This document shows positions 1-64,000 of a stretch of 64,000 bases of DNA, one piece after another. The stretch lies in the NCBI GenBank assembly GCA_006503475.1, contig RSEH01000211.1, positions 21,713-85,712 of the forward strand. The letters are read 5' to 3'. Source of the DNA: Stentor roeselii. Lineage: Eukaryota > Ciliophora > Heterotrichea > Heterotrichida > Stentoridae. The first letter of the stretch is position 1. Each line of letters begins with the position of its first letter. A program made the translations under genes and the position numbers. The notes under the pieces were generated by a model. The model searched no databases. It saw only the letters and a program-made list of their open reading frames with translations, and was not told where the DNA came from.

Positions 1-1
1 G

Positions 2-1252
2 AATCCTGATGATCCTAACAAAAGATTTGATCTTTCTTCTAAAGATTTATTTGAAGCCAGTTTTTTTTCAAAGGTTTGTAAAAGTTTTGATGGCTTCGCA
101 AGTGATCAATTCAGGAAACCCGCTAATAGCTTTGTGGAAGATGAAGGGTTGAAAGGCTTTCTTATGCAAAATGAGAGAAATGAGAAAAAATCGAAAAATA
201 GCTTAAAAAGATTAAGCAGGAATAGCTTTCAGGCTGAATTGGTCCCTGACTTCCTTGATGGGGTCACGGCTTTAGATGTGAATATTCTTTACAATGTTAA
301 TCAAGAGTTCGGAGATGGAAATGAGTTAGTTCAAAGATTTGGAACCTTGAGGTCAATTACAAAAAATAATAAAAAACGCTTCTCTTTGAAATCACTCAGT
401 TGTCATGACTTGGAAAATATCAGCTTAAAGCATATCAAAATCAGCAAAAATTCTGAAATTTTGATGTTTTTTATACCTTTTGTGAAAAATAATAATGATT
501 TTATTGATTATCGCTTCACATCGATTGACTCTCATTATTTTGAGTGCTTTTGTAAGAATTATGATGAATTTGAAGAGAAAGTTAAAAGTGAAGCTAATGG
601 TTTTATGAGGTTAATTGAAAGGTTTCCAAATCGATGGACTGATGGAATCATTCCTTTTGTCATTGAAAAAAACTTGATGTTTGTAAGCAACCCAAATAAT
701 GAAAATATTTATAGCATCGTTTTCAAGTCAATGAGAACAGTTGAAAGTCAAACGATTATTAGGTTCGTTAAATATAATCCTAAAGAACATACACAGTTCT
801 TAAATTTCAGTCTGGATAAAATGAATAGCTCTTATCTTGGTGCTTCTAAAGGAAAAAATCAAATAACTTTAAGCTGTAGGGCAATTGAAGCTGATGTTTT
901 ACATCAATTGATGCATAGTTTTGGCTTCATGCATATGCACCAGAAATCAAATGATGAGTCATTTGATTATATAAGCAGAGCAAATGTAAAAAACGCAAAC
1001 CATGATGGTCATGCATGCTTTTATGGATTAAAGTTTGGACCTTTTGATGCTGATTCAGTCCTTATGTGGCCAAGTTGTGAGAATATGATTTCATCTACCA
1101 ATGATGAATATAAACCAGCAACACAACTTTCGAAATTTGACAGTTTAAAGGTGAATTTTTTTTATGATAATTCAAATTTAAACTTGAGTGATGAAGAATT
1201 AAGGCATAAATATAAAGCATTTAAAAAAGAAGCTGAAATTTTAAAACAATAG
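2..1252 (+). CDS. Astacin-like (M12A) metallopeptidase homologue, 3' part, probable pseudoenzyme
   Basis: The frame is open from the left edge to a TAG stop, giving 416 visible residues with the start off-window. Astacin signatures are seen in order: an RWxxGIIPFVI-like stretch near nt 630-665 (the start of astacin catalytic domains), then the zinc-helix region at nt 902-960 reading HQLMHSFGFMHMHQ, then a PFDADSVLMWP segment at nt 1040-1070 in the place of the family's YDYxSVMHY Met-turn. In active astacins the first motif is HExxHxxGFxHE. Here the catalytic Glu is Gln and the Glu after the third His is Met, while the three zinc-ligand histidines remain. I infer that zinc binding is possible but hydrolysis is weak or absent. 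No intron is needed. Family assignment is fairly sure; role unknown. Confidence 0.8.
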   Translation, partial: NPDDPNKRFDLSSKDLFEASFFSKVCKSFDGFASDQFRKPANSFVEDEGLKGFLMQNERNEKKSKNSLKRLSRNSFQAELVPDFLDGVTALDVNILYNVNQEFGDGNELVQRFGTLRSITKNNKKRFSLKSLSCHDLENISLKHIKISKNSEILMFFIPFVKNNNDFIDYRFTSIDSHYFECFCKNYDEFEEKVKSEANGFMRLIERFPNRWTDGIIPFVIEKNLMFVSNPNNENIYSIVFKSMRTVESQTIIRFVKYNPKEHTQFLNFSLDKMNSSYLGASKGKNQITLSCRAIEADVLHQLMHSFGFMHMHQKSNDESFDYISRANVKNANHDGHACFYGLKFGPFDADSVLMWPSCENMISSTNDEYKPATQLSKFDSLKVNFFYDNSNLNLSDEELRHKYKAFKKEAEILKQ

Positions 1253-1338
1253 TCTCCTAAAGTATCTTCCAGGCATCATCTCACTAAAATAATAAAATCT
1301 TAATTTAACCTCTAAAAAACCTTTTCAAACCAAAATAA

Positions 1339-1905
1339 ATGCAATCATCAGAACTAACAAACCAAACCTGCACAATCTGCCTTTTACCTTTAGAGTACCC
1401 CATATGCAAGTTAGTCTGCGACCACATCTACTGTTTCGAGTGCATTCAAGAGTGGTGCAAGACACATGAGACCTGCCCTCTCTGTTCCCAAGTGATAAAA
1501 CTCGGCTTTAAATACGATTCAACCATCGAGATCACTGAAGTAGTCTTCGACAAGCAAGTAGTTGAAAAAGAACTATCCTTGGACTGCCTGGACCACAGTT
1601 ACTTCAAGCAAGAAATCTCGAAACTTCTAAGACTTTGTTACGAGTTAGAAGTCTCACGCTTTAAACAACGAAACTCAAAAGGTACCCCTGGAGAATGGCG
1701 AGGACTTCAGAATATTCGAAACAGGTTAGAAACTTTAAGACTGGAAAATCAGGCTTTTGTCAGGTTCGACCCTCAGGCTTTGTTGGATGAGGTTTATTCG
1801 ATGGAACAGGATGTTGACAGTATCAAGAATGGAGTTTTTCAAGAAAAGGACTTTTGTGAAGTGGTTGAACATGACTACTCTGATGAGGATTATTATGATG
1901 ATTGA
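1339..1905 (+). CDS. RING-HC finger protein, probable E3 ubiquitin ligase
   Basis: The 188-residue protein starts with a C3HC4 RING at residues 11-50: CTIC, then CDH, YCFEC, and a final CPLC pair. This arrangement, followed by an F-K-Y-D-like strand just after the last Cys pair, resembles the TOPORS/PHRF group of RING proteins. The rest is acidic and probably helical (EISKLLRLCYELE; DEVYSMEQDVDSIKNG) and ends in an Asp/Glu/Tyr-rich tail. RING domains of this kind recruit E2 enzymes. The substrate cannot be read from the sequence. The ATG follows an A/C-rich, G-poor leader. It converges on the thioesterase gene with only 6 bp between the stop codons. Confidence 0.85.
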   Translation: MQSSELTNQTCTICLLPLEYPICKLVCDHIYCFECIQEWCKTHETCPLCSQVIKLGFKYDSTIEITEVVFDKQVVEKELSLDCLDHSYFKQEISKLLRLCYELEVSRFKQRNSKGTPGEWRGLQNIRNRLETLRLENQAFVRFDPQALLDEVYSMEQDVDSIKNGVFQEKDFCEVVEHDYSDEDYYDD

Positions 1906-1911
1906 AGTCTA

Positions 1912-2547
1912 TTAATTTAACTGAGCCCTTAGCCAGACTTTCACCTCGTTCCATTCTTGCATTGTTACTGTATGTTGAAGATGAGGCTCGGTCCTGTATG
2001 TCGTGTTAATCCCTTGCAAATTTCTTGTAAAAGTCTGCTGACACCTATTCAAAGGAAGCACAGGATCACTTCCCCCATTAAATAAAAACACCGGAATTGA
2101 CTTTCTGTCTTCCGGTATCTGCATAGGAAAAGAATATCCACTTAAAGCGATGACCGCATCGATTTTCCCTGAATACTTGCTTAAAGCAGTATAAAGACTC
2201 ATGACAGCGCCTTGAGAAAATCCTCCTAAAATGAGTTTATTTGTAGTTTTTGCTTCTTCTTCTAAATATCTCTTGATGATAGCCACAGAGGACTCTGCTG
2301 AAACATCATATTCATCAGTCAGGTTCTTGAAATCGTACCAACTGTTACACGACATTCCACCATTTATCGTCACTGGCTGTGTTGGAGCTGTTGGAAGAAC
2401 CACTTTGCAGTTCGGCAGAAGAGGACTTTCTGAGAATAAGTCCACGAAGCCTTCTGCTGAATCACCCAGACCGTGAAGCCAGACTATAGTGTAAGTGTGA
2501 ATTGATGGGATCAGGTAGATGTCTCGACCTTTTACTAGTCTTTGCAT
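1912..2547 (-). CDS. LYPLA: Acyl-protein thioesterase / lysophospholipase-like carboxylesterase
   Basis: This 211-residue alpha/beta hydrolase matches the acyl-protein thioesterase (APT1/LYPLA, YTM1-type carboxylesterase) family over its full length of about 220 residues. It has WLHGLGDSAEGF near the N-terminus (oxyanion loop), LPTAPTQPVTINGG, WYDF, the nucleophile elbow GFSQGA at about residue 112, the acid Asp in GGSDPVLP at about 160, and the catalytic His in HLQHTV at about 190. Known members remove palmitate from cysteines of cytosolic membrane-associated proteins such as Ras and G-alpha, or hydrolyse lysophospholipids. A depalmitoylating role is attractive because several proteins in this window carry palmitoylation-like N- or C-termini, but that link is inference. 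Confidence 0.92.
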   Translation of the reverse strand: MQRLVKGRDIYLIPSIHTYTIVWLHGLGDSAEGFVDLFSESPLLPNCKVVLPTAPTQPVTINGGMSCNSWYDFKNLTDEYDVSAESSVAIIKRYLEEEAKTTNKLILGGFSQGAVMSLYTALSKYSGKIDAVIALSGYSFPMQIPEDRKSIPVFLFNGGSDPVLPLNRCQQTFTRNLQGINTTYRTEPHLQHTVTMQEWNEVKVWLRAQLN

Positions 2548-2727
2548 TTTTATTTGGAATGGCTTGGATTTAGTGGTTTTTGGATTTTTTGAGGAATTTG
2601 AGGATTTTACGGGGTGGAGGAAAGAGATTGAAAGGAAAAAGTTTTGGATTCTTTTTTGAGGATTTTTAGATATTAGCTTTGATTCTAGAATATCTTAGAA
2701 AATCTATTAGTTACTGTAATTCTTAAT

Positions 2728-2982
2728 TCAAAGCTTTAGCAATAAAATCAAAAAAAGGCAAAAAAGCACAGCGATTAACTGTACCAAAAAGCTGACTGAA
2801 AATCCATCAACTATTTTTTTCATTTTATTCGAAAGACTTTGATGAATTTTGAAATTGAAATTCTGTATATCTTCCACTTCTTTGATATAATCTTTATTGA
2901 TCTCATTTTCCTTTTCAATATTCAAGTAAATCTCTTCCAATTCCTCTATTTTCGAACTGATTTCAATGATTTGTCCCTCCAT
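2728..2982 (-). CDS. Small tail-anchored coiled-coil membrane protein
   Basis: The 84-residue ORF begins MEGQIIEISSK, continues as a Glu/Ile/Leu/Lys heptad-like helix through about residue 60, and ends in a single hydrophobic segment (SFLVQLIAVLFCLFLILLL) two residues from the stop. That is the topology of a tail-anchored protein such as a SNARE, but the helix has no clear zero-layer signature, so I do not call it a SNARE. No family is recognised. Its 5' end is duplicated in decayed form just upstream (nt 3013-3117), which supports it being the conserved copy. Confidence 0.55.
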   Translation of the reverse strand: MEGQIIEISSKIEELEEIYLNIEKENEINKDYIKEVEDIQNFNFKIHQSLSNKMKKIVDGFSVSFLVQLIAVLFCLFLILLLKL

Positions 2983-3012
2983 AGTTAAAATTATAAAAAA
3001 ATCATTAAAGTT

Positions 3013-3117
3013 CTAATTTTCCTTCTCAATATTAAAATAAATCTCTTTAATTTCTTCAATATTCAACCAAATCTCTTTCATTTCCTATTCCCATTAATTT
3101 CAATGATTTTCCTCCAT
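3013..3117 (-). pseudogene. Decayed partial copy of the 5' end of the adjacent tail-anchored gene
   Basis: On the minus strand this stretch starts ATGGAGG and keeps AATCATTGAAAT and, further on, GAGATTTA...AATATTGA(A/G)AAGGAAAAT, which match codons 1-25 of the gene ending at 2982. Two bases are missing after the third codon, so the copy reaches TGA after five codons. The A/T-rich leader before the ATG is also shared (TTAAAATTAT on the plus strand). It fills most of the 146 bp between the intact gene and the LRR-ankyrin stop codon. Confidence 0.6.
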
Positions 3118-3128
3118 AATTAAAATTA

Positions 3129-4901
3129 TTAAATGAAAACATGATTCAAGTCATTATGTCCTTTCACTATTCCAAGTTCCAAGGGAGTAAGTCCTTTAGA
3201 GTCAGTAGACCGACAATCACTTCCACAGTCAATTAAAAAGTTAACAATATTGAGCAGTCCATTTTTGCAGGCATAATGAAGAGGAAGTCGTTGTTTCTCA
3301 TCTAAACAATTGATAGTCAGTCCAAGTCTGATCACTTTTTTCAGTTTTGCCTCGTTTCCTTCAATCACTGCCCTGTGAACTGCAGTTCTTTTCCTTTTTA
3401 GTCTTTACTTCAGGTCTGAAGAATAAGGATTTGTCCCTTTTGATAACAGGTACTCGGCGCATTCGAAGTTTCCGAATGAACAAGCGATTAAAAAAGCGTT
3501 TTCTCCTTTGGTCTGAGTGGTGATTACGTTTCTTTTATCTAGTTGAACTGCTTTTCGCAGAAGGTATTGCAGAAGTTGAAGGTTTCCTGTCCTGGATGCG
3601 AACATTAATAGGGTTTCTTGGAGTTTTATGTCGAAAGAGTTGAGATCGTATCCTGTTTCTATCAATTTTTCTAGGATTTTAGAATAGTTTCGGTTTCCTG
3701 ATTTGAATATTTCTTCGATTTCTACTATTTTTAATTCGGTTTCGGATTTTGATGATGATTTTTCATTTTTACATATTCCAGCCTCATCATCATTAAAACT
3801 TTCATCAAACCTATTCCTGAACTCCCTGATCAACCTTTCACTTTCCTGATCCCTTTCACTAGGCAATCTACTATTCGCAGGTTTTGTAATTTCCATTTTA
3901 ACTTTCAAAACAGCAAAAATCAAGTCCTTAACTTCCAGATTTTCATAGTTTTCAGCAAGTTTTTCAAAAGTCCTGGCAAGTATCTTCGGATCAGCATTAA
4001 AAATATATTTCTTATCAAAAAGTCCTCTAATATCAAAAGAGGCGAGATCAAGAAAGTCCCAAGTTTTAACAAACAATTCATTATGACTTTCCAACCGATT
4101 AAAACTGATCTCAACTTCTTGAATCCTGCTGAAATTAAAAGTCCTTGACTTGCCTTCTCGAACTGCAATAGCCCTGACAAGTTTCCAGGCCCCTTGAGCA
4201 GTAATAAGATTAAAATTCAAATTAACAACTTTCAAAGTCCCTGAAACATTTGCGATGATCTCAGCGATGACCTCAGCTCCTAAGTCAGTGATCAAGTTGC
4301 CTTCAAGTTGGATATTTTCAATATTCTGATGGTTTTTCATGATTTTTTGAAGGGGAAAAACGTGATCATCAGTCATGTCCAGGTGGTTTAGTCTCAGTTC
4401 AGTCATTTTTTCATCTGAAAATAAAGACTTTATCGTGTTTAACAAGCAGATTTTCGTTGATCGAATAGTTTCTATTGAAAGTTCTGAGTTTTCAATTAAA
4501 ACTTTCGCTTTTCGCAGATAGTCAAGAACATGGGAAAGTTTTTCATCAGTTTCATGAAATTTTTTCTTGAAAAATTCGACTTTTTTCTGAGTGTCTTTTA
4601 GACGAGCTTCAAGAGAATGGGAGTAAAATTGGGATTGCTTGATTTTCTTTGTTGCTTCGGAAATCTCTCCGAGGTAAGAGTCTCGCCATTTTGACTCGTT
4701 TTTTAGACGTTCTTCGAGGTAGACTAGTTTTATTTGGAGGTCTTCGTTTTTCTTTTTAAGATCCAGGATTTCTTGAAAGGTTTCTGCACTTTTTAAGATT
4801 TACTTTTCGGTTGTTGGCTGATTTGAGTTTACCAGGAATGTTCGGGATAGACGAGAATTTGATCTGGAATTCGCAGGACGCTTATGAAGGGCTCTTATCA
4901 T
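3129..4901 (-). CDS. Coiled-coil, leucine-rich repeat and ankyrin repeat protein (three exons)
   Basis: Three exons (4901-4804, 4788-3409, 3393-3129) join through two 15-nt introns to give 580 residues. The start MIRALHKRP is the first ATG after an A/C-rich leader. Residues ~35-150 form a Lys/Glu-rich coiled coil. Next come RI-type leucine-rich repeats (LRLNHLDMTDDH; IQLEGNLITDLGAEVIAEI; VNLNFNLITAQGAWKLV), then an acidic/Ser linker. At least four ankyrin-type repeats end the protein (ETLLMFASRTGNLQLLQYLL; ENAFLIACSFGNFECAEYLL; TAVHRAVIEGNEAKL; LPLHYACKNGLLNIVNFLI). Without the second intron the last two ankyrin repeats are lost, and splicing restores the consensus TAVHRA, which supports the model. 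It is probably a scaffold; no orthologue is named. Confidence 0.85.
3394..3408 (-). other. 15-nt intron in the LRR-ankyrin gene
   Basis: On the minus strand this reads GTAAAGACTAAAAAG. It contains an in-frame TAA, and removing it fuses two ankyrin repeats in frame (phase 2). Confidence 0.9.
4789..4803 (-). other. 15-nt intron in the LRR-ankyrin gene
   Basis: On the minus strand this reads GTAAATCTTAAAAAG. Its TAA interrupts an otherwise open frame, and removal gives a continuous frame back to the ATG at 4901 (phase 2). Confidence 0.85.
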
Positions 4902-5103
4902 TTAGGATGATTAGTAATAATTAGGATTTAATTGAAAGGTTTTAGTTTTTATGGGTTTTTTATGTTTGATAAGGATGGATTGATAATTGAAAGATTTTTT
5001 ATGGAATTATTAAGGAGATTTTTATTGAGGAGGTAATCAGAGTTGTAGAGAGTCTGAAAGAGAAGTTAGGAGAAAGTTTATTGAACAGACTTAAAATATT
5101 CTA

Positions 5104-5658
5104 CTAAGTATTTAGCACTCCAGTAAAGTTGATTTTAATGACAGGCCTCGGAAATTCCGGCATAATTTTATACAATTCAACCAAAGGCGCAAGATCAAGA
5201 ATTCCTTTCAATTTATTCCCACTGAACCTCAAAGAATTACTGCTAACAGCCGAGCTAAACGGTGGTTTTTTTTCAAAACTATTAGGAGTCTTCGCTCTTT
5301 CCTCATTTTTTTCATTTTTTTCGATTTTGGCACATTTTTCAATTCCTCTGCCCTTTTCCCTATCAAGCATTTCCTGCAAGAATTCAATTTTTTCCTTAAA
5401 TTTTTCTTCATTTTCAACAATTCTAGTCTGAGCTTCCTTAAGCTGTTGCAAAGCAAGATCTCTTTCACGATGAGCTTTCTGTTCATTTCCCAAGGCGACT
5501 TTGAGTTGATTTTCAAGTGCAACAATCCTATCTTCAAGTAAGTTCAATTTACTCAGAGGTGGTTCTTCAGTAGCAGGTCTTGGAGGCAGTTCAGGTACTT
5601 TAGAAGGCGTCTTAGACCTGATTTGTTTCAAAAGAGCAGCAGGGTCAAATTCAGTCAT
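5104..5658 (-). CDS. Coiled-coil protein of unknown function, overlapping the DHODH-like gene
   Basis: The chosen start gives MTEFDPAALLKQ and 184 residues. A longer frame with an ATG at 5715 lies inside the upstream gene and adds a nonconserved-looking tail. Residues ~15-35 are Pro-rich (VPELPPRP), ~40-110 are a strong coiled coil (LEDRIVALENQLKVAL, then repeated QLKEAQ/EENEEKFKEKIEF), followed by a Lys/Glu/Asn stretch. A globular-looking C-terminus (GILDLAPLVELYKIMPEF) ends the protein. Its first eight bases (ATGACTGA on the minus strand) also contain the stop codon of the DHODH-like gene, so the two CDSs overlap. No family recognised. Confidence 0.65.
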   Translation of the reverse strand: MTEFDPAALLKQIRSKTPSKVPELPPRPATEEPPLSKLNLLEDRIVALENQLKVALGNEQKAHRERDLALQQLKEAQTRIVENEEKFKEKIEFLQEMLDREKGRGIEKCAKIEKNEKNEERAKTPNSFEKKPPFSSAVSSNSLRFSGNKLKGILDLAPLVELYKIMPEFPRPVIKINFTGVLNT

Positions 5659-6694
5659 TTTTATCTTTACTATAAAAGTTAAAAGCAGAGTCAATCGAAT
5701 CAAATTTTCCTTCATTCAAAGCCTTTAAAAGTTCATCCTGCAGTCTTTTCAATTCCCAAGGTCCTCTACAGAGAAGTACAGAAAATACCTGAACTGCCTT
5801 TGCTCCCATTTTCACTCTTTCTAAAATTTCTCTTCCATCCCAAAGTCCTCCAAAGCTAATAACTTCAAGTTTTCCACCTGTTTGACTCACTACTTTTTTC
5901 AAAATTTCCCGAGAAAGTCTTACGTCGTCTGAAGAGTCCCCGACGATGATTCCGTCGATTCCTAATTCGATGCAAGTTTGGACAAGAGCTTCTGTGTCTT
6001 GCCACTCGCAGTCGATTTTCACGTATATCGGGACGTAAAGCCTGCGAATCTTTCGGTCGTAGAAGTCCAGAATGTCTGACTCGAATGCTGCGATTAGACC
6101 CATTTCGAAGTTACGCTCGTTTACGAGTTTTTCGAGAAGTCTGCGAAATCTGAAGGGCCTTTGGTAGAGCTTTAGGTCTTTTCCTGGAGCACTGCAAAGG
6201 TTCACTGTGAAGAAGTCGGCTAGGTGGTAGAATTCCATGAGTAGGTATAAATAGTCGTCGTCTAGAAGGTGAACCATTGTGAAAAGGTTTTCTTGGAGAA
6301 TGTGAAGATTTAAACCTCTTGGACCTATTTTGAAGTGCTTTAGGTATTTTTTTAACGGGAATAAACCTGTGCTGGATATTGGACAGTTTTGGTTTATACT
6401 CGTTTCAGTGATTTCGTAAGGGGTTTTGTTGAAGGATTCTGTGGATTGTACTATTGGACCGATCTCTATGAATGAGTGGCCTTGTTCAAGCAAAGGAACG
6501 AAATTCATTCCATTTATATCAAGCCCTGCACTAAGCCCAATTGGAGACTTTAAATAAGAGTTGAACGCTTGAGTTTTTAGCTTTGAGTCCAAAGGCAGAG
6601 GTTCCGTAGGAATAAAAAGCTGAAGCCATAGCGATTTAAACAACAAACCGGGAAAGTAGTCTCTAAACACGGGATAAAAAGAAGCAGCTCCCAT
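5651..6694 (-). CDS. DHODH: Dihydroorotate dehydrogenase-like flavoprotein, divergent
   Basis: The 347-residue protein follows the class 2 dihydroorotate dehydrogenase fold order: PIGLSAGLD (family PxGxAAGFDK), FIEIGPIVQST, TVNLCSAPGKDL in place of VNVSSPNTxGL, PIYVKIDCEW, DGIIVGDSS, VISFGGLWDGREILE, and AKAVQVFSVLLCRGPW. Class 2 enzymes oxidise dihydroorotate to orotate with FMN and pass electrons to quinone in pyrimidine synthesis. Several usually invariant residues differ: the FMN-contacting Lys after GxD is Ile, the Asn of SPNT is Gly, and the NTT motif is GDSS. The Ser three residues after the Asn is kept. It may be inactive or act on another substrate. It has a hydrophobic N-terminal stretch (FPGLLFKSLWLQLF) as in membrane-associated members. 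Confidence 0.82.
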   Translation of the reverse strand: MGAASFYPVFRDYFPGLLFKSLWLQLFIPTEPLPLDSKLKTQAFNSYLKSPIGLSAGLDINGMNFVPLLEQGHSFIEIGPIVQSTESFNKTPYEITETSINQNCPISSTGLFPLKKYLKHFKIGPRGLNLHILQENLFTMVHLLDDDYLYLLMEFYHLADFFTVNLCSAPGKDLKLYQRPFRFRRLLEKLVNERNFEMGLIAAFESDILDFYDRKIRRLYVPIYVKIDCEWQDTEALVQTCIELGIDGIIVGDSSDDVRLSREILKKVVSQTGGKLEVISFGGLWDGREILERVKMGAKAVQVFSVLLCRGPWELKRLQDELLKALNEGKFDSIDSAFNFYSKDKND

Positions 6695-6745
6695 TTTTGA
6701 TTGTAGCTGAATGTCACTTGTTTAGACTAAGTAGAAGATGATTTA

Positions 6746-6958
6746 TTAAAATACTGAGACCCGCACCCCACCTTTATCGTAAGTCCTCGCCTGTTGAGGC
6801 GCTCTTGACTTTTCAGAGACCAAAGCTTTCAGGATCTCATCTTTTGTGACTTTTTTTTTATACTCGTCTCCTACTGCGAAGTCTTCTTTGATGACTGTCT
6901 TGATTTCAGACCTGTTAACACCTCTTTGACGTAAACAGTTCATTTCAACGTTTCCCAT
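6746..6958 (-). CDS. Small conserved-looking protein, unknown
   Basis: This 70-residue ORF opens with ATG and starts MGNVEMNCLRQRG, with a basic, polar body (TVIKEDFAVGDEYKKKVTKDEIL) and a C-terminus QQARTYDKGGVRVSVF. It sits 51 bp upstream of the DHODH-like gene on the same strand, after a G/T-rich plus-strand leader like other minus-strand genes here. Gly2 could be myristoylated, but position 6 is Met rather than Ser/Thr, so this is weak. No domain recognised. The last 25 bases of the flank are the only promoter-like sequence seen. Confidence 0.5.
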   Translation of the reverse strand: MGNVEMNCLRQRGVNRSEIKTVIKEDFAVGDEYKKKVTKDEILKALVSEKSRAPQQARTYDKGGVRVSVF

Positions 6959-7170
6959 TATTTATTGGACTGGATAAATTTACTATTTTATTAAGAAACT
7001 AGGTGGAAGAATTTTTGGTTTTTTTGAATGTTTTTTTGGGTTTAAGGGGTCTTTAGATGGTTTTAAGTTATTGGATTTATTGGAGAAATGTTGAGAAAAG
7101 TTTAAAAGTTAATTGATTTTTCTGTAAGGATCTGAATGGTTTGAATATCTATTGAAATGTAGATAAATGC

Positions 7171-7233
7171 ACAAACCAATTAAAATTCCTACCAAACAAC
7201 TCAACAAACCAATTAAAATTCCTCCCAAACAAC
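7171..7233 (+). repeat. Two-copy 33-bp direct repeat in the GlyRS leader
   Basis: A 30-nt segment at 7171-7200 recurs at 7204-7233 with a single A/C difference, joined by three bases. It consists almost only of A, C and T and lies 60 bp before the GlyRS ATG, in the 335-bp divergent spacer 6959-7293. No other feature was seen in that spacer. Confidence 0.7.
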
Positions 7234-7293
7234 CACCAAATCCCCTGTAAAAATTCCCCTACTCCCTAAACCCGGTAAAACTATTCCAACCTG

Positions 7294-9225
7294 ATGAAAA
7301 AAATGCTATCAAAATTCCTATCACGAATAACCCACCATAAAATAATGCAAGAGGCGATGTCCGAATCCGACCTTCAAAGCTGGTTCACATCAAAGCGAGC
7401 ATCAATAGAAGAGTTACTAAAACACCGTTTTTTCTTCAAGCCATCCTTCGAGATCTACGGTGGAGTAAGTGGTTTATACGACTACGGCCCTCCAGGTTGT
7501 GCATTGAAACGCGAGGTGGAAGACTTATGGCGTCGTCACTTTATCCTCGAAGAAGACATGCTTGAGCTCTCCGGAACAAACCTGACCCCCGAGGTAGTCC
7601 TGGAAGCTTCAGGACACGTGGAAAAATTCTCAGACTTTATGGTGCTAGACACAATAAACGAGCGTTGTTACAGAGCTGACAAATATTTAACTGAATCACT
7701 GAAAAAAATACTCGCCAAGGGCGACACCTCCGAAGACCTCCGAAACGAGTTGTCAAAAGTTCTAAGCATTGTCGACACCCTGGGTGCAAAGGCCCTGAAT
7801 GAAACTTTCCAGAAATACGGAATTCTTTCTGAAGATGGAAACCCGTTATCTTACCCAGAACCTTTCAACTTAATGTTCTCTACTTCAATAGGTCCAAGTG
7901 GCAAACATCGAGGGTTTCTAAGACCTGAAACAGCGCAAGGAATCTTTGTAAATTTCAAGAATTTATACGATTTTAATCGCAATCGCCTGCCATTCGCAGC
8001 TGCTCAGATCGGTTTAGGCTTTAGAAATGAAATCTCACCACGTGATGGGCTTTTGCGTGTGAGAGAGTTCACAATGGCAGAAATCGAGCATTTTGTGAAC
8101 CCTAAAGCGAAGAACCATTCAAAGTTCGCATCAGTCAGAGACCAGGTCCTTCCACTTTACTCTCAAGGACAACAGGAGAAACTTGGGGAAAGTCTTCAGA
8201 TCACTATTGGTGAAGCGGTTCAAAGAGGCATCGTCAATAATGAGACTTTGGGTTATTATATTGTCAGGACTTACTTGTTCCTTGTCAGTTGTGGAGTTAG
8301 AAAAGATGCAATTCGCTTCAGACAACACCTGGCTGATGAAATGGCTCATTATGCTGCTGACTGCTGGGATGCTGAGATTTTAAATAGCTATGGATGGGTC
8401 GAATGTGTCGGAATCGCTGATAGGAGCTGTTATGACTTGTCTCGTCATTCAGAAAAAAGCAAGAAAAATTTACAAGCTGCTGAAAAATATGAACAGCCAC
8501 TCACTGTTGAATTCATTGATATGAAACCGAATAAAGGGGAAATCGCGAAGGTCTATAAACAGAAAACTCAAGAAATCGTCGCTTTTCTTGCAGAGACTTC
8601 GGAAAATGTCAAAAGCGAGATCTGGAAAAAATTTGAAGAATCTAAAGAAGTATTGATTAATGTTACAGGAAATGAATATAAACTTGAAGGGAAAATGATT
8701 GCACCTGTTAATAGCAAGAAAACTATTACACAAGAAGTGTTTTATCCTTCTGTTATTGAACCTTCTTTTGGAATAGGAAGGATTATTTACTCAGTTTTGG
8801 AACATGCTTATCGAGAAAGAGAAAATTTGCAGGAAGCCAGAAGTTTTTTAAAGCTTAATCCAATCATAGCGCCTATCAAATGTTGTCTTTTGCCTTTATC
8901 GAAAAATGACGTGTTTGAAGCACCTGTGAATCAACTGAAGGAAAGTATTAAGAGAAAAGGACTTTCTTGTGAAGTCGATTATTCCAGCTCGACTATTGGA
9001 AAAAGATACGCCAGATGTGATGAGGTCGGAATTCCTTTCGCTGTTACTGTCGACTTTCAGACTCAAAGTGACCAGACTGTTACTTTAAGAGAAGCTGCTG
9101 GAATGACTCAGGTTAGAATTCCGATGAGTGATGTTGCTAAGGTGCTGAGGAAACTTGTTAATGCTAGTTTGACTTGGGAACATGTTTCGAGTAATTATCC
9201 TTCGTTTGCTGCGAATACTAATTAG
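7294..9225 (+). CDS. GARS: Glycyl-tRNA synthetase (class II, eukaryotic type)
   Basis: A 643-residue eukaryotic/archaeal-type GlyRS that charges tRNA-Gly. Seen in order: KRRFF-like start of the catalytic core (HRFFFKPSFEIYGGVSGLYDYGPPGCALK, quoted in parts), ELSGTNLTPEVVLEASGHVEKFSD, RPETAQGIFVNFKNL, motif 2 (GFRNEISPRDGLLRVREF, ~res 242-262), WVECVGIADRSCYDL, motif 3 (EPSFGIGRIIYSVLEHAYRER, ~res 487), and a C-terminal anticodon-binding domain (PIKCCLLPLSKN; DYSSSTIGKRYARCDEVGIPFAVTVD, in parts). No separate N-terminal WHEP domain is evident. The first ATG gives MKKMLSKFLSRITHHK, an amphipathic basic start that could target mitochondria. Internal ATGs at codons 4, 18 and 22 could give a cytosolic form, so one gene may serve both compartments. 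That is inference. Confidence 0.95.
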   Translation: MKKMLSKFLSRITHHKIMQEAMSESDLQSWFTSKRASIEELLKHRFFFKPSFEIYGGVSGLYDYGPPGCALKREVEDLWRRHFILEEDMLELSGTNLTPEVVLEASGHVEKFSDFMVLDTINERCYRADKYLTESLKKILAKGDTSEDLRNELSKVLSIVDTLGAKALNETFQKYGILSEDGNPLSYPEPFNLMFSTSIGPSGKHRGFLRPETAQGIFVNFKNLYDFNRNRLPFAAAQIGLGFRNEISPRDGLLRVREFTMAEIEHFVNPKAKNHSKFASVRDQVLPLYSQGQQEKLGESLQITIGEAVQRGIVNNETLGYYIVRTYLFLVSCGVRKDAIRFRQHLADEMAHYAADCWDAEILNSYGWVECVGIADRSCYDLSRHSEKSKKNLQAAEKYEQPLTVEFIDMKPNKGEIAKVYKQKTQEIVAFLAETSENVKSEIWKKFEESKEVLINVTGNEYKLEGKMIAPVNSKKTITQEVFYPSVIEPSFGIGRIIYSVLEHAYRERENLQEARSFLKLNPIIAPIKCCLLPLSKNDVFEAPVNQLKESIKRKGLSCEVDYSSSTIGKRYARCDEVGIPFAVTVDFQTQSDQTVTLREAAGMTQVRIPMSDVAKVLRKLVNASLTWEHVSSNYPSFAANTN

Positions 9226-9526
9226 ATTAGATAGGTTGTGTTGGAATTGACTTTTTAGAGTGATAGGAAGGTTTAGTTTAGCCATTTCAGGTTAAATAAG
9301 TTAATAATTTTGTTTCAAGTCGATATTGAAGGATTTAACCTTTTTTGAATTAAAGGAAAAAGGTTTATGGATAAAAATTTTGATGGGAATTTAGGCAGGT
9401 TAGAAAATCAGGATTTTTTAGATTATTTATATTTTTAAGGAATTTCAAGAACAGGTTTATTGAATTAGTTGGTTTTTTTTAGTAGTATTTCTTGCATATA
9501 GAAAAATACTTTACTTATTATTTTCC

Positions 9527-9826
9527 ATGGCGGAATCCATTCAGAAACTGTCCCTTGACACTGAGTCTCTTTCAAACAGATTGTCTTATTTATCACCTTC
9601 AGCGAAACGATCTCTAACAGCCAGGTCAACTGACAGAATAAATTTCAACAAGTCAGGATTTTCAAGTCCCAAGTGTGTGAGAGCGACTCATGAAATGCTT
9701 ATGCCTTCATTCAAATCAGACAACCGACGAAACTCTCATCATGATATGTCAAAGTCGATTGTAATCAATAATCGCCGAATCGGAGAAAATCTTTTGCTTG
9801 ATTCTTTTCCTTTAAGTCCAAAGTAA
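9527..9826 (+). CDS. Small Ser-rich protein, unknown
   Basis: A 99-residue ORF starting at ATG in a CCATGGC context: MAESIQKLSLDTESLSNRL. It is rich in Ser, Arg and Asn (LSPSAKRSLTARSTDRINF; SDNRRNSHHDMSKSIV) and looks disordered, with several SP and RRxS-type sites typical of kinase substrates. It ends at TAA. The 301-bp spacer 9226-9526 in front of it is G/T-rich and otherwise featureless. Reality as a gene rests on its intact frame and codon choice; no family recognised. Confidence 0.5.
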   Translation: MAESIQKLSLDTESLSNRLSYLSPSAKRSLTARSTDRINFNKSGFSSPKCVRATHEMLMPSFKSDNRRNSHHDMSKSIVINNRRIGENLLLDSFPLSPK

Positions 9827-10477
9827 CCTCTTTAATGATATAACAATAATATTGGCTTGAACTAGAAATTTGATGTTTGAAGATAGAAAATTTGGAAAAT
9901 AGATGAGGACTCTTCGCACTTGAAAAAGTTTCAATAAAACTGTTTTCGTGAATCGAATTGTTTAAATTCATTAATAGATAAGAAATAGTCAATGATATTG
10001 GAAAGTGTATTATTTGATTAAGTATAAAAGACTTAGATTATTTTGAAATAAGGAAGATTTTTCATGGGATTGAAAAATTAAGATGATGAAGAAGTATTAA
10101 AATAAAAGAAAATCTATGTGTTGATATCGAATTGAAAAGTATATCAGACTAATAAATCTTTGATTTTTCATATTTATAAGAAAAACTTACTATGATGATG
10201 TATAAGGAGTCTTCATTGAGAGGTAATAAAAGGAGTAAAATCAATATAGCATAATATAAATCAATGAATAGAAAAATAACAGATGCATCAGAATCTTTAT
10301 GAATTTATAGTAATCAATAACTAATTATATAAAAGATGCACCAGAATAATTAGTGAGCATCATCAAAGGAATATATAAAAAATAAGCATAATAGAGTTTT
10401 ACTCATCCTTCAACCAACTCCTAAAATTAATCCAATCTATACCTACCCCTAAATAATCCAATAATCCTAAAATTACA
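9827..10477. other. Intergenic AT-rich spacer
   Basis: A 651-bp spacer between convergent genes. Only short chance ORFs are present. The right end (from ~10395) turns abruptly C/A-rich before the coding end of the next minus-strand gene. No RNA gene or repeat seen. Confidence 0.6.
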
Positions 10478-11446
10478 TTAATTATTCTCACTTTTTTTCT
10501 TCAATCTCTCTTCCACAACCCCTTCAATCAAAAAGCTTTCCTTCCTCTCCCTAACAGGCGTAATAGAAAGCGGTGCATATTTGAACCTCTCAACCTTCCT
10601 AAGACTAACCCCAGAATTATTTGAAATCAAAACAGGAGTAACAGCTCGACCAGGTGAACCCTTTTCTCTTTCCTTAACATATTTCAACAATCCCCACTTA
10701 ATAGGAAGTTCTTCCTTCTGCTGTTTATTCTGAGTTCTATTCAAAAACTTAGGAGCCAATGAGATGGCAGAAGAATTTTTCATAATATCCGGCAACTGGG
10801 TGTTATTTTTCTTTGGAGTAATAGACCTTAAACAATGATTCATCCAGCTGTACATATTCGGTCTGAAGCCTCCAACAAGATGAATTTTGCTGTACAAGTT
10901 TATCGAGTGAAACTTCGAAGACTGCAAGATTTGGACCTTCGTCGAATGAACACATCGAGAATACTCGCTTGACAATGTTGAACGAGACAAGCAGTCAACT
11001 ACTTCAAAGACAATATCGTAAAACTCACAGAAGCTCAGACTACTTCGAGACTTAAAGTCAATTTCTGTGTCTTGAGAAAGGTGCACTTCGATCAGTCTTG
11101 GATTCGCCATCGCCTGTTGGAACTGCCTGTAAAAAGATTCCATTACTACTGAGTATATCTGCTTTGATATGCCTCGAAGGTTGCCTGGGTTTAGACTTTC
11201 CCAGAGTTTTAACATTTCGGAGAAAAACATTGAAGAACGTTTTATTTGTTGACGCTTTAGAAGAGATGTGAATGGGTAGTAGTCTAGGACTGATAAGGAT
11301 GGACGGAGGATTTTTAGGTATTTGTCGTCTTCGATTATCTCTTGGCCTGGAATGTAAGAAAAACGGTGGCTTCGCCATTTGTTGCCACAGCGGAAACTGG
11401 AGTAGTCAAGTTTCAGCATTTCGATGTCTTGGTCGAGCTTTTCCAT
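10478..11446 (-). CDS. Unknown protein, 322 residues
   Basis: The frame runs from an ATG at 11446 (MEKLDQDIEMLKLDY) to TAA. The N-terminal two thirds look globular, with alternating hydrophobics and aromatic positions (HRFSYIPGQEIIEDDKYL; FFSEMLKLWESLNPGNLRG; FCEFYDIVFEVVDCLSRS). The last third is basic and probably disordered, with many TP and SP sites (RSITPKKNN; AVTPVLIS; LSITPVRERKES), a common substrate pattern for proline-directed kinases. No domain is recognised. Orientation, A/C-rich coding-strand leader and even codon use support a real gene. Confidence 0.7.
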   Translation of the reverse strand: MEKLDQDIEMLKLDYSSFRCGNKWRSHRFSYIPGQEIIEDDKYLKILRPSLSVLDYYPFTSLLKRQQIKRSSMFFSEMLKLWESLNPGNLRGISKQIYSVVMESFYRQFQQAMANPRLIEVHLSQDTEIDFKSRSSLSFCEFYDIVFEVVDCLSRSTLSSEYSRCVHSTKVQILQSSKFHSINLYSKIHLVGGFRPNMYSWMNHCLRSITPKKNNTQLPDIMKNSSAISLAPKFLNRTQNKQQKEELPIKWGLLKYVKEREKGSPGRAVTPVLISNNSGVSLRKVERFKYAPLSITPVRERKESFLIEGVVEERLKKKSENN

Positions 11447-12392
11447 TAATTATGAGGTTTTTTTGATGTGATTTATGGGTTGGGTTCTTTTGAGATAAAA
11501 TTGGTTAATTTTATGATTGTCATTTTTTTGGTTTGTTGTGAAGAATAATGGATAATTTGGTGAAAAAGTTAATTTGATAATTGAGAACTATTGAAAGGTT
11601 TTATATATTTTTTCTAGCTGGTGATTGAATAAATAATTGATTTTTATTCAGCAGTGATAATTACTGAAAAATATATAAGATGACTTTATAAATATATAAT
11701 CGATTAATATATGCAAGATTACTCATAAACAATTTATGAATACACAAGGAAGTATCAGGTATTTGATTAGATTTTTGATGTATCCTGTTCATATTTTAAT
11801 ACTTGAGCATAGCCTACTCTTTAAGGAACATCCGAATTCAAGTGATTTTTTTATTTATTATTAAATGCCTTAAGAAACGATCCTTAATTTAACAAGCTAC
11901 TATAATTTATTCCGACTATCTCTAATAAAATTATTTTAATTAGTAAATTGATTATTATTCTGATTAATGAGTCGTTATTCTATTCTGTTATATAATTTCT
12001 CATTTCATCTAAATTTCTATTTAATTTATATTTGATGAGAAAGAGTTTAATCATATTAGCATATATCTGATATCATAAGTTTTTTTTTAATATCCAAATA
12101 ATTTTATATCAATTTGGTGCCGAAGATAGTGATAAAACTTGAGCATCACTGAATAGGCCTTTAAAAGTGTTAAAATAAACAATCAACGTAAAATGATACT
12201 TTCGTACAAGAAGTAAAGAAATCAAATTTTTCTATAAAATCTGTGTTAATTTCTCTCTCAAATAAAATAATTAGAAAACTAATAATATTTCTAAAATAAT
12301 CAAATAATTAGACATATAATGATGTCTAATTCCATTTTCATCTATTCATCCTTCGCCATGAATATCCTAATATTTATCAAAATAACCTAAAA
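11447..12392. other. Intergenic AT-rich spacer
   Basis: 946 bp between the 5' end of the unknown gene and the 3' end of the PKG gene. It starts T/G-rich and ends A/C-rich. No ORF with coding character, RNA gene or long repeat was found. Confidence 0.6.
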
Positions 12393-15041
12393 TTAAAACT
12401 CAAAATCCCAATCTTTATCATTTCTATCCTTTTCAAATTGTTTTCGATCATCTTCATATTTCAAAATAAATTTTCCTAAGTCTTTCTGCATTAAAATACT
12501 CGACTTAATCAATCTGCTATAGTCCTCAACATCTGGTTTAAAAGGTGGATGGACATTTTTTTCTATTAAACAGTTAAAACTGATAGAAATAAACCAAACA
12601 TCCTTTTTGATACTTTCTATACTTCCTCTACAAGCAGGTGTATGATTAAGTAACTTTTGAACAAGTTTCACAACATGATTATTTTTCAATGTTTGCGGTA
12701 AAGTAAGTTTCCCATTGATAATCAAATTATAAACTTCCATCGGGTCATTTTCATATTCTCCCCAAGGTACCTTATTGCATAAAATTTCATAAATAATGAC
12801 TCCAAGGCTCCAATAGTCCGCTTCAAGTCCATATCCTAAACCTTTGATGACTTCAGGAGCCATATAATGAGTACTTCCTGCAATTGAATAGGTCCTGCCC
12901 TGAATTACTTTCGCTAATCCAAAGTCAATCAACTTGGGGTACCCGTCTTGATCGATGATGATATTTTCTGGCTTAAGGTCGCGATATGCAACTTTTCTTT
13001 CATGTAGATATTCAAGAATCAAAACAAGACAAGAAACATAAAATCGGGCACTTTCTTCTTCCCATAACTTGAAACGTCGAAGTAAGTCGAAAAAGTCGAT
13101 GCCTTGGACAAGCTCCATCACGAAATAAACTCGATGAGGGTCTTTAAAGGTCTTTACGAGCTTTACGATGAAAGGATGATCGAGCATCAAAAGGATTTTC
13201 TTTTCTTGGATCAGGTATTTTTGGATTTGGTGAGTTGTTATTTTGGACCTTGATACGGTTTTCAATGCGTATAAGTGCTTTGTTTTGGAATTGTATACAG
13301 TGAAGACGTTTCCGTATGTGCCTTTACCTAATCTTCTTAAGATTTTTAAGTCTTTTAAAGATACTGAGTGGTTTTGAAGGTCGATTCTTTTGAGGATCAT
13401 TTCATGTGTTTTTTCTGTGATTAGATCTAAAAAGTCCTGCTTTTTGAGAACCCAACATATACACCCTTTAGATATAACAGTGGCAGTCCTCGTTTCATCA
13501 AAAATCAAAGATCTTTCTCCAAAGTAATCATGTCTAACCATCTCCCTTACAAAGTTATTCCCAACATTAACTACCACCTCTCCCTTTTTTACAATATACA
13601 ACTTTTCTCCCTCTTCAAATCGGTTAAAAATAACTTCATCTCTGCTAAACCTCTCAATTTTCAGTTTTCCAACCAAAGACTCAAGTTTATCCCTTGAAAT
13701 ATTCCTAAAAATATTGATTTTTTCTATAATTTTTAAAACTTTATTCATTTTTACAGTTTTTCTAAACTCTTTCCCAAGAACTTCCTCAATTTTCTGAGCT
13801 GAGATACTCGCAACAACAGTTTCATCAAGTATCATAATTTTTTTTAAATATTTCTTTGAATTATGTTTAAACATATCCTCTTCTCCAATAATTTCAAATT
13901 TCTTCAGTATTTTTTTGTTATATAAAACTTCACCTTTAAGAATAAAAACAACAGAAAATCCTTCTTCTTGATTATTAATGATGAAAATTTCGTTTTTATC
14001 TAGATGTTTGATTTCAACGGCATCAACAATTTTTTCTATTTGATTTTTATAAAGGTTAGAAAAATGTTTACTTTTTTCCATTGAAATTTGTAAACTGTGG
14101 TTGAATAGTAGGTATTCGAAATCAGGTCCAAGTAAACTTGCTATTTCCTTTAAGTTTAGACTAAGAAGGGTTACTTGATTGATTGCGTCTACAGAAGCTG
14201 TGCGAATTGTTTTGTATATTAAGGCTTGTTCTCCGAAGTAATCTCCTGGTCCTAATGTTCTTTGCTGGACTCCATCGACACTCACCAAAACTTGACCTTT
14301 TTTAACGAAATATATCAAACTTCCCTTGTCCTTTTCACGGAGTACCCTTTGTCCAGGCCCGAATTCACGAACAACCAAAGCACTTATCAAAAAATCTTGC
14401 TGATACTCTGAAAGTTTATTAAAAAAATGAAAGTTCATTAAAAATTCCTTACTTTCCTCTAATTTTTCATTTGAAATCAACATAATTGCCTCTTTAAAAT
14501 AATCTCTTTTCAATACCCAAAATTCAGTTTTTTCTAAAGTTTTCATAGTTGAGGTGCTTTTTGAGTTCAAGAAAAGAGCCGATTCACCGAAATGTCCATT
14601 TTTTGAAATTATTGCTTTTTGTTGGTTATTCAGAAGGACTTCAACAGACCCTGACTTGATTATGTAAAAGTGTTGAAAACAATCTCCTTGAGCGTAAATT
14701 ATTTTTTTTCCTTCAAATACGACAGAATTGAATGAATGGGTAAGGTTCGTTAGGTGGGATGGGGTTAAAGAGCTGAAGATGAAATGGGAAGATAGGATTT
14801 TAAAGACCTCAGACTTTTCTTTTTCTGAGATTGGAATTGCTGATTCGATTTCAGCCTGCTCTGATTGAAAATTATTCAGACGAGGGTCAAAAAATGCTGA
14901 CTTCTGCTTGGTTAATCTTCTGTCTGATGAGAATTCTTCGATCATTGTTGCTAGCCTTGAGCTTGAAAACCGCTTGGTTCCTTGTGGTGAGAGCCTGGTC
15001 ATCTCAGGACTTTTCGAAGGTTTCAGCTTTGAACAACCCAT
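12393..15041 (-). CDS. PKG: cGMP-dependent protein kinase with four cyclic-nucleotide-binding domains
   Basis: 882 residues: a Ser/Arg-rich N-terminus, four tandem cNMP-binding domains (~res 65-180, 185-300, 310-430, 435-550) and an AGC kinase (~565-815) with the AGC C-tail. This is the architecture of alveolate PKG. Domain 2 (FGEQALIYKTIRTASV) and domain 4 (FGERSLIFDETRTATV) keep the full phosphate-binding cassette including Arg. Domain 1 keeps FGESAL but has STSTMKT where the Arg should be. Domain 3 (GEEDMFKHNSKKYLKK) is degenerate. Kinase motifs are complete: GKGTYGNV, ALK, YRDLKPEN, DFGLAK, APE. The gatekeeper is Met (FVMEL). The activation loop reads SIAGSTHYMAPE. It begins MGCSKLKPSK, an N-myristoyl/palmitoyl-type start, so membrane attachment is likely. 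Confidence 0.95.
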   Translation of the reverse strand: MGCSKLKPSKSPEMTRLSPQGTKRFSSSRLATMIEEFSSDRRLTKQKSAFFDPRLNNFQSEQAEIESAIPISEKEKSEVFKILSSHFIFSSLTPSHLTNLTHSFNSVVFEGKKIIYAQGDCFQHFYIIKSGSVEVLLNNQQKAIISKNGHFGESALFLNSKSTSTMKTLEKTEFWVLKRDYFKEAIMLISNEKLEESKEFLMNFHFFNKLSEYQQDFLISALVVREFGPGQRVLREKDKGSLIYFVKKGQVLVSVDGVQQRTLGPGDYFGEQALIYKTIRTASVDAINQVTLLSLNLKEIASLLGPDFEYLLFNHSLQISMEKSKHFSNLYKNQIEKIVDAVEIKHLDKNEIFIINNQEEGFSVVFILKGEVLYNKKILKKFEIIGEEDMFKHNSKKYLKKIMILDETVVASISAQKIEEVLGKEFRKTVKMNKVLKIIEKINIFRNISRDKLESLVGKLKIERFSRDEVIFNRFEEGEKLYIVKKGEVVVNVGNNFVREMVRHDYFGERSLIFDETRTATVISKGCICWVLKKQDFLDLITEKTHEMILKRIDLQNHSVSLKDLKILRRLGKGTYGNVFTVYNSKTKHLYALKTVSRSKITTHQIQKYLIQEKKILLMLDHPFIVKLVKTFKDPHRVYFVMELVQGIDFFDLLRRFKLWEEESARFYVSCLVLILEYLHERKVAYRDLKPENIIIDQDGYPKLIDFGLAKVIQGRTYSIAGSTHYMAPEVIKGLGYGLEADYWSLGVIIYEILCNKVPWGEYENDPMEVYNLIINGKLTLPQTLKNNHVVKLVQKLLNHTPACRGSIESIKKDVWFISISFNCLIEKNVHPPFKPDVEDYSRLIKSSILMQKDLGKFILKYEDDRKQFEKDRNDKDWDFEF

Positions 15042-16238
15042 TTTTCTTTATACTATCCTTTTGAAAAAATCATCATGGCTCGTCTAATATTTTACATAAA
15101 AAATACTTTGTTATATTCAAAAATTATTGTAATTAAGTTTCTTTTATACTTAGATAAAATCATGCAATTTTATTCATCTCTATTCAACATTTTCTAATTT
15201 TTTATCTAACCAAATAAAGTTCAAAAGTTCCAAAAAGTTCAAATCCAAAAAATTTTTCACATAGAAAATTATTAAAATAATTCAGATAAGTTCATAGATG
15301 AAATATGAAAATTTTACTATCAAAATCAAGACTCTATGATCATCATAAGCAAACAATTTTTGAATTTTAGAAAAAAAATAAAATAATTTATGAAGATGCA
15401 ATATAACCTGAAAAAAAAGCTTAATTATGGAAACATTTTATTTCTTCATATTACAAAAGAATAAGTGTATTAACTCGATGTATTTCTGGGGAATTGAAAA
15501 ATAAAATAATTTGGAATGCATTTTTATCTGTATTGAATTTCTATAGCATTCTCTAATAAACCTTTCAATAAACTAGGGTTACTTGGAATATTTGGAGTTT
15601 ATTTTACATAATCTAAGTATTTAAGTTTATCTTCAAACAATAGTATGTCTAAGTGATGGTACTGATAAAAAGATCTAAAATTGATATTTAATAATATTGA
15701 AGATAGATTATCAATGTTTTTGACAGAAATAGGATTTATTTGAAAATCTTATAATTGTGAAAGAGAAATTTCGTGATAAATTTTGATTTATTTCGTGTTA
15801 AACAACCAAAGATTATTTAATTTGAAGTAAAAAATAAATTCAAATATTCCCAAATCTATCCATAAATTCTGGAAATTCGTAGAAGCGGTCATAGCAAATG
15901 CACCAAATAACTCTAGTAAACATCAAAAAGACACTCAATAAATTTTCAAAATTAAATAAATTCAAAATACTTCAATCATACTTGTTCAAAAAGACAATAA
16001 TTAATCGAATAAATAAAATCTTGTCTTAAAAATTCCTTAACAATAGTCTTTTAATAAAAACATCTAAAATATAATTAAACTTAATTACCTTAACCATAAA
16101 ATCATTTCTCGACAAATATTGATTATTTAAATCTATTCTAAAAAAACTCAAATTCTTCAAATAAATCCTAAATAAAAATCCAAAATGCCCATCCCACAAA
16201 AACCCCTTGCAAAAAATATCTAACATCCAATAACAATA
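15042..16238. other. Long divergent promoter spacer
   Basis: 1,197 bp between the divergent PKG and CNOT10 genes, one of the longest promoter spacers here. It is very AT-rich. A more GC-balanced island lies at ~15870-15910. The last 200 bp before the CNOT10 ATG are A/C/T with little G. A 66-codon minus-strand frame at 16026-16226 is just the complement of that leader and is not called. Confidence 0.6.
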
Positions 16239-18101
16239 ATGTCTTTTTCACACTTCAAAGAGGGAAACTTCAAAGCAGCAATATCAGAGCTCGAAAAGCA
16301 GATCCCCGAAAAGCCAGAAGAATCAGACAACCTAGAAATAGCTCGTTACTACCAATCCGGTTGCAAAGACACATCCGAATTGCTGTCCAAGCTCGAGTCC
16401 CTAAAGAAAAAACCATTCAAACTCTACAACCAATCAGTCCTTCTTTACTACAAAGAGCAATACGGCACAGCAATCAAGATTCTCGAAGAACTCGTGAAAA
16501 TGCCAGATTTAACCTGTGAATATCTGACTTTCAAAGCAAACATCCTGCTGATAGAGTCATATTTAGCCTTAGACCTTCTCACAGAAGTAAAGCCTTTACT
16601 TTCTAAACTAGAAGAACCAGAGATCTTATCAACGACAAAAGAAATCCCAGCCAATAATTTCTTTGCTTCTCTTATTCTAGGCGCCTGGTCAGAGGAAAAA
16701 TGTGATGAAGATGTTTCGACTAACGAGCTTCTTTTCGTTGCGAATATCTTAAAGTGTCGATTTCACTTAAAACAAGGAGAATCTGAACAGGCCAAGTCTT
16801 GTTTAAACCTCGCTGAAAGCTTCTGGGCTCGAATAAACCTGGAAAATTACGAACCGAATCTAGTGAAACATCTTCAAACTCAGCAGGTTGTTATAAAAAA
16901 CTATCTTTATGCACAGATCGCGTATACCGAGGGAAATATGAACGCGACTTTACAGCAGTTGAATCAAGCCCAAATTGAAGTTTTGCCGTTACTTGGAGAG
17001 AAACAGTCTCATCCTTCTTGCACTCCAAGTCGAGAAAAACTGAGTCATCCGATTTATCATTATAATAATTTGGGATGTGTTCATTTACGACTGGGAAAAC
17101 CAAGACTTTCAAGGTTTTACTTCACGAAAGCTTTAGAAACTCTGAAGCCTCATAATCAAGTTGACACATCGAAGCCTCTTAGTACTGTGACTTATCATTC
17201 TTCGCAGAGAAGAGCTGACTTGCTTTATAACTCTGCTTTAGCACTGCTTAACTCTGGGAAACCGAAACATGCTTTGGATTGTTTGCAGGAAATTTGCCCT
17301 TTAATGCAAAATAAACCCTTGTTTTGGTATAGAATTGCTCAGTGCTATGTCATGATTCATCTTAAAAATCTTTCTACTGGAAGACGTGAGATGATTAGTG
17401 ATGTTTGTCAGAATCAAATTGGAAAAAAATATTATCTTCCGGCGAAGGTCACTTATGCGTTTAAAGAAGAGGAAGATAAGGAAAGTGAAAATCCTTTAGA
17501 ACAGGCTGCTATGTGTTTGAGAAATGCACTTAGCTTGTGTAAGGAGGAAGATATGAAGATTAACTTTTTGTTACTTTTGTGTTATGTTTGTATGAACACT
17601 CAACCGCAATGTGCCCTGTCAGCAGCTCAACAGCTTCTACACATGGAAGTAACAGAAAGCCAAAGATTCATCGCCTCAATGTACGCCTCAGAAGCCCTTT
17701 TAATCCTAGGCAAGCCAAGACAAGCAATCGAGTACGTTTCCCACATTCCAAAAGAGTTAAAATTAAAATGTCACTCAACCCTAAGTCCCTCCGGTGCAGT
17801 TTTCACAGAAGAAGTAAGCAGCAGGTTCGTCCAAAGCATAAACTTAAGTTCAGCACATTTAAACAACGGTAACATTCCACAAGCGCAGCAAGCCTTAAAC
17901 GTAGCTTTGAACTATTTCAACTTAAGCCTGCAACCAAGCAACCAGCCGAGTCTTCCAGTTCCTGCAGCGATTCTCAATATTGCAATTTACATTTCATTGA
18001 AACTAGGAAATCATTCACAAGCTGAACATTTTCTGAGGTCTCGGCAGATCTATCAAGGAATGCAGTACAACAAGATGACTGAACCAAGTTTAAATAGATA
18101 A
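16239..18101 (+). CDS. CNOT10: CCR4-NOT complex subunit 10 homologue (TPR protein)
   Basis: 620 residues made largely of TPR-like helical hairpins. Diagnostic of CNOT10 are the YHYNNLGCVHLRLGKPRLSRFYFTKAL segment (in parts, ~res 273-300), ADLLYNSALALLNSGKPKHALDCL (~330-353), and PLFWYRIAQCYV shortly after. These match the YxNNLGxxHxxxxK...FTKAL / LYNxGxxLL...RLA pattern of the family. In animals CNOT10 pairs with CNOT11 in a module of the deadenylase complex that shortens mRNA poly(A) tails. The start MSFSHFKEGNFKAAISELEKQ is itself a TPR helix, supporting the start. A sharp base-composition switch occurs inside the CDS at ~17595, without any frame break. Confidence 0.88.
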   Translation: MSFSHFKEGNFKAAISELEKQIPEKPEESDNLEIARYYQSGCKDTSELLSKLESLKKKPFKLYNQSVLLYYKEQYGTAIKILEELVKMPDLTCEYLTFKANILLIESYLALDLLTEVKPLLSKLEEPEILSTTKEIPANNFFASLILGAWSEEKCDEDVSTNELLFVANILKCRFHLKQGESEQAKSCLNLAESFWARINLENYEPNLVKHLQTQQVVIKNYLYAQIAYTEGNMNATLQQLNQAQIEVLPLLGEKQSHPSCTPSREKLSHPIYHYNNLGCVHLRLGKPRLSRFYFTKALETLKPHNQVDTSKPLSTVTYHSSQRRADLLYNSALALLNSGKPKHALDCLQEICPLMQNKPLFWYRIAQCYVMIHLKNLSTGRREMISDVCQNQIGKKYYLPAKVTYAFKEEEDKESENPLEQAAMCLRNALSLCKEEDMKINFLLLLCYVCMNTQPQCALSAAQQLLHMEVTESQRFIASMYASEALLILGKPRQAIEYVSHIPKELKLKCHSTLSPSGAVFTEEVSSRFVQSINLSSAHLNNGNIPQAQQALNVALNYFNLSLQPSNQPSLPVPAAILNIAIYISLKLGNHSQAEHFLRSRQIYQGMQYNKMTEPSLNR

Positions 18102-18106
18102 GACTA

Positions 18107-18340
18107 GATTGGGATTTGGATATTATTATGAATGTTTGAAGAATTTTAAGAATTTCAGGAAATGATTGGGATTTGGATGTTATTATGAATATTGAGAAGA
18201 ATTATAAGAATTTTAGGAAAAGATTGGGATTTGGATATTATTATGAATATTTGAAAAGAATTATAAGAATTTAAGGAAAAGATTGGGATTTGGATATTAT
18301 TATGAATATTGAGAAGAATTATAAGAATTTCAGAGAAAAA
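18107..18340 (+). repeat. Four tandem copies of a ~58-bp repeat; last copy holds a start codon
   Basis: Copies begin at 18107, 18164, 18222 and 18281, each opening GATTGGGATTTGGATRTTAT and followed by TATGAAT, GAAGAAT..AAGAATTT, AGGAAA-like segments (unit lengths 57, 58, 59). The fourth copy contains the ATG at 18302 and the first ~12 codons of the next gene. The unit therefore looks like a duplicated 5' end. Copy 2 has the same ATG (18187) but its frame stops after 29 codons. Confidence 0.85.
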
Positions 18341-19144
18341 AGTGAAATTTCTAAAGACTTGCAAGGTTTTAGTTTAGATCAGAAGGTTGATGGTTTAAGA
18401 GGAAATCATCGGCATTGTAAGACTTTATCTTCAGATTTTCTTGATAGGACTCGACCTGAAAAGCAGTTGTCCAGGTTAAGACTGATGCAGAGGAAGAAGG
18501 AAAGGATTCAGGTAATGTGTAAATAGATTCAAAGTATCAGTAAACAACTTCAAAACCCTTCTGAAAATGATTTTTTTTCAATAAATAAACCGAATCCTCA
18601 GTCACATTTGAATCAGAATCTTTGGATGGACCTGAAAAATGTTCCTACAAGCAGATTGAAACATGTTTTACCTGTTCATGTCAGGGAAAATGACTTGAAA
18701 GGACTTAACTCTATTGTGGCTCGAGGACTGGTTGAAATGAAAATTAAGGAAAGTCTTGAGGATCAGAAACTGGTCAATAAAATTAAAGGCCGATTGTTTA
18801 ATATTCAGAGACATTCTTACTATGTTAAATTGGAGCAAAGGGCTGGAATTTCTAAGGTTCGTAATCGAGATGTTGATCAAGGGGTTTTCGGGTATATAAA
18901 GTCGTATAAAATATCGCCGAGACTGCTTTCTTTAAGTAATCCTCACAAGGTTTCTTTTGATGAGTTTGATAAAAGTGATTACCGAGGACTGATCTCGAAA
19001 GACTACCCAAAAATAATAAACCAATCAACCCGTCACGATTTCCAAGATAATCCAAAGCCCATTCCACTAAAATCCGAATTAGAAGAAACAATTCAATCAA
19101 TATCAGACTTCGAGAAAAAGCTTTTAATAATTTCAAACCCATGA
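18302..19144 (+). CDS. Unknown protein, two exons, 275 residues
   Basis: Exon 1 (18302-18511) and exon 2 (18527-19144) join through a 15-nt intron with perfect frame continuity. The start MNIEKNYKNFREKSE is in the last copy of a 58-bp tandem repeat. The protein is basic and mostly polar: LSRLRLMQRKKERIQ at the exon junction, NQNLWMDLKNVPTSRLKHVLP, GLVEMKIKESLEDQKLVNKI, and a C-terminal FEKKLLIISNP. No domain recognised. TGA is the stop. It converges on MPC1 with 14 bp between stops. Alternative in-frame codons upstream of 18302 are not ATG. Confidence 0.7.
18512..18526 (+). other. 15-nt intron
   Basis: GTAATGTGTAAATAG, phase 0, with the 3' TAG as an in-frame stop if retained. Removal joins two long frames exactly. 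Confidence 0.88.
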
Positions 19145-19158
19145 AGCTAATTCTAATC

Positions 19159-19461
19159 CTAGCTATTACTCTTATCTTCCGCATCAATTTTCCTTTTCAA
19201 AAGCGTAGCCTGTACACAAACATTCGTGATATGACATCCTAAAAGCAGATAATTCCTCGGTTTGACCCTCCAAGCAAACCTAGAAAACATAATCGAGTAC
19301 AACATAAGTGTAAAGGTCATATTTTTCGATATCTTTTCAGGTGGTTTATTCATGTCAATAATTCCAGCAACAATAAATCCCCAGTTCAAGAAAGGCCCCC
19401 AGAAGTGAGTCGTTTTAATGCCAGTGGGTCCTTTTAGGTATTCAATGAATTTTTGAGCCAT
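19159..19461 (-). CDS. MPC1: Mitochondrial pyruvate carrier subunit 1
   Basis: 100 residues, the usual MPC1 length. Family signatures are present nearly verbatim: GPTGIKTTHFWGPFLNWGF, AGIIDMNKPPEKIS, NMTFTLMLYSIMFSRFAWRV, PRNYLLLGCHITN. Known MPC1 pairs with MPC2 in the inner mitochondrial membrane to import pyruvate. Here no MPC2 is in the window. It starts with ATG at 19461, only 13 bp downstream of the ARMC9 stop codon on the same strand, so the two genes may share transcription or have extremely short flanks. Confidence 0.96.
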   Translation of the reverse strand: MAQKFIEYLKGPTGIKTTHFWGPFLNWGFIVAGIIDMNKPPEKISKNMTFTLMLYSIMFSRFAWRVKPRNYLLLGCHITNVCVQATLLKRKIDAEDKSNS

Positions 19462-19474
19462 TTATATTCTTTAT

Positions 19475-21325
19475 CTAGTTTTTGAGCACTGGAGTTCTTG
19501 GAATCTTCGACTTTGGCCGGCATCCTTGAATCAAGTCGCTGAACTCAAGAGGAGTGTTGCTTGGCCTTTGCTTCTCGATTGTCGACATGTCGGTCGGGTA
19601 GGCTACGTAAAAGGATGCTCGGGACTCGGGGCCTACTTGGTATTGACGAAGAAGCTCCTCGCCGAGAAGTGCTGAATGATCTAATAACTCGTCCACGTCT
19701 TCTTCGTCGGAAATTTGGTCGCTTTCTTCGTCGGGGTTGTCTTGTTCTTCGTCTTGCTCATCGTCTGAGTAGCAGCTATCTTCATATTCACACTTCAACT
19801 GTTCTAAAATAAAATAAATCTGTTTCCGAAAAGCCTCTTCCGAGTTATCATGCAGCTGTTTCAAAACCCGATCAAATCCCATTTTCAATGCTTTTTGTTT
19901 AAGTGAGACTCTAGTAAATATCGAGTAAAGCGTTCCATTAATATAAGTTCTAAGATTCGGGTTTTCATGATTAACAAGTGAAGACAAAAGTGGAAGAATA
20001 TCAAGTTTTTCACAGACATCTTTTCCAGTAGTTCTAAGACTTAAGTTCATAAGAAGGGCAGAGCTATACTCCAAGCTATACTCGCTAAGTTCATCATGTT
20101 TTCTCAAAACCATGACAAGCCACTCAATGACTTTAAGTTCGATCATGATAGTCTGAGGCCGTCTTCTAAGTGATAACTTTTGCAAGTTCCCGATGATATT
20201 TTGCCTTAAAATCGAGTCCTTTTCTTCTTTTTTCAGTAAAAACACAAAGACAGGGATGAGGTTAGGGTCACGAAGAAGGTAAGTCCTTCCTTGCACTTCA
20301 CTTGCGACGACATTTGAGAGTTTTGACAAGTAATCAATGACTTTTAAAGACCCTGTCTGTAACAAATTACTCAATCCTGACTCATTTATCTTTAAAATAT
20401 CTTGCGTGATGTAATCATCTAACACACTTCGTCGCACTGTTGATGAAGTGCGAGTCAGTCTCCATCTCAAAGCTTGAAGCAAGGCACATGACTTGACTTC
20501 ATCAGAAAGCGAAAACAAATCCCTTCTAATCATCTGATAATTGACCGGCATTAGACTTTCCTTATGAATCACAGGAATGAAAGAACTCGCATTGCTCACG
20601 GAATCCTCTGAAGTAATTAAAAACTTTTCATATTCATTCACCTTCTTTCTCATCAAGTCAAGATTCGCCTGTCCAAGTCCTCCAATATGTCCTAAAAGTT
20701 GCTTTGAAATGTCTAACAAAGAAAAAGCGAAATTCGTCCACTTTGAGTTACTTTCTATTATCGCTGCTCTTAAATACTCTTCATGATTTTTCGCTCGGAT
20801 TAACTCTTGGGCATTGTTGGCAGGTTTATAATTCGCTAAAGAACCTAAATAAATCCCGATTCGTGAACGCAACTCATTTATCCAGGACTGGGTGAAATAT
20901 TTTTGAAAAGTTGGGTGAGAACTGGGGTTTGGAATGTGAGGTAAAGCGTAAAATGGGAGAAATTCGTTTGTTTTGCAGAAGTCAGCTCCTTTAGTAGCTA
21001 GAAACTCTTTAAAAATTTTTATTTCTTGGTTCCAGACGTCTTTTCTTCCTTGAATAACAGGGAAAATCGTGAAGTAGATGTTGAGGAAAAATTCAAGTTT
21101 TTCGTATTCGCCTACTTTCCATAAAGGAGGGATGTATCGTTCCCAATGCTCAAAAAACTTTTTTCGGATACCTTCGTCAAAAGCGCCCAGAATCAGGTTG
21201 TGCCATTCTTTGTGAGATATGATTCGAGCTGAAGGAATTTCTGTTTGAAACTGATCCAGGGTCTTGGTCAGGTTGTTAAGCACGAGGTAGAAGTGGGTTA
21301 TTGCGTGATTTTCATTTTGGTCCAT
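19475..21325 (-). CDS. ARMC9: ARMC9 homologue, ciliary-base armadillo protein
   Basis: 616 residues matching ARMC9 in order: an N-terminal helical region (the LisH position), AFDEGIRKKFFEHWERYIPP, KLEFFLNIYFTIFP, FKEFLATKGADFCKTNEFLPFYALPHIPNP (in parts, ~res 105-140), SWINELRSRIGIYL, then armadillo-type repeats (~330-500; LSLRRRPQTIMIELKVIEWL, SSALLMNLSLRTTG). A very acidic stretch (EDSCYSDDEQDEEQ) follows at ~510-550, then a tail. In animals ARMC9 acts at the ciliary base and daughter centriole and is a Joubert syndrome gene. In Tetrahymena the family is at basal bodies. A role at basal bodies here is the natural inference for a heavily ciliated cell. Confidence 0.92.
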   Translation of the reverse strand: MDQNENHAITHFYLVLNNLTKTLDQFQTEIPSARIISHKEWHNLILGAFDEGIRKKFFEHWERYIPPLWKVGEYEKLEFFLNIYFTIFPVIQGRKDVWNQEIKIFKEFLATKGADFCKTNEFLPFYALPHIPNPSSHPTFQKYFTQSWINELRSRIGIYLGSLANYKPANNAQELIRAKNHEEYLRAAIIESNSKWTNFAFSLLDISKQLLGHIGGLGQANLDLMRKKVNEYEKFLITSEDSVSNASSFIPVIHKESLMPVNYQMIRRDLFSLSDEVKSCALLQALRWRLTRTSSTVRRSVLDDYITQDILKINESGLSNLLQTGSLKVIDYLSKLSNVVASEVQGRTYLLRDPNLIPVFVFLLKKEEKDSILRQNIIGNLQKLSLRRRPQTIMIELKVIEWLVMVLRKHDELSEYSLEYSSALLMNLSLRTTGKDVCEKLDILPLLSSLVNHENPNLRTYINGTLYSIFTRVSLKQKALKMGFDRVLKQLHDNSEEAFRKQIYFILEQLKCEYEDSCYSDDEQDEEQDNPDEESDQISDEEDVDELLDHSALLGEELLRQYQVGPESRASFYVAYPTDMSTIEKQRPSNTPLEFSDLIQGCRPKSKIPRTPVLKN

Positions 21326-21362
21326 TTTGAGTTTATTTTGTTCATGGAAGATTTAAGAGTGA

Positions 21363-21566
21363 TTTTTTTGGATTTTTTGGAAATTTGGGATTTTTTGGAT
21401 TTTTAGGGTTTTTTTTGGAATTTTTTTGGGATTTTTTTAGGGATTTTTGGATTTTTTTTGGGTTTTGTTGTGATTTTTTGGGTTTTTGGGTTTTTTGGGT
21501 TTTTTTTGGATTTTTTTTGGGTTTTTTGGGATTTTTGGCGTTTTTGGGTTTTTTTTTAGGAAATGG
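21363..21566 (+). repeat. Low-complexity T/G tract (C-free)
   Basis: About 200 bp consist almost only of T and G with runs such as GGATTTTTTGG and GGGTTTTTTTTGG, few A and almost no C. On the minus strand it is an A/C tract immediately upstream of ARMC9. The forward translation is Phe/Gly-only and is not a protein. Confidence 0.85.
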
Positions 21567-21575
21567 ATATAATTA

Positions 21576-21761
21576 ATGATGAAAGGACTACTCTACTTCT
21601 TCATCAGATGCTTTAAAACTGATAAGAAAAATGATAGGGAAGAAATGCAAGATGTTAAATATTATGAGATTGAACGGGAACAGTTTGACTTCAGCTTTGG
21701 ACCTGGAACGAATCGGGATGAAGAAAATAATATTCAAGACAATCCATCGGAAAGCAATTAA
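21576..21761 (+). CDS. Possible small protein, 61 residues
   Basis: ATG at 21576 starts MMKGLLYFFIRCFKTDKKN, a short hydrophobic then basic start, followed by an acidic, polar remainder (EEMQDVKYYEIEREQFDF) and TAA. The codon use and amphipathic mix look plausible, but there is no family match and the upstream tract is low-complexity. It could be a chance ORF or an exon of something larger. Confidence 0.35.
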   Translation: MMKGLLYFFIRCFKTDKKNDREEMQDVKYYEIEREQFDFSFGPGTNRDEENNIQDNPSESN

Positions 21762-22268
21762 ATAGACTTAATTATTGTTAGCTCACTTGTTTAGTTAGTA
21801 AAAGTTAGAAGGTGTTGTATAAAACTTTTTAGAATCTTCTATGAATAAAAACAACTTTTTTTAGGAAAATAAATTGTTACAGATTATTGTTAAGAAGATT
21901 GTAATTAAGTTTTTCTTTCTTTAAGTTTTATTTAATTGTATATTTTTCATTTGGTTCTTATTAGGAAATATGATTTCATGATGACTCCGTTGATAAATAT
22001 TGAATATAATGTAAATTTATATCGGAATTAAGATCATATCGTTACGAACTATCTTAAATGCCTAATAAAATTTAAAGATTAATAAAAAATCATCCATATA
22101 CTCTAAAGAATTAATAATCAGTAAAAAGAATTAAAATATTGTAATTCTCTATTAATCCATATACTTTAACCATTTTCGAAAAAGTTTATAAAAAACCCTT
22201 CTTATGATTAAAGTCACTGAAAACTAAGAATCGTTTCTGAAATTGAATTTATAAATCAATCTAAAATA
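21762..22268. other. Intergenic AT-rich spacer
   Basis: 507 bp with no coding frame; the right half becomes A/C-rich and G-poor before the next plus-strand ATG. Confidence 0.6.
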
Positions 22269-23564
22269 ATGGACTTATTTGACGTTCCTCTGATTAAACC
22301 AAATATCAACCAAGGAGACTCTTTAATCGATGAGCCATCATCAGCTTCTAATTACGACATAGAAGATAACCCCTCATTTGAGTCTCATATCAGTGATTCC
22401 CTTTACTACACAGAAAACACAGGGCAAATTTCAAAATTTTTAGTTACTGAGGAATCGAAACAAGCCAGTAATGAAAAAATTGAAAACGATAGTGAAGACT
22501 CTGAAATGAAACAAAGTGAAACATCAAAATTGATGGTATTCAATGATTACTCCGACTCTCCTGTGAAATCCTCAATAAACTTCATAGAATACACCGAATT
22601 CAACACCCGAAAAGCCGAAAAGACTCATTCATTCGATGAAACTCGTTACGAAATAGTAACAAACTCCTCTCAAATCAAAGAAAAAACCTTAAAAGCCGCA
22701 AAGTCAAGTCAAACATCTTCAAGCCCAATAAAAATCATTGAAAACTCGAGCAGATCAATAGACGAAGGTCCTGAAATCAGTAATTCTTCCCCATCTCCCA
22801 ATGAAAAAACCCCTAAAATGATGAAAACAAATCCAAGAAACCTAAAACTCGATTTAAAATCTATAAACAAGTCAATCAACAGCAGAATCAACAGAAACGA
22901 ATTGAATTTCACGACTCCTCTGGTAGTTTCTCCTGAACCGTGGAAGTCAGCTCGAGATTCAGTGAAAAGTCTCAGAGAAAGTATTCCTTTTTCTATTGTA
23001 AGCTCTAGATCAAACTTTGAATTAGAAATTTTACATTCTGATAGATTTAGCACTAGAAAGAGACTTGGATTTATTGAAAATGAACTTGAAAAAACTCAAC
23101 AAAAAATTAGATTTTTAAATAGTCAGATGATTGAGAGTGAAAAAAAATATTTTATTGAAAAATCGCAGAAAATGAGTGAGAATCATTATGAGAAAATGAG
23201 ACTGGATATACAGGAGATTAAGAATGTGATTTTCACTTAGGAAAACCTCGAAAAAGAAAATGAAAGACTCCGAGCACAACTAAACGAATTATTAAATAAA
23301 TCAATGCCTCTCTCCAAATACGAGCCATCATTTTCCAAACCCTCTTTCCAATCCCCTCTAACCAAAAGCCTAGAAGAGCCAAAATCAAACGATCACCTAA
23401 AAGAAAAAATCCAAAACCTATCCGAAACCAAAGAAAAAATCGAGCGCGAGCTAAGAAAACTCGGAATAACTTCACAAAGAAGACAAATCCTAAAAGAAAA
23501 GCTAGAAGAAACCCAAAATTCTCTGACTTCTTTAAAAGAAAAGTATTTTTTCTCATCTCTTTAG
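22269..23564 (+). CDS. Ser-rich coiled-coil protein, two exons, 426 residues
   Basis: Exon 1 (22269-23225, 319 codons) and exon 2 (23241-23564) join through a 15-nt intron in phase 0. The N-terminal ~250 residues are acidic and Ser/Asn-rich, probably disordered, with several SSP/SP sites. Residues ~260-325 (RKRLGFIENELEKTQQKIRF) and the C-terminus after ~365 (EKIQNLSETKEKIEREL) are coiled coils. Splicing fuses the coil: ..EIKN|ENLEKENERLRAQLNELL. No family recognised. It converges on VPS50 with 17 bp between stops. Confidence 0.75.
23226..23240 (+). other. 15-nt intron
   Basis: GTGATTTTCACTTAG, phase 0; the only one here with GTGA rather than GTAA. Removal continues a heptad-pattern coiled coil. 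A sharp drop in G+T content coincides with it. Confidence 0.88.
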
Positions 23565-23581
23565 CATCTAAATCAATTAAT

Positions 23582-26227
23582 TTACAAAAAAATCAACTTC
23601 AAATAACTTTTTTCAACTTTTCTAAGAATTTTATTTTTTTCCTTTTCAGTCATTTCACAAAACTGAGGTAAAGTCTTTAAAAGTCTCATCTGCCGATGAA
23701 AAGAAACATCAGGATTTTCCAAAACCCATTCAACAACATCCTGAATCTCCATTTCCCAAACTTGAAGATATTCAAGTTCTTCCTTCGGCCGAGGTACTTT
23801 AACTATTTTTTTCACAGTTTTCCAGAAAGATTTCAAATCTCTTCTCATTTGATTTCTTCCAGCAGTGTTAAAATGTGAAACAAGACTGAAACTTTCAATG
23901 ATTTCATCAAAACAAATAGAAACTAACAATTCCAAGACTTTTAACCTGGCAGGTGAAGGGACGATGAGAGGATCATTTATAACTTGGCAGAATTCTTTGA
24001 AATATTTTACAAGTTTTATAACGAAACCACTTTTTCCTTCATATGTCTCTTCAGACCATTTGCTTTTTTCAATGAAAGGTCTTAGCCAGGATAATTCCAA
24101 GTTTCTTTTAAGAAGAGGTTCAAGAATAAAACAACTCAAATTACCTGAAAGTTCTGAATGACTTGTTAAAAATCTTTCTATCTGTGAAAATTCCTCTTCA
24201 GCTAATGAAAACTGTAGGACTTTGATACTTTCAAGACTTTTCAAGATATTTTTATAAGATTCTAGTGCAACTAGTGCCTTTGTCATTGAATTCGCGATTT
24301 CTTTTCGTGAATGAAGATTTTTTATGTTGGTATCAAGTTCGCCTGACTGGGTTTCTATCACGTCTTTCATTCGAAATGTGTGAATTTGCACTGGTCTGAA
24401 CCTACTTTGAAATAAAAAAAGAGAGTAAAAGTAACTCAAGTCTTTTTCACATTTTTCCATCGGAGGGATTTCTTTATGAAGGTTTTTTTTCCACTCACTT
24501 GTGCTGAAAAAATGGAAAATTTCAAAAACCTGCTTAAATTTTACGTAAAAATCTAAAATTTCAGTAAGGTAGTGGAACACCTCGAATGAAAGAGGACTTA
24601 AAACTGATATTAAATCCATGTAGTTTCTTAAGATCTTTAAGATGTTCATTCCTGTCATTGAAAAAATTGGCGCGTTTGATTCGATGCTGATTCTTGGAAG
24701 AATTTTTGAAAAATTTTCTGGTTTTTCTTTGGAAAGTGAAAAAATTTCGCTTTTCATGAAAGATGAGAATGAAAAAGATGAGTTTAAACTTTTTCGGGAA
24801 TCTTGGGAAGATAAATTTTTGGATAATTCGGTTTGTAGGTTGAATGTCTTCGGAATTGGAAGTTGCTCCCATTTCTCTACTTCTAACATGTTACTGAATA
24901 ATACTTACACTACTTTTAACCAGTTTTGATGGTGAAAGGAAATCAAAAAATTTGAGAGTTTTGAAAGGACTGTGTTTTGGAGAGCCTCGGGAAAAACTTC
25001 TGAGAAGTTTTTGAAGAAGATTAAAAATGATGAAAAAAAATCTGAAAATTGACGAAGTTCTCCGTGTTGGAGTTGTCCGATTTGATTACTTTGTTCAAAA
25101 AAACTGATAATTTTTTCATTGATATTTTTACAGAACTTCTTTTTATATTTTCTGATAGATTTGAAGAGTTTTTGATAAGAATTTTCAACTGATTCAAAGT
25201 CTAAAAAATAATTCGAATTCCTCATGTTTTTAAATGAATCTTGAAGTGTTTCTGAATGGAACCAAGAAAGAATTTGATGATAGTTGAACATCAAGTTCGT
25301 AAGACTAGAAAAAATCTCTGAGATCAAAGGAATGAAGTTTTTGACAGGAGTGATTTTTATCATGTAGGCAGTCGATGATAAAGTAAGATGCGGGACAGCA
25401 GATTGAAAACTTTTCAAAAAGCATTCATCTACTTTTTCATCAAATATCGACTTGATAGCTGAAGAGACCTGGCCACTTCCATCCTCAGTTATCAATGCAA
25501 AAACTAAATTTCCAAATAAAACTGAATCAAACTTCAAGCAAATCTTTTCTAAATCTTCGTTAATATTTTTATTAACTTTTTCAAAGTTTTTACTTAAATT
25601 TTCTTTGAACTGCTGAAAAACCTTAAACTCAAAAATTTCATGATTTTCGCTGATTTCTTGAAATTCAGTTAAAATCTTCAAAACTTCAAAAAAATTCTTG
25701 TTTTCTAAACTTTCTTTGAATTTTATCAAAAATTTGAAAGAAAATTCCTCAAAAATCAGAAATTTTTTTATAAGAGTTTCAAGATTTTTCTGTCTTTTGT
25801 TAAGAATTCCGAGTTTTAAGTAGTTTTCTGCTAAAGTTTTTCTTAGAAGTTGATGATTTTTTAATAGACTTGTTGTTTGCTCCTCACTCTCTGTCAGTAA
25901 AGAGCTAAAGGACTGGACTGTGTTGAGACCTGATGAGAACTGGTTTGAGTTCTGCTCGATTTCATAGAAAAAAGATCTTGTTGATAACGAATTCAGCTTT
26001 TCCAGTTCGTTAATCCTGCTGAAAATGTCTTGAAAACTAGAAAAAGACTTGCATTCTAATTCGAAGTGATTGGAATTTTCAAGCCAGTACTCTTGAGGAA
26101 GATTTTCTATCAGATAAGATTTCAGCAAAGATGATTCGATTTCAATAGGCTGCTCTTGTCTCGGCTTATAAAATTGAAACTCTTTTTCAGAAGGGTCTTG
26201 CTTGAAAAAGCTTAAAAGATAATCCAT
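23582..26227 (-). CDS. VPS50: VPS50/syndetin-like tethering-complex subunit (two exons)
   Basis: Exons 26227-24909 and 24893-23582 join over a 15-nt intron to give 876 residues, near the family's ~960. The start MDYLLSFFKQDPSEK is the first ATG; upstream in-frame codons are non-ATG. The N-terminal half has the VPS54_N/VPS50 helical rod (RKTLAENYLKLGILNKRQKNLETL in parts; FFEVLKILTEFQEISENHE; LEKICLKFDSVLFGNLVFAL). The middle has LTNLMFNYHQILSWFHSE and SPLSFEVFHYLTEILDFYV. The C-terminal ~250 residues fit the syndetin C-terminal domain. VPS50 replaces VPS54 in the EARP complex for endosomal recycling. Assignment rests on pattern and length. Confidence 0.78.
24894..24908 (-). other. 15-nt intron in VPS50
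   Basis: On the minus strand GTAAGTATTATTCAG, phase 2. Its TAA breaks the frame; removal gives ..NWLKVVNMLEVEKWEQ.. in one frame. Confidence 0.88.
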
Positions 26228-26572
26228 TATGTTTTTGCAAATATTTCTAGAGTCCCTGATAAAACCTTGCAAAAATATCAACTATTAAAGCCTTACTTAA
26301 AAAGAAAGAATAAAGTCGCTTCTTTGAAACTTCAACAGTGATTAAATCAATCGATTTCCAATAAAACCTTGAAATAAATGAAAAGTTCTCAAGTAAAGTT
26401 ATTAAAACAGCAAAAAGAGTAAAAAATATCAAATATTTAAAATATTGAAAAAATTATTTTTTTTTCACTCCACAAAACTTGAAGAACTACTTCGAAACCT
26501 TCGAGCTATTCAATCAAAACTTCAGCCTTTAAATTTTACCAACTTGGAGACTTATCATTACAATCATTATAA
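26228..26572. other. Divergent spacer
   Basis: 345 bp between the VPS50 and 149-residue gene starts. A plus-strand frame without ATG (26406-26630) runs across it and reads protein-like (KLEELLRNLRAIQSK), but no 15-nt GT...AG connects it to a start or to the next gene. Confidence 0.45.
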
Positions 26573-27022
26573 ATGGAAGAACTTCAACACTGGATTCAGC
26601 TCGGAAGAACCTTGAATATAAAGAAAACAAAATTCGAATTGATTTCAAGACAAGCCTATAAAAATATTGAAAAAATCCAAGAAAATATAAAAAAAACTCA
26701 AGAAATGATGACTTGTTTGGAGACCATCACAGATGAATCAATAGAATTTTATTCAAAAACTCTTCAGAGATTTCAAGAAGCTCTTCTTAAACAGTTCGAG
26801 TTCACTCATCTCAAATCATTGACTCTGATCTTTTCTGTCCTAAGAAGTAAATTAAGACTTAGAAGCACAAGATTTAACTGTTTAATGATTTTGAACACCT
26901 GCAAAGTCTTTAGGAGGCTCTTGGTTGATTTACTTGATATGCCATTTAAGGATATTATTTACATGGCGCTTTTCGAACTCGATATGATCAAGCATGATAT
27001 TAAAGAAAAAATGCTAATGTGA
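26573..27022 (+). CDS. Helical protein of unknown function, 149 residues
   Basis: Starts at ATG directly after an in-frame TAA: MEELQHWIQLGRTLNIKKT. The body is alpha-helical with coiled-coil-like N-terminus (YKNIEKIQENIKKTQEMM) and a hydrophobic C-terminal helix bundle (LRLRSTRFNCLMILNTCKVF; LLVDLLDMPFKDIIYMALF). No domain recognised. It ends at TGA. Confidence 0.6.
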   Translation: MEELQHWIQLGRTLNIKKTKFELISRQAYKNIEKIQENIKKTQEMMTCLETITDESIEFYSKTLQRFQEALLKQFEFTHLKSLTLIFSVLRSKLRLRSTRFNCLMILNTCKVFRRLLVDLLDMPFKDIIYMALFELDMIKHDIKEKMLM

Positions 27023-27336
27023 CTTGATCTAAATTAGCCTATTTAATGATATAACATCACTTTCTTCAATATTTTACAATAAAAAACTAAAAAGTTTAGA
27101 GATTTGTAGGATTTTTATGATTTTCATGATTTTTTAATATGCAAAAATCTCCGATTTTTGCTTGAATTTGAAGAAACTCTTCAATCCTGAACCTGATTCA
27201 TCTAAAATTTTTAAATAAGGATAAAATTTTTACTGAATTAATTCAAAAGTAAAATTCATCAAACTTAAAATTTAACTTCTACACAAAAACTCTAAATTTC
27301 TAAAATTTCATTCATAACTAAACCTCTAAATACAAC
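27023..27336. other. Intergenic spacer
   Basis: 314 bp between convergent genes; AT-rich, nothing recognised. Confidence 0.6.
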
Positions 27337-27774
27337 TTAAAACAAATTACAAGTCATTCCACAGCTACAAACCCTTTCATCTTTCTTGGGTTCATCATTT
27401 TCGAAAAATGCTTTTTCAAGTCGGGTATAAACTTGTTTGATTTCATTAAGTTGCTCTTCACTTAAAAATTGGCCTTGATCTTGAAAACCATCTGAAAAGT
27501 TCTGACTTTTTCTGTCGATATCATTAAGGAAAGTTTTCAGTTGTTGGAACAAGATACAATGAGGACAGTTCTGAGAGTTTTGACTGTGTTTAAATAGATT
27601 TTGAGTCTCGCATTCTTTCAGTCGATTTTTTATCATTTGGAAGAGTTCTCCTGTTGAATAGGTTTCAGGGGATGTTGAAAAGGGTCCTGTTTTTAATGTC
27701 GTAGGCGATTCAGATTCGGAGTCGTTTGTGTTGGTGATGACGATTTTTAGGTTAGATCTTTGAGAGCTTATCAT
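27337..27774 (-). CDS. Unknown protein with two cysteine pairs, 145 residues
   Basis: Starts ATG at 27774 (MISSQRSNLKIVITNTND) and ends at TAA. The first 50 residues are Ser/Thr-rich. A CPHC pair lies mid-protein after HSQNSQN, and the extreme C-terminus is VCSCGMTCNLF with four cysteines within a few residues. Two helices (LFQQLKTFLNDIDRK; LNEIKQVYTRLEKAFFE) lie around them. The cysteines could bind a metal or be lipid-modified. No family recognised. Confidence 0.6.
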   Translation of the reverse strand: MISSQRSNLKIVITNTNDSESESPTTLKTGPFSTSPETYSTGELFQMIKNRLKECETQNLFKHSQNSQNCPHCILFQQLKTFLNDIDRKSQNFSDGFQDQGQFLSEEQLNEIKQVYTRLEKAFFENDEPKKDERVCSCGMTCNLF

Positions 27775-29194
27775 TTTTTATTAGGGTAATGAATTATTAG
27801 AGGATTTTTAGTGGATTTATATGGTTTTATTGTTGGTTGGATATATGCTGAAATGAAAAATGATGAAAATTTTATCAAGTTTTAGATTTTTTAAGAAAAA
27901 CTGGATTAGATGTTAGAGAATTTAGAGTTTTTGGGTAGTTATTGATTTGATTATGCAGGGAGGTTTAAGTACTTTAAGAGAGGTATATGTTTGAATATTT
28001 TAAAGGTTGATTGAGTTGATAAATTGAGGATGATTTTAGATGCTTTGAGGGTATTTGTTATTATTGAAGAATCATAGGGAAAGATGATGAAAATTTTAAA
28101 ATTTTGATGATTTATGAGGATTTAGGTATTTGAATGAAGTTTATTAGTTGGGGTAGTATTGAATTATACTCAATTGATATTTATTAACTAAATGTATTAC
28201 AATCTGATCAGCCAATTCATGCTCTTTAAGTTTGATAAACTTTAAATAAAGAAAATCTTTAAATATATAATAAGCAACCCTTAGTCTGAATAAAATTTTG
28301 AATTGTTTTTAAACCAATCTCTTTATCATATAAAAGCGCACTACCTAAGTCTTTGATCTTTCTCTTTTCGAATGAAAAATATCTGTTATTTAAAGTCAAA
28401 GATCATAAAACTTTAAATAATAAATCTAATAGATTTCTAAATTTCGTTTGTCGGTATGGTAAAATTTAATCTTTTACCCTCCAACTTTGAGAAATATTCC
28501 TCCGTACATTATTTATCAAATCCAGAAAACCAGAAACTTAAAAAATCATCAACTTTCTTCCAGAAAGACAAGTCTTCAATCAGTCCTTTGATTCATCTAT
28601 AAATAGAAGTAACTAATCCTTTCAAAAAAAACAAACCAGGTCTACTTTAATTTATTATTGAATATTCAAGAAATTATAGAAATAAATCTTAATTTTCATT
28701 TCGCTTGTCAAGTTTTTTCTAATCCATCTTTAAAGTCTTAAATTTAAACTATATGAGGATCTGTTGAATAAGTCATCAAGATAAAAAAAGCCTATCTCTC
28801 TGTTTCGCATAAAAAATTAAAGTCCTTTAAATTTTATCAAGTTGTTGGAGACCTCGCTCAAGGCAGTTGCATCAGTTTTCTTATAACTATCCAAAGTCCT
28901 TAATATTGAAAGTCTATATTAAATGTAATGGCTATTGATTTGTCAATCAATTAACTCTCAATGCTCAGCCTATATTATAAACTGCATGATTTTAAGATAT
29001 TTCCACATATCTCACTTGCGCCTCGTTACTTCAATCATAAATCAGACACCACTGTTAAATAGTAGCCTTCTCCTTAAAACTCTAAAAAATCCATAAATAA
29101 ATTTCGATGCTAATGACCCTAATCTTTCACTAATTATAGAAATCCTTCTCAAAATCTTCCTTATTCCAAATAAGATTATTCAATTAACAGAAAT
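27775..29194. other. Long intergenic spacer
   Basis: 1,420 bp with no coding frame. A short GC-balanced island lies at ~28840-28880 (GTTGTTGGAGACCTCGCTCA) and another at ~28990-29040. These could belong to an unrecognised non-coding RNA, but no tRNA, snRNA or 5S signature is visible. Confidence 0.5.
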
Positions 29195-29854
29195 CTAAGT
29201 AAGAGGAATACTTTGGGCCTCTTCTTCTCGGTTTTCTTGAGACCTCAACTTGAGGAAAATAAAGAAGTACCCTGGCATGATGACTGATGTGATGATCAAA
29301 GTTGAAAGAGACAAGTTGAATCCTTTTTCAGCACAAACACTTTTAATCCCATTGTATGCAAAATCATGTGAACAGCTTCCATAAGTCATTTTCGTTAAGC
29401 TCGAAAAAATGACCACTGCTAAAATATGAAGAGCTTCCGCAACCAGTAGAAAAAAACCTGCTGTGACCGAGTTGATAAAAGACTTAAAATAAGGAAACCT
29501 CACCAGTTCCAGTATTAAAAAGACAATCACGGTAGCCATAAGCACAATAGCAAAACTATCAAAAGTGACTAAAACCGCTCCAGCATAATACCAATGCAAG
29601 TACCTAGAACAGTGATAATCACATTCATCATAACAGTGCAAAAAAGTATCTCCCTCATCACAGAAGCCAAGGTCATTCTTCGGTCCTAACACCTTTCCCT
29701 TCAAAGTCCCCAAGTCAAATCCAGAATCAGTCCATTTCTGACTAAACCACTCATCACTAGCCAAAGACGCGATAAGAAGACAAAAAGGAACCAACAAAAA
29801 AAGACCAAAAATTATAATCCAAACCGCTTTTTTCAATCCAAAAGCCCTAGCCAT
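29195..29854 (-). CDS. Four-pass membrane protein, claudin/PMP22-like topology
   Basis: The first true ATG is at 29854 (MARAFGLKKA), giving 219 residues; an upstream GTG frame is ignored. Four hydrophobic segments are seen (WIIIFGLFLLVPFCLLIASL; VTFDSFAIVLMATVIVFLIL; TAGFFLLVAEALHILAVVIF; LSTLIITSVIMPGYFFIFL). The first extracellular loop is large and Cys-rich (CDEGDTFLHCYDECDYHCSRY), and a second loop has two Cys (SCSHDF, VCAEKG). This is the claudin/PMP22/LHFPL-type layout, but the WGLW signature is missing, so the family is uncertain. Confidence 0.75.
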   Translation of the reverse strand: MARAFGLKKAVWIIIFGLFLLVPFCLLIASLASDEWFSQKWTDSGFDLGTLKGKVLGPKNDLGFCDEGDTFLHCYDECDYHCSRYLHWYYAGAVLVTFDSFAIVLMATVIVFLILELVRFPYFKSFINSVTAGFFLLVAEALHILAVVIFSSLTKMTYGSCSHDFAYNGIKSVCAEKGFNLSLSTLIITSVIMPGYFFIFLKLRSQENREEEAQSIPLT

Positions 29855-29886
29855 TGTCTTTATCACTAACTAAAATCAATAAATAC

Positions 29887-30336
29887 TTACTCCCCAAGCA
29901 TTTTCTTCGTGACAGTCCTTTGAAGCTTTTTCGTGAAAAGCATTTCCTGTTGTGTCCTCAATTTAAACTTCCTGTCATTTACGAACTCCTGACATTGTCC
30001 TAAAAGATCCTCTCTTCTTTCTTGGAATTCATCGAAAACTGGCTGCATTTTTCCAAGTTTCATGGTCAAAGAAACCACGTTTTTTCGAGTGAAGCCTACT
30101 TTTTGCTTAGTGTCTTCACAAAGGCTGTTTAAACTTTTCAAGTAATTTTCAGCTAAAAACGCTTGTGGAGAGTATGACGCGCAAAGGCGAAGACTGTGGA
30201 TTTGCTTTGATTGGGTTTCGGCTTTGAAGACTTTTCGTGATCTGATGTGCTTTCCTAAGTCGCTTATTGGGTCTTTTCGGTGAACTTTTGGACTGGATTT
30301 GGTTGATGATGGCGAATTTAGACTTGTTTTAAACAT
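29887..30336 (-). CDS. Unknown basic helical protein, 149 residues
   Basis: Starts MFKTSLNSPSSTKSSPK at an ATG 9 bp from the ATG of the divergent neighbour. Residues 1-40 are Ser/Lys-rich and disordered; the rest is helical and basic (SLNSLCEDTKQKVGFTRKNV; LLGQCQEFVNDRKFKLRTQ; FTKKLQRTVTKKM). No domain recognised. The stop lies 32 bp from the start of the tetraspan gene on the same strand. Confidence 0.6.
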   Translation of the reverse strand: MFKTSLNSPSSTKSSPKVHRKDPISDLGKHIRSRKVFKAETQSKQIHSLRLCASYSPQAFLAENYLKSLNSLCEDTKQKVGFTRKNVVSLTMKLGKMQPVFDEFQERREDLLGQCQEFVNDRKFKLRTQQEMLFTKKLQRTVTKKMLGE

Positions 30337-30345
30337 TAGATATAA

Positions 30346-31008
30346 ATGGGCTGCGCGAGTTCAAGGTTTGATAAAAGTCAGGAGGAAGTTGTTTTGGAAA
30401 CTTTGGAAAGAAATTTGTTGTTTTGTAAGAACTCGGCTTGTGATGTGGACTTGATTGTTAGGAAGTATTCGTTTCAGGGAGTTATTAATGAAAATCATTG
30501 GGGGAATATTGTCAAGATGCTTAATTTGAATTATACTTCTGAGAATATTAAGGAGTTTTACAGGTGTTTTGAAAGTAAGGACAAAGGATTCTATCTTAAT
30601 AAAATTCTTGTACTGGGAATACTTAATGGAAATGATTCAAAAGAAAACAAAGCCAGACTATTATTCGAAGCTTTCGACACTCTTGACTCGAAAATTGCAG
30701 ATAAAAGCACTTTAAGATATATTTTTGATAGTATCATTGAATGCTCTGTTGAAAGTGTGAAATCACTTGTTAAAGTAATGAATCAAGGTGAAAAGGAAGA
30801 AAAACTCATAGAATTTTTACAAACTATTGGAGCAAAAGTAAGAAAGGTTCGTAAAACCTGGACTGAAAATATTATGCAAGATGAAGAAAATGTTTCTATG
30901 AACCGTTTCATTGAATTTATGAAAAATGATCAAGATATGGACTTGCTAAGTCCTGTTGGAGTTAGACACACCTTGAAAAAATTTAAGATAGAAAATAAAG
31001 ATAGTTGA
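30346..31008 (+). CDS. N-myristoylated EF-hand-like protein
   Basis: 220 residues starting MGCASSRFDKSQ, a near-ideal N-myristoylation (Gly2, Ser6) and palmitoylation (Cys3) signal, so it is probably membrane-bound. The rest resembles a neuronal-calcium-sensor/KChIP-like EF-hand fold (LLFEAFDTLDSKIADKSTLRYIFDSI as part of one motif; NRFIEFMKNDQDMDLL near the end), but the loops lack the acidic residues needed for Ca2+. I infer a degenerate EF-hand protein. The start is well supported by the lipidation motif. Its ATG is 9 bp from that of the divergent gene. Confidence 0.7.
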   Translation: MGCASSRFDKSQEEVVLETLERNLLFCKNSACDVDLIVRKYSFQGVINENHWGNIVKMLNLNYTSENIKEFYRCFESKDKGFYLNKILVLGILNGNDSKENKARLLFEAFDTLDSKIADKSTLRYIFDSIIECSVESVKSLVKVMNQGEKEEKLIEFLQTIGAKVRKVRKTWTENIMQDEENVSMNRFIEFMKNDQDMDLLSPVGVRHTLKKFKIENKDS

Positions 31009-31094
31009 ATATCATAATTCATAATGAATTTTTATAAGCTTCAAACAAATGAATATGAAAGCGGTTCAAAATCAAATAAATCATAAAATTTATT

Positions 31095-31547
31095 TTAATC
31101 ATTAGAAATTTCTGATTCTTCACTATTTTCTTCCGATTCTTCGCTAATTACTTCAGACCCTTCATTCGAGTGTTTAGAATGAGAAGAGTTCGAATTAGAG
31201 ATATTTTTTCCCTGTTCTTGATCATCTTTTAAAAGTTTTTCACTTTCTTTCATTCCTAAAGAGTCCCTGATGCCAAAGACACTTAGAGCTATTTCTAAGA
31301 ATAGTCGAATTGTGAGTACTCCACACGGTAGTAGTATCAAAGATGTGGAAACTGAGACAAAAAGACCAATATTTCCTTTTAGAACACAACAATATAAGGT
31401 AAAAAGGGTGCAAAACAGCCAAAGTAATGCCAAAGTCAAATAATAAAGAATTGGAACCCATCTTTCCTATATTTTCCTTACACTTTCCCATGAGTCGAAA
31501 TAAAGAAGATCATTGAAATCTCGTTTTTCTTGAATTCGGAACTTCAT
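31095..31547 (-). CDS. DUF4282-like two-pass membrane protein (two exons)
   Basis: Exon 1 (31547-31482) encodes MKFRIQEKRDFNDLLYFDSWES; a 15-nt intron is removed, and exon 2 (31466-31095) continues ERWVPILYYLTLALLW, for 145 residues. Two hydrophobic segments (ILYYLTLALLWLFCTLFTLY; LFVSVSTSLILLPCGVLTI) are followed by RLFLEIALSVFGIRDSL. The order F..F, ILYxL, R-x-x-x-E-x-x-x-x-xF-x-I-x-x-x-L is the DUF4282 pattern. A Ser/Glu/Asn-rich cytosolic tail follows. Function unknown in the family. Confidence 0.72.
31467..31481 (-). other. 15-nt intron
   Basis: On the minus strand GTAAGGAAAATATAG, phase 0. Splicing restores a DUF4282-like N-terminus and supplies an ATG. Confidence 0.85.
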
Positions 31548-31801
31548 ATTTAACTGTTTTATTTGAATAAGGCTGTATATTGAAATAGAATAAGTAAGTT
31601 TAAATCTAATAGAGTAGTTAAAGATTAATTATATTTAATCATCCATGATAATCATTTTTGAATTAATAGTGAAAAGAGTCTTGTTCTTTTTCCAGTGTTG
31701 GCTGTTTAAATTGTATGAATAACTTAATTTATTTGGATGTTGTTTCCTTTCATTCCAATAAACTCCTACTCTATTATCATTCATCTAATAACTTTTTTCG
31801 A

Positions 31802-33010
31802 ATGTCAGAAAGAGGTACCTTAAGAAGCACCTTAACTCGTCTTAGCACAACAAGTCTTTCTTCAGATTATTTTCAGCCAGACATTCTCTGTCCTCTGGCT
31901 GAAGAACGAAATCTCTATCTGACAGACGATAAGTGTTTTAATTGCTCAACCAAATTTAATGTACCCGGAGTAGCCCATAGTAAAAAGGATTTCTGCCGAT
32001 TCTGTTATCGTGGGATGTGCGGGAATTGTATGCATCGTTTAACTTATTTCCATCAAGAGCTAGAAGAAAATCAACCGATTTGTCAACAGTGCATTCACAA
32101 AGTAACTATTTTAAGTCTTGACTTCCAAAACGAGATACAAAAAAACCGACTAGAAAGATTAGAACTTAGAAAAGAAATAAGCTTGGCAATTACTCAAAGA
32201 ATTCAAATCACAAAAGAAAGACAAGACCTTGAATATCATTTAACTGAAATCAAGAAATCTTTAGGAGAGAATTTAGAAGAAAGCTTAAAAAATATCGAAA
32301 TTTTAAAGATAACCTTTGAGAGAAATAATGAAAAAGTTGAAGCTTTGAAGAATAGTGTCAATCAAAAAACTCTAGATTGTAGACAACTGATTCAAGAAGA
32401 AAAAGAAAAAAGTAAATTGAATTCACTTAATAAGAGTAAACTGCAGAAAGAAAAAATCGAGCAAGAAATGATCAGCTCGCAACTTTTAGAAGTCAATAGA
32501 CAGGTCAATGTTTTTAAGAGGATTATTGATGACAGTGGAGAAACTGAAGAAGTCATTGCTGGGAATATCGAGAATTTGATTTCAAGTATCACAGAACTGC
32601 AAGAAAAGTATGAAGATGTCACTAGTAAAATTAATCAAGGTAAAGAAATTCAGTCGTTTGTTGTTGAAGAGATTGGAAAAAATCAAGAGAAAATTGATGA
32701 ATTGAATAAAAAACTGGAGTATTACAAAAAACCTTTGGGGGAGATGGAATTTAGTCAAATTGAAATTGATACTTTGAATAAGTTGAAAATGCAAATTAAG
32801 GAATTAGATGAAATCATCAAGTTGAAAGAAGAAAGGAAAACTAGACATTATTCTATTTATCGAAAAGATCATACCCATGCTAAGATACCTTTTACGTCTT
32901 TAGAAGAGGTCCCAATACAAAAATCTTCTGAAAATTCGAAAGCTTTTAATCAAGAGGATGGTAAGAAAACTGAAAAAAATTCTTGTTGTAGGGTTTGCAT
33001 TATAATTTAG
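31802..33010 (+). CDS. FYVE-related zinc finger, coiled-coil protein with C-terminal CaaX-like motif
   Basis: Taken from the ATG at 31802 (MSERGTLRSTLTRLS), 402 residues; an earlier ATG at 31715 would add 29 residues. Residues ~45-105 hold a Cys-rich FYVE/RING-related finger: CFNC, then FCRFCYRGMCGNC, then CQQC. The basic RRHHCR of true FYVE domains is absent, so PI3P binding is doubtful. Residues ~110-350 are a continuous coiled coil. The C-terminus reads CCRVCIII, a CaaX-type geranylgeranylation signal with neighbouring palmitoylatable Cys. Likely a membrane-tethered coiled-coil factor, possibly in vesicle traffic (inference). Confidence 0.78.
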   Translation: MSERGTLRSTLTRLSTTSLSSDYFQPDILCPLAEERNLYLTDDKCFNCSTKFNVPGVAHSKKDFCRFCYRGMCGNCMHRLTYFHQELEENQPICQQCIHKVTILSLDFQNEIQKNRLERLELRKEISLAITQRIQITKERQDLEYHLTEIKKSLGENLEESLKNIEILKITFERNNEKVEALKNSVNQKTLDCRQLIQEEKEKSKLNSLNKSKLQKEKIEQEMISSQLLEVNRQVNVFKRIIDDSGETEEVIAGNIENLISSITELQEKYEDVTSKINQGKEIQSFVVEEIGKNQEKIDELNKKLEYYKKPLGEMEFSQIEIDTLNKLKMQIKELDEIIKLKEERKTRHYSIYRKDHTHAKIPFTSLEEVPIQKSSENSKAFNQEDGKKTEKNSCCRVCIII

Positions 33011-33870
33011 AATAATTAAGGTTTGGAATGATGGTTTATATTTTTTTATTTTAATGCCGATCATTTAATGGATATTGTTATTGAAACATAATTTATAGGA
33101 TCATGTTAAAGTCAAAGAACTAGAATTATTTATTCAGCTTTAGAAAACATTTGGCTATTTTTGAAGTTTTGAAAATTCTGATTTTTTGCTTGTTCTGTAC
33201 TTCCAGAACTATTTTTCAGTTTTGTAGTTTTCTTTGTTAGAATTTAATTTACAACTAATTTGATGAAAGGAAGTTAGATGATCAATTAATTCATTAAGGG
33301 TACTCTTAATGCCATCTATATTTGAGATGATTATTTATCAATTCGATGAATGAAATTCAAAAAGCACTTCAAATCAAAGATATAAGACTTCATTGTTTAA
33401 AAAATTGTACTATTTCTTATTCGATTTCTTCTTGGCATTCAACTTTTGATATCAAATTTTCATAGTTTTTCTTCAATGATATTGGCAACGTTTAATTAAG
33501 TTTTTTTTAAATATTTTTAAGGTTGATTAATTCAACGAATGAGGAAATTTGTGTTAATAGTTCAAGAAATACAGGTTATTTCTTATTGAACGTAAATAAA
33601 ATTCTTATAAGAATTAACATTTTGTAATGAACCTAATTACTATAACAATATTTCCGAATTAATCATCATCATTTGAAAAATAAACTTGATCAAGAATTGA
33701 AATATCTCCACTTTTTAGTCTTGATCATTTCTTTGAAGAATGATAATGTCTGAAAATGTTTATTTCATTATATTTACAAGAGTTCAAATATCATGATCTA
33801 AACTCACCTATTAAAGATTTCGAAAGGTGTCTACCATTGATTATTAATAGTCTAAAGTAATTAATATTAT
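33011..33870. other. Intergenic AT-rich spacer
   Basis: 860 bp between convergent genes; no ORF with coding character and no RNA gene seen. Confidence 0.6.
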
Positions 33871-34374
33871 TTAAATATTTCTATCAGAGCAAGTATGTTG
33901 AGTTATAAAATCTTCAATCTCACCAAAGAAAAATTTATTTTTTTGCGGTTTTTCTTTAAACTTTGAGTTAAGAGAACAATGATAAGTTTTCTTTTCAAAA
34001 ACAAAGTTTTTATCTTTGTTTTTCAGATGAAACTTGTAATACTCTACTAAAATCTTCTTACTAACAGTTTTCAATGAAGAAATCCTATCATTGAATTCAG
34101 AATTTTCCTTAAAAAATCGATGATATCTAGGACATTTGTAAAACAGCGAATCCCAAAAACTTCCTGAATTCCCAATAAAAAATTTTTTTCCTTTATCAGA
34201 TCGAAGTCCTTCTAACCCAAACCTATAATTCATGATTTGTATATTGTTCTGAAACTTGTTCCTGCAATGATAAAACCAGATCTTTGTTAAGAAATTATTA
34301 TATTTCGAAACTTTTTTACCTTTGATCGCTTTCTTTGTTTTTCTGATCTGGCCTGAGAAGTTTGATTTGTTCAT
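33871..34374 (-). CDS. Unknown Lys/Asn-rich protein, 167 residues
   Basis: ATG at 34374 starts MNKSNFSGQIRKTKKAIKGK; a basic protein with aromatic-rich stretches (NNFLTKIWFYHCRNKF; SGSFWDSLFYKCPRYHRFF). It is very A/T- and Lys-rich compared with neighbours and lacks a recognised domain, so it could be a fast-evolving protein. The start lies 19 bp from the ATG of the divergent CSIL-ending gene. Confidence 0.5.
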   Translation of the reverse strand: MNKSNFSGQIRKTKKAIKGKKVSKYNNFLTKIWFYHCRNKFQNNIQIMNYRFGLEGLRSDKGKKFFIGNSGSFWDSLFYKCPRYHRFFKENSEFNDRISSLKTVSKKILVEYYKFHLKNKDKNFVFEKKTYHCSLNSKFKEKPQKNKFFFGEIEDFITQHTCSDRNI

Positions 34375-34393
34375 TTATATCTTGGAATGATTG

Positions 34394-34693
34394 ATGAAGA
34401 CTTTCAATTATTTTCATCTTCTCTCAGATAAATTTTATAATCTTCTACCTCTTCAAATTATGGACAGAACAACTAGCGCTATCACTGATTCTTGTAATGA
34501 AAATGATCCAAGTGTCATGTTTTACCCGAATTTTAATGTTTCTGGTGTCTCTTCGTTAGTTCCAGAATCTCAACGTAGCTATAGCTATAATTTAGACGCT
34601 CTTGAACTTAGGCAAAAAGTATTAACTCCAAAGAAGAATCGAGTAGTTGAGCAGCAATCAGACCAAAGCTGCCGAGCGTGTTCAATCCTCTAG
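34394..34693 (+). CDS. Small protein ending in a CaaX-like motif
   Basis: From the ATG at 34394, 99 residues; an internal ATG at 34460 (MDRTTSAITDSC) gives 77 and may be the true start. The body is Ser/Asn-rich and probably disordered (SSLVPESQRSYSYNLDALEL). The C-terminus, QSCRACSIL, carries C-S-I-L, a geranylgeranyl CaaX signal, preceded by another Cys. The neighbouring FYVE-related gene ends CRVCIII, a very similar pattern. Confidence 0.6.
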   Translation: MKTFNYFHLLSDKFYNLLPLQIMDRTTSAITDSCNENDPSVMFYPNFNVSGVSSLVPESQRSYSYNLDALELRQKVLTPKKNRVVEQQSDQSCRACSIL

Positions 34694-34714
34694 TAAACTC
34701 TAAATAAAAAAACA

Positions 34715-35572
34715 TTAAGTTAAACTTTTCATCTGTTTTAAAATTCTAGTCGAGTTTCTCCTCATAGCTTGATGTTCAGCAGGTTTTAAAAGTCTTTCAT
34801 CAATGACGACCTCAGTCTGGCCAGTTCGTGGCTTGACATCAATATTTGCCTGTGCAAGAAAAGTAGACATAGGAAGAACTAAGTCATCACAATAGTCGAA
34901 TCGATTATGTTCCATCTTCGGAGGTAAGAAGAGGGCGCAAGGTCCTGAACAGGCTTCATGAAGTTTCTGAGAATGACTGAAAGGGACAAGTTTATCTTTG
35001 ATTCCATGGACGAGAAATGTTGGACACTTTATAAAAGGCATGTGGTCGATATTTCTGAATCTTTCTTTTACCATCATCTTTGCAAGTCTCCCTGCAACGT
35101 TTTTTACAACGTCTTTGATTGAGGTGAAGGCTGACATTAATAAGAGACAACCCACTGGGTTATGCCTCGCAATAAAACACGCAGGGCCACTGCCGATCGA
35201 CCGTCCAAAAATCAGTATATCTGAGTCACCGAACTTGAAGTCTTCTTTGATGAACTTGTAAACTGTTTGAGCATCTCTCAGAATGGCAGTCTCACTTGTC
35301 TTACCTTTATAAAGACCATATCCTGGGTACTCAACTGCGATAACGTTCACATTAAGAACTGATCTGAGCATGTCTACCAGGTCGTAACTCGAACGCAGGT
35401 CTTCTGCGTTACCATGGAAGAAAATCAGGATTTTACTTGAAGTGCACAGCGACTTCATAAAAATGCATGGAATTGATACCATCTCGTCTTTTGGCACCCA
35501 GATTAGGTCTGGAATGTCTAGAGAGCTGTACAAACAAGAAGGAGCAGGGAAGAGAATCCGGTTAATTTCCAT
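34715..35572 (-). CDS. ABHD17: ABHD17-type serine hydrolase (BEM46/ABHD13-like)
   Basis: 285-residue alpha/beta hydrolase. Seen: FFHGNAEDL (oxyanion region), VEYPGYGLY, nucleophile elbow GRSIGSGPA (~res 122), acid Asp in HGIKDKLVPF (~190), catalytic His in MEHNRFDY (~219). Members of the ABHD17 group depalmitoylate N-Ras and PSD-95; ABHD13/BEM46 are related. No N-terminal Cys cluster, which ABHD17 uses for membrane binding, is evident. The start MEINRILFPAP is the first ATG. The stop is 21 bp from the convergent CSIL gene; the start is 11 bp from the upstream gene's stop. Confidence 0.9.
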   Translation of the reverse strand: MEINRILFPAPSCLYSSLDIPDLIWVPKDEMVSIPCIFMKSLCTSSKILIFFHGNAEDLRSSYDLVDMLRSVLNVNVIAVEYPGYGLYKGKTSETAILRDAQTVYKFIKEDFKFGDSDILIFGRSIGSGPACFIARHNPVGCLLLMSAFTSIKDVVKNVAGRLAKMMVKERFRNIDHMPFIKCPTFLVHGIKDKLVPFSHSQKLHEACSGPCALFLPPKMEHNRFDYCDDLVLPMSTFLAQANIDVKPRTGQTEVVIDERLLKPAEHQAMRRNSTRILKQMKSLT

Positions 35573-35583
35573 AATTATAACAT

Positions 35584-36222
35584 CTAATCTGAAATTTCAC
35601 TCGAACTACAAAATACCTGCGCAGAGGTACTAGATGTGTTATGAGGTTTCGCTTGTTTCAACTCAACAGGTTTCAAAAGTTTCGGAATAAGCCTCTCGGC
35701 AGGCTTCAACTCACTCGAAAATGCTTTTTTAAACGATTCTGATGGAAAACTGGAGTAAGCTGAACTAGAGCCTCTCTTTTCACATTCATCGACAGTGAAA
35801 ATATGTGACTGGAAGCCCAAAGTTGTTGGCTTTCTTTCTTTTGTACAAAGCTCTTTTCCTACAAGTTTCTTCGCTGGAGGCTGCCGGTCGAATTTGAAGG
35901 ACTTGCCCGCTGACTTGTATTGACTTGTGTGTCGGCATGAGTGACTTCCACTTGATTTCTTTTGGAAGTTTGAATGAGAAGTTGAACGGTTTGGAGTGTT
36001 TTGTCGGTTTGAGTCTTTTGCTTTAACGACTTTGAAGTTTTCTAGATGAAGTTTTAAACCTGGAACTTGTTTTGAGACAGGAAAACCCAGGGCTTGAAGG
36101 GATTTGTAAGAGGAGATCCCGTGATAGATTAGCTTTTTGAGAATAGCTGGCCAATCCTGAGCAGGGAAATCCTGAAGAAAACTCTTAATAAGACCATCAG
36201 AATAAAAATCTTCAATCTCCAT
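35584..36222 (-). CDS. Unknown protein, 212 residues, globular head and basic Ser-rich tail
   Basis: The first ATG is at 36222 (MEIEDFYSDGLIKSFL); the open frame upstream starts with GTG. Residues 1-60 look globular and helical (DFPAQDWPAILKKLIYHGISSY in parts), the remainder is a Ser/Lys/His-rich basic region (HSCRHTSQYKSAGKSFKF) ending AQVFCSSSEISD. No domain recognised. It lies 11 bp upstream of the ABHD17 gene on the same strand, so they may be co-transcribed. It is divergent from PUS3. Confidence 0.65.
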   Translation of the reverse strand: MEIEDFYSDGLIKSFLQDFPAQDWPAILKKLIYHGISSYKSLQALGFPVSKQVPGLKLHLENFKVVKAKDSNRQNTPNRSTSHSNFQKKSSGSHSCRHTSQYKSAGKSFKFDRQPPAKKLVGKELCTKERKPTTLGFQSHIFTVDECEKRGSSSAYSSFPSESFKKAFSSELKPAERLIPKLLKPVELKQAKPHNTSSTSAQVFCSSSEISD

Positions 36223-36333
36223 GTTATAATAAAATCCCTGAAACACCAAAAAAATTCTATTCTTGAACCTAAACCCAATTCCAAAAAAAACCTTTAAAAA
36301 AAACTAGAAACCATCTAAAACCTTAATTAATAT

Positions 36334-37278
36334 ATGGAACCAATGAAAAAGATAAAACTTATCCCATGGTCCGAATGCCCAAAGCTTCACATGGCCTTCA
36401 AGTTTTCCTACATCGGCTTCAACTACGACGTAATCCACGATTAGGGCGTAGCAAGTCAACAGAACACAAAAAACACAATCGAAGAGCATTTATTCAAAGC
36501 TCTTCTTAGAACCAACTTGATAGAAGAGCGCAAGTCCTGCAACTACTCACTCTGCGGTCGTACAGATAAAGGAGTAAGCGCTTTAAACAACGCTTTTTCA
36601 ATAACCCTTCGTTCAAGAGGCGCTCACCAGGCAGGAGAGTTCAATTTTTGCAAAATGCTAAACAGTCAACTTCCAGACGACATCAGAATAACAGCTTTTT
36701 CTGTCGTTCCTCATCATTTCGACGCACGGTTCAGTTGTTTATACAGAGAATATCGTTATCATTTCATCATCGGCTCGAAAGACCTGAACCGCATGTCTGA
36801 AGCTTGCAAGTTGTTTGAAGGGGTTCATGATTTTAGGAACTTTTGCAAGGAAGACCCGGAAAAACATAGAAAAACTGAAAGAAGAGTTTTGAATTGTCGT
36901 GTTGAAAGCACTGGACTGGTTGGAACTGTTGTTGTTGTTGGGTATTCGTTTTTGTGGCATCAGGTCAGATGTATGGTTGCGGTTTTGTTTAAGGTCGCTG
37001 ATGGACTTGAATGCCCTGATATTGTGACTAGTATGCTTCGACATCTTGGACAAAAACCTCAGTATGAAATCGCTGGTGAAACTGGACTTGTGTTGTATGA
37101 TTGTGCGTTTGAAACTGTTGAGTTTCAGCCATGCCCTGTTGATGAAGTCGCTCGGCCGCTTAGTTTTATTCAGGATGACCTTACTGTTAAACTGCAAGTC
37201 TTGAACATGTTAACCAGAGGCTACAACAGGTCAGGACTTGAAAAGCCAGGTAAAAAAATTAAGCTAAAACCTAAGTAG
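36334..37278 (+). CDS. PUS3: tRNA pseudouridine synthase, PUS3/DEG1 type (TruA family), two exons
   Basis: Exon 1 (36334-36429) and exon 2 (36445-37278) join through a 15-nt intron, giving 314 codons-scale protein of ~309 residues. Splicing produces FKFSYIGFNYD|GVASQQNTKNTIEEHLF, the expected TruA N-terminus. The catalytic Asp is in CGRTDKGVSALN (~res 71). Later: RFSCLYREYRYHF, HDFRNFCKEDPEK, and FLWHQVRCMVAVLFKV. PUS3 makes pseudouridine at positions 38/39 of tRNAs. The unspliced frame has an in-frame TAG in a conserved motif, so the intron is essential. The stop abuts the convergent gene's stop directly. Confidence 0.93.
36430..36444 (+). other. 15-nt intron in PUS3
   Basis: GTAATCCACGATTAG, phase 0. 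It sits inside the conserved TruA motif and carries the in-frame TAG. Position 10 is G here, with A at 11, unlike the other six introns. Confidence 0.93.
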
Positions 37279-37887
37279 TTAAAAACCCTTACAACCTAAA
37301 CACCTCGAGTCACTCATAACCTCAGCATCAAAAACCAATCGACAGTCCTTACAAATCTCATAATTCGGAATTTTTTCATTAAATTCTTTTGCAATATTCT
37401 CAAACCTGGAGTGAATGATTTCGTTTTTACACTTAAAGCAATTCAGCTCTCTATTTTTGTATTGGGTCAAGACACATACATCACAAATAGGGCAATCACA
37501 GCCACTTCGAGCAAGAGTGTTAAGGTCAAAACTTTTGCTACAAATAAGACATTTCTTCAATTTGAACTCATATACATCAATTTCAGGGAAAAGAGATATC
37601 AAGTGTTCCAAAAGACTTTTTTCGTAAGCTGTGAGTCGGTTTTCATGTATGCAAAAACCTAATTCTGAGTCTTTGAGAAGACATTCAATACAATGAAAAT
37701 TTGGACAATTTTTCAGCTTGATGGAACTATTGTTGTGAAGCTTATGACTGATGTTTATAGCTTTTTTGAATTGCTTGTTTTTCACAATTGCTTCTAACTT
37801 TTCACTGACCTCTTTGACATCGATGTTTTGATCACATTCATAAAGTATTTTCATGTAAGTCTGCAATAACTCAATAGCTTCGTTCAT
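37279..37887 (-). CDS. Cys-box (RING-like) zinc-binding protein, unknown
   Basis: 202 residues starting MNEAIELLQTYMKILYECD. The N-terminal half is helical; at ~72-76 a short FHCIECLL Cys pair appears. From ~112 there is a Cys series CLICSKSFD...CDCPICDVC...CFKC, then CKDCRLVFDA...CLGC at the C-terminus. The spacing resembles a RING lacking the usual His. The box C-x2-C-x3-[FY]-D-...-C-x-C recurs in the divergent neighbour. Function unknown; ubiquitin ligase activity is possible. Its TAA directly touches the PUS3 TAG. Confidence 0.7.
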   Translation of the reverse strand: MNEAIELLQTYMKILYECDQNIDVKEVSEKLEAIVKNKQFKKAINISHKLHNNSSIKLKNCPNFHCIECLLKDSELGFCIHENRLTAYEKSLLEHLISLFPEIDVYEFKLKKCLICSKSFDLNTLARSGCDCPICDVCVLTQYKNRELNCFKCKNEIIHSRFENIAKEFNEKIPNYEICKDCRLVFDAEVMSDSRCLGCKGF

Positions 37888-38086
37888 ATTATTTATTAAT
37901 AAAATGAATCAGGTGAATTAAACAATAACCTGAAAATTTATCATAATTTTTAACATAACAAATAAAATCCTAAAAAATCAAAGAAAAGCTCACCCTTTCA
38001 ATATCAACTCAGAATAAAACCAAATGAAAAAATCACAAAACATCTTCCATGTTATCTAAAATAATTCTATATAAAAATTATAGACA

Positions 38087-40078
38087 ATGAATAGAGACGC
38101 TAAAGGAATTATAGAAGAAATAAAAAGAGACATCGCATTTGTCTCACTGAGCAAGAAAAACCTAAACACCTCAAACAGCAGTGGCCAATTACAGGTAAAA
38201 ATAAGCGACATCACTTTCAGAATGAAGCCCGCTCCAAGAAACCTGATTTCAAAAAACACTCAAGTCTTCATAAAAGAACTAGGAGGTGGAAAGACTCAAG
38301 TTTACCTTGACAGCGACATCGACCTTCACATAAAGTTCGGTCTTGTAATCGATATCAAAGAAAACGAGCAGGCTGTAGTTGTTTTTGACTATATCTGCAA
38401 CTATGACGTGCGATTCATTCACTTCGTCTCAGACAAAGGACAGAAAATTCCTTTAGACGAGATAAGAAAACGTAAAAATACCAACGTCATGATTTACTTC
38501 AACGCTGATGCTGTCATTGAAGTTAGAGAACTTGACGAAAAAGCCAATTTAAAATTTTTTTTAGATAACTTCGCAAAAGCCCCTTCAGGGCAAGAAGAAG
38601 AAACTTATTTTTGCTTGAAAGACCAAAAGATGAATATTTTCAAAGTTTTTCAAGATTTTGTTTTTTTTCCTTCTTCAGGTGAAAAGTTTCCTTGTGATCA
38701 GGTCAAGTTTAAGGTAGGGTCGAATGTTGTTGTTACTTTTGTTGATGGAAGGATCAGAGCTGAAATTGAAATTGATAGGTCGACTCAGACTATCAGAAAT
38801 AATAAAAAAGCGAGTTCTATTAGTAAAGAAAGTAAAACCCAAGCGATCACTACTCAAAATTCAGTAAGGGGAAAAGCTAAATCTAATGAAGTTGGCGGGT
38901 ATCAAACAGCTCCAGTCCAGACTTATATATACGCCTGGAGATTATATGATTCTAACATATCGCTTTGGTATCGTTCTAAGGATAGCATGAGTGAAAAAGC
39001 ACTTATTTTGATTGCTTTACTTGAGATTTGCTTTAGGTTACCTGAAAATCCTTCAAGAACTACAATTTATTACAAGTTATACAGTGCCACTCAGATGCTG
39101 AACTCGTCTTACACTGTTACTTTAGATAAACTATTCAGTTTTTATAGACAAGAAGGAATCGCTACTGAAATAAACGATTTATTTTCATTTATTTACCAAC
39201 ACAAAGCGTATTTAGAGTCACTTTCTGACTATTTAATCGTGAATATTCAAGACTTTGAATCAATTTCAGAGTCGTTTGATGTTGTTATTTACTTTCTTGA
39301 TACTCCTAAAGCTGAATGGGCTGAATTCCACCCATTATTTAAACCTGGAATCAATTATCCTCTCATCATGCTTCAGACTTACCCTGAACTCAGGATACTT
39401 TACAATAAAGACATGATGGTCGCTGATGGATTCGATACCAGTTCATTAAAACAAACTCTCTGTGGAAAGGCGAATCTTAAACACCTTACAAAAGGCTTTG
39501 AAGCAAAAGGTCAAGAATTTCAAACTTTCATTAAAAAAGTCTCTGATTTAAAAATTTCTCTTGCGAATAACTTCCAAGGATCTCAAGAAGAATTTTCAAA
39601 ATTAACAGAAGGACTTTCTCTAGCTTGCAAGTCAATTTTACCTGTGATTCCTGTTGAAGAGTATGAAAGTTGTTTAGAAGTTTTTAAAAATTTAAAAACA
39701 ATTAAGTTACCAAATCGAGTCATCACTTGCGCTGGCTGTAAAACTGAAACAATTGCGAAGTATCAATGTTCAGGTCCTGATCATCATATTTTATGTAAAA
39801 ATTGCGCTTTTATATCAGCGAAAAGATTAGCATGTGCTCTCTGTGGTAAAGAATGTAACTTTGACACATCACAAGAAACCTATGCATGTGTTGTATGTAA
39901 GCAAACCTACGACAGCATGTATTTTATTGGAATCGGGTCATGTTTTTGCATTTTAGACTCAGACTGTGCAAAAAAAATCTTATCTGCGAAATTGTGTCCA
40001 ATTCACAAAAGACAGATACCACATCCTGAGATTCAATGGATTGAATACGCTTTATCTACTCTAGGATACTCTAGCTAG
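38087..40078 (+). CDS. Multidomain protein with OB-like repeats and C-terminal Cys box, unknown
   Basis: 663 residues, start MNRDAKGIIEEIKRDIAF. The first ~235 residues contain three repeated beta units, each opening with a hydrophobic strand and a G-x-I/V-x-x-I-K element (GIIEEIKRDIAF; GLVIDIKENEQAVV) and ending V.V.F-type strands, suggestive of cold-shock/OB folds (inference). A middle helical region follows (FSFYRQEGIATEINDLFSFI in parts). The last ~120 residues hold Cys/His boxes: CAGC, HHILCKNC, CALCGKEC, CVVC...CFC...LCPIHK. The last box resembles that of the divergent neighbour. The TAG touches the next convergent stop. Confidence 0.8.
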   Translation: MNRDAKGIIEEIKRDIAFVSLSKKNLNTSNSSGQLQVKISDITFRMKPAPRNLISKNTQVFIKELGGGKTQVYLDSDIDLHIKFGLVIDIKENEQAVVVFDYICNYDVRFIHFVSDKGQKIPLDEIRKRKNTNVMIYFNADAVIEVRELDEKANLKFFLDNFAKAPSGQEEETYFCLKDQKMNIFKVFQDFVFFPSSGEKFPCDQVKFKVGSNVVVTFVDGRIRAEIEIDRSTQTIRNNKKASSISKESKTQAITTQNSVRGKAKSNEVGGYQTAPVQTYIYAWRLYDSNISLWYRSKDSMSEKALILIALLEICFRLPENPSRTTIYYKLYSATQMLNSSYTVTLDKLFSFYRQEGIATEINDLFSFIYQHKAYLESLSDYLIVNIQDFESISESFDVVIYFLDTPKAEWAEFHPLFKPGINYPLIMLQTYPELRILYNKDMMVADGFDTSSLKQTLCGKANLKHLTKGFEAKGQEFQTFIKKVSDLKISLANNFQGSQEEFSKLTEGLSLACKSILPVIPVEEYESCLEVFKNLKTIKLPNRVITCAGCKTETIAKYQCSGPDHHILCKNCAFISAKRLACALCGKECNFDTSQETYACVVCKQTYDSMYFIGIGSCFCILDSDCAKKILSAKLCPIHKRQIPHPEIQWIEYALSTLGYSS

Positions 40079-40828
40079 TTACCTATTTACTAAAACATTA
40101 ACCGACTCCCAGATACTCTCCACATCTTTCAGCATATTTTCTATCTTTTCATATTCCTCAACACAAACTTTACTCCATTTTCCAATCGAGTCTTCTTTTT
40201 CAACACCTTCAGTCATAAACATCTGGATCTTCTCCTGGTATGTTTTTTTAAAGATTTTTAAGGATTTTATGAAGTTTTCTAGAGCGTTTTTATAGTTTTT
40301 CAGCAGGTTTTGATCTGGAAGATCTGTTTCTTGTAGTTTTGGAGCCATTGATGATACTCGCTTCACCTCCTGGCTCCAGTAGTCTAAAGTTATCTGAAGC
40401 TCTTGAGAGATTGAAGTTGATGATGAATGCTTTGGAGGGAAGTTGGAAAGGAAGAGCTTTGTTTGTTTGTCGAAAATTGAAAAGTTTGAACTGATGAAGT
40501 TCAGGTTTCGCTCTAGTGATTCAAGTGGAAATGAAGGGGTTAAGAGCATTAGAAGGGAGATTAGGTGTGAGATTGAGGTTGATTGTGGACATGTACCTTG
40601 GATTATTTCGGATGATGAAGGTATTCCGAGATCGGAGTAGATTGTAGTCAGACGGGCGATCTGAGTCACTCCAGGCAAGTTCAAATCAGGATCCCTTAAA
40701 ATTCCAGGCTCAAAAATTTCCAATACCATTTCCTGAAACTCAATCCTTTTCTGAGTAGGTAAAACAATATCCAAACTATCCTCAATATCAAATCCAAATC
40801 CTTTTAAAAGTATTTCAAGTCCTTCCAT
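40079..40828 (-). CDS. Unknown helical protein, 249 residues
   Basis: The start is taken at 40828 (MEGLEILLKGFGFDIEDSLD). The frame stays open upstream to 41134, but that part overlaps the 2,064-residue gene and reads Arg/Leu-rich nonsense. It is helical, with a C-terminal coiled coil (NYKNALENFIKSLKIFKKTY; EEYEKIENMLKDVESI). A motif CPQSTSISHLISLLML lies in the middle. No family recognised; its size and helices would fit a subunit of a cytoskeletal complex, but this is only a guess. Confidence 0.65.
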   Translation of the reverse strand: MEGLEILLKGFGFDIEDSLDIVLPTQKRIEFQEMVLEIFEPGILRDPDLNLPGVTQIARLTTIYSDLGIPSSSEIIQGTCPQSTSISHLISLLMLLTPSFPLESLERNLNFISSNFSIFDKQTKLFLSNFPPKHSSSTSISQELQITLDYWSQEVKRVSSMAPKLQETDLPDQNLLKNYKNALENFIKSLKIFKKTYQEKIQMFMTEGVEKEDSIGKWSKVCVEEYEKIENMLKDVESIWESVNVLVNR

Positions 40829-40884
40829 TATAAAAAAATCCCAAAAACCTCCTAAAAAAAACCTCTTAAAAAATTCCTCTATAA

Positions 40885-43800
40885 ATGTTAATCCTCGCAC
40901 TAATACATCTAGTATCAGGAGGTCTATCTCTCGGTAAAAAGAGTATTTACGACCCAGGAGTCTTATCCTGGAGCGAAAAATTATGGTGTTTGAGTCCAAT
41001 AACAATATCCGAGTCAAACGCAGGTAGTACAGTTTCGATGTCTTTTTCATTCCACACATTATCCTCAGTGTCCTCAGGTGTGTTTTGCGTGGAATTTCCA
41101 GGAACTTTTTCAGATTCTCAAAAATGTCAGTCAATCTCTTCCTTTTCAGCAGATTCTGACTATACAGTGACCTTTACTGATTTAGACCTGCCTTCAACTG
41201 CAGGTCCTCATGGTCCTTTCGTAGTCTATACAGCGAGTTCCTCAACTGGCAACATAATCGACCTGAACAAGAACTTCGGGTATGTCTGGTTGTATGACAG
41301 TTACACTGAAGTCAGCTCCGGGCTTTCTTTGGCTTTAGGTTCAAGTGAAGTTCAGACGAGTACAGAAATAATCTTCACCTTCTCAATCACGACTTCTCTA
41401 TGGGCCAATGACTACTTTTCTTTATCATTTCCAAGCAACTTTCAAGTGACTTCTGAGAAATGCAACAGCTTGACTGAAGTCCTGGCTTCGAAAAACTCTG
41501 ACACTTCAGACTTGCCTTGTTCAGTGACAGGTTCTTTACTTTTTATCTACGGCAACTTGAAAGAAATCGAGGCGAGTGAGGACTTGCCAGTGGAACTTTC
41601 GATAAAAGTGAGTACTTTCACAACACCTTCAAGTACAGTCCTCAAGGCGAATATGAACTGGACTTTAAAAACCTTGAGATATGGAACGCAACAGGTCTTG
41701 CAAGCTTTTAACACTGACGGCCCGATTCTTAACTATAAAAGCTTGACTGTTCAATCATGGGCTCCAGTTGTAAGTAAAAGTGTGACAAAAGGATGCAGTG
41801 GGTACTTGACGTTGACTTTCACTTTAGACTTGAAAGTTCCGAAAGAAGGGTCTATCAACTTTGCATTTACTAATTTGGATTTAAGTGCTTTGGCCTGGAA
41901 AAGTGATGAAAGTCAAACTTCGGACTCGGGAACTGTCGGATTTTTTTATCTTGATCCGAAGATTTCAGCTGATTGTGAAATTAGTGAAGATGGAGATGGT
42001 TTAATTTGCACTGCTACTGATGATATCTCAGCTGGAAGTTATTATTTGGTCACTTTTCCTGATTTAGATGAAACTCCTGCCACTGTGATTGTGACTACTA
42101 CTGATGAGAATTCGTTAAGTATTCAAGTTTCAGAAAGTTTTACTTTGACTTACTCCACTGCAAATCAGTTAACTTCTGCAAGTGTTAAGTTCGCGAGTGA
42201 TAATTCTGGAAGTTACACAGCAGACTCCGCTTCTCAGGTGATCGGATATATCAAGTTTAAGTCTCCTGTTGATTTATCCGTGGGGGACGTGGTAAAAATC
42301 ACTCTTCCTATTTCAAGTAAAGTCAACTCTGACCTTCAAATTGGAATAATTTCTTCATTAAAAGCGAATACTTATGTCGGAAGTGATGATGTTGACAACT
42401 ACGGAGTTAAAACTTTAACACAAAATGAAAACCCTACTCTTAACTCCAAGACTCTTAGTGTTAAAATGATTTCAACAGCGACTTCCTCACAGAACGTTTA
42501 TATTTACTTATCTTCTGACAACTCAGCATCTTCCGCAGGTCTGAACCTTCCTTACGTGAGTTCGAACGAGTTAACTCAATACGAGTTTTCAATAAGTATA
42601 ACAAAAGACACAGAAGAGTACATCTTATCAGGTCCTCTAACAATAGCCCCTTCTTCATTCGCTTCATTCACAGGTTCCGTGTTGTGCACATCAACATTTG
42701 CAGGTCTTCCTTACAGTGTATCAGTGACTCCAAAATTTGACTACTCTCAATCAAATGGCCTTTACATCTCAACGATTTTCACAGGGTACGGGACTGACCT
42801 CGGCTCAGGCTTGTCAATTGGAGCGACTTACCCAGTCAGTAGTTCTTTGACAGGAGTTTCTTTTGTCCTCGAGTCGGGAGGTGTACGAATGCAGGGGTTA
42901 AAGCAAGTAAAATCATCGACAACTTACGACTTTAGCTTTCCAGTGGGTTTTGCATATTCAGGTACAAATCCAGTAACAGTTTCTTTGTTTTACTTGGTCT
43001 CAGGAGTGAAATTTGTAATCATGTCAGATACGGACTCGAATACTCTTGTTAGTCTTGGAAGTAAGGCTTTTAGTTCAGATACTGAAGCGAAGATTTTAGT
43101 TAATGGTGTGGATACTACTGCAGAAGTTTCCACAGATGTTTCGATTAAATTTAACTTGGTGTATTCAACTGGGTATACTACTGGGTATCTTGGAGTTATC
43201 TTACCGAGTGGCTTTACTTTGACCTCTCCTTCTGTGACCCTTTTTTCTGATTCAAGTAAAGTAGCGACACTGAAACATTACTTTTCAGATAGTCAAGTAA
43301 AATTTCCTTCAATTTACTTTGAACTGAGTAGTGTCATTAAGGTATCAACAGATAAGTCTATTTATTATAAACTTTCAGGAGTTAAAACTCCAACAGGTTC
43401 AATTACTGAAGAAGAACTTTTCTTTGTACTAGCTTCAACCTCTGCTGGTTCTCAGTGCATTCGAGCAGGATCGACCACGAATACAGTTTTATCAACAAAC
43501 GCGAAGTCCTTTACCAGTGCTACTTTCACTCCGAATTCACTTAAAGCTCGAGGACCTTCTTCATTAATGACAGAGGTTAAAGCTTTATTGAAACTACCAA
43601 CTGAAATCCCTCAAGGTTCATCATTAGTCTTCGAAGTTGCCTGGTCCTTATCAAATGACTACTCTTTCACAATATCAGGTATTTCAAGTTACGTCTTCTC
43701 AAAATCAGATGATTTTTTAATCTTCAAAAGTATTTCAAAGATTACATCAGGGTCATCGATTTCTTTAACACTTTCACAGGTGATAGTTCCAGAGTCCTCA

Positions 43801-46800
43801 GGTCCTAGTTACCAATTTTCTCAGATTTCTATATTTACAGATGATAGCTACTCGAGGACGATAGTAAAATATACTCACTCAGATGAAGTGACAATAAACT
43901 CAGCAACAAAAAACGGAATCTCGCATTTTTCATCTGCTTCTGTCCTGCCTAATGGCGTAGGACTTCAAGCGGAAATAGTTTATCTGGCCTTCACCCTCGA
44001 TAGTAGTCTGGTGAAAGGAAGCCTCATCAAAATTGACAGTCCTACAGGTACTTGGCTGAAGACAGGCGACATCAAGCACTACTGCTTCACTTCTCATCTT
44101 TTCTCATCCTGCTCAATCAACAGTGACCAGGTGCAGATCACCTTGGCTCAAAACTACTCTTCAGGAAGCAGTTTCGAGGTGATGCTTGACAACTGCTTAG
44201 AGCTTCCTTCATCATCAGGAAATACAGCAAAGGGTTTCACAATAACAACTTCATATGAAGACACTGTGATTGATGAAGACTCGTCAAGTGCTCCAAGTTC
44301 AATGCAGAAAATAAAGGTACACGCTCTTCCTAATGAAACTTTTTATTTCAGTGATCCAGTCGCGATTGTGCCGAGTAATGAAGGAGAACTTGCGAATTAC
44401 ACTTTTAAATTTGAATGTGAAGCGAATATTGGACTGACTCATACACTTTACATTTCATTTCCCAGGACTTTCGACCCTTTTCTCGGAGGCGAAGTTCTAT
44501 TCAAAAAAGGAGACCCAAGTAAGTACTACCTGAACTGCAGTTCCACAATGAAGAACTTGAGTAACATTAAATGCATCGTCGATCATTGGACAGTGATGAT
44601 TTCAGATTTCTCTTCAAACATCGAGAATGGAACGACAGTTGATATCTCCTTGCAGAACATTCGAAATCCTTCAGATGTTGAAGGCTTTTCAATTTACTTA
44701 CTGACGAGGAACTCTGACCTACTTGCCTACAACCAGTCAGTCCCGGTGTCGTCCTTGTCATCATCAGCGAACAACACAGAAGTCAAGTCTTACTCTGTCA
44801 GCAACTCAGGCCTTCGCCAGTCAGGGCAGTCGTCGTTGAAGGTCTTTTTGAGTCCTTTTTCATCTGACAGTCAAATCATTTTAACATTTCCTATTCAGTA
44901 CAACCTGCTCAGAGACAAGCCGAGTTCTTTGAAGTGCTTCGCTTCAAGTAATTCAGTTTCTTTTTCAGGGACTTGCTTTATTTCAGAGAATTCACTTTTC
45001 TTTCCAGTGGGAAAAGCCTCTGATAAGTATGATTTGTTCTCGCTTACTTTCACGGGATACAACCCTGAATGGGGAGATTCTGAAATTCCAGAGATTTTCT
45101 CATCTTCTGGAAGAGAGTTTTGGGTAAATCCTTTGATGGTCAGTGTTAAAAACTCTCAGAATATCACTGAAAAGACCTTTGGGCAGAACAGGGCTTTTAC
45201 TGGGTTTAATGAAGAGAAAATTTTAATCAATGTGAATGATTACCAAGCGAAAGGACAGGTGAACTTCTTGTCACTTAAGCCAGGTGTTCAGCTTATAGAC
45301 CTGCAGATTTCTGTTGAAAGTCCTTTGAAAGCGAATTCTTTAATTTTGACGCCTAAGAACTCAGCTGTGAATAATGCGACTTTGAACTTTGACTCAGATT
45401 TCAACTTTACACTAACTAAAGACATGACAAGTATCACGTTTTCTGTGAGTACTCAGTCAAACAGCAAGAATTCTATTAATTTCATTGAGTGGGAAGTAAC
45501 AGAGGACTCTTTAAACGGCACTCTTTTATATGAAGTCGCTGCAAAGACCATGGTCGAGGTGTATGAATTGGAAGATGTAAGTCTTTCAGTGTCCTTTGGA
45601 ACTGAGAAATACTTCGTAAGTAAAGGAACCACAGGACACCTTATCAAAGTCTCCACTCTTTACCCTCCATCCTCTGACTTGACTTTAAGCATGAGTCTTC
45701 TCAATAGTTCCTTGGAAGGAGTCACTTTTATTCCTGAGTCTTTCACTTTCCAATCTGGAGAAACTGAAAAATTTTTCGCTATTCGACTTTCTGATAATTT
45801 TACTGATGTTAATCAATCAGGGCCTTATGAGTTTACTTTTACACAGACTGGCGCTGACTCTACTGCTTATAAACAGTTGTCAGTTTATAAGTTTTATCAT
45901 GATGAATCTGAGGATTATCAAGACCCTGAGATTTTAAGTCTTACTTTTGAGGAAGTTACTCAAAATTCAATGGAGGTCTTCATTCAGGTCTCGGCAATGG
46001 CGGAGGTTTATTGGGAATTTTGTGATTATGATACTTCTTTTGATGAATATGAAGACCTGGTAAGTAAAATTTACCCGTTAACAAGTGAAAATTCTACAAA
46101 TCTTAAACTTCAAGAGCAGATAGAAACTTATTTATTAGGACTGAGAACTAATCAGAAAACAAATGAGAAATGGAGTTCATTTCAAAAAAAGATGCTGGCC
46201 TACAACAAGGCAACCTGTTTTTACTCAGTTCAATTCATTCCAGATTCTAAAAAAACTCTTTTATTCTCTCCTTTTTTCCTCTGGGCAGAAAGCAACTACA
46301 AAATAAAAGTTTACAGCAAACATCCAATATTAAGTAAAACAACCAACTCCACTATCTCCCAAATCACGAAATCAATGTCAAACCCAATTGAAATAACTTT
46401 AAAGTTCACTTCAAGTAATTCAGGAAAAACCAGCTTGTTCACTTCTTCCTTGAGTCAAAGTTTAGGAGTGCCTTCAGGAAGACTAGACTTGAAAAGTTCC
46501 TCAAGAAGGCTTCTTCTTACAAGTGCGGTCTGGGTGTTGCATTCTGACAGGTCTTCAGTGATAAGTCCTTCAGATTTATTTAAGAATATAGATCAGGATC
46601 TTTTTGCAAGTCTCATTAAAACTGATGAGTTTCAGTTGCAGTCTTCTCAAATAAACAGAAAAGATTACCCAGTTCCTAATGGAAACTTGCAAGTAAAAGA
46701 TATCGCATCGAGTTATATCGTTATTAATGGAGATGTTGACAGTGATGGAAGTGTTTGTTGTGTTGCTGAAGTCGACGATGAAATTTCTTTCGCTTTGAAA

Positions 46801-47079
46801 AATATCTCTGCTGAGCAGGTTTATCTTGGAATTGATAGGGAAAATGTTAACACCATGTCGAATTGCACGGATATTGTAACTAACTGGACTATTGTCGTCA
46901 ATGGGCTTAATGCTGCTACTGAGTATATGATCAGCTGTGTTTTAATCAGTCAATTCCCTAGCTGGCCTGATTATTCTGATGTTTATAGTTTCAATGTCAG
47001 TACTGAAACTTATGGAAGCGACTTTACCTCTTCATCCGCGGTTTTTTTACAACTTTTGATGATTTTTGAGTTTATTTAG
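40885..47079 (+). CDS. Giant secreted, probably GPI-anchored, surface protein
   Basis: One intron-free frame of 2,064 residues. It starts with a signal peptide (MLILALIHLVSGGLS) and ends with a hydrophobic tail after a Ser/Gly stretch (SAVFLQLLMIFEFI), the pattern of a GPI-anchor signal. In between it is Ser/Thr-rich, with many N-x-S/T sites and repeated beta-sandwich-like segments (ESFTLTYSTANQ; SFEVMLDNCLELP; ITLTFPIQYN types). Near residues 1,650-2,040 there are two fibronectin-III-like units (LNAATEYMISCVL). Cysteines are sparse and paired. It looks like a large adhesin/cell-surface coat protein; no orthologue is named. Codon bias is even and no frame breaks occur. Confidence 0.85.
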   Translation: MLILALIHLVSGGLSLGKKSIYDPGVLSWSEKLWCLSPITISESNAGSTVSMSFSFHTLSSVSSGVFCVEFPGTFSDSQKCQSISSFSADSDYTVTFTDLDLPSTAGPHGPFVVYTASSSTGNIIDLNKNFGYVWLYDSYTEVSSGLSLALGSSEVQTSTEIIFTFSITTSLWANDYFSLSFPSNFQVTSEKCNSLTEVLASKNSDTSDLPCSVTGSLLFIYGNLKEIEASEDLPVELSIKVSTFTTPSSTVLKANMNWTLKTLRYGTQQVLQAFNTDGPILNYKSLTVQSWAPVVSKSVTKGCSGYLTLTFTLDLKVPKEGSINFAFTNLDLSALAWKSDESQTSDSGTVGFFYLDPKISADCEISEDGDGLICTATDDISAGSYYLVTFPDLDETPATVIVTTTDENSLSIQVSESFTLTYSTANQLTSASVKFASDNSGSYTADSASQVIGYIKFKSPVDLSVGDVVKITLPISSKVNSDLQIGIISSLKANTYVGSDDVDNYGVKTLTQNENPTLNSKTLSVKMISTATSSQNVYIYLSSDNSASSAGLNLPYVSSNELTQYEFSISITKDTEEYILSGPLTIAPSSFASFTGSVLCTSTFAGLPYSVSVTPKFDYSQSNGLYISTIFTGYGTDLGSGLSIGATYPVSSSLTGVSFVLESGGVRMQGLKQVKSSTTYDFSFPVGFAYSGTNPVTVSLFYLVSGVKFVIMSDTDSNTLVSLGSKAFSSDTEAKILVNGVDTTAEVSTDVSIKFNLVYSTGYTTGYLGVILPSGFTLTSPSVTLFSDSSKVATLKHYFSDSQVKFPSIYFELSSVIKVSTDKSIYYKLSGVKTPTGSITEEELFFVLASTSAGSQCIRAGSTTNTVLSTNAKSFTSATFTPNSLKARGPSSLMTEVKALLKLPTEIPQGSSLVFEVAWSLSNDYSFTISGISSYVFSKSDDFLIFKSISKITSGSSISLTLSQVIVPESSGPSYQFSQISIFTDDSYSRTIVKYTHSDEVTINSATKNGISHFSSASVLPNGVGLQAEIVYLAFTLDSSLVKGSLIKIDSPTGTWLKTGDIKHYCFTSHLFSSCSINSDQVQITLAQNYSSGSSFEVMLDNCLELPSSSGNTAKGFTITTSYEDTVIDEDSSSAPSSMQKIKVHALPNETFYFSDPVAIVPSNEGELANYTFKFECEANIGLTHTLYISFPRTFDPFLGGEVLFKKGDPSKYYLNCSSTMKNLSNIKCIVDHWTVMISDFSSNIENGTTVDISLQNIRNPSDVEGFSIYLLTRNSDLLAYNQSVPVSSLSSSANNTEVKSYSVSNSGLRQSGQSSLKVFLSPFSSDSQIILTFPIQYNLLRDKPSSLKCFASSNSVSFSGTCFISENSLFFPVGKASDKYDLFSLTFTGYNPEWGDSEIPEIFSSSGREFWVNPLMVSVKNSQNITEKTFGQNRAFTGFNEEKILINVNDYQAKGQVNFLSLKPGVQLIDLQISVESPLKANSLILTPKNSAVNNATLNFDSDFNFTLTKDMTSITFSVSTQSNSKNSINFIEWEVTEDSLNGTLLYEVAAKTMVEVYELEDVSLSVSFGTEKYFVSKGTTGHLIKVSTLYPPSSDLTLSMSLLNSSLEGVTFIPESFTFQSGETEKFFAIRLSDNFTDVNQSGPYEFTFTQTGADSTAYKQLSVYKFYHDESEDYQDPEILSLTFEEVTQNSMEVFIQVSAMAEVYWEFCDYDTSFDEYEDLVSKIYPLTSENSTNLKLQEQIETYLLGLRTNQKTNEKWSSFQKKMLAYNKATCFYSVQFIPDSKKTLLFSPFFLWAESNYKIKVYSKHPILSKTTNSTISQITKSMSNPIEITLKFTSSNSGKTSLFTSSLSQSLGVPSGRLDLKSSSRRLLLTSAVWVLHSDRSSVISPSDLFKNIDQDLFASLIKTDEFQLQSSQINRKDYPVPNGNLQVKDIASSYIVINGDVDSDGSVCCVAEVDDEISFALKNISAEQVYLGIDRENVNTMSNCTDIVTNWTIVVNGLNAATEYMISCVLISQFPSWPDYSDVYSFNVSTETYGSDFTSSSAVFLQLLMIFEFI

Positions 47080-47253
47080 AGATAATTAGATATGAAAATC
47101 CTTAACTATTAAAATTTGTCGAATTTTCAAAAATATCCAAAAAAATTAACCTTTATTATAAACACCTTAAATTTAAAACTTTCCATGAAAAACCTGATTC
47201 TTCTCTAAAAAATCGTGAAAACTACCTGAAAACCTCCATTTTTATTAAATACT

Positions 47254-48003
47254 TTAAAGCTGATTCAAATAGGAATCAAGTTCTTGATCTCCATCTCCAA
47301 CCATGCAAAAGTCGACACATTCTTCACTGCCATGTCTATAACTAATATCATTCAAGCTATAGCTCCTGGGACTTTCAGAGCTTCCATGACTTCCACCACT
47401 ATTAAGCGACGAACACCCTCGAGGCACATAATTGAAAAGTTCTTTAGCAGCGTAGTCATAAAAAACAAACCACAAGTCACTATCATGAGAATACTTTTTA
47501 GAAATTTCAGCTTCCCCATGTTCAATGAACCACTGTTGGAAGCGGCTGACGAAGTCAAAATTGGAGAATAAGTAATTTTTGTATTTTTTGCCGTAAGATG
47601 AAAACTGGTTCCCTTTTTCAGGAACTCCCGTAGTGCTCAGATGATCGACCCAAAAATTATAATCGTCCAAAGTCAGCGTGTTGGAAAATTTTGAGAAGTT
47701 TTCTTTGACGTATTTTCTGAATGTTCGAAGCCAATACTTGTCTTTTTCTTCAGTCTTTCGCTTTATGGGGTCCAAGGGGCGGATAGGCTTTCTTCCTCGT
47801 TTTTTCTGTCCTGATGGGTTCTTTTTGCGACGCATTCTGGGACTTTGGATGTCATTCAGTTTTAGCAGAACCTCGTCAAGACCCAGCTCCATCGAGTGGC
47901 TGGTCAGGGTTCGGTACGTGGGACGGTCTACTGGGATTGAGTCGTGTTCTTCGATGATGAGCTCGTATTCAATCTCATGGGCATCTTGTGTATGAGGGTC
48001 CAT
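47254..48003 (-). CDS. AT-hook-containing nuclear-type protein, unknown
   Basis: 249 residues starting MDPHTQDAHEIEYELIIEE. A basic segment, KKNPSGQKKRGRKPIRPLDP, has the RGRKP core of an AT-hook (minor-groove DNA binding) at about residue 70, followed by a conserved-looking KDKYWLRTFRKYVKENF and FSNTLTLDDYNFWVDHL. The C-terminal ~60 residues are Ser/Gly/acidic. It probably binds DNA in the nucleus. No full-length family recognised. Confidence 0.7.
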   Translation of the reverse strand: MDPHTQDAHEIEYELIIEEHDSIPVDRPTYRTLTSHSMELGLDEVLLKLNDIQSPRMRRKKNPSGQKKRGRKPIRPLDPIKRKTEEKDKYWLRTFRKYVKENFSKFSNTLTLDDYNFWVDHLSTTGVPEKGNQFSSYGKKYKNYLFSNFDFVSRFQQWFIEHGEAEISKKYSHDSDLWFVFYDYAAKELFNYVPRGCSSLNSGGSHGSSESPRSYSLNDISYRHGSEECVDFCMVGDGDQELDSYLNQL

Positions 48004-48126
48004 GGAGGATTTTTACAAGACTATTATTTAATTGTAGTAAATGAATCATAGTTGTGACGGTTTTAGAAAACATAAATTCAAAAATTAGGAATTTTAATGG
48101 CCAATCATTCAGGTTCAGTTGTAATA

Positions 48127-49626
48127 ATGGGAAATATTTGCTCAGGCAAAGTTACACTAGACTATTCCATAATTTTACCGAAACAGCCGTTAAAGCTATA
48201 CAGCAAAGAAGACCTTCAATTCAACTCAGGAACCTTCGTTCAAGAAAACCACGAATCCTTTTCCTCAATATACAAACTTCACTCTAAACCAATCGGTTCA
48301 GGAGCCTTCGCAGAAGTCTGGCTTTGTGACCACATGCGTTCAGGCGAAACAAGAGCAGTAAAGATTCTTCACAAGTCCGGAGTCTCAGAGCACGACATTC
48401 GTATGCGTTCAGTCTTCCTAGAAGTAGAGATTCTGAAGACACTTGACCATCCAAACGTTCTAAAAGTTTACGAGTACTTCGAAGACGAGGAAGATTACTA
48501 CATCGTCATGGAGTACTGCCCCGGCGGCGACGTCTTCGACAAGCTGGAGTCAGTCGGGACGTTCACTGAAAGATACGCTGCGAGAATCATGAAATACCTT
48601 CTCAGTGGCCTTGCTTATCTTCACAGTCGTCATGTGGTGCATCGTGATATCAAACCTGAAAACCTTCTCATTACAAATGGACAGAGCTTTGACGAGTTTT
48701 CTATTAAAATCATTGACTTCAATGTAGCAACTCGCAAGGAAAATGAGAAGTTGTCAGGAGTCACTGGGACTACGGACTATATGGCTCCTGAAGTCTTCAG
48801 AGGAGTTTATGATGAAAAGTGTGACTTGTGGAGTGCTGGGGTCATTCTTTATATGCTGGTCAGTGGATGTCTTCCTTTTCCTTGTCCTAATGAAGAAGAA
48901 GCTGAAAGAAATATCTGTAATGGCAAGTTTTCATTTCCTAATGATATCTTCGCGAAGGTTTCTAAAGAGTGCAAGGATTTAATCACGAAACTTCTGAATA
49001 AAAATCAAAATTCACGTCCTTCGGCTCTTGAAGCACTTTCACATCCGTGGTTTAAGCTCAGTCCTGATCGATGTGATAATCTTACCATGCAGAAAACCTT
49101 GACTCGCATGAAAACTGTTGGAAATCAGGGAAAACAAGGAAAACTTCAGGAATTGTTTAAAACTTTTATTATTTCTCAGGTATCTGCAAATAGTTCTACA
49201 AGGAAATTGGAAAAAGTCTTTGCGGTTATTGACCAGAATAAAGATGGGGTCATTAGTGAAGAGGAACTTCTTGCACAACTTTCTAAGGAGATGAGCTTGG
49301 ATCAGGCTAAGGCGCAAGTCACTCAGATTTTTGAGAAAATGGATAGTGATGGGAGTGGGGTTATTGAGTATTGTGAGTATTTAAGGATCGCTATTGAAGA
49401 AGAGTCATTGTTGAGCAGGGAAAACTTGAGGAAAGCTTTTTGTTATTTTGATAAGGATAATAGTCAGACTATTGAAAAAGGGGAACTGGTCGCCTGGCTT
49501 TCGACAGGTGACATGATCCCAGAATCTATAATCCAGGATCTAATCGAAGAAGCCGATCTGAACGGCGACGGTACAATCGACCTCGAAGAATTCGAACAAT
49601 TATTAGCAGACAAGTTCGACCTATAA
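48127..49626 (+). CDS. CDPK: Calcium-dependent protein kinase with DFN in place of DFG
   Basis: The start MGNICSGKV at 48127 is preferred over the ATG at 48097 because Gly2/Cys5/Ser6 form a myristoylation-palmitoylation signal. 499 residues: kinase domain ~50-315 (GSGAFAEV, AVKIL, HRDIKPENLL, IIDFNVAT, APE, DLWSAG), an autoinhibitory/linker region, then four EF-hands with loops starting at ~367, 404, 441 and 476. Loops 1, 2 and 4 are canonical (DQNKDG, DSDGSG, DLNGDG); loop 3 (DKDNSQ) has Gln in place of Gly6. The DFG Gly is Asn. CDPKs decode Ca2+ in alveolates and plants. Confidence 0.95.
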   Translation: MGNICSGKVTLDYSIILPKQPLKLYSKEDLQFNSGTFVQENHESFSSIYKLHSKPIGSGAFAEVWLCDHMRSGETRAVKILHKSGVSEHDIRMRSVFLEVEILKTLDHPNVLKVYEYFEDEEDYYIVMEYCPGGDVFDKLESVGTFTERYAARIMKYLLSGLAYLHSRHVVHRDIKPENLLITNGQSFDEFSIKIIDFNVATRKENEKLSGVTGTTDYMAPEVFRGVYDEKCDLWSAGVILYMLVSGCLPFPCPNEEEAERNICNGKFSFPNDIFAKVSKECKDLITKLLNKNQNSRPSALEALSHPWFKLSPDRCDNLTMQKTLTRMKTVGNQGKQGKLQELFKTFIISQVSANSSTRKLEKVFAVIDQNKDGVISEEELLAQLSKEMSLDQAKAQVTQIFEKMDSDGSGVIEYCEYLRIAIEEESLLSRENLRKAFCYFDKDNSQTIEKGELVAWLSTGDMIPESIIQDLIEEADLNGDGTIDLEEFEQLLADKFDL

Positions 49627-49677
49627 CCACATCCGATGACTAACTAACCCTCACAATTATCCAAACAATAACAAAAT

Positions 49678-50724
49678 ATGGAACAGTCCTTAAAAGCCGA
49701 AGTTCTTCTAAAAATCCCGAATGTGAAGCTTTACGAGATCTGCAACAACCAAAAGAAAAAAATAATAAAAGGAGAACTAAAAGTTCTCCGTTTAAAAAAA
49801 GAGAAAATTTTTTTACTTCTCGTTGGTGAGTATTCATATTCCTTATCAAAAGACCTTCAAACAATGCGAAGTTCAATCAATCAATACGTCCTTCCCAACA
49901 TCGACGGTTTCCTCGGAGTCCTCATTCCAGACAACGCCGACTACGAAGTCCTAGACAAGCTGGAAACCCTTTTACGAGAAACGACTGACTTTCTCATTTC
50001 CAAGCATTCAAGAACCGCAGCAGACATTCAAAGAAGTGCAACATTTGACTTAGAAGCTGCAGACCACATGCAAAATCAGTCAAAAGCCCGGAAATTCAGT
50101 CAACTTCTCGAGACAGGAGGGGAACATATAAAAAATAGCTTGATTCGTGCAGCGACTTTCACTTCTAGTCATATTCGAAGAGGTTCTGAGTTTTTAAAGT
50201 CGAAAATCAAGTCAAAAGGATCGACTGACTCGCTTAGTTCGGATTCGGGAGATGAGGAGAAAAAAGAAGATAGAAAAAAAGAGATTACTATGAAAGGATT
50301 GAAAATTGTCAGCTCGGCTGCACTTGTTTTGTCTAAAGCGGTCGTTGTTGGAGCTGTTGCTACGAGTAAGGAAATTGGGAAGTGGGTCGCTCAGCATTTT
50401 GAACAGAGTCAGACTTCTAGGGAATTGGAAAAAAATCAGGCTTATCAGCAGGCGAAAGTAGTAGGTTCTTCTGGTATCAAGGCTGCTGCTTCTGTTTTTG
50501 ATGGGCTTGAAGAAGCACTGGTTATTTTAGGACGATCTGGAGCTGAGGCTGCTGTAGACGTAGCCGAGCACAAATACGGAAGCAAAGGCAAAAAACGAGC
50601 AGGAAAAGCTGTAGAGGTGATATCAGACGTAGGCCTAATCTGCAGAGAAGTAAATAAAATCGGAGTAAGAACGGCAGTAGAGGCAGCAAAAGAACTATCA
50701 AAAGAAGAAAACTCAAAGAAATAA
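49678..50724 (+). CDS. Spartin/senescence-domain protein
   Basis: 348 residues, 51 bp downstream of the CDPK on the same strand. The C-terminal ~150 residues match the senescence/spartin domain (Pfam senescence): GLKIVSSAALVLSKAVVVGA, SGIKAAASVFDGLEEALVIL, GAEAAVDVAEHKYG, GKAVEVISDVGLICREV. The N-terminal ~110 residues form a beta-rich module with FLGVLIPDNADYEVLD. A Lys/Glu/Ser linker (SKGSTDSLSSDSGDEEKK) lies between. Animal spartin acts on lipid droplets and endosomes, plant ERD7 in membrane remodelling under stress. A lipid-droplet role is plausible; the MIT domain of animal spartin is not seen. Confidence 0.88.
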   Translation: MEQSLKAEVLLKIPNVKLYEICNNQKKKIIKGELKVLRLKKEKIFLLLVGEYSYSLSKDLQTMRSSINQYVLPNIDGFLGVLIPDNADYEVLDKLETLLRETTDFLISKHSRTAADIQRSATFDLEAADHMQNQSKARKFSQLLETGGEHIKNSLIRAATFTSSHIRRGSEFLKSKIKSKGSTDSLSSDSGDEEKKEDRKKEITMKGLKIVSSAALVLSKAVVVGAVATSKEIGKWVAQHFEQSQTSRELEKNQAYQQAKVVGSSGIKAAASVFDGLEEALVILGRSGAEAAVDVAEHKYGSKGKKRAGKAVEVISDVGLICREVNKIGVRTAVEAAKELSKEENSKK

Positions 50725-50753
50725 ATCTATTCAATAACCCTTAGATAATCTAA

Positions 50754-53069
50754 CTAGACTTCCTCAGTTTTCTGCTCCGAAACATATCTTTTATACTCTT
50801 CGGTCTCTTCAAAAGGTCTCTTCCCCAAGATATCAATAAGATCCTTATGATTAAGTCTTTCAGATTCCATAAGTTTTTCAGCAAGTTTAATAATAAGTTC
50901 TCTTTTCTCATCCAACAAAGCCTTAGTCTTTTCCAAGCACTGATCAATGACACTTTTTACTTCCCTATCAAGTAAATCCTTAGTAGACTCACTATAATAC
51001 CTTTCATTCAAGTTATAACTGACCAATCCCGCATTTTTACTCATTCCAAAGTTTTCAATCAATGCCTGTGCAAGCTGAGTAGCTTTCTTCAAATCATCCG
51101 AAGCTCCATTAGTAACAGTTCCGAAAAACAGGAGTTCCGAGACCCTTCCTCCTAAGATCATGCAAATCCTATCAAGAAATTCCTGCTCATTGAACAACAT
51201 CGTCTCCTTCGGCAAGTTCTGAGCAAAGCCAAGAGAGCCTTTGCTTCTGGGCAAGATACTAACTTTAATAACAGGATCCGCCCCTTCCAAGAACCAGCCA
51301 GCAACAGCATGTCCAGCTTCATGATAACTGACGATTTTCTTCTCTTTAGGTGTTAAACGCTTGTTGCTTTCCGCTCCCAACATCACCTTCTCTGAAGCAC
51401 GTTCGAAGTCAACACTTTCAACAGACTCTTTCCCTTCTCGAGCTGCGAGAATAGCTGCCTCGTTGCAGACTTGTGAAAGGTCAGCTCCTGAAAACCCTGG
51501 AGTAAGAGCCGCCATTCTTTTCGCACATGCGTCGATGTCGAAGTCCTTTGAAAGTTTTATCGGAGCGAGGTGAACTTTCAGGATTTGTTCACGACCGTCA
51601 ATGTCAGGAAGGCCGATTTCAACGATTCTGTCAAATCGGCCTGGACGAAGCAGGGCGTTGTCGAGGGTATCCTGTCGATTAGTGGCAGCCATGACGACTA
51701 CAAAGGTGTCAGTTTGAAATCCGTCCATTTCAACGAGAAGTTGATTTAAAGTAGAGTCTCTTTCATCATTTTTAAAACGAGAGTCATCTCTTTTACGACC
51801 CACTGCATCGATTTCATCTATGAAAATTATTGAAGGCGCCTTTTCTCTTGCTTGCTTGAAAAGTTCACGAACCCGACTGGCACCGACCCCGACGAACATT
51901 TCAACGAACTCGCTTCCACTGGTCGCGAAAAAAGGGACTCCGGCCTCTCCAGCTGAAGCCTTCGCGAGTAAAGTTTTTCCAGTTCCTGGAGGACCGACAA
52001 GTAAAGCGCCTCTTGGCATTCTTGCTCCAAGTTTCGCGAATTTTTCAGGGTTTTTAAGGAATTCTACGAATTCTGAAATCTCACGTTTTGCTTCCTTTTG
52101 CCCGGCGACATCTTTGAAGGTGGTGTTGATTTTCTTGTCAGTGCCGTAGACTTTGAAGTTTGATTTGCCAAAGTTGAACATGTCTTTGAAAGGGTTTACA
52201 CCGCCTTGAGACTTGTTGGTCTTTGTGCGCATTGATGAAATTAGAAAGGCTAAAGAGATGAATAAAAGAGCCTGGCCTAATGATATCGATGTTGGCATGG
52301 CATCCCAGTTTGGACTGGTATCAGAAAGTTCTTGGAAACTTATTTTTATTGGTGGAATGTTTTCGCCCATTGGCTGTTTTGACTCGATCATGTTCACGAA
52401 TGAACTTACGTCTTGAAGTTTTATTGTTATGACGTCTTTGTAGTTTGAGTCTTGGCCTACTACTATTGCGTTGCTGTCTTTTCCTGTTGATTTCGAGGTT
52501 TTTATTGTGATGTACCGCACTCGACCTGATGAGACCTCGTTTATGAACTGGCTGAGACTTGATGAGCTGTGCTGATTCGAGGTCATGCCAGATATCCATG
52601 AACCGATTAAATAAGCTGCAAGTAGTGCAAATATAATGTTTTGATCGTTGTTGTTGTTATTGTTATTCTTCTTATCTGAACTTTTTTTCTTTTCATCTTC
52701 TTTTTTGTCACTTGACTTACTTGGCTTTGGAGGCTCTTGATTGACTTGTGAGTCTTTTTTGTCCTGAGGGTTTTCTTTAGAGTCTTTCACTTCACTTTGC
52801 TTTGATTCTTTTAAGTCTTTAGGGTCTTCTTTTTGTGGAGTTTGTGAAAGTTCTGGATCTGGGACTGCTGGCTTGTGTTCGGAAGGGTCTGGGTTGTGAG
52901 GAGGATTTGGAAGATCTTTCAATCTTTGTGAGTCTGGCTGATTAGATGATGGAGGTGGATGAATGGATGATTGTTTTTTGAAGAATTTCTCGAATCCTTG
53001 AGGAGGTTTTTGTTGGGTGAAGTTGCGGAAAAGTAAACTTGAAGTGCTTGCGAAGACTCTCCGAAACAT
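50754..53069 (-). CDS. AFG3: Mitochondrial m-AAA protease (FtsH/AFG3L2 type)
   Basis: 771 residues. The start [17 protein letters not shown] is an amphipathic mitochondrial presequence. Then a ~100-residue Pro/Lys/Ser/Asp linker with an Asn run (NNNNNNN), TM1 (~150, [15 protein letters not shown]), a small intermembrane domain, TM2 (~265, [14 protein letters not shown]), an AAA+ module with [11 protein letters not shown] (~360), FIDEIDAVG and the RPGRFDR arginine-finger region, and the M41 zinc protease with HEAGH (~580) and DDLKKAT. Known m-AAA proteases degrade and process inner-membrane proteins. Whether it forms a homo- or hetero-oligomer cannot be told. The stop is 29 bp from the convergent spartin-domain gene. 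Confidence 0.95.
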
Positions 53070-53195
53070 ATTTATATGAGATTAGGATCGCTAGTGATTT
53101 CCATGGTAACTGGTAAGAATGGAGAGTGGAGGATTTTGATAAGGTGGGTTTGGATTGTGATCAAATTAGATTTAATAGTGGGCTCGATTTAATAA

Positions 53196-53867
53196 ATGCA
53201 GAATAATGGAAAAGTTATTCTTTACCTTGACTACTTGTCTCAACCTTCAAGAGCAGTGTTGTCCTTTTGTATCATCAATAATATACCTGTAGAGATTATT
53301 GAGACTGAAATCATTTCAGGAGCGACTGAGTCGAAGCCATTTATTTCAGTGTCACCCGCAAAGACAGTCCCAGCGATAACCCACAACAGTCTATCACTTT
53401 ACGAAAGCAGCGCTATTCTGATTTACTTGTGCTCGGTCTTCTCAGTGCCAGACCATTGGTACCCTTCTGACCCTGAACTGCAGGGGAAAGTCAACGTTTA
53501 TCTTCACTGGCATCATTTAAACGTCCGATACGGCTGCGGGCATTATTTTTACAGGAAAAAAGTTCGTCCGCTCTTCTCTAATCGAGGGTTTTCAAATGAT
53601 TTTGAAGAAGAGATGCTCTTTGTTCAACGCAAATCACTTGAACTACTGGAAGCCACTTTGAAGAATCATGATTTTGTTGCGGCGACTAATGAAATTTCTA
53701 TTGCTGACTTGGTTTGCTATTGTGAAGTTACGCATCTTAGACTTTTGAACTTTGACTTCTCGATTTATCCTAAATTACAGGCCTGGATCAATCGTGTTGC
53801 TAGAATCGATGGAGTCAGGAAAGCTCATCAGAAGTTTGAAAGTTATCTGGCAAGCTTTAAACTTTAA
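53196..53867 (+). CDS. GST: Glutathione S-transferase, theta-like
   Basis: 223 residues. The N-terminal thioredoxin fold has YLDYLSQPSRAVLSF with the Ser used by theta-class GSTs to activate glutathione (~res 15), the cis-Pro signature KTVPAITHN, and ESSAILIYLCSVF (the glutathione-binding SNAIL-type motif). The C-terminal helical domain contains ISIADLVCYCEVTHLRLLNF, matching the usual SxADxxxxxE. Start MQNNGKVILYLDY follows an A/T leader. It is followed 37 bp later by PRPS on the same strand. Cytosolic detoxification or signalling is the usual role; substrate unknown. Confidence 0.92.
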   Translation: MQNNGKVILYLDYLSQPSRAVLSFCIINNIPVEIIETEIISGATESKPFISVSPAKTVPAITHNSLSLYESSAILIYLCSVFSVPDHWYPSDPELQGKVNVYLHWHHLNVRYGCGHYFYRKKVRPLFSNRGFSNDFEEEMLFVQRKSLELLEATLKNHDFVAATNEISIADLVCYCEVTHLRLLNFDFSIYPKLQAWINRVARIDGVRKAHQKFESYLASFKL

Positions 53868-53904
53868 CCACTAGGATAATAATCTACATAATCTCAGTTC
53901 TATA

Positions 53905-55044
53905 ATGTCTCGAATCCTATTCAAGTCACTTGTAGGAATAGTAGCAGGTGCTTCAACTCTAAACTCCTTCGAAGGTGACCCATACTGGCGCAGTAAAGCC
54001 CATCAGACTCCATCATACACTCCTGAGTCGGGTTTTCTGATATTCAGCGGAAACTCAAATCGTCCGCTCGCTCGAGAAGTCGCCGGCTACCTCGGGTCAA
54101 ACTTGGCCAACGTAAAGGTTTCACGCTTTGCTGACGGTGAGATAAACCTGCAGGTGTATGACCACTCTCGAGGCAAAGATGTTTATATTATCCAATCGAC
54201 TTGTCCTCCAGTTAATGAACATCTCATGGAACTGCTTCTTATGATCTCTACGTTGAGACGGTCATCGGTTAATAAGATAACTGCTGTTATACCTTACTAT
54301 GGATACGCTCGGCAGGACCGAAAAATGACCAGTCGGGTTCCTATCTCTGCAGCTGATGTCGCGAAACTGTTGGAAACCATGGGAGTTGACCGAGTCATTG
54401 CTTGTGACCTTCACTGCGGCCAGATCCAAGGCTTTTTCGGTCCAAGAGTTCCAGTAGACAACTTAGAATGCAGTATCGTAGCTTTAAACTACTTCAAAAA
54501 GCTAGGACTAGTGAATCCAGTGGTAGTATCCCCAGACGCCGGAGGAGTATACCGAGCGAAAAAGTTCCAAAACTTTTTAAACTCGGGAAGTTCGACTTCC
54601 GGTCTTGCGATGATCATAAAGCAGAGAGTAGAAGCCGGAAAAATCGAGAAAATGGACCTGGTGGGAACAGTGAATGGCTGCGACGCGATCATCGTAGACG
54701 ACATGATCGACACAGCTGGAACTCTTTGCGAGGCCGCCAGGGTGTTAAAGGAATACGGCGCAAGACGTGTTTTCGCATTTGCAACTCACGGGCTGTTCTC
54801 AAAAGACGCTTTGGTGAAAATCGAGAATAGCCCTTTAGACCAGGTGATCATCACGAACACCATCCCACTGCCAGGCAACACTGACTCTGAAATCGCAGGG
54901 TACCTGCCGAAGGTCACAGGAAAAACTGATAAAATTAAGCAGATCTCAGTCGCCATGCTACTCGCTGAAGCGATTCGAAGAGCTCATCAAAAAGAGAGCT
55001 TTGAGAAGTTATTTTACCCGAAAAGCTTCGAGGAAGATAATTAG
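53905..55044 (+). CDS. PRPS: Ribose-phosphate pyrophosphokinase (PRPP synthetase)
   Basis: 379 residues against a usual ~318. After an N-terminal extension of ~40 residues (MSRILFKSLVGIVAGAS, hydrophobic) the enzyme begins FLIFSGNSNRPLAREVAGYLG. Seen: RFADGEINLQV, PPVNEHLMELLLMISTLRRSS (ATP site region, in parts), YYGYARQDRK, DLHCGQIQGFF (~169), PVVVSPDAGGVYRAKKF, and the PRPP-binding loop VDDMIDTAGTL (~265). It makes PRPP from ribose 5-phosphate and ATP for nucleotide synthesis. The extension may target mitochondria or another compartment (inference). No intron. Confidence 0.95.
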   Translation: MSRILFKSLVGIVAGASTLNSFEGDPYWRSKAHQTPSYTPESGFLIFSGNSNRPLAREVAGYLGSNLANVKVSRFADGEINLQVYDHSRGKDVYIIQSTCPPVNEHLMELLLMISTLRRSSVNKITAVIPYYGYARQDRKMTSRVPISAADVAKLLETMGVDRVIACDLHCGQIQGFFGPRVPVDNLECSIVALNYFKKLGLVNPVVVSPDAGGVYRAKKFQNFLNSGSSTSGLAMIIKQRVEAGKIEKMDLVGTVNGCDAIIVDDMIDTAGTLCEAARVLKEYGARRVFAFATHGLFSKDALVKIENSPLDQVIITNTIPLPGNTDSEIAGYLPKVTGKTDKIKQISVAMLLAEAIRRAHQKESFEKLFYPKSFEEDN

Positions 55045-55221
55045 TTAGTCATAAATCAGACTGAATGATTTTTTCATTTTTCAAAGTGAACTATGTAAGT
55101 CATCATCCATTGTTTTATTATAATCACTCATATTTTCCAGGAAATAACTAAACTATAAAAGTCTTCCTACTGTTCTGCTTGTTCTGTCCACATTCTTCGG
55201 GTCGATCTTGTTATTCGCTGT

Positions 55222-56379
55222 TTATTTCTTACGGATTAGAGATGTTCGACGAACTCGACTCACGATAATCTCTTCTTTTTTAAGCAAGTCTTTCAAGTCC
55301 TCGCATTCCTTGCTTCGGATGAACCTTGCATAGAAGTTCTCATTCATGTACTTAAAAGCTGAATCTTTCGCTTTAACAAGCTTTCCTCTTGCATCGATTT
55401 TTTCAATTCTCAGTTCTTTTGGCAGGTTTCCAGATTCAAGGTAGTGATTAAGTGCTTGAAGTTCGTAGTTATCTTCACGCATCAGTTCACATTCGCACTT
55501 CTGGTAAAACTCCAGAACATTCATTCCGAGACAAGTGGAATTCAAGAATTTTTCGAAGTACTTCAAACACTTCGTGTTTTCCAAGATGATTTGCAAGGAA
55601 TTCAACATGTCAATTGTAAGAGGCTCTTCAAACTGCGACTTTTTGAAAGCCGCGATGACTGGCAGAAGACTGCTCGCGATGAAAAGAAGAAAGTTCCTCA
55701 GGATGACAGTGATCAGCCAAAGTTCTCGCTCGACGTTGATGAAGTTGCTGAAAAGAGGTGACAAGTACCAAAGAAACGAGACTAAAATCAACTCTCTTGT
55801 CATGTTGTACTTGTCGTCGATGTGTCGCAAGGAAAAGACCACCAGGATCAAAAGCAGCTGCTCGAAGAAACTTGAAGTTATGTAAATGCAACTCGCTATT
55901 TGACGTTGGACTTCAGAGTTACCTGGCTCTGATATTGGAAAGTAATAAGCTAACTTGTTGTAGGAAAGGATTAAACAACTCAACATTAACACTGGAAACA
56001 TCATCAGGCACATCAGTTTTATGAGAAACTTTTGAGTTGTTCTTTGAAGGGTCTGGTAAAAACGATTTGGAGATGATAGGTCGAGAATTGCGTGGATTCT
56101 GAAGCTTCGAAGGATGTATGAAAAATAGATTAAATAGTGGCAGATCAGGATTCCACAGTCTCTTAGTTGCCATTGTATATCTGGGGTTGATTCATTTGTG
56201 ATTGTTGTAGTGGAAGTTGGCAAGATCAGTAAGATTTCAGCTAAATTGCTCCAGTGACATACGTGCATAAGCCATGGGGTTCTTTTTGTGAGGTTCGGGT
56301 TGTTTCTACGCAGTAGAAGTAAGAGTCCTGTTATCAGGTATATGCCACCTACCACGCAAGAAAAAATTTCGTAGTACAT
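55222..56379 (-). CDS. Seven-transmembrane protein with C-terminal RGS domain
   Basis: 385 residues. Hydrophobic segments at ~5-22, 38-54, 77-93, 118-142, 165-185, 195-215 and 223-245 give about seven TMs without an obvious signal peptide. The remaining ~130 residues fit an RGS domain: LQIILENTKCLKYFEKFLNS (alpha1-2), NVLEFYQKCECELM (alpha4), KAKDSAFKYMNENFYARFI (alpha6-7). The layout resembles Arabidopsis RGS1 and GPCR-RGS proteins of protists, which accelerate GTP hydrolysis by G-alpha. RGS catalytic residues are only partly conserved, so GAP activity is not certain. Confidence 0.82.
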   Translation of the reverse strand: MYYEIFSCVVGGIYLITGLLLLLRRNNPNLTKRTPWLMHVCHWSNLAEILLILPTSTTTITNESTPDIQWQLRDCGILICHYLIYFSYILRSFRIHAILDLSSPNRFYQTLQRTTQKFLIKLMCLMMFPVLMLSCLILSYNKLAYYFPISEPGNSEVQRQIASCIYITSSFFEQLLLILVVFSLRHIDDKYNMTRELILVSFLWYLSPLFSNFINVERELWLITVILRNFLLFIASSLLPVIAAFKKSQFEEPLTIDMLNSLQIILENTKCLKYFEKFLNSTCLGMNVLEFYQKCECELMREDNYELQALNHYLESGNLPKELRIEKIDARGKLVKAKDSAFKYMNENFYARFIRSKECEDLKDLLKKEEIIVSRVRRTSLIRKK

Positions 56380-56654
56380 TTAATATATTTTGTTTAGATA
56401 GCATAGGCCGTAGATATGAGATTATTATTTTGCAGAAATATAAAAATAATAGAAAAAAAATCAATCAATATAAATCAAATCTACTGAGTATGAAGATTGG
56501 TTAAAACACACATTAAATCACAAGTATAAAAAAACCATAAATTAACAAAACCATTTTCCTCTATCACGCTCAACACTTTTCTCTTACTTCTTTTCCATCC
56601 TTAAACCTCTCAAAACTATTCCCACCAAAGTCAAACTTCCTCCAAAACTAAAAA

Positions 56655-57707
56655 ATGGACTCCAGAGCTGAACGTGACGCAAAACTCGAAGAACTAAAAA
56701 GACTAAAATCAAGAAACAAAATCCAAGCCGCATCAGTAGTTCCAGAAGCCACATCTTCTCTAGTTCCAACAGCAGCAAGTCTTAACCCGGTGCTAACAAA
56801 GCCAGAAGCTTTACCACCAATAGAAAATCGTCCAGAAGTGAAAAAGCCAGTGATTCCAGCTTTTGCTAAGCGAGGAATTCCGCCAGCGCCAAGAGTCCTA
56901 GTGAAGCCAGTTTCAGCGCCTTTGAACCCTTTCGGCAGTTTATCATCAAAAGAGCCGATGACAAGCAAAGAAGACCCAGAAGCATCGAATCAAAGTGATC
57001 CAGGCACTTCAGTCAAACCTTCAGAAATAACTCGGCCGAGTGCTCCAATCATGACTGCTTTTCGAGAAGATGTCACGGAGACTATTGAACCAAATGTTTT
57101 AAGAGTTTCAGAAAATCTTAAAGAAGAAAAAAATGAGTTTTGCACTTCGGGTGATGCAGAAATACTTGATATTGATGACTTGATGATTGAAAGTTTAAAA
57201 AAACAACTGGATGTCCTGGAAATCGCTGAAAAACAACTCAAGGTTTCCACTTCGAGAGCTCAGGAAGAAAACAGAAGATTAAAGGAAGAAAAGGAAAATT
57301 TTGATGTAAACATGGAAAACTTGAGAAGGGTTTCTGAAGATATGATCAAGTCACTTGACTTTGAATACGAAAAAATCTCTCAAAAGATGAGGAAACTTGA
57401 AGAAAATCACGGCTTTCCCAATAAAAATTCAATGAATAAGGAAATTCAAGAACTTGCTGATGAACTCGATTTTTTCTCTCTTCGAAGTGAGGAAAAGGAG
57501 GAAGAGATTGAAAGACTGAAAAAAGAGATACAAAAAGCGACTGACGAGTCAAAAAGTTTGATGATAGAAGGAACGCATCTGTCGCAACCTGAACCTCCTC
57601 CTCCTGTTTATAATCCTGTGATTGAACCACATATGCAGATGCCTAGAAGACTTTTAAGTGACATGGGAAGTACTGGAGCTTGGAATAATAAGAAGAAAAA
57701 ACCTTAA
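56655..57707 (+). CDS. Coiled-coil protein, unknown
   Basis: 350 residues. N-terminal helix MDSRAERDAKLEELKRLKSR, a Pro/Ser/Ala-rich disordered stretch (~25-150), a strong coiled coil (~165-310, SLKKQLDVLEIAEKQLKVS), then a Pro-rich (EPPPPVYNPVIEP) and basic tail ending NNKKKKP. The first helix resembles dynein intermediate chain N-termini, but no WD repeats follow, so I do not make that call. Confidence 0.7.
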   Translation: MDSRAERDAKLEELKRLKSRNKIQAASVVPEATSSLVPTAASLNPVLTKPEALPPIENRPEVKKPVIPAFAKRGIPPAPRVLVKPVSAPLNPFGSLSSKEPMTSKEDPEASNQSDPGTSVKPSEITRPSAPIMTAFREDVTETIEPNVLRVSENLKEEKNEFCTSGDAEILDIDDLMIESLKKQLDVLEIAEKQLKVSTSRAQEENRRLKEEKENFDVNMENLRRVSEDMIKSLDFEYEKISQKMRKLEENHGFPNKNSMNKEIQELADELDFFSLRSEEKEEEIERLKKEIQKATDESKSLMIEGTHLSQPEPPPPVYNPVIEPHMQMPRRLLSDMGSTGAWNNKKKKP

Positions 57708-60700
57708 ATAGATACTTTTACGTAACCCAGTTTTACACAGGATTATTTATATATGAGATGTTTAGGGAAATTTATAGATCTTTTGTTGATGAGTCAAAGG
57801 TTTTTTGGAGTATAGATTTTTTTGACTTAATCTTTAAGATTGGAAATAGATTTGATCATTTCGGAAGATTTTTAAGGAAGATCAATTTTCCATCATTAAA
57901 ATAATTGTCAGTTTTAAGCTGATAAATTCACTTGTAAATGGCAGTTGAATAAAAATCATATTAGATGACTAGGGAATCATTATAGCTGATAAAAATATCA
58001 ATCTTTATCTTTAAATAAATTTTAATTCTTTATGCTGTGACTAAATTAAATTAGAAACTTTTATTATTCTAAAGCAGCTAGATAATCTTTGAATCCATTC
58101 AAAGCCTTTAAAGTATTTAATCAAAGCGCTCTGCATTTATTCGATACTTGAGGAAATTCTATTAATAATAATCAATGCCTGTCTATAATATTTACAGCTT
58201 TTGGGAAGTCATTGAATTATTCATACACTTGATCACCACCTCAATATGTATGTCATTTAAACAAGAAACATTCAAAATCACATGTTTGGCTAATTGTCCA
58301 AGAGGTCCATTGAAAAATTTACAGTTTTCTGAGATTCGAGTTATCCATGAGTTTACTTTCATGAACTTTTTAACAAAACAATGAAGAATTTCAGTTAAGA
58401 CCCTGAGTAATAAAGAAGGTTACGATGTTTAAACATTTTTACCAAAGACTGAGGATTCTAGTTCATGACTAGAATTTTATTTAAAGTTAAGCATTCTGAG
58501 TATTGACTCCTTCAATTTCATTAGATTGATATTGAAATTCTGAATTGATGAAAGAATTTTGAAGCATTAGAAATTGGAAATTATCATTTAAGTCTAAATC
58601 TTACCAATATTTAATTGTTCTTTTTGTTTAATAAGAAATATTTCAAGGAGTGATCAAATATATTTAATGGAATCCTTTGTTTTAAAATTTAAAAAGCGAT
58701 AGAATCTTTGGTTATTTCTATAAAAACTGCTGGCGCTGTAATCTCAAATAATTATCGAATCAGAAAACTTAAACCCCTATATCGTTTATTTTTAACCATA
58801 TCTTTCTTCCTAAATAATCACTACTCCTATAAGTTTGAATATAACTAGAGGATTTCATGAGTATTATATGAAATGGTAATCAGTAACAATAAAACATATC
58901 TTCAAATTCATGATTGTTACTTTTGTTGATACTATGATCTTGAAATATTTCCAGATTTGTTGAAGTAAAATCAACAGCCAGTTTAAAAAACTGACTGCCG
59001 CTTTTAATATAGCCTACCCTTATCATCTTTCAAAGAGGTTCTCTGATACACTTTCTTTGACAAGAAAAATTCAAATGTTATGCAAGTAATTGTCTGTCCA
59101 GTAAAGGATTTTTGGATGAATCTGTGAAAGATATATTAATTCTTAAGCACTTTCTAGATGTGATAACTTATTCTTAGTTGCAAATTGTAGTTTTCCCTTG
59201 TTTGATACCTAGCTAGTCTGCATGTGCAAAGAATCAACCTTTCACGGACATCCAATCTATTGTTGTTAGTTTTACTATTTTGAGGCAAAAATAAGAAGGA
59301 TTTTTTAAATTTGGAGACATTTGCTCATTAAATCAATCTAAACAGTGATGATTCTATGATCAAAATATTGATATTTAATACCTATATGAAAATACACTTT
59401 TCTGATTTGAATAGGATTTTAACTCTGATAAATAATATTGTTTACTTTTATGATGTATTCTTTATTTTATCAAGATCCCATTATTTCTAATAATTATCTG
59501 GACATACCTTGAATAAATCACTGAATTCATGTTTTTCTCAAATTTATGAACTAATATCAGCCCTTATTTTCGAGAAACTTTTTGATTCGCACAATTGTTT
59601 GCAAATCAGGTTAATATAAAATATTTTTCTTGTTGCTATCATGGCACTGATTCACAAAAAGACTCGAGTTTGTGTGAAAAGATGAGAAAGATTTCGAATA
59701 TAAAATTCATTTTTGGGGCACTGCTCACTGTCAAGTTCAACGACTTTCATCATCAATTGAAATTTTTGAATTTTTCATCGATTTCGTTATTAGAGTAAAA
59801 AACGCTTTGTAGTTCCTAGAAATTCTTCCGCTGATCTTTTAAATGGCTAAACAAGCTAAAGTTATCAAGAAGAAAATAGAAAATTCATCAATTTCTCAGA
59901 GGTTATTCGATTAGTAAAAAAAATTATTAGATCATTTTGTATTTTTTATCTGGCTTATGTTCTTCGAAGGCTTTTCCTGATCGACTTTGCTTTTTTTTGG
60001 AGAAGGGATAATAAATCGATGGTTTATTATGTTTATCATTATTATTTCTCTTCACTCAATACTTAAAAGTCCTTTTAAATGTTTAGTAAAAGTCTGGCTT
60101 CTGTTGTGTCTTTAGTTTTTATAAGCATCTTATTTGAATCCTTGTCTTTTCAAAGTGCGAGTAATAAAGCACGAGAAATCATCTCACTAGAATTATTACC
60201 ACTGCTTGCGATCTAAATATTTTCTATGAAGTCAGTCTCTTGTTTACAAGGTTGCTCTAAAATTTTTAAACAAAACATGCAAAGGTTGGTGGTTTAACAT
60301 CTTGTCTTTGTTTATTAAATCGGAAGCAGGTCTAATAGCTAATTATCTCAGAAATTTTATAGATTTTAATTATAAGTATTGCTATAGTCAACGCAAAATA
60401 ATCTTAAAGGGAATATCATACCTATATTCGAACTAAAAATATTCTTGAATATGAAATAAAGAAAGAAAGTAATCAAAATCATTTAAAATGGGTTCTCAGA
60501 AACTAAAAAATATTTGTTAAATTATTCTCTTCGATAGTTTGCTTATTACTAAGGATTTATGATTAGAATTCAGATTAGTTAATAAGCCAGATTGCACTCA
60601 AAAACTATTTTTTAGGGCGAATCTAATTAGATGAAATTTATAGAAACTAATTCAATTATTCAACACATAATGTATAATTGCCTAAGAACAAAAAAAAATT

Positions 60701-60828
60701 AAAAATCTTAATCTACCAAAACTCCGAAGACTTTCTGATGTTTTTTACAAGCTAGACATTCGACATCAATAAAACCGCATTCAAGTCTTTTCTCTAAAAT
60801 AAAGAAAATCTGACTTTCTATTTAATAA
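57708..60828. other. Largest gene-free interval (3.1 kb)
   Basis: Between two convergent genes. AT-rich, with only chance ORFs of under 70 codons (58175-58384, 59595-59798) that have no start context or family match. It contains one isolated perfect-looking hairpin (58975-58997) and no tRNA, snRNA or transposon signature. A lost gene, ncRNA or replication element cannot be excluded. Confidence 0.55.
58975..58997 (+). other. Short hairpin in gene-free interval
   Basis: Arms CAGCCAGTTT and AAACTGACTG pair over ten bases with one mismatch around a three-A loop. No neighbouring gene uses it. Confidence 0.4.
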
Positions 60829-61539
60829 TTAAGTTTTTTCATTAGCATCTTCAACTTTTTCATGAGAATCCTCAAGTTTTCGGTAAATTCTTTGATTATC
60901 CTGAATTCCTTTTGTTATATTCTCTGATATCTGCAGGACTGTTTCTTTATTTTCTAAATATTCAGTCACAACAGTGTCTTCCATCTGATACTTTTGATGC
61001 TGAAATATCTTCCAAAAAATGATTTTCCTCTGAAAGCATCCAGCTTTAAATGCATCAAGAGTCATGAAAAGCAGAGCCAAGTCGAGGACCACACAAGAAA
61101 TGAGCATACCAGCTAAGTAGACCTTCGCCCAAAAGGAAAGTCTTGAATTATGAATAGCCCTATACAAGAAAACCGTCGTGATTGCGATAAAAACACTTAC
61201 TGCAAAAAAGAGGAAAGGGTAAATCAAAATCTTTAAAAGTTCTTTGTTAAGGTCTTTGCAAGAAATGACAAATTTTGAATTCAAGTCCATTTTCAGAGAA
61301 CTCTTGCATAAGTCGCAGGTGAACTTTCGAGGATCTTTCACTTGGAAAAAAATCCAAGTCTTTAAACATTCTTCGTGGATGTATCTGATGGAACCGTCGC
61401 ATTGACATGGGGAAATCAATGGCTTTTCATTGGATTCGAGTTCGAAACAGATACGGCAAAGCTTTTTAGGGTTTTCTTGGGAATTCGAAACTTGAGGAAT
61501 TGCAGGAGAATCTTTTTGCAATGAATTTTGATTGTTCAT
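60829..61539 (-). CDS. MARCH-type RING-CH membrane E3 ubiquitin ligase
   Basis: 236 residues. An N-terminal RINGv (C4HC3): CRIC (~28), CQC (~45), IHEECLKTW (~55), CDLC (~75). Two hydrophobic segments follow (ILIYPFLFFAVSVFIAITTVF; VYLAGMLISCVVLDLALLFM), then a charged cytosolic tail with coil-like repeats (YLENKETVLQISENITKG). Spacing matches MARCH proteins, which ubiquitinate membrane cargo for endocytosis or degradation. ATG at 61539 is the only candidate. The protein is probably in endosomal or ER membranes. Confidence 0.93.
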   Translation of the reverse strand: MNNQNSLQKDSPAIPQVSNSQENPKKLCRICFELESNEKPLISPCQCDGSIRYIHEECLKTWIFFQVKDPRKFTCDLCKSSLKMDLNSKFVISCKDLNKELLKILIYPFLFFAVSVFIAITTVFLYRAIHNSRLSFWAKVYLAGMLISCVVLDLALLFMTLDAFKAGCFQRKIIFWKIFQHQKYQMEDTVVTEYLENKETVLQISENITKGIQDNQRIYRKLEDSHEKVEDANEKT

Positions 61540-62442
61540 TAAAGATATAAATGAATATTATTGTTTTTGATTGTTATTATTTTGATTGAAAAGGTTAAGG
61601 TTATCTGTTGGTGAATTTTCTTAGAATGAGAGAGTTTGTTTCAAGGAATGTTTTAGAGAAAAAATTATAATATTGTTGGAATATCTGCATATCCTGAGGT
61701 ATTCATTATAGTTAAAAAGGAAGAGATTTATATGTTTTACAAGGAATAAATTTATTATTATAATTAGCTAGTGGTCTTTTAGGATGATTTCAAGGTATTA
61801 TGTCTAATTCTTTTATTTTATAATAATCATTTCAATAGTTGAAGTTAAAAAAATGGGATTCTTTCGGAAGGCACACTACTAAGCTTTAGTTCTCTTATAG
61901 ATTTGTGAAAAGTATGATTAGTAACAAGAAGTTTTAAAGAGCTTCAAAATTTTAAGTTTTGAATTATTGAGATAATCTCAATTAACTAATAGATTTAGGC
62001 TTTAGAAATCATCCCCTCTTTTAAATGAGTTTTCTGTATAAAATTAAACAATAATCTGATCAAAATTGGTATAATTTTATTTGTGAAATAATATTATTTA
62101 GTTATCTGCAAGAAGTGATTAGAGATATAGACTCATCTATCAAGTACAGAAGCTATTAAATAATCATCTCAACTTACAACCAAAAGATTAAATCCCAGCA
62201 TAAAAAAAATCAAGATTCAAAGCCAAAAATCACAAAATCTAAAAAATTCAAAAGAGCTTCAATTTCCTTTGAATCACCTGAACTTTTTCCATAACTCAAA
62301 AACTCGATTCCCTCTTATCAACTCACCCAAAAACCACTGAGTCTATCCCATATTAAAAAACCTTAATTCTTCCAAAATAAAAAAAACTCCAAACATTCCC
62401 CAGAAATCCCTTAAAAAATCCCCATCTTAATCTGTGGTAAAA
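61540..62442. other. Intergenic divergent spacer
   Basis: 903 bp between two divergent starts. The right ~250 bp are A/C-rich with very little G, as in other plus-strand leaders. No other feature seen. Confidence 0.6.
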
Positions 62443-64000
62443 ATGTTCGCCTTATTGTTTTTCCAGCTTTTCATCCTCCAGCCGAGTGATTCTCTGTCTT
62501 ACTGCACAGGAACTTCCTGCACTTGTCCAGCAGGTCTAAACCTTTGGAACACGACGTGTGTTCCGCTCTGTCCGACTGGGTACCTCAAAAGCGGGTCAGG
62601 CTGCTTCCTCGATGAAACTTCAAATCTTTCCCTTTTCTCTCTAAACTTCCATGATTATTGGAACTTCTCAGAACAAAAGATTGGAAACTTCAGTCTCGAC
62701 CCTTTAAAGTTGAACTCAAGCAAAAATGCAACTTTTCCGATCTTTACTAAAGACAGAGGATTTTACTTCAAAAACACGAGTTTTATTCAAAGTGGAGATT
62801 CTTGGATTCTTTCTCCAGCTTTCAGTGTCAGATTCGTGTTTAAGGCGATGAAAGATGGGACGATTTTTAAGGTTTCTGATGACTTGGGGTATTATTTAGA
62901 AATTTATTCACAAGAAGGATATTTGTGCTTTTCGGTTGTTTTGACTAAAGTTACAGTGAGTTCTCGAAGATTGGGGTTGTTGGGGAAAGGAAAAGGGAAA
63001 GGAGGGAAAGATAATGGAGGAGGAGGAGGAGGAGGGGGAGGAGGAGGAGGAGGAGGAGGTACTACACCAACCGTGATTTATACTAATTCAATTGAAGAGA
63101 TGTGCATTAATATAACTTATCACAAATGGTACATCGTGTCCTTCTTCACTGCTCAAGGCACCTCTCGCTTTACCATCTACAGTTTTATGAAAACTGAAAA
63201 CTCTGTTTCAAGTTCTTACTTTGTTGACGGAAAAGACTTCCTCTCGCAAAAGACGGGTCTTAAATATGACATCGGAAGTAACAATTTTCAAGGATTTGAA
63301 GGATTTTTGTATGAAATAATGCTTGACAATAAAGCGATCATCAATAACAGGAAATTTTACAAGTTCATTGACTGCGAATTTGGAGAATTTTTCGATTACG
63401 AGAATGAAAAATGTTCTTTTTGTCTAAGTTCTTACGAAAATTACACAGAAACATTTGATTCCTCGGATAAAACCGATTCTAACAGCACTCAAAACTCAAC
63501 CAACTCAAGTAATTCAACAGAAACTTCAATAAACCCTGAAAACTTCTCCGAGATCCCCAGCCTTTCAGAGCTCGTCGCTGAAAACTTCACAGAAATCGCG
63601 TTGTGCACAAGGAAAGAAGAGTTTTGTTATTCAAAAAACTGTTCTTCATGCTCAGGCTTCATATTCGGAACCTGCTCAGAATGTTTTAATAATTTTTCAG
63701 ACCCTTTCTGCAACTCAGAATTTTTTTCAGCAACAAACTGTTCAGATCCTTTAGTTTTAATCGAAAACAAATCAATTTGTGCTTACCCTTCAAGTCTTCC
63801 ATCCTCCAACGTTTCATTTGGTTCAGTTTTATTGACTTTCAAGGATTTCGAGGAGAAAATTGGAGAAATTTTTTATTCAGGTTCAAACTATTCGACTTTC
63901 GCCCCTTTCAACGACCCAGAGCAAGACGATCCTTATCCAGTGAAAAGACGAGGCCTTTATTTCAACGGTTTTTCTTTTCTAGAGTCTTCAAACTTTTCCT
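62443..64000 (+). CDS. Secreted Cys-rich LamG-like surface protein, 5' part
   Basis: The ATG at 62443 opens a frame with no stop to the window edge (519 codons visible). A signal peptide (MFALLFFQLFILQPSDS) is followed by a Cys-rich GTSCTCPAGLNLWNTTC-like module, then a LamG/ConA-type region (FYFKNTSFIQSGDSWILS; KWYIVSFFTAQGTSRFTIY) interrupted by a polyglycine insert. A second Cys-rich repeat (CSFCLSSYENYTETF; CSSCSGFIFGTC) and the start of another LamG-like repeat (RRGLYFNGFSFLESS) close the visible part. Many N-x-S/T sites. It resembles ciliate/ciliate-like modular cell-surface proteins with furin-type Cys repeats. No full-length family named. Confidence 0.82.
   Translation, partial: MFALLFFQLFILQPSDSLSYCTGTSCTCPAGLNLWNTTCVPLCPTGYLKSGSGCFLDETSNLSLFSLNFHDYWNFSEQKIGNFSLDPLKLNSSKNATFPIFTKDRGFYFKNTSFIQSGDSWILSPAFSVRFVFKAMKDGTIFKVSDDLGYYLEIYSQEGYLCFSVVLTKVTVSSRRLGLLGKGKGKGGKDNGGGGGGGGGGGGGGGTTPTVIYTNSIEEMCINITYHKWYIVSFFTAQGTSRFTIYSFMKTENSVSSSYFVDGKDFLSQKTGLKYDIGSNNFQGFEGFLYEIMLDNKAIINNRKFYKFIDCEFGEFFDYENEKCSFCLSSYENYTETFDSSDKTDSNSTQNSTNSSNSTETSINPENFSEIPSLSELVAENFTEIALCTRKEEFCYSKNCSSCSGFIFGTCSECFNNFSDPFCNSEFFSATNCSDPLVLIENKSICAYPSSLPSSNVSFGSVLLTFKDFEEKIGEIFYSGSNYSTFAPFNDPEQDDPYPVKRRGLYFNGFSFLESSNFS
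63016..63060 (+). repeat. (GGA)n microsatellite coding for 15 glycines
   Basis: Fifteen Gly codons, 13 of them GGA, inside the LamG-like region. It is part of a larger purine tract (from ~62990) and a likely slippage site. Confidence 0.9.

Follow-up and report, generated by a model that had tools for sequence, protein, structure and literature searches.

In mitochondrial genomes, skew gradients of G+T versus A+C reflect deamination according to the time that a strand spends single-stranded. The asymmetry described here likewise opposes G+T to A+C, but a mitochondrial genome has a single, unidirectional gradient, whereas the nuclear genome of this study carries many symmetric two-armed points. 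Human N-domains are of megabase scale, with ramps that span the domain and sharp jumps that go upward at origins. N-domains and the skews of yeast origins share with our data a jagged strand asymmetry that is not tied to single genes; the units found here differ from N-domains in being teeth of about 1 kb that end in drops. Replication is known to give leading strands an excess of keto bases and to produce jagged profiles of skew, as described in PMC4729899 and PMC3320577, and skew jumps at some yeast termination sites are mentioned in PMC3459929.

The account of human meiotic hotspots in PMC7615360 describes C>N and A>N mutations on the forward strand, the one that is exposed to the left of the break; C/A are mutated on one side of a point and G/T on the other. 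The drops reported below show the same two-sidedness, and we propose for them the same geometry, in which the exposed strand is forward on the left and reverse on the right. According to that account, the human flanks are of kilobase scale, with 1-2 kb of resection per side, and an asymmetry-free centre extends about 100 bp either way; the arms of our drops are shorter (about 0.6 kb), and individual drops vary from step-like to very broad. The human pattern emerges when thousands of hotspots are pooled and new and rare variants are considered, whereas at the drops the asymmetry is fixed in the composition of the assembly at single sites, where it shapes codon choice. Among ciliates, Blepharisma has a density of about one IES per kb (39,799 over 41 Mb), of which about 70% are intragenic with genes covering 77%, and about three quarters are bounded by TA-containing repeats, as reported in PMC9942856. 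The drops resemble this landscape in occurring about once per kb in genes and spacers, but differ in having no clear TA signal, and a composition gradient is not among the Blepharisma IES features considered here. Our literature searches yielded no earlier description of a saw-tooth of this kind.

Polarity and recurrence of the G+T saw-tooth

The window, i.e., the whole 64-kb stretch of DNA analysed here, belongs to a genome that uses the standard code and looks like that of a heterotrich ciliate. One further contig of this genome, C40, starts with the telomere repeat CCCTAACA, and the predicted introns were of 15 bases (84) or 16 bases (5), the only two lengths that the model permitted; Blepharisma is likewise described as having CCCTAACA telomeres and introns of 15-16 bases. 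Blepharisma reads TGA as tryptophan, which the present genome does not fit. TGG accounted for 670 of 71,121 codons, TGA terminated 25 of 156 gene models (built with TGA as a stop), and none of the 135 kinase matches contained TGA, while some contained TAG or TAA.

The preliminary description had reported that plus-strand G+T content in the window rises and is then abruptly reset, at positions 3775, 13445, 17595, 23241, 49500 and 50550. We found that this saw-tooth is real: the corresponding fitted drops lay at 3762, 13461, 17603, 23225, 49488 and 50553, i.e., 3 to 16 bases off. All six were drops at synonymous sites (z 5.7-6.9), and all six fell within predicted genes, where four to five had been placed inside coding exons. 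The drop points carry no strand assignment, and the strands given below are those of the host genes; G+T values separated by a slash refer to the 60 bases left/right of the position named.

1970..1971, drop in gene 1912-2547, at a segment edge; synonymous z 4.3
2680..2689, intergenic drop
3762..3775, drop in ankyrin-repeat gene 3129-4901 (minus); synonymous z 6.9; G+T 0.68/0.35 at 3775
5058..5070, intergenic drop
6444..6490, drop in dihydroorotate-dehydrogenase-like gene 5749-6694; synonymous z 5.3 at 6456
7154..7165, very sharp intergenic drop, divergent genes on either side; G+T change 0.45 over 120 bp
13420..13461, drop in cyclic-nucleotide-dependent-like kinase gene 12393-15041 (minus; Pfam kinase and cNMP-binding domains); synonymous z 6.2; G+T 0.67/0.38 at 13445
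14270..14279, second drop in kinase gene 12393-15041, about 820 bp from the first; synonymous z 4.4
17592..17607, drop in TPR gene 16239-18101 (plus); synonymous z 6.9; G+T 0.72/0.35 at 17595
18980..18988, drop in gene 18302-19144; synonymous z 6.2
19780..19783, drop in ARMC9-like gene 19475-21325; synonymous z 4.5
21558..21561, strongest drop of the window, intergenic, divergent genes on either side, terminating a G- and T-rich stretch of about 200 bases; G+T change 0.47 over 120 bp
23225..23242, drop at the predicted 15-base intron 23226-23240 of gene 22269-23564 (plus); synonymous z 5.7; G+T 0.52/0.28 at 23241
30580..30582, drop in gene 30346-31008; synonymous z 4.9
36132..36151, drop in gene 35584-36222; synonymous z 5.3; G+T change 0.32 over 240 bp
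37171..37190, drop about 1.05 kb beyond the preceding one; synonymous z 5.5
40659..40668, drop in gene 40079-40828; synonymous z 6.0
48056..48140, drop at the start of gene 48127-49626; synonymous z 4.6
48141..49490, example tooth, G+T residual from -0.24 to +0.34 in a piecewise-linear fit
49474..49518, drop in kinase and EF-hand gene 48127-49626 (plus; Pfam); synonymous z 5.9; G+T 0.58/0.43 at 49500
49491..50550, example tooth, G+T residual from -0.34 to +0.27 in a piecewise-linear fit
50550..50556, drop in gene 49678-50724 (plus); synonymous z 6.7; G+T 0.67/0.37 at 50550
56433..56504, drop in the divergent spacer ahead of gene 56655-57707; synonymous z 5.1

The strongest drops of the window, at 21558 and 7163, are intergenic and had not been listed in the preliminary description.

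The saw-tooth was also present on two other contigs, C40 and C339 (total sample, 364 kb), with teeth of about 1 kb crossing genes and spacers alike. At synonymous sites (150-bp windows, amino-acid corrected), we counted 36 steep drops as compared with 2 rises at z>4.5. The same test gave 0.2 drops and 0.4 rises after shuffling within genes, and no step in either direction in bacterial DNA of GC 0.35; a scan of bacterial genomes for relatives had yielded 35 loci filed under bacteria, which served as controls, and 31 bacterial loci (437 kb, GC-matched) provided the step count. Chance or protein composition as the cause is excluded by the synonymous correction, the shuffles and the GC-matched bacterial controls. 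Since shuffling within genes abolishes the steps, what matters is where in the gene a codon lies, and not the gene's codon content. Steps remained at synonymous third positions, and drops also occurred away from gene 5' ends, so that neither of the trivial outcomes foreseen in the preliminary description, codon composition or a restriction to gene 5' ends, applies.

An artefact of the gene finder was rejected, as a plain ATG-ORF caller still yielded 31 drops and 2 rises (z>4.5, 150-bp windows). Across drops located from coding sites only, spacer G+T fell from 0.64 to 0.36. A purine or GC effect was likewise rejected as the cause: 240-bp steps above 0.25 on C40 comprised 12 drops and 0 rises in G+T, with no matching imbalance in purine (2 and 1) or GC (0 and 0). 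For purine, a tilt to drops was also seen in the window and on C339, more weakly than for G+T. Introns were rejected too, as only 23241 among the six reported positions falls on a predicted intron. In the window alone, raw G+T drops only moderately exceeded rises at a threshold of 0.2 (25 vs 13), and 240-bp raw steps at 0.25 gave 7 drops vs 1 rise. Fitted rising teeth covered 48.5% of bases, some stretches being without teeth. A scan of viral contigs for relatives yielded none.

Arms, spacing and affected sites of the drops

Arm length, spacing, strand symmetry and the sites affected were, like the polarity and recurrence above, observed directly. Fitting an arm-shaped model placed 126 drops in the 364 kb, after 3 of 129 had been removed as search-range edge hits. 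The unit is a point with two antisymmetric arms: G+T climbs to the point, flips and relaxes. The held-out codon profile around drops was antisymmetric, from +0.19 to -0.18, and reached zero near 550 bp. Where the next drop was at least 1.5 kb off, the arms fell to zero by about 600-800 bp (61 intervals in three classes), and the middle of long inter-drop intervals was near flat; over these three classes of >1.5 kb, the flank length was fixed and resection-like. The climb, which had been described as extending over about 0.7-2 kb, is not a single ramp that scales with the tooth but consists of two arms of about 0.55-0.7 kb from neighbouring points.

The reset, previously described as taking place within tens of bases, varied in sharpness, and the shared fit gave about 100 bp. 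This fit, marginalised over position and calibrated by simulations, had a logistic scale of about 24 bp (10-90% in about 100 bp), 43 log units above a step. For single drops, a plain step was the best fit in 25 of 126 and the widest form tried in 36. Maximising over position had favoured a perfect step, an outcome biased by the maximisation and superseded by the marginalised fits. Inter-drop distances peaked near 1 kb, with 32% of intervals at 0.8-1.3 kb (12.5% expected) and none below 500 bp. Close pairs of drops would be masked by overlapping arms and by the fitting penalty.

Genes of the plus strand and of the minus strand had drop profiles that closely resembled each other, and the sign of the skew thus does not track the transcribed strand, in agreement with the earlier observation that the pattern is the same on both strands and is not transcription polarity. 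Both C/T and A/G synonymous choices shifted at drops: the T share of two-fold pyrimidine sites fell from about 0.82 to about 0.35, and the G share of two-fold purine sites from about 0.43 to about 0.21, both mirrored in minus-strand genes. As judged from composition only (Y and R two-fold sites, both gene orientations), a C>T/A>G polarity is reversed across the drop point. The shifts were strongly context-dependent, and this dependence was not traced to any known enzyme. Around drops (within 200 bp), GC dipped slightly, to 0.345 as compared with 0.37.

The drops lay within genes in 94 of 126 cases (75%), genes covering 78%. The pattern had been called independent of genes, which is mostly the case, but, in genes with at least 900 coding bases, drops were somewhat enriched near gene ends and in the 400 bp or so that precede start codons. 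In genes of this length, sense G+T was on average low over the first 300 bp or so and high over the last 400 bp or so, and the mean step peaked within about 400 bp ahead of start codons.

Possible origins of the drops

Our preferred, though tentative, hypothesis is that the drops are stable sites of recurrent double-strand breaks with 5' resection in the germline, probably at meiosis. A narrow zone at each drop would be cut repeatedly on both strands in the inherited genome copy; most probably, it would be a hotspot of meiotic double-strand breaks whose position persists through evolution. Once the 5' ends are resected, 3' single strands of up to about 0.6 kb would remain, formed by the plus strand to the left of the cut and by the minus strand to its right, and damage or error-prone refilling of these exposed strands (C to T, A to G) would raise plus-strand G+T towards the cut and lower it beyond. 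Over many generations, such mutation would set synonymous codon choice, spacer composition and, slightly, protein composition, and adjacent zones about 1 kb apart would produce the saw-tooth. We infer here the breaks as the cause, their germline and meiotic nature, and the mutation on the exposed strand. In favour of this reading are the polarity, which is that expected if mutation strikes resected 3' single strands, the scarcity of sharp rises, the limited arm length, the joint switch of pyrimidine and purine choices, the fall of spacer G+T, the slightly lower GC around drops, and the hot and cold domains and paralogue difference described below. Meiotic genes were represented by one match to the Spo11/TopoVI-A family domain and one to Hop2, which speak to gene presence only. 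Yeast break hotspots are promoter-centred, whereas the drops are spread over genes at nearly the rate of spacers, which counts against a break origin; nor do break hotspots obviously predict the distance peak at about 1 kb with none below 500 bp. The heterogeneous transition width, the context-dependent shifts and the negative outcome of the motif search described below also count against it. Ciliate germlines are reported to have a very low background mutation (PMC5585995), which could let break-linked mutation show.

The preliminary description had proposed strand-asymmetric mutation from many short replication or processing units, or chromatin-phased repair. The first proposal, of a mutation pattern that is the same on both strands and is not set by transcription, fits the data. 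Of its two kinds of unit, we favour processing, with breaks that recur and are resected; replication units are poorly supported, as the arms do not scale with reset distance and origins about 1 kb apart would be needed. Chromatin-phased repair is a possible cause.

It seems unlikely that the drops are IES excision junctions, each tooth being one macronucleus-destined segment and the gradient arising from germline cutting or repair at element ends or from another edge effect. The spacing (32% of intervals at 0.8-1.3 kb) and the genic share (94 of 126) match Blepharisma, and a perfect step was the best fit for 25 of 126 drops. TA was slightly commoner at the best-localised drops than in flanking controls (13 of 19 vs 0.50 within 5 bp; 58 of 105 vs 0.49), but within 12 bp it was at control level (38 of 46, 0.83, vs 0.81; 102 of 126, 0.81, vs 0.80); the switch from G/T to A/C by itself favours TA, and the test is also limited by drop localisation. 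The shared transition is about 100 bp wide and not one base, and IES excision occurs in the somatic line and would not be inherited.

We consider it distinctly improbable that the drops reflect other recurrent 3' ends or gaps, such as macronuclear breaks and telomere addition repaired from other copies, or chromatin-phased repair, in a mostly asexual lineage with an evolving macronucleus. Such ends would give the same arm geometry, and PMC9942806 reports that the 41 Mb of Blepharisma contain 46,705 sites of potential alternative telomere addition, the majority of them seen in one read. Each sexual cycle, however, discards macronuclear changes.

Replication, with leading-strand keto excess, diffuse starts within teeth and fixed termination at drops, would amount to N-domain-like units about a thousand times smaller, and we regard it as very unlikely. 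Keto-rich leading strands, jagged skew profiles and the yeast jumps at some termination sites cited above are in line with it, but fork polarity should scale with the unit, whereas the arms do not and the middles of long intervals are near flat. Origins would be required about every kb, and the sharp jumps of human N-domains go upward, at origins; a ramp that spans and scales with the whole unit was not found here. Changes of composition through transcription, gene architecture or codon selection are already disfavoured and highly implausible: the low sense G+T at the start and high G+T at the end of genes with at least 900 coding bases, the highest mean step within about 400 bp before start codons and the correlated profiles of some distant kinase paralogues are in their favour, but the drop profile hardly differs between genes of the two strands, the drop is also strong in intergenic DNA, and several paralogues of 45-48% identity have uncorrelated profiles.

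If, as we prefer, the drops are inherited break sites, the nuclear genome's own letters might, although this is doubtful, constitute a fine-scale germline break map readable from a single assembly without experiment, with stable sites numbering some ten thousand or more (an order of magnitude extrapolated from 126 in 364 kb) and two-armed scars of about 0.6 kb per side that override codon preference and bias protein sequence. Under the same hypothesis, breaks and recombination in an uncultured protist could be mapped from the assembly alone, the persistence of hotspots over evolution would be measurable from paralogues and relatives, and codon usage and amino-acid bias would prove to be governed locally, in blocks of about 0.5 kb, by a mutational force. 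Whatever the cause, work on codon usage, gene finding and molecular evolution in this lineage must account for the saw-tooth.

Motifs, paralogues and hot and cold domains

No convincing break-site motif was found at the drops. AGTAC occurred 8 times near the 126 drops, as compared with 2.5, and failed as a predictor of steps (mean step -0.007 over 467 sites). AT-rich words showed a small positive step, which may reflect AT-richness only. Composition profiles of paralogues gave a mixed picture, with a mean r of 0.30 over 29 in-sample pairs: the correlation was near zero for several pairs of 45-48% identity, and r was 0.5-0.9 for tandem pairs of 47% and 57% identity and for some distant kinase pairs. 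One tandem paralogue of 48% identity lacked the drop carried by the neighbouring copy, which indicates that drop sites are apparently not dictated by the protein. We also found hot and cold domains on C40, where 5 of the 74 drops lay in the first 60 kb on the telomere side and 69 in the next 140 kb.

Abrupt falls in plus-strand G+T content

The window spans positions 21713-85712 of contig C129 of a 44.4-Mb genome in 522 contigs, and the sample was enlarged with 200 kb of contig C40 and 100 kb of contig C339. The preliminary description had reported abrupt left-to-right falls in plus-strand G+T content (drops, the opposite being rises) at 3775, 13445, 17595, 23241, 49500 and 50550. We found these drops at all six points, each 3 to 16 bases from a fitted drop and within a predicted gene. 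Raw 200-bp G+T steps of at least 0.2 comprised 25 drops and 13 rises in the window and 45 and 19 in C40. Steps exceeding 0.25 over 240 bp comprised 7 drops and 1 rise in the window and 12 and 0 in C40, where the same test gave 2 drops and 1 rise for purine content and none of either for GC. With a matched filter at the 200-bp scale (z > 5.5), the excess of drops was clearest in C40 (22 drops, 1 rise); the window and C339 showed it less strongly, with 6 drops and 3 rises each. The step statistic had a positive third moment in 30 of 37 ten-kb blocks. An unconstrained piecewise-linear fit under the strictest penalty yielded 132 rising and 29 falling segments (change > 0.15), with 106 downward and 19 upward jumps beyond 0.3; looser penalties gave weaker ratios on the same side (104/40 and 104/47). 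The strongest drop in the window lies at the end of a stretch of some 200 bases (21361-21563) in which G and T strongly predominate and A and C are sparse, directly upstream of a minus-strand ARMC9-like gene. A long, AT-rich region mostly without genes (57881-61560) was fitted by a single flat segment, without a tooth.

Synonymous sites and the letters that shift

Introns in the gene models were restricted to lengths of 15 and 16 bases, of which 84 and 5, respectively, were predicted in the 364 kb. The genetic code is standard, since TGG accounts for 670 of 71,121 codons and TGA terminates 25 of 156 gene models. Tiny introns and a telomere of the CCCTAACA type are described for the heterotrich Blepharisma (PMC9942806), and both are common to the present genome, in which CCCTAACA repeats stand at the start of C40, whereas Blepharisma, according to the same source, translates TGA as tryptophan. 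The organism is therefore probably a heterotrich ciliate of another genus.

Each codon that has synonyms was assigned a residual, its third-base G/T indicator minus the average over the same amino acid and codon box. Shuffling within genes removed the steps: in 150-bp windows at z > 4.5, the real sequence gave 36 drops and 2 rises, as compared with 0.2 and 0.4 after shuffling, and a plain ORF caller in place of the gene models gave 31 and 2. At z > 6, 250-bp windows gave 27 drops and no rises; 600-bp windows approached parity (36 and 33), as expected of gradual climbs and sharp falls. In 100 kb of E. coli, no step exceeded z 4 in 150- or 250-bp windows, and one drop appeared in a 400-bp window. 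Among 31 bacterial loci (437 kb, GC 0.35), there was no drop or rise above z 4.5, and 3 drops and 2 rises above z 4 in 150-bp windows; their autocorrelation was low, without the negative lobe present in the ciliate DNA. Taken together, the amino-acid-corrected synonymous sites, shuffles and bacterial controls rule out protein composition as the cause of the steps.

In plus-strand genes, 30-200 bp from drops, the T share at two-fold pyrimidine sites was 0.82-0.83 on the left and 0.34-0.37 on the right, and the G share at two-fold purine sites was 0.43-0.44 and 0.20-0.22; these amplitudes are somewhat inflated, because the drops were selected on the same data. Both shifts were mirrored in minus-strand genes. 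At four-fold sites, G+C was nearly constant although all four letters shifted between the G+T-rich and A+C-rich sides (A 0.20/0.42, C 0.09/0.22, G 0.20/0.09, T 0.51/0.26). The C/T shift was greatest where G or A follows and where A or T precedes, and the A/G shift was greatest after T and before G, with its sign reversed before C. Amino-acid content shifted accordingly: when the G+T-rich strand is the sense strand, the residues M, V, A and G were increased and P, S, T and H decreased. Around 91 synonymous drops, found without any intergenic DNA, intergenic G+T at 100-300 bp was 0.64 on the left (298 bases) and 0.36 on the right (644 bases), and within 100 bp 0.57 and 0.43.

Shape and location of the drops

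A held-out profile, in which drops were detected on half of the codons and measured on the other half (148 events, both halves summed), showed a residual of +0.19 immediately left and -0.18 immediately right, reaching zero at about 550 bp with an overshoot at about 700 bp. It was closely similar in plus- and minus-strand genes, in agreement with the earlier claim that the pattern reads the same on either strand. The residual autocorrelation was positive to about 325 bp, minimal near 550 bp and zero by about 1 kb. We then ordered 126 drops, re-localised with an arm-shaped model, by distance to the next drop. Over short intervals, the arms crossed zero about mid-interval. In intervals of 1.5-2, 2-3.5 and 3.5-20 kb (n = 61), they were at zero by 600-800 bp and near zero thereafter, the longest class going down to -0.05 and the shortest of the three declining again near its far end. 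The saw-tooth is therefore built of points, each flanked by two arms whose length is fixed, rather than of ramps that scale with a unit.

The best shared transition width was a logistic scale of about 24 bp, preferred over a step by 43 log units and not reproduced by simulated steps. Individually, 25 of the 126 drops were best fitted by a step and 36 by the widest form tried, so that widths vary or some drops are poorly placed. Drops were always at least 500 bp apart, and of 123 intervals 32% measured 0.8-1.3 kb, as compared with 12.5 ± 2.9% under random placement; cancellation of overlapping arms and the fitting penalty must explain part of this spacing.

The proposed independence from genes held for the most part: genes, with 78% coverage, contained 94 of the 126 drops (54 in plus-strand and 40 in minus-strand genes) and spacers the other 32, but a threshold-free analysis revealed enrichment within the roughly 400 bp upstream of start codons and near the ends of genes. 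Drop density varies by domain, the telomere-adjacent first 60 kb of C40 holding 5 of that contig's 74 clean drops. This region (C40:1-60000, L001-L006) has few drops despite normal synonymous-site numbers past its first 20 kb. The tandem paralogues c339_41 and c339_43 are 48% identical, yet a strong drop in one is missing from the other; the site is thus not dictated by the protein. Tandem pairs with 47% and 57% identity have their profile in common, suggesting that drop sites may be long-persisting. Other repeated genes include tandem copies at C40:102375-104692 and the next gene, two of them 100% identical across 298 aligned residues, and a cyclic-nucleotide-dependent-like kinase (window 12393-15041) with paralogues at C129:2256-4700 and C129:9193-11844 (73% and 60% identical); at E ≤ 1e-60 this kinase has 51 scored matches in the genome, counting its own. 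The protein-kinase family is very large, with at least 135 scored kinase-domain matches genome-wide. Near clean drops in the window, C40 and C339 (to a distance of about 10 bp), the motif AGTAC/GTACT occurred 8 times, as compared with an expectation of 2.5; over all its 467 sites there was no G+T step.

Possible origins of the drops

No earlier account of such a saw-tooth pattern was found among the titles and abstract openings surveyed in the open-access literature. The explanation we favour, at somewhat less than an even chance, is that drops mark recurrent, stable germline double-strand breaks, probably meiotic. Resection of 5' ends would expose the plus strand to the left of a break and the minus strand to its right, and mutation of C and A on the exposed strand would give the polarity seen at the drops. 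In the flanks of human hotspots, Hinch and colleagues describe forward-strand mutation of the C>N and A>N type, the same geometry as at the drops, with an asymmetry-free central zone of ±100 bp (PMC7615360). By sequence matches, genes for a Spo11/TopoVI-A family protein and for Hop2 are present in the genome. Ciliate germlines are transcriptionally silent. They are also very slow to mutate, the rate in Tetrahymena being given as 7.61e-12 per site per division (PMC5585995). In such a germline, break-linked mutation could outweigh other mutation and dominate.

Alternatively, drops may be junctions of IESs, the germline-limited elements excised when the macronucleus is made; the spacing and genic share match those described for Blepharisma (PMC9942856), and 25 drops are step-like, but the shared transition width is unlike a one-base junction. 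The dinucleotide TA, contained in the repeats bounding most Blepharisma IESs, was slightly more frequent than in flanking controls within 5 bp of the best-localised drops (13 of 19, as compared with 0.50) and at control level within 12 bp (38 of 46, 0.83, as compared with 0.81); a switch from G/T to A/C by itself favours TA. Somatic breaks with telomere addition (PMC9942806) would fit the geometry, but their inheritance would be wrong unless the lineage is largely asexual. The preliminary description had suggested strand-asymmetric mutation from many short replication or processing units. Strand-asymmetric mutation from short units fits the strand invariance and the persistence in intergenic DNA; short replication units are unlikely, given the fixed arm length and the origin density that would be required. 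The same strand invariance and intergenic persistence argue against transcription or codon selection as the source of the composition shifts.
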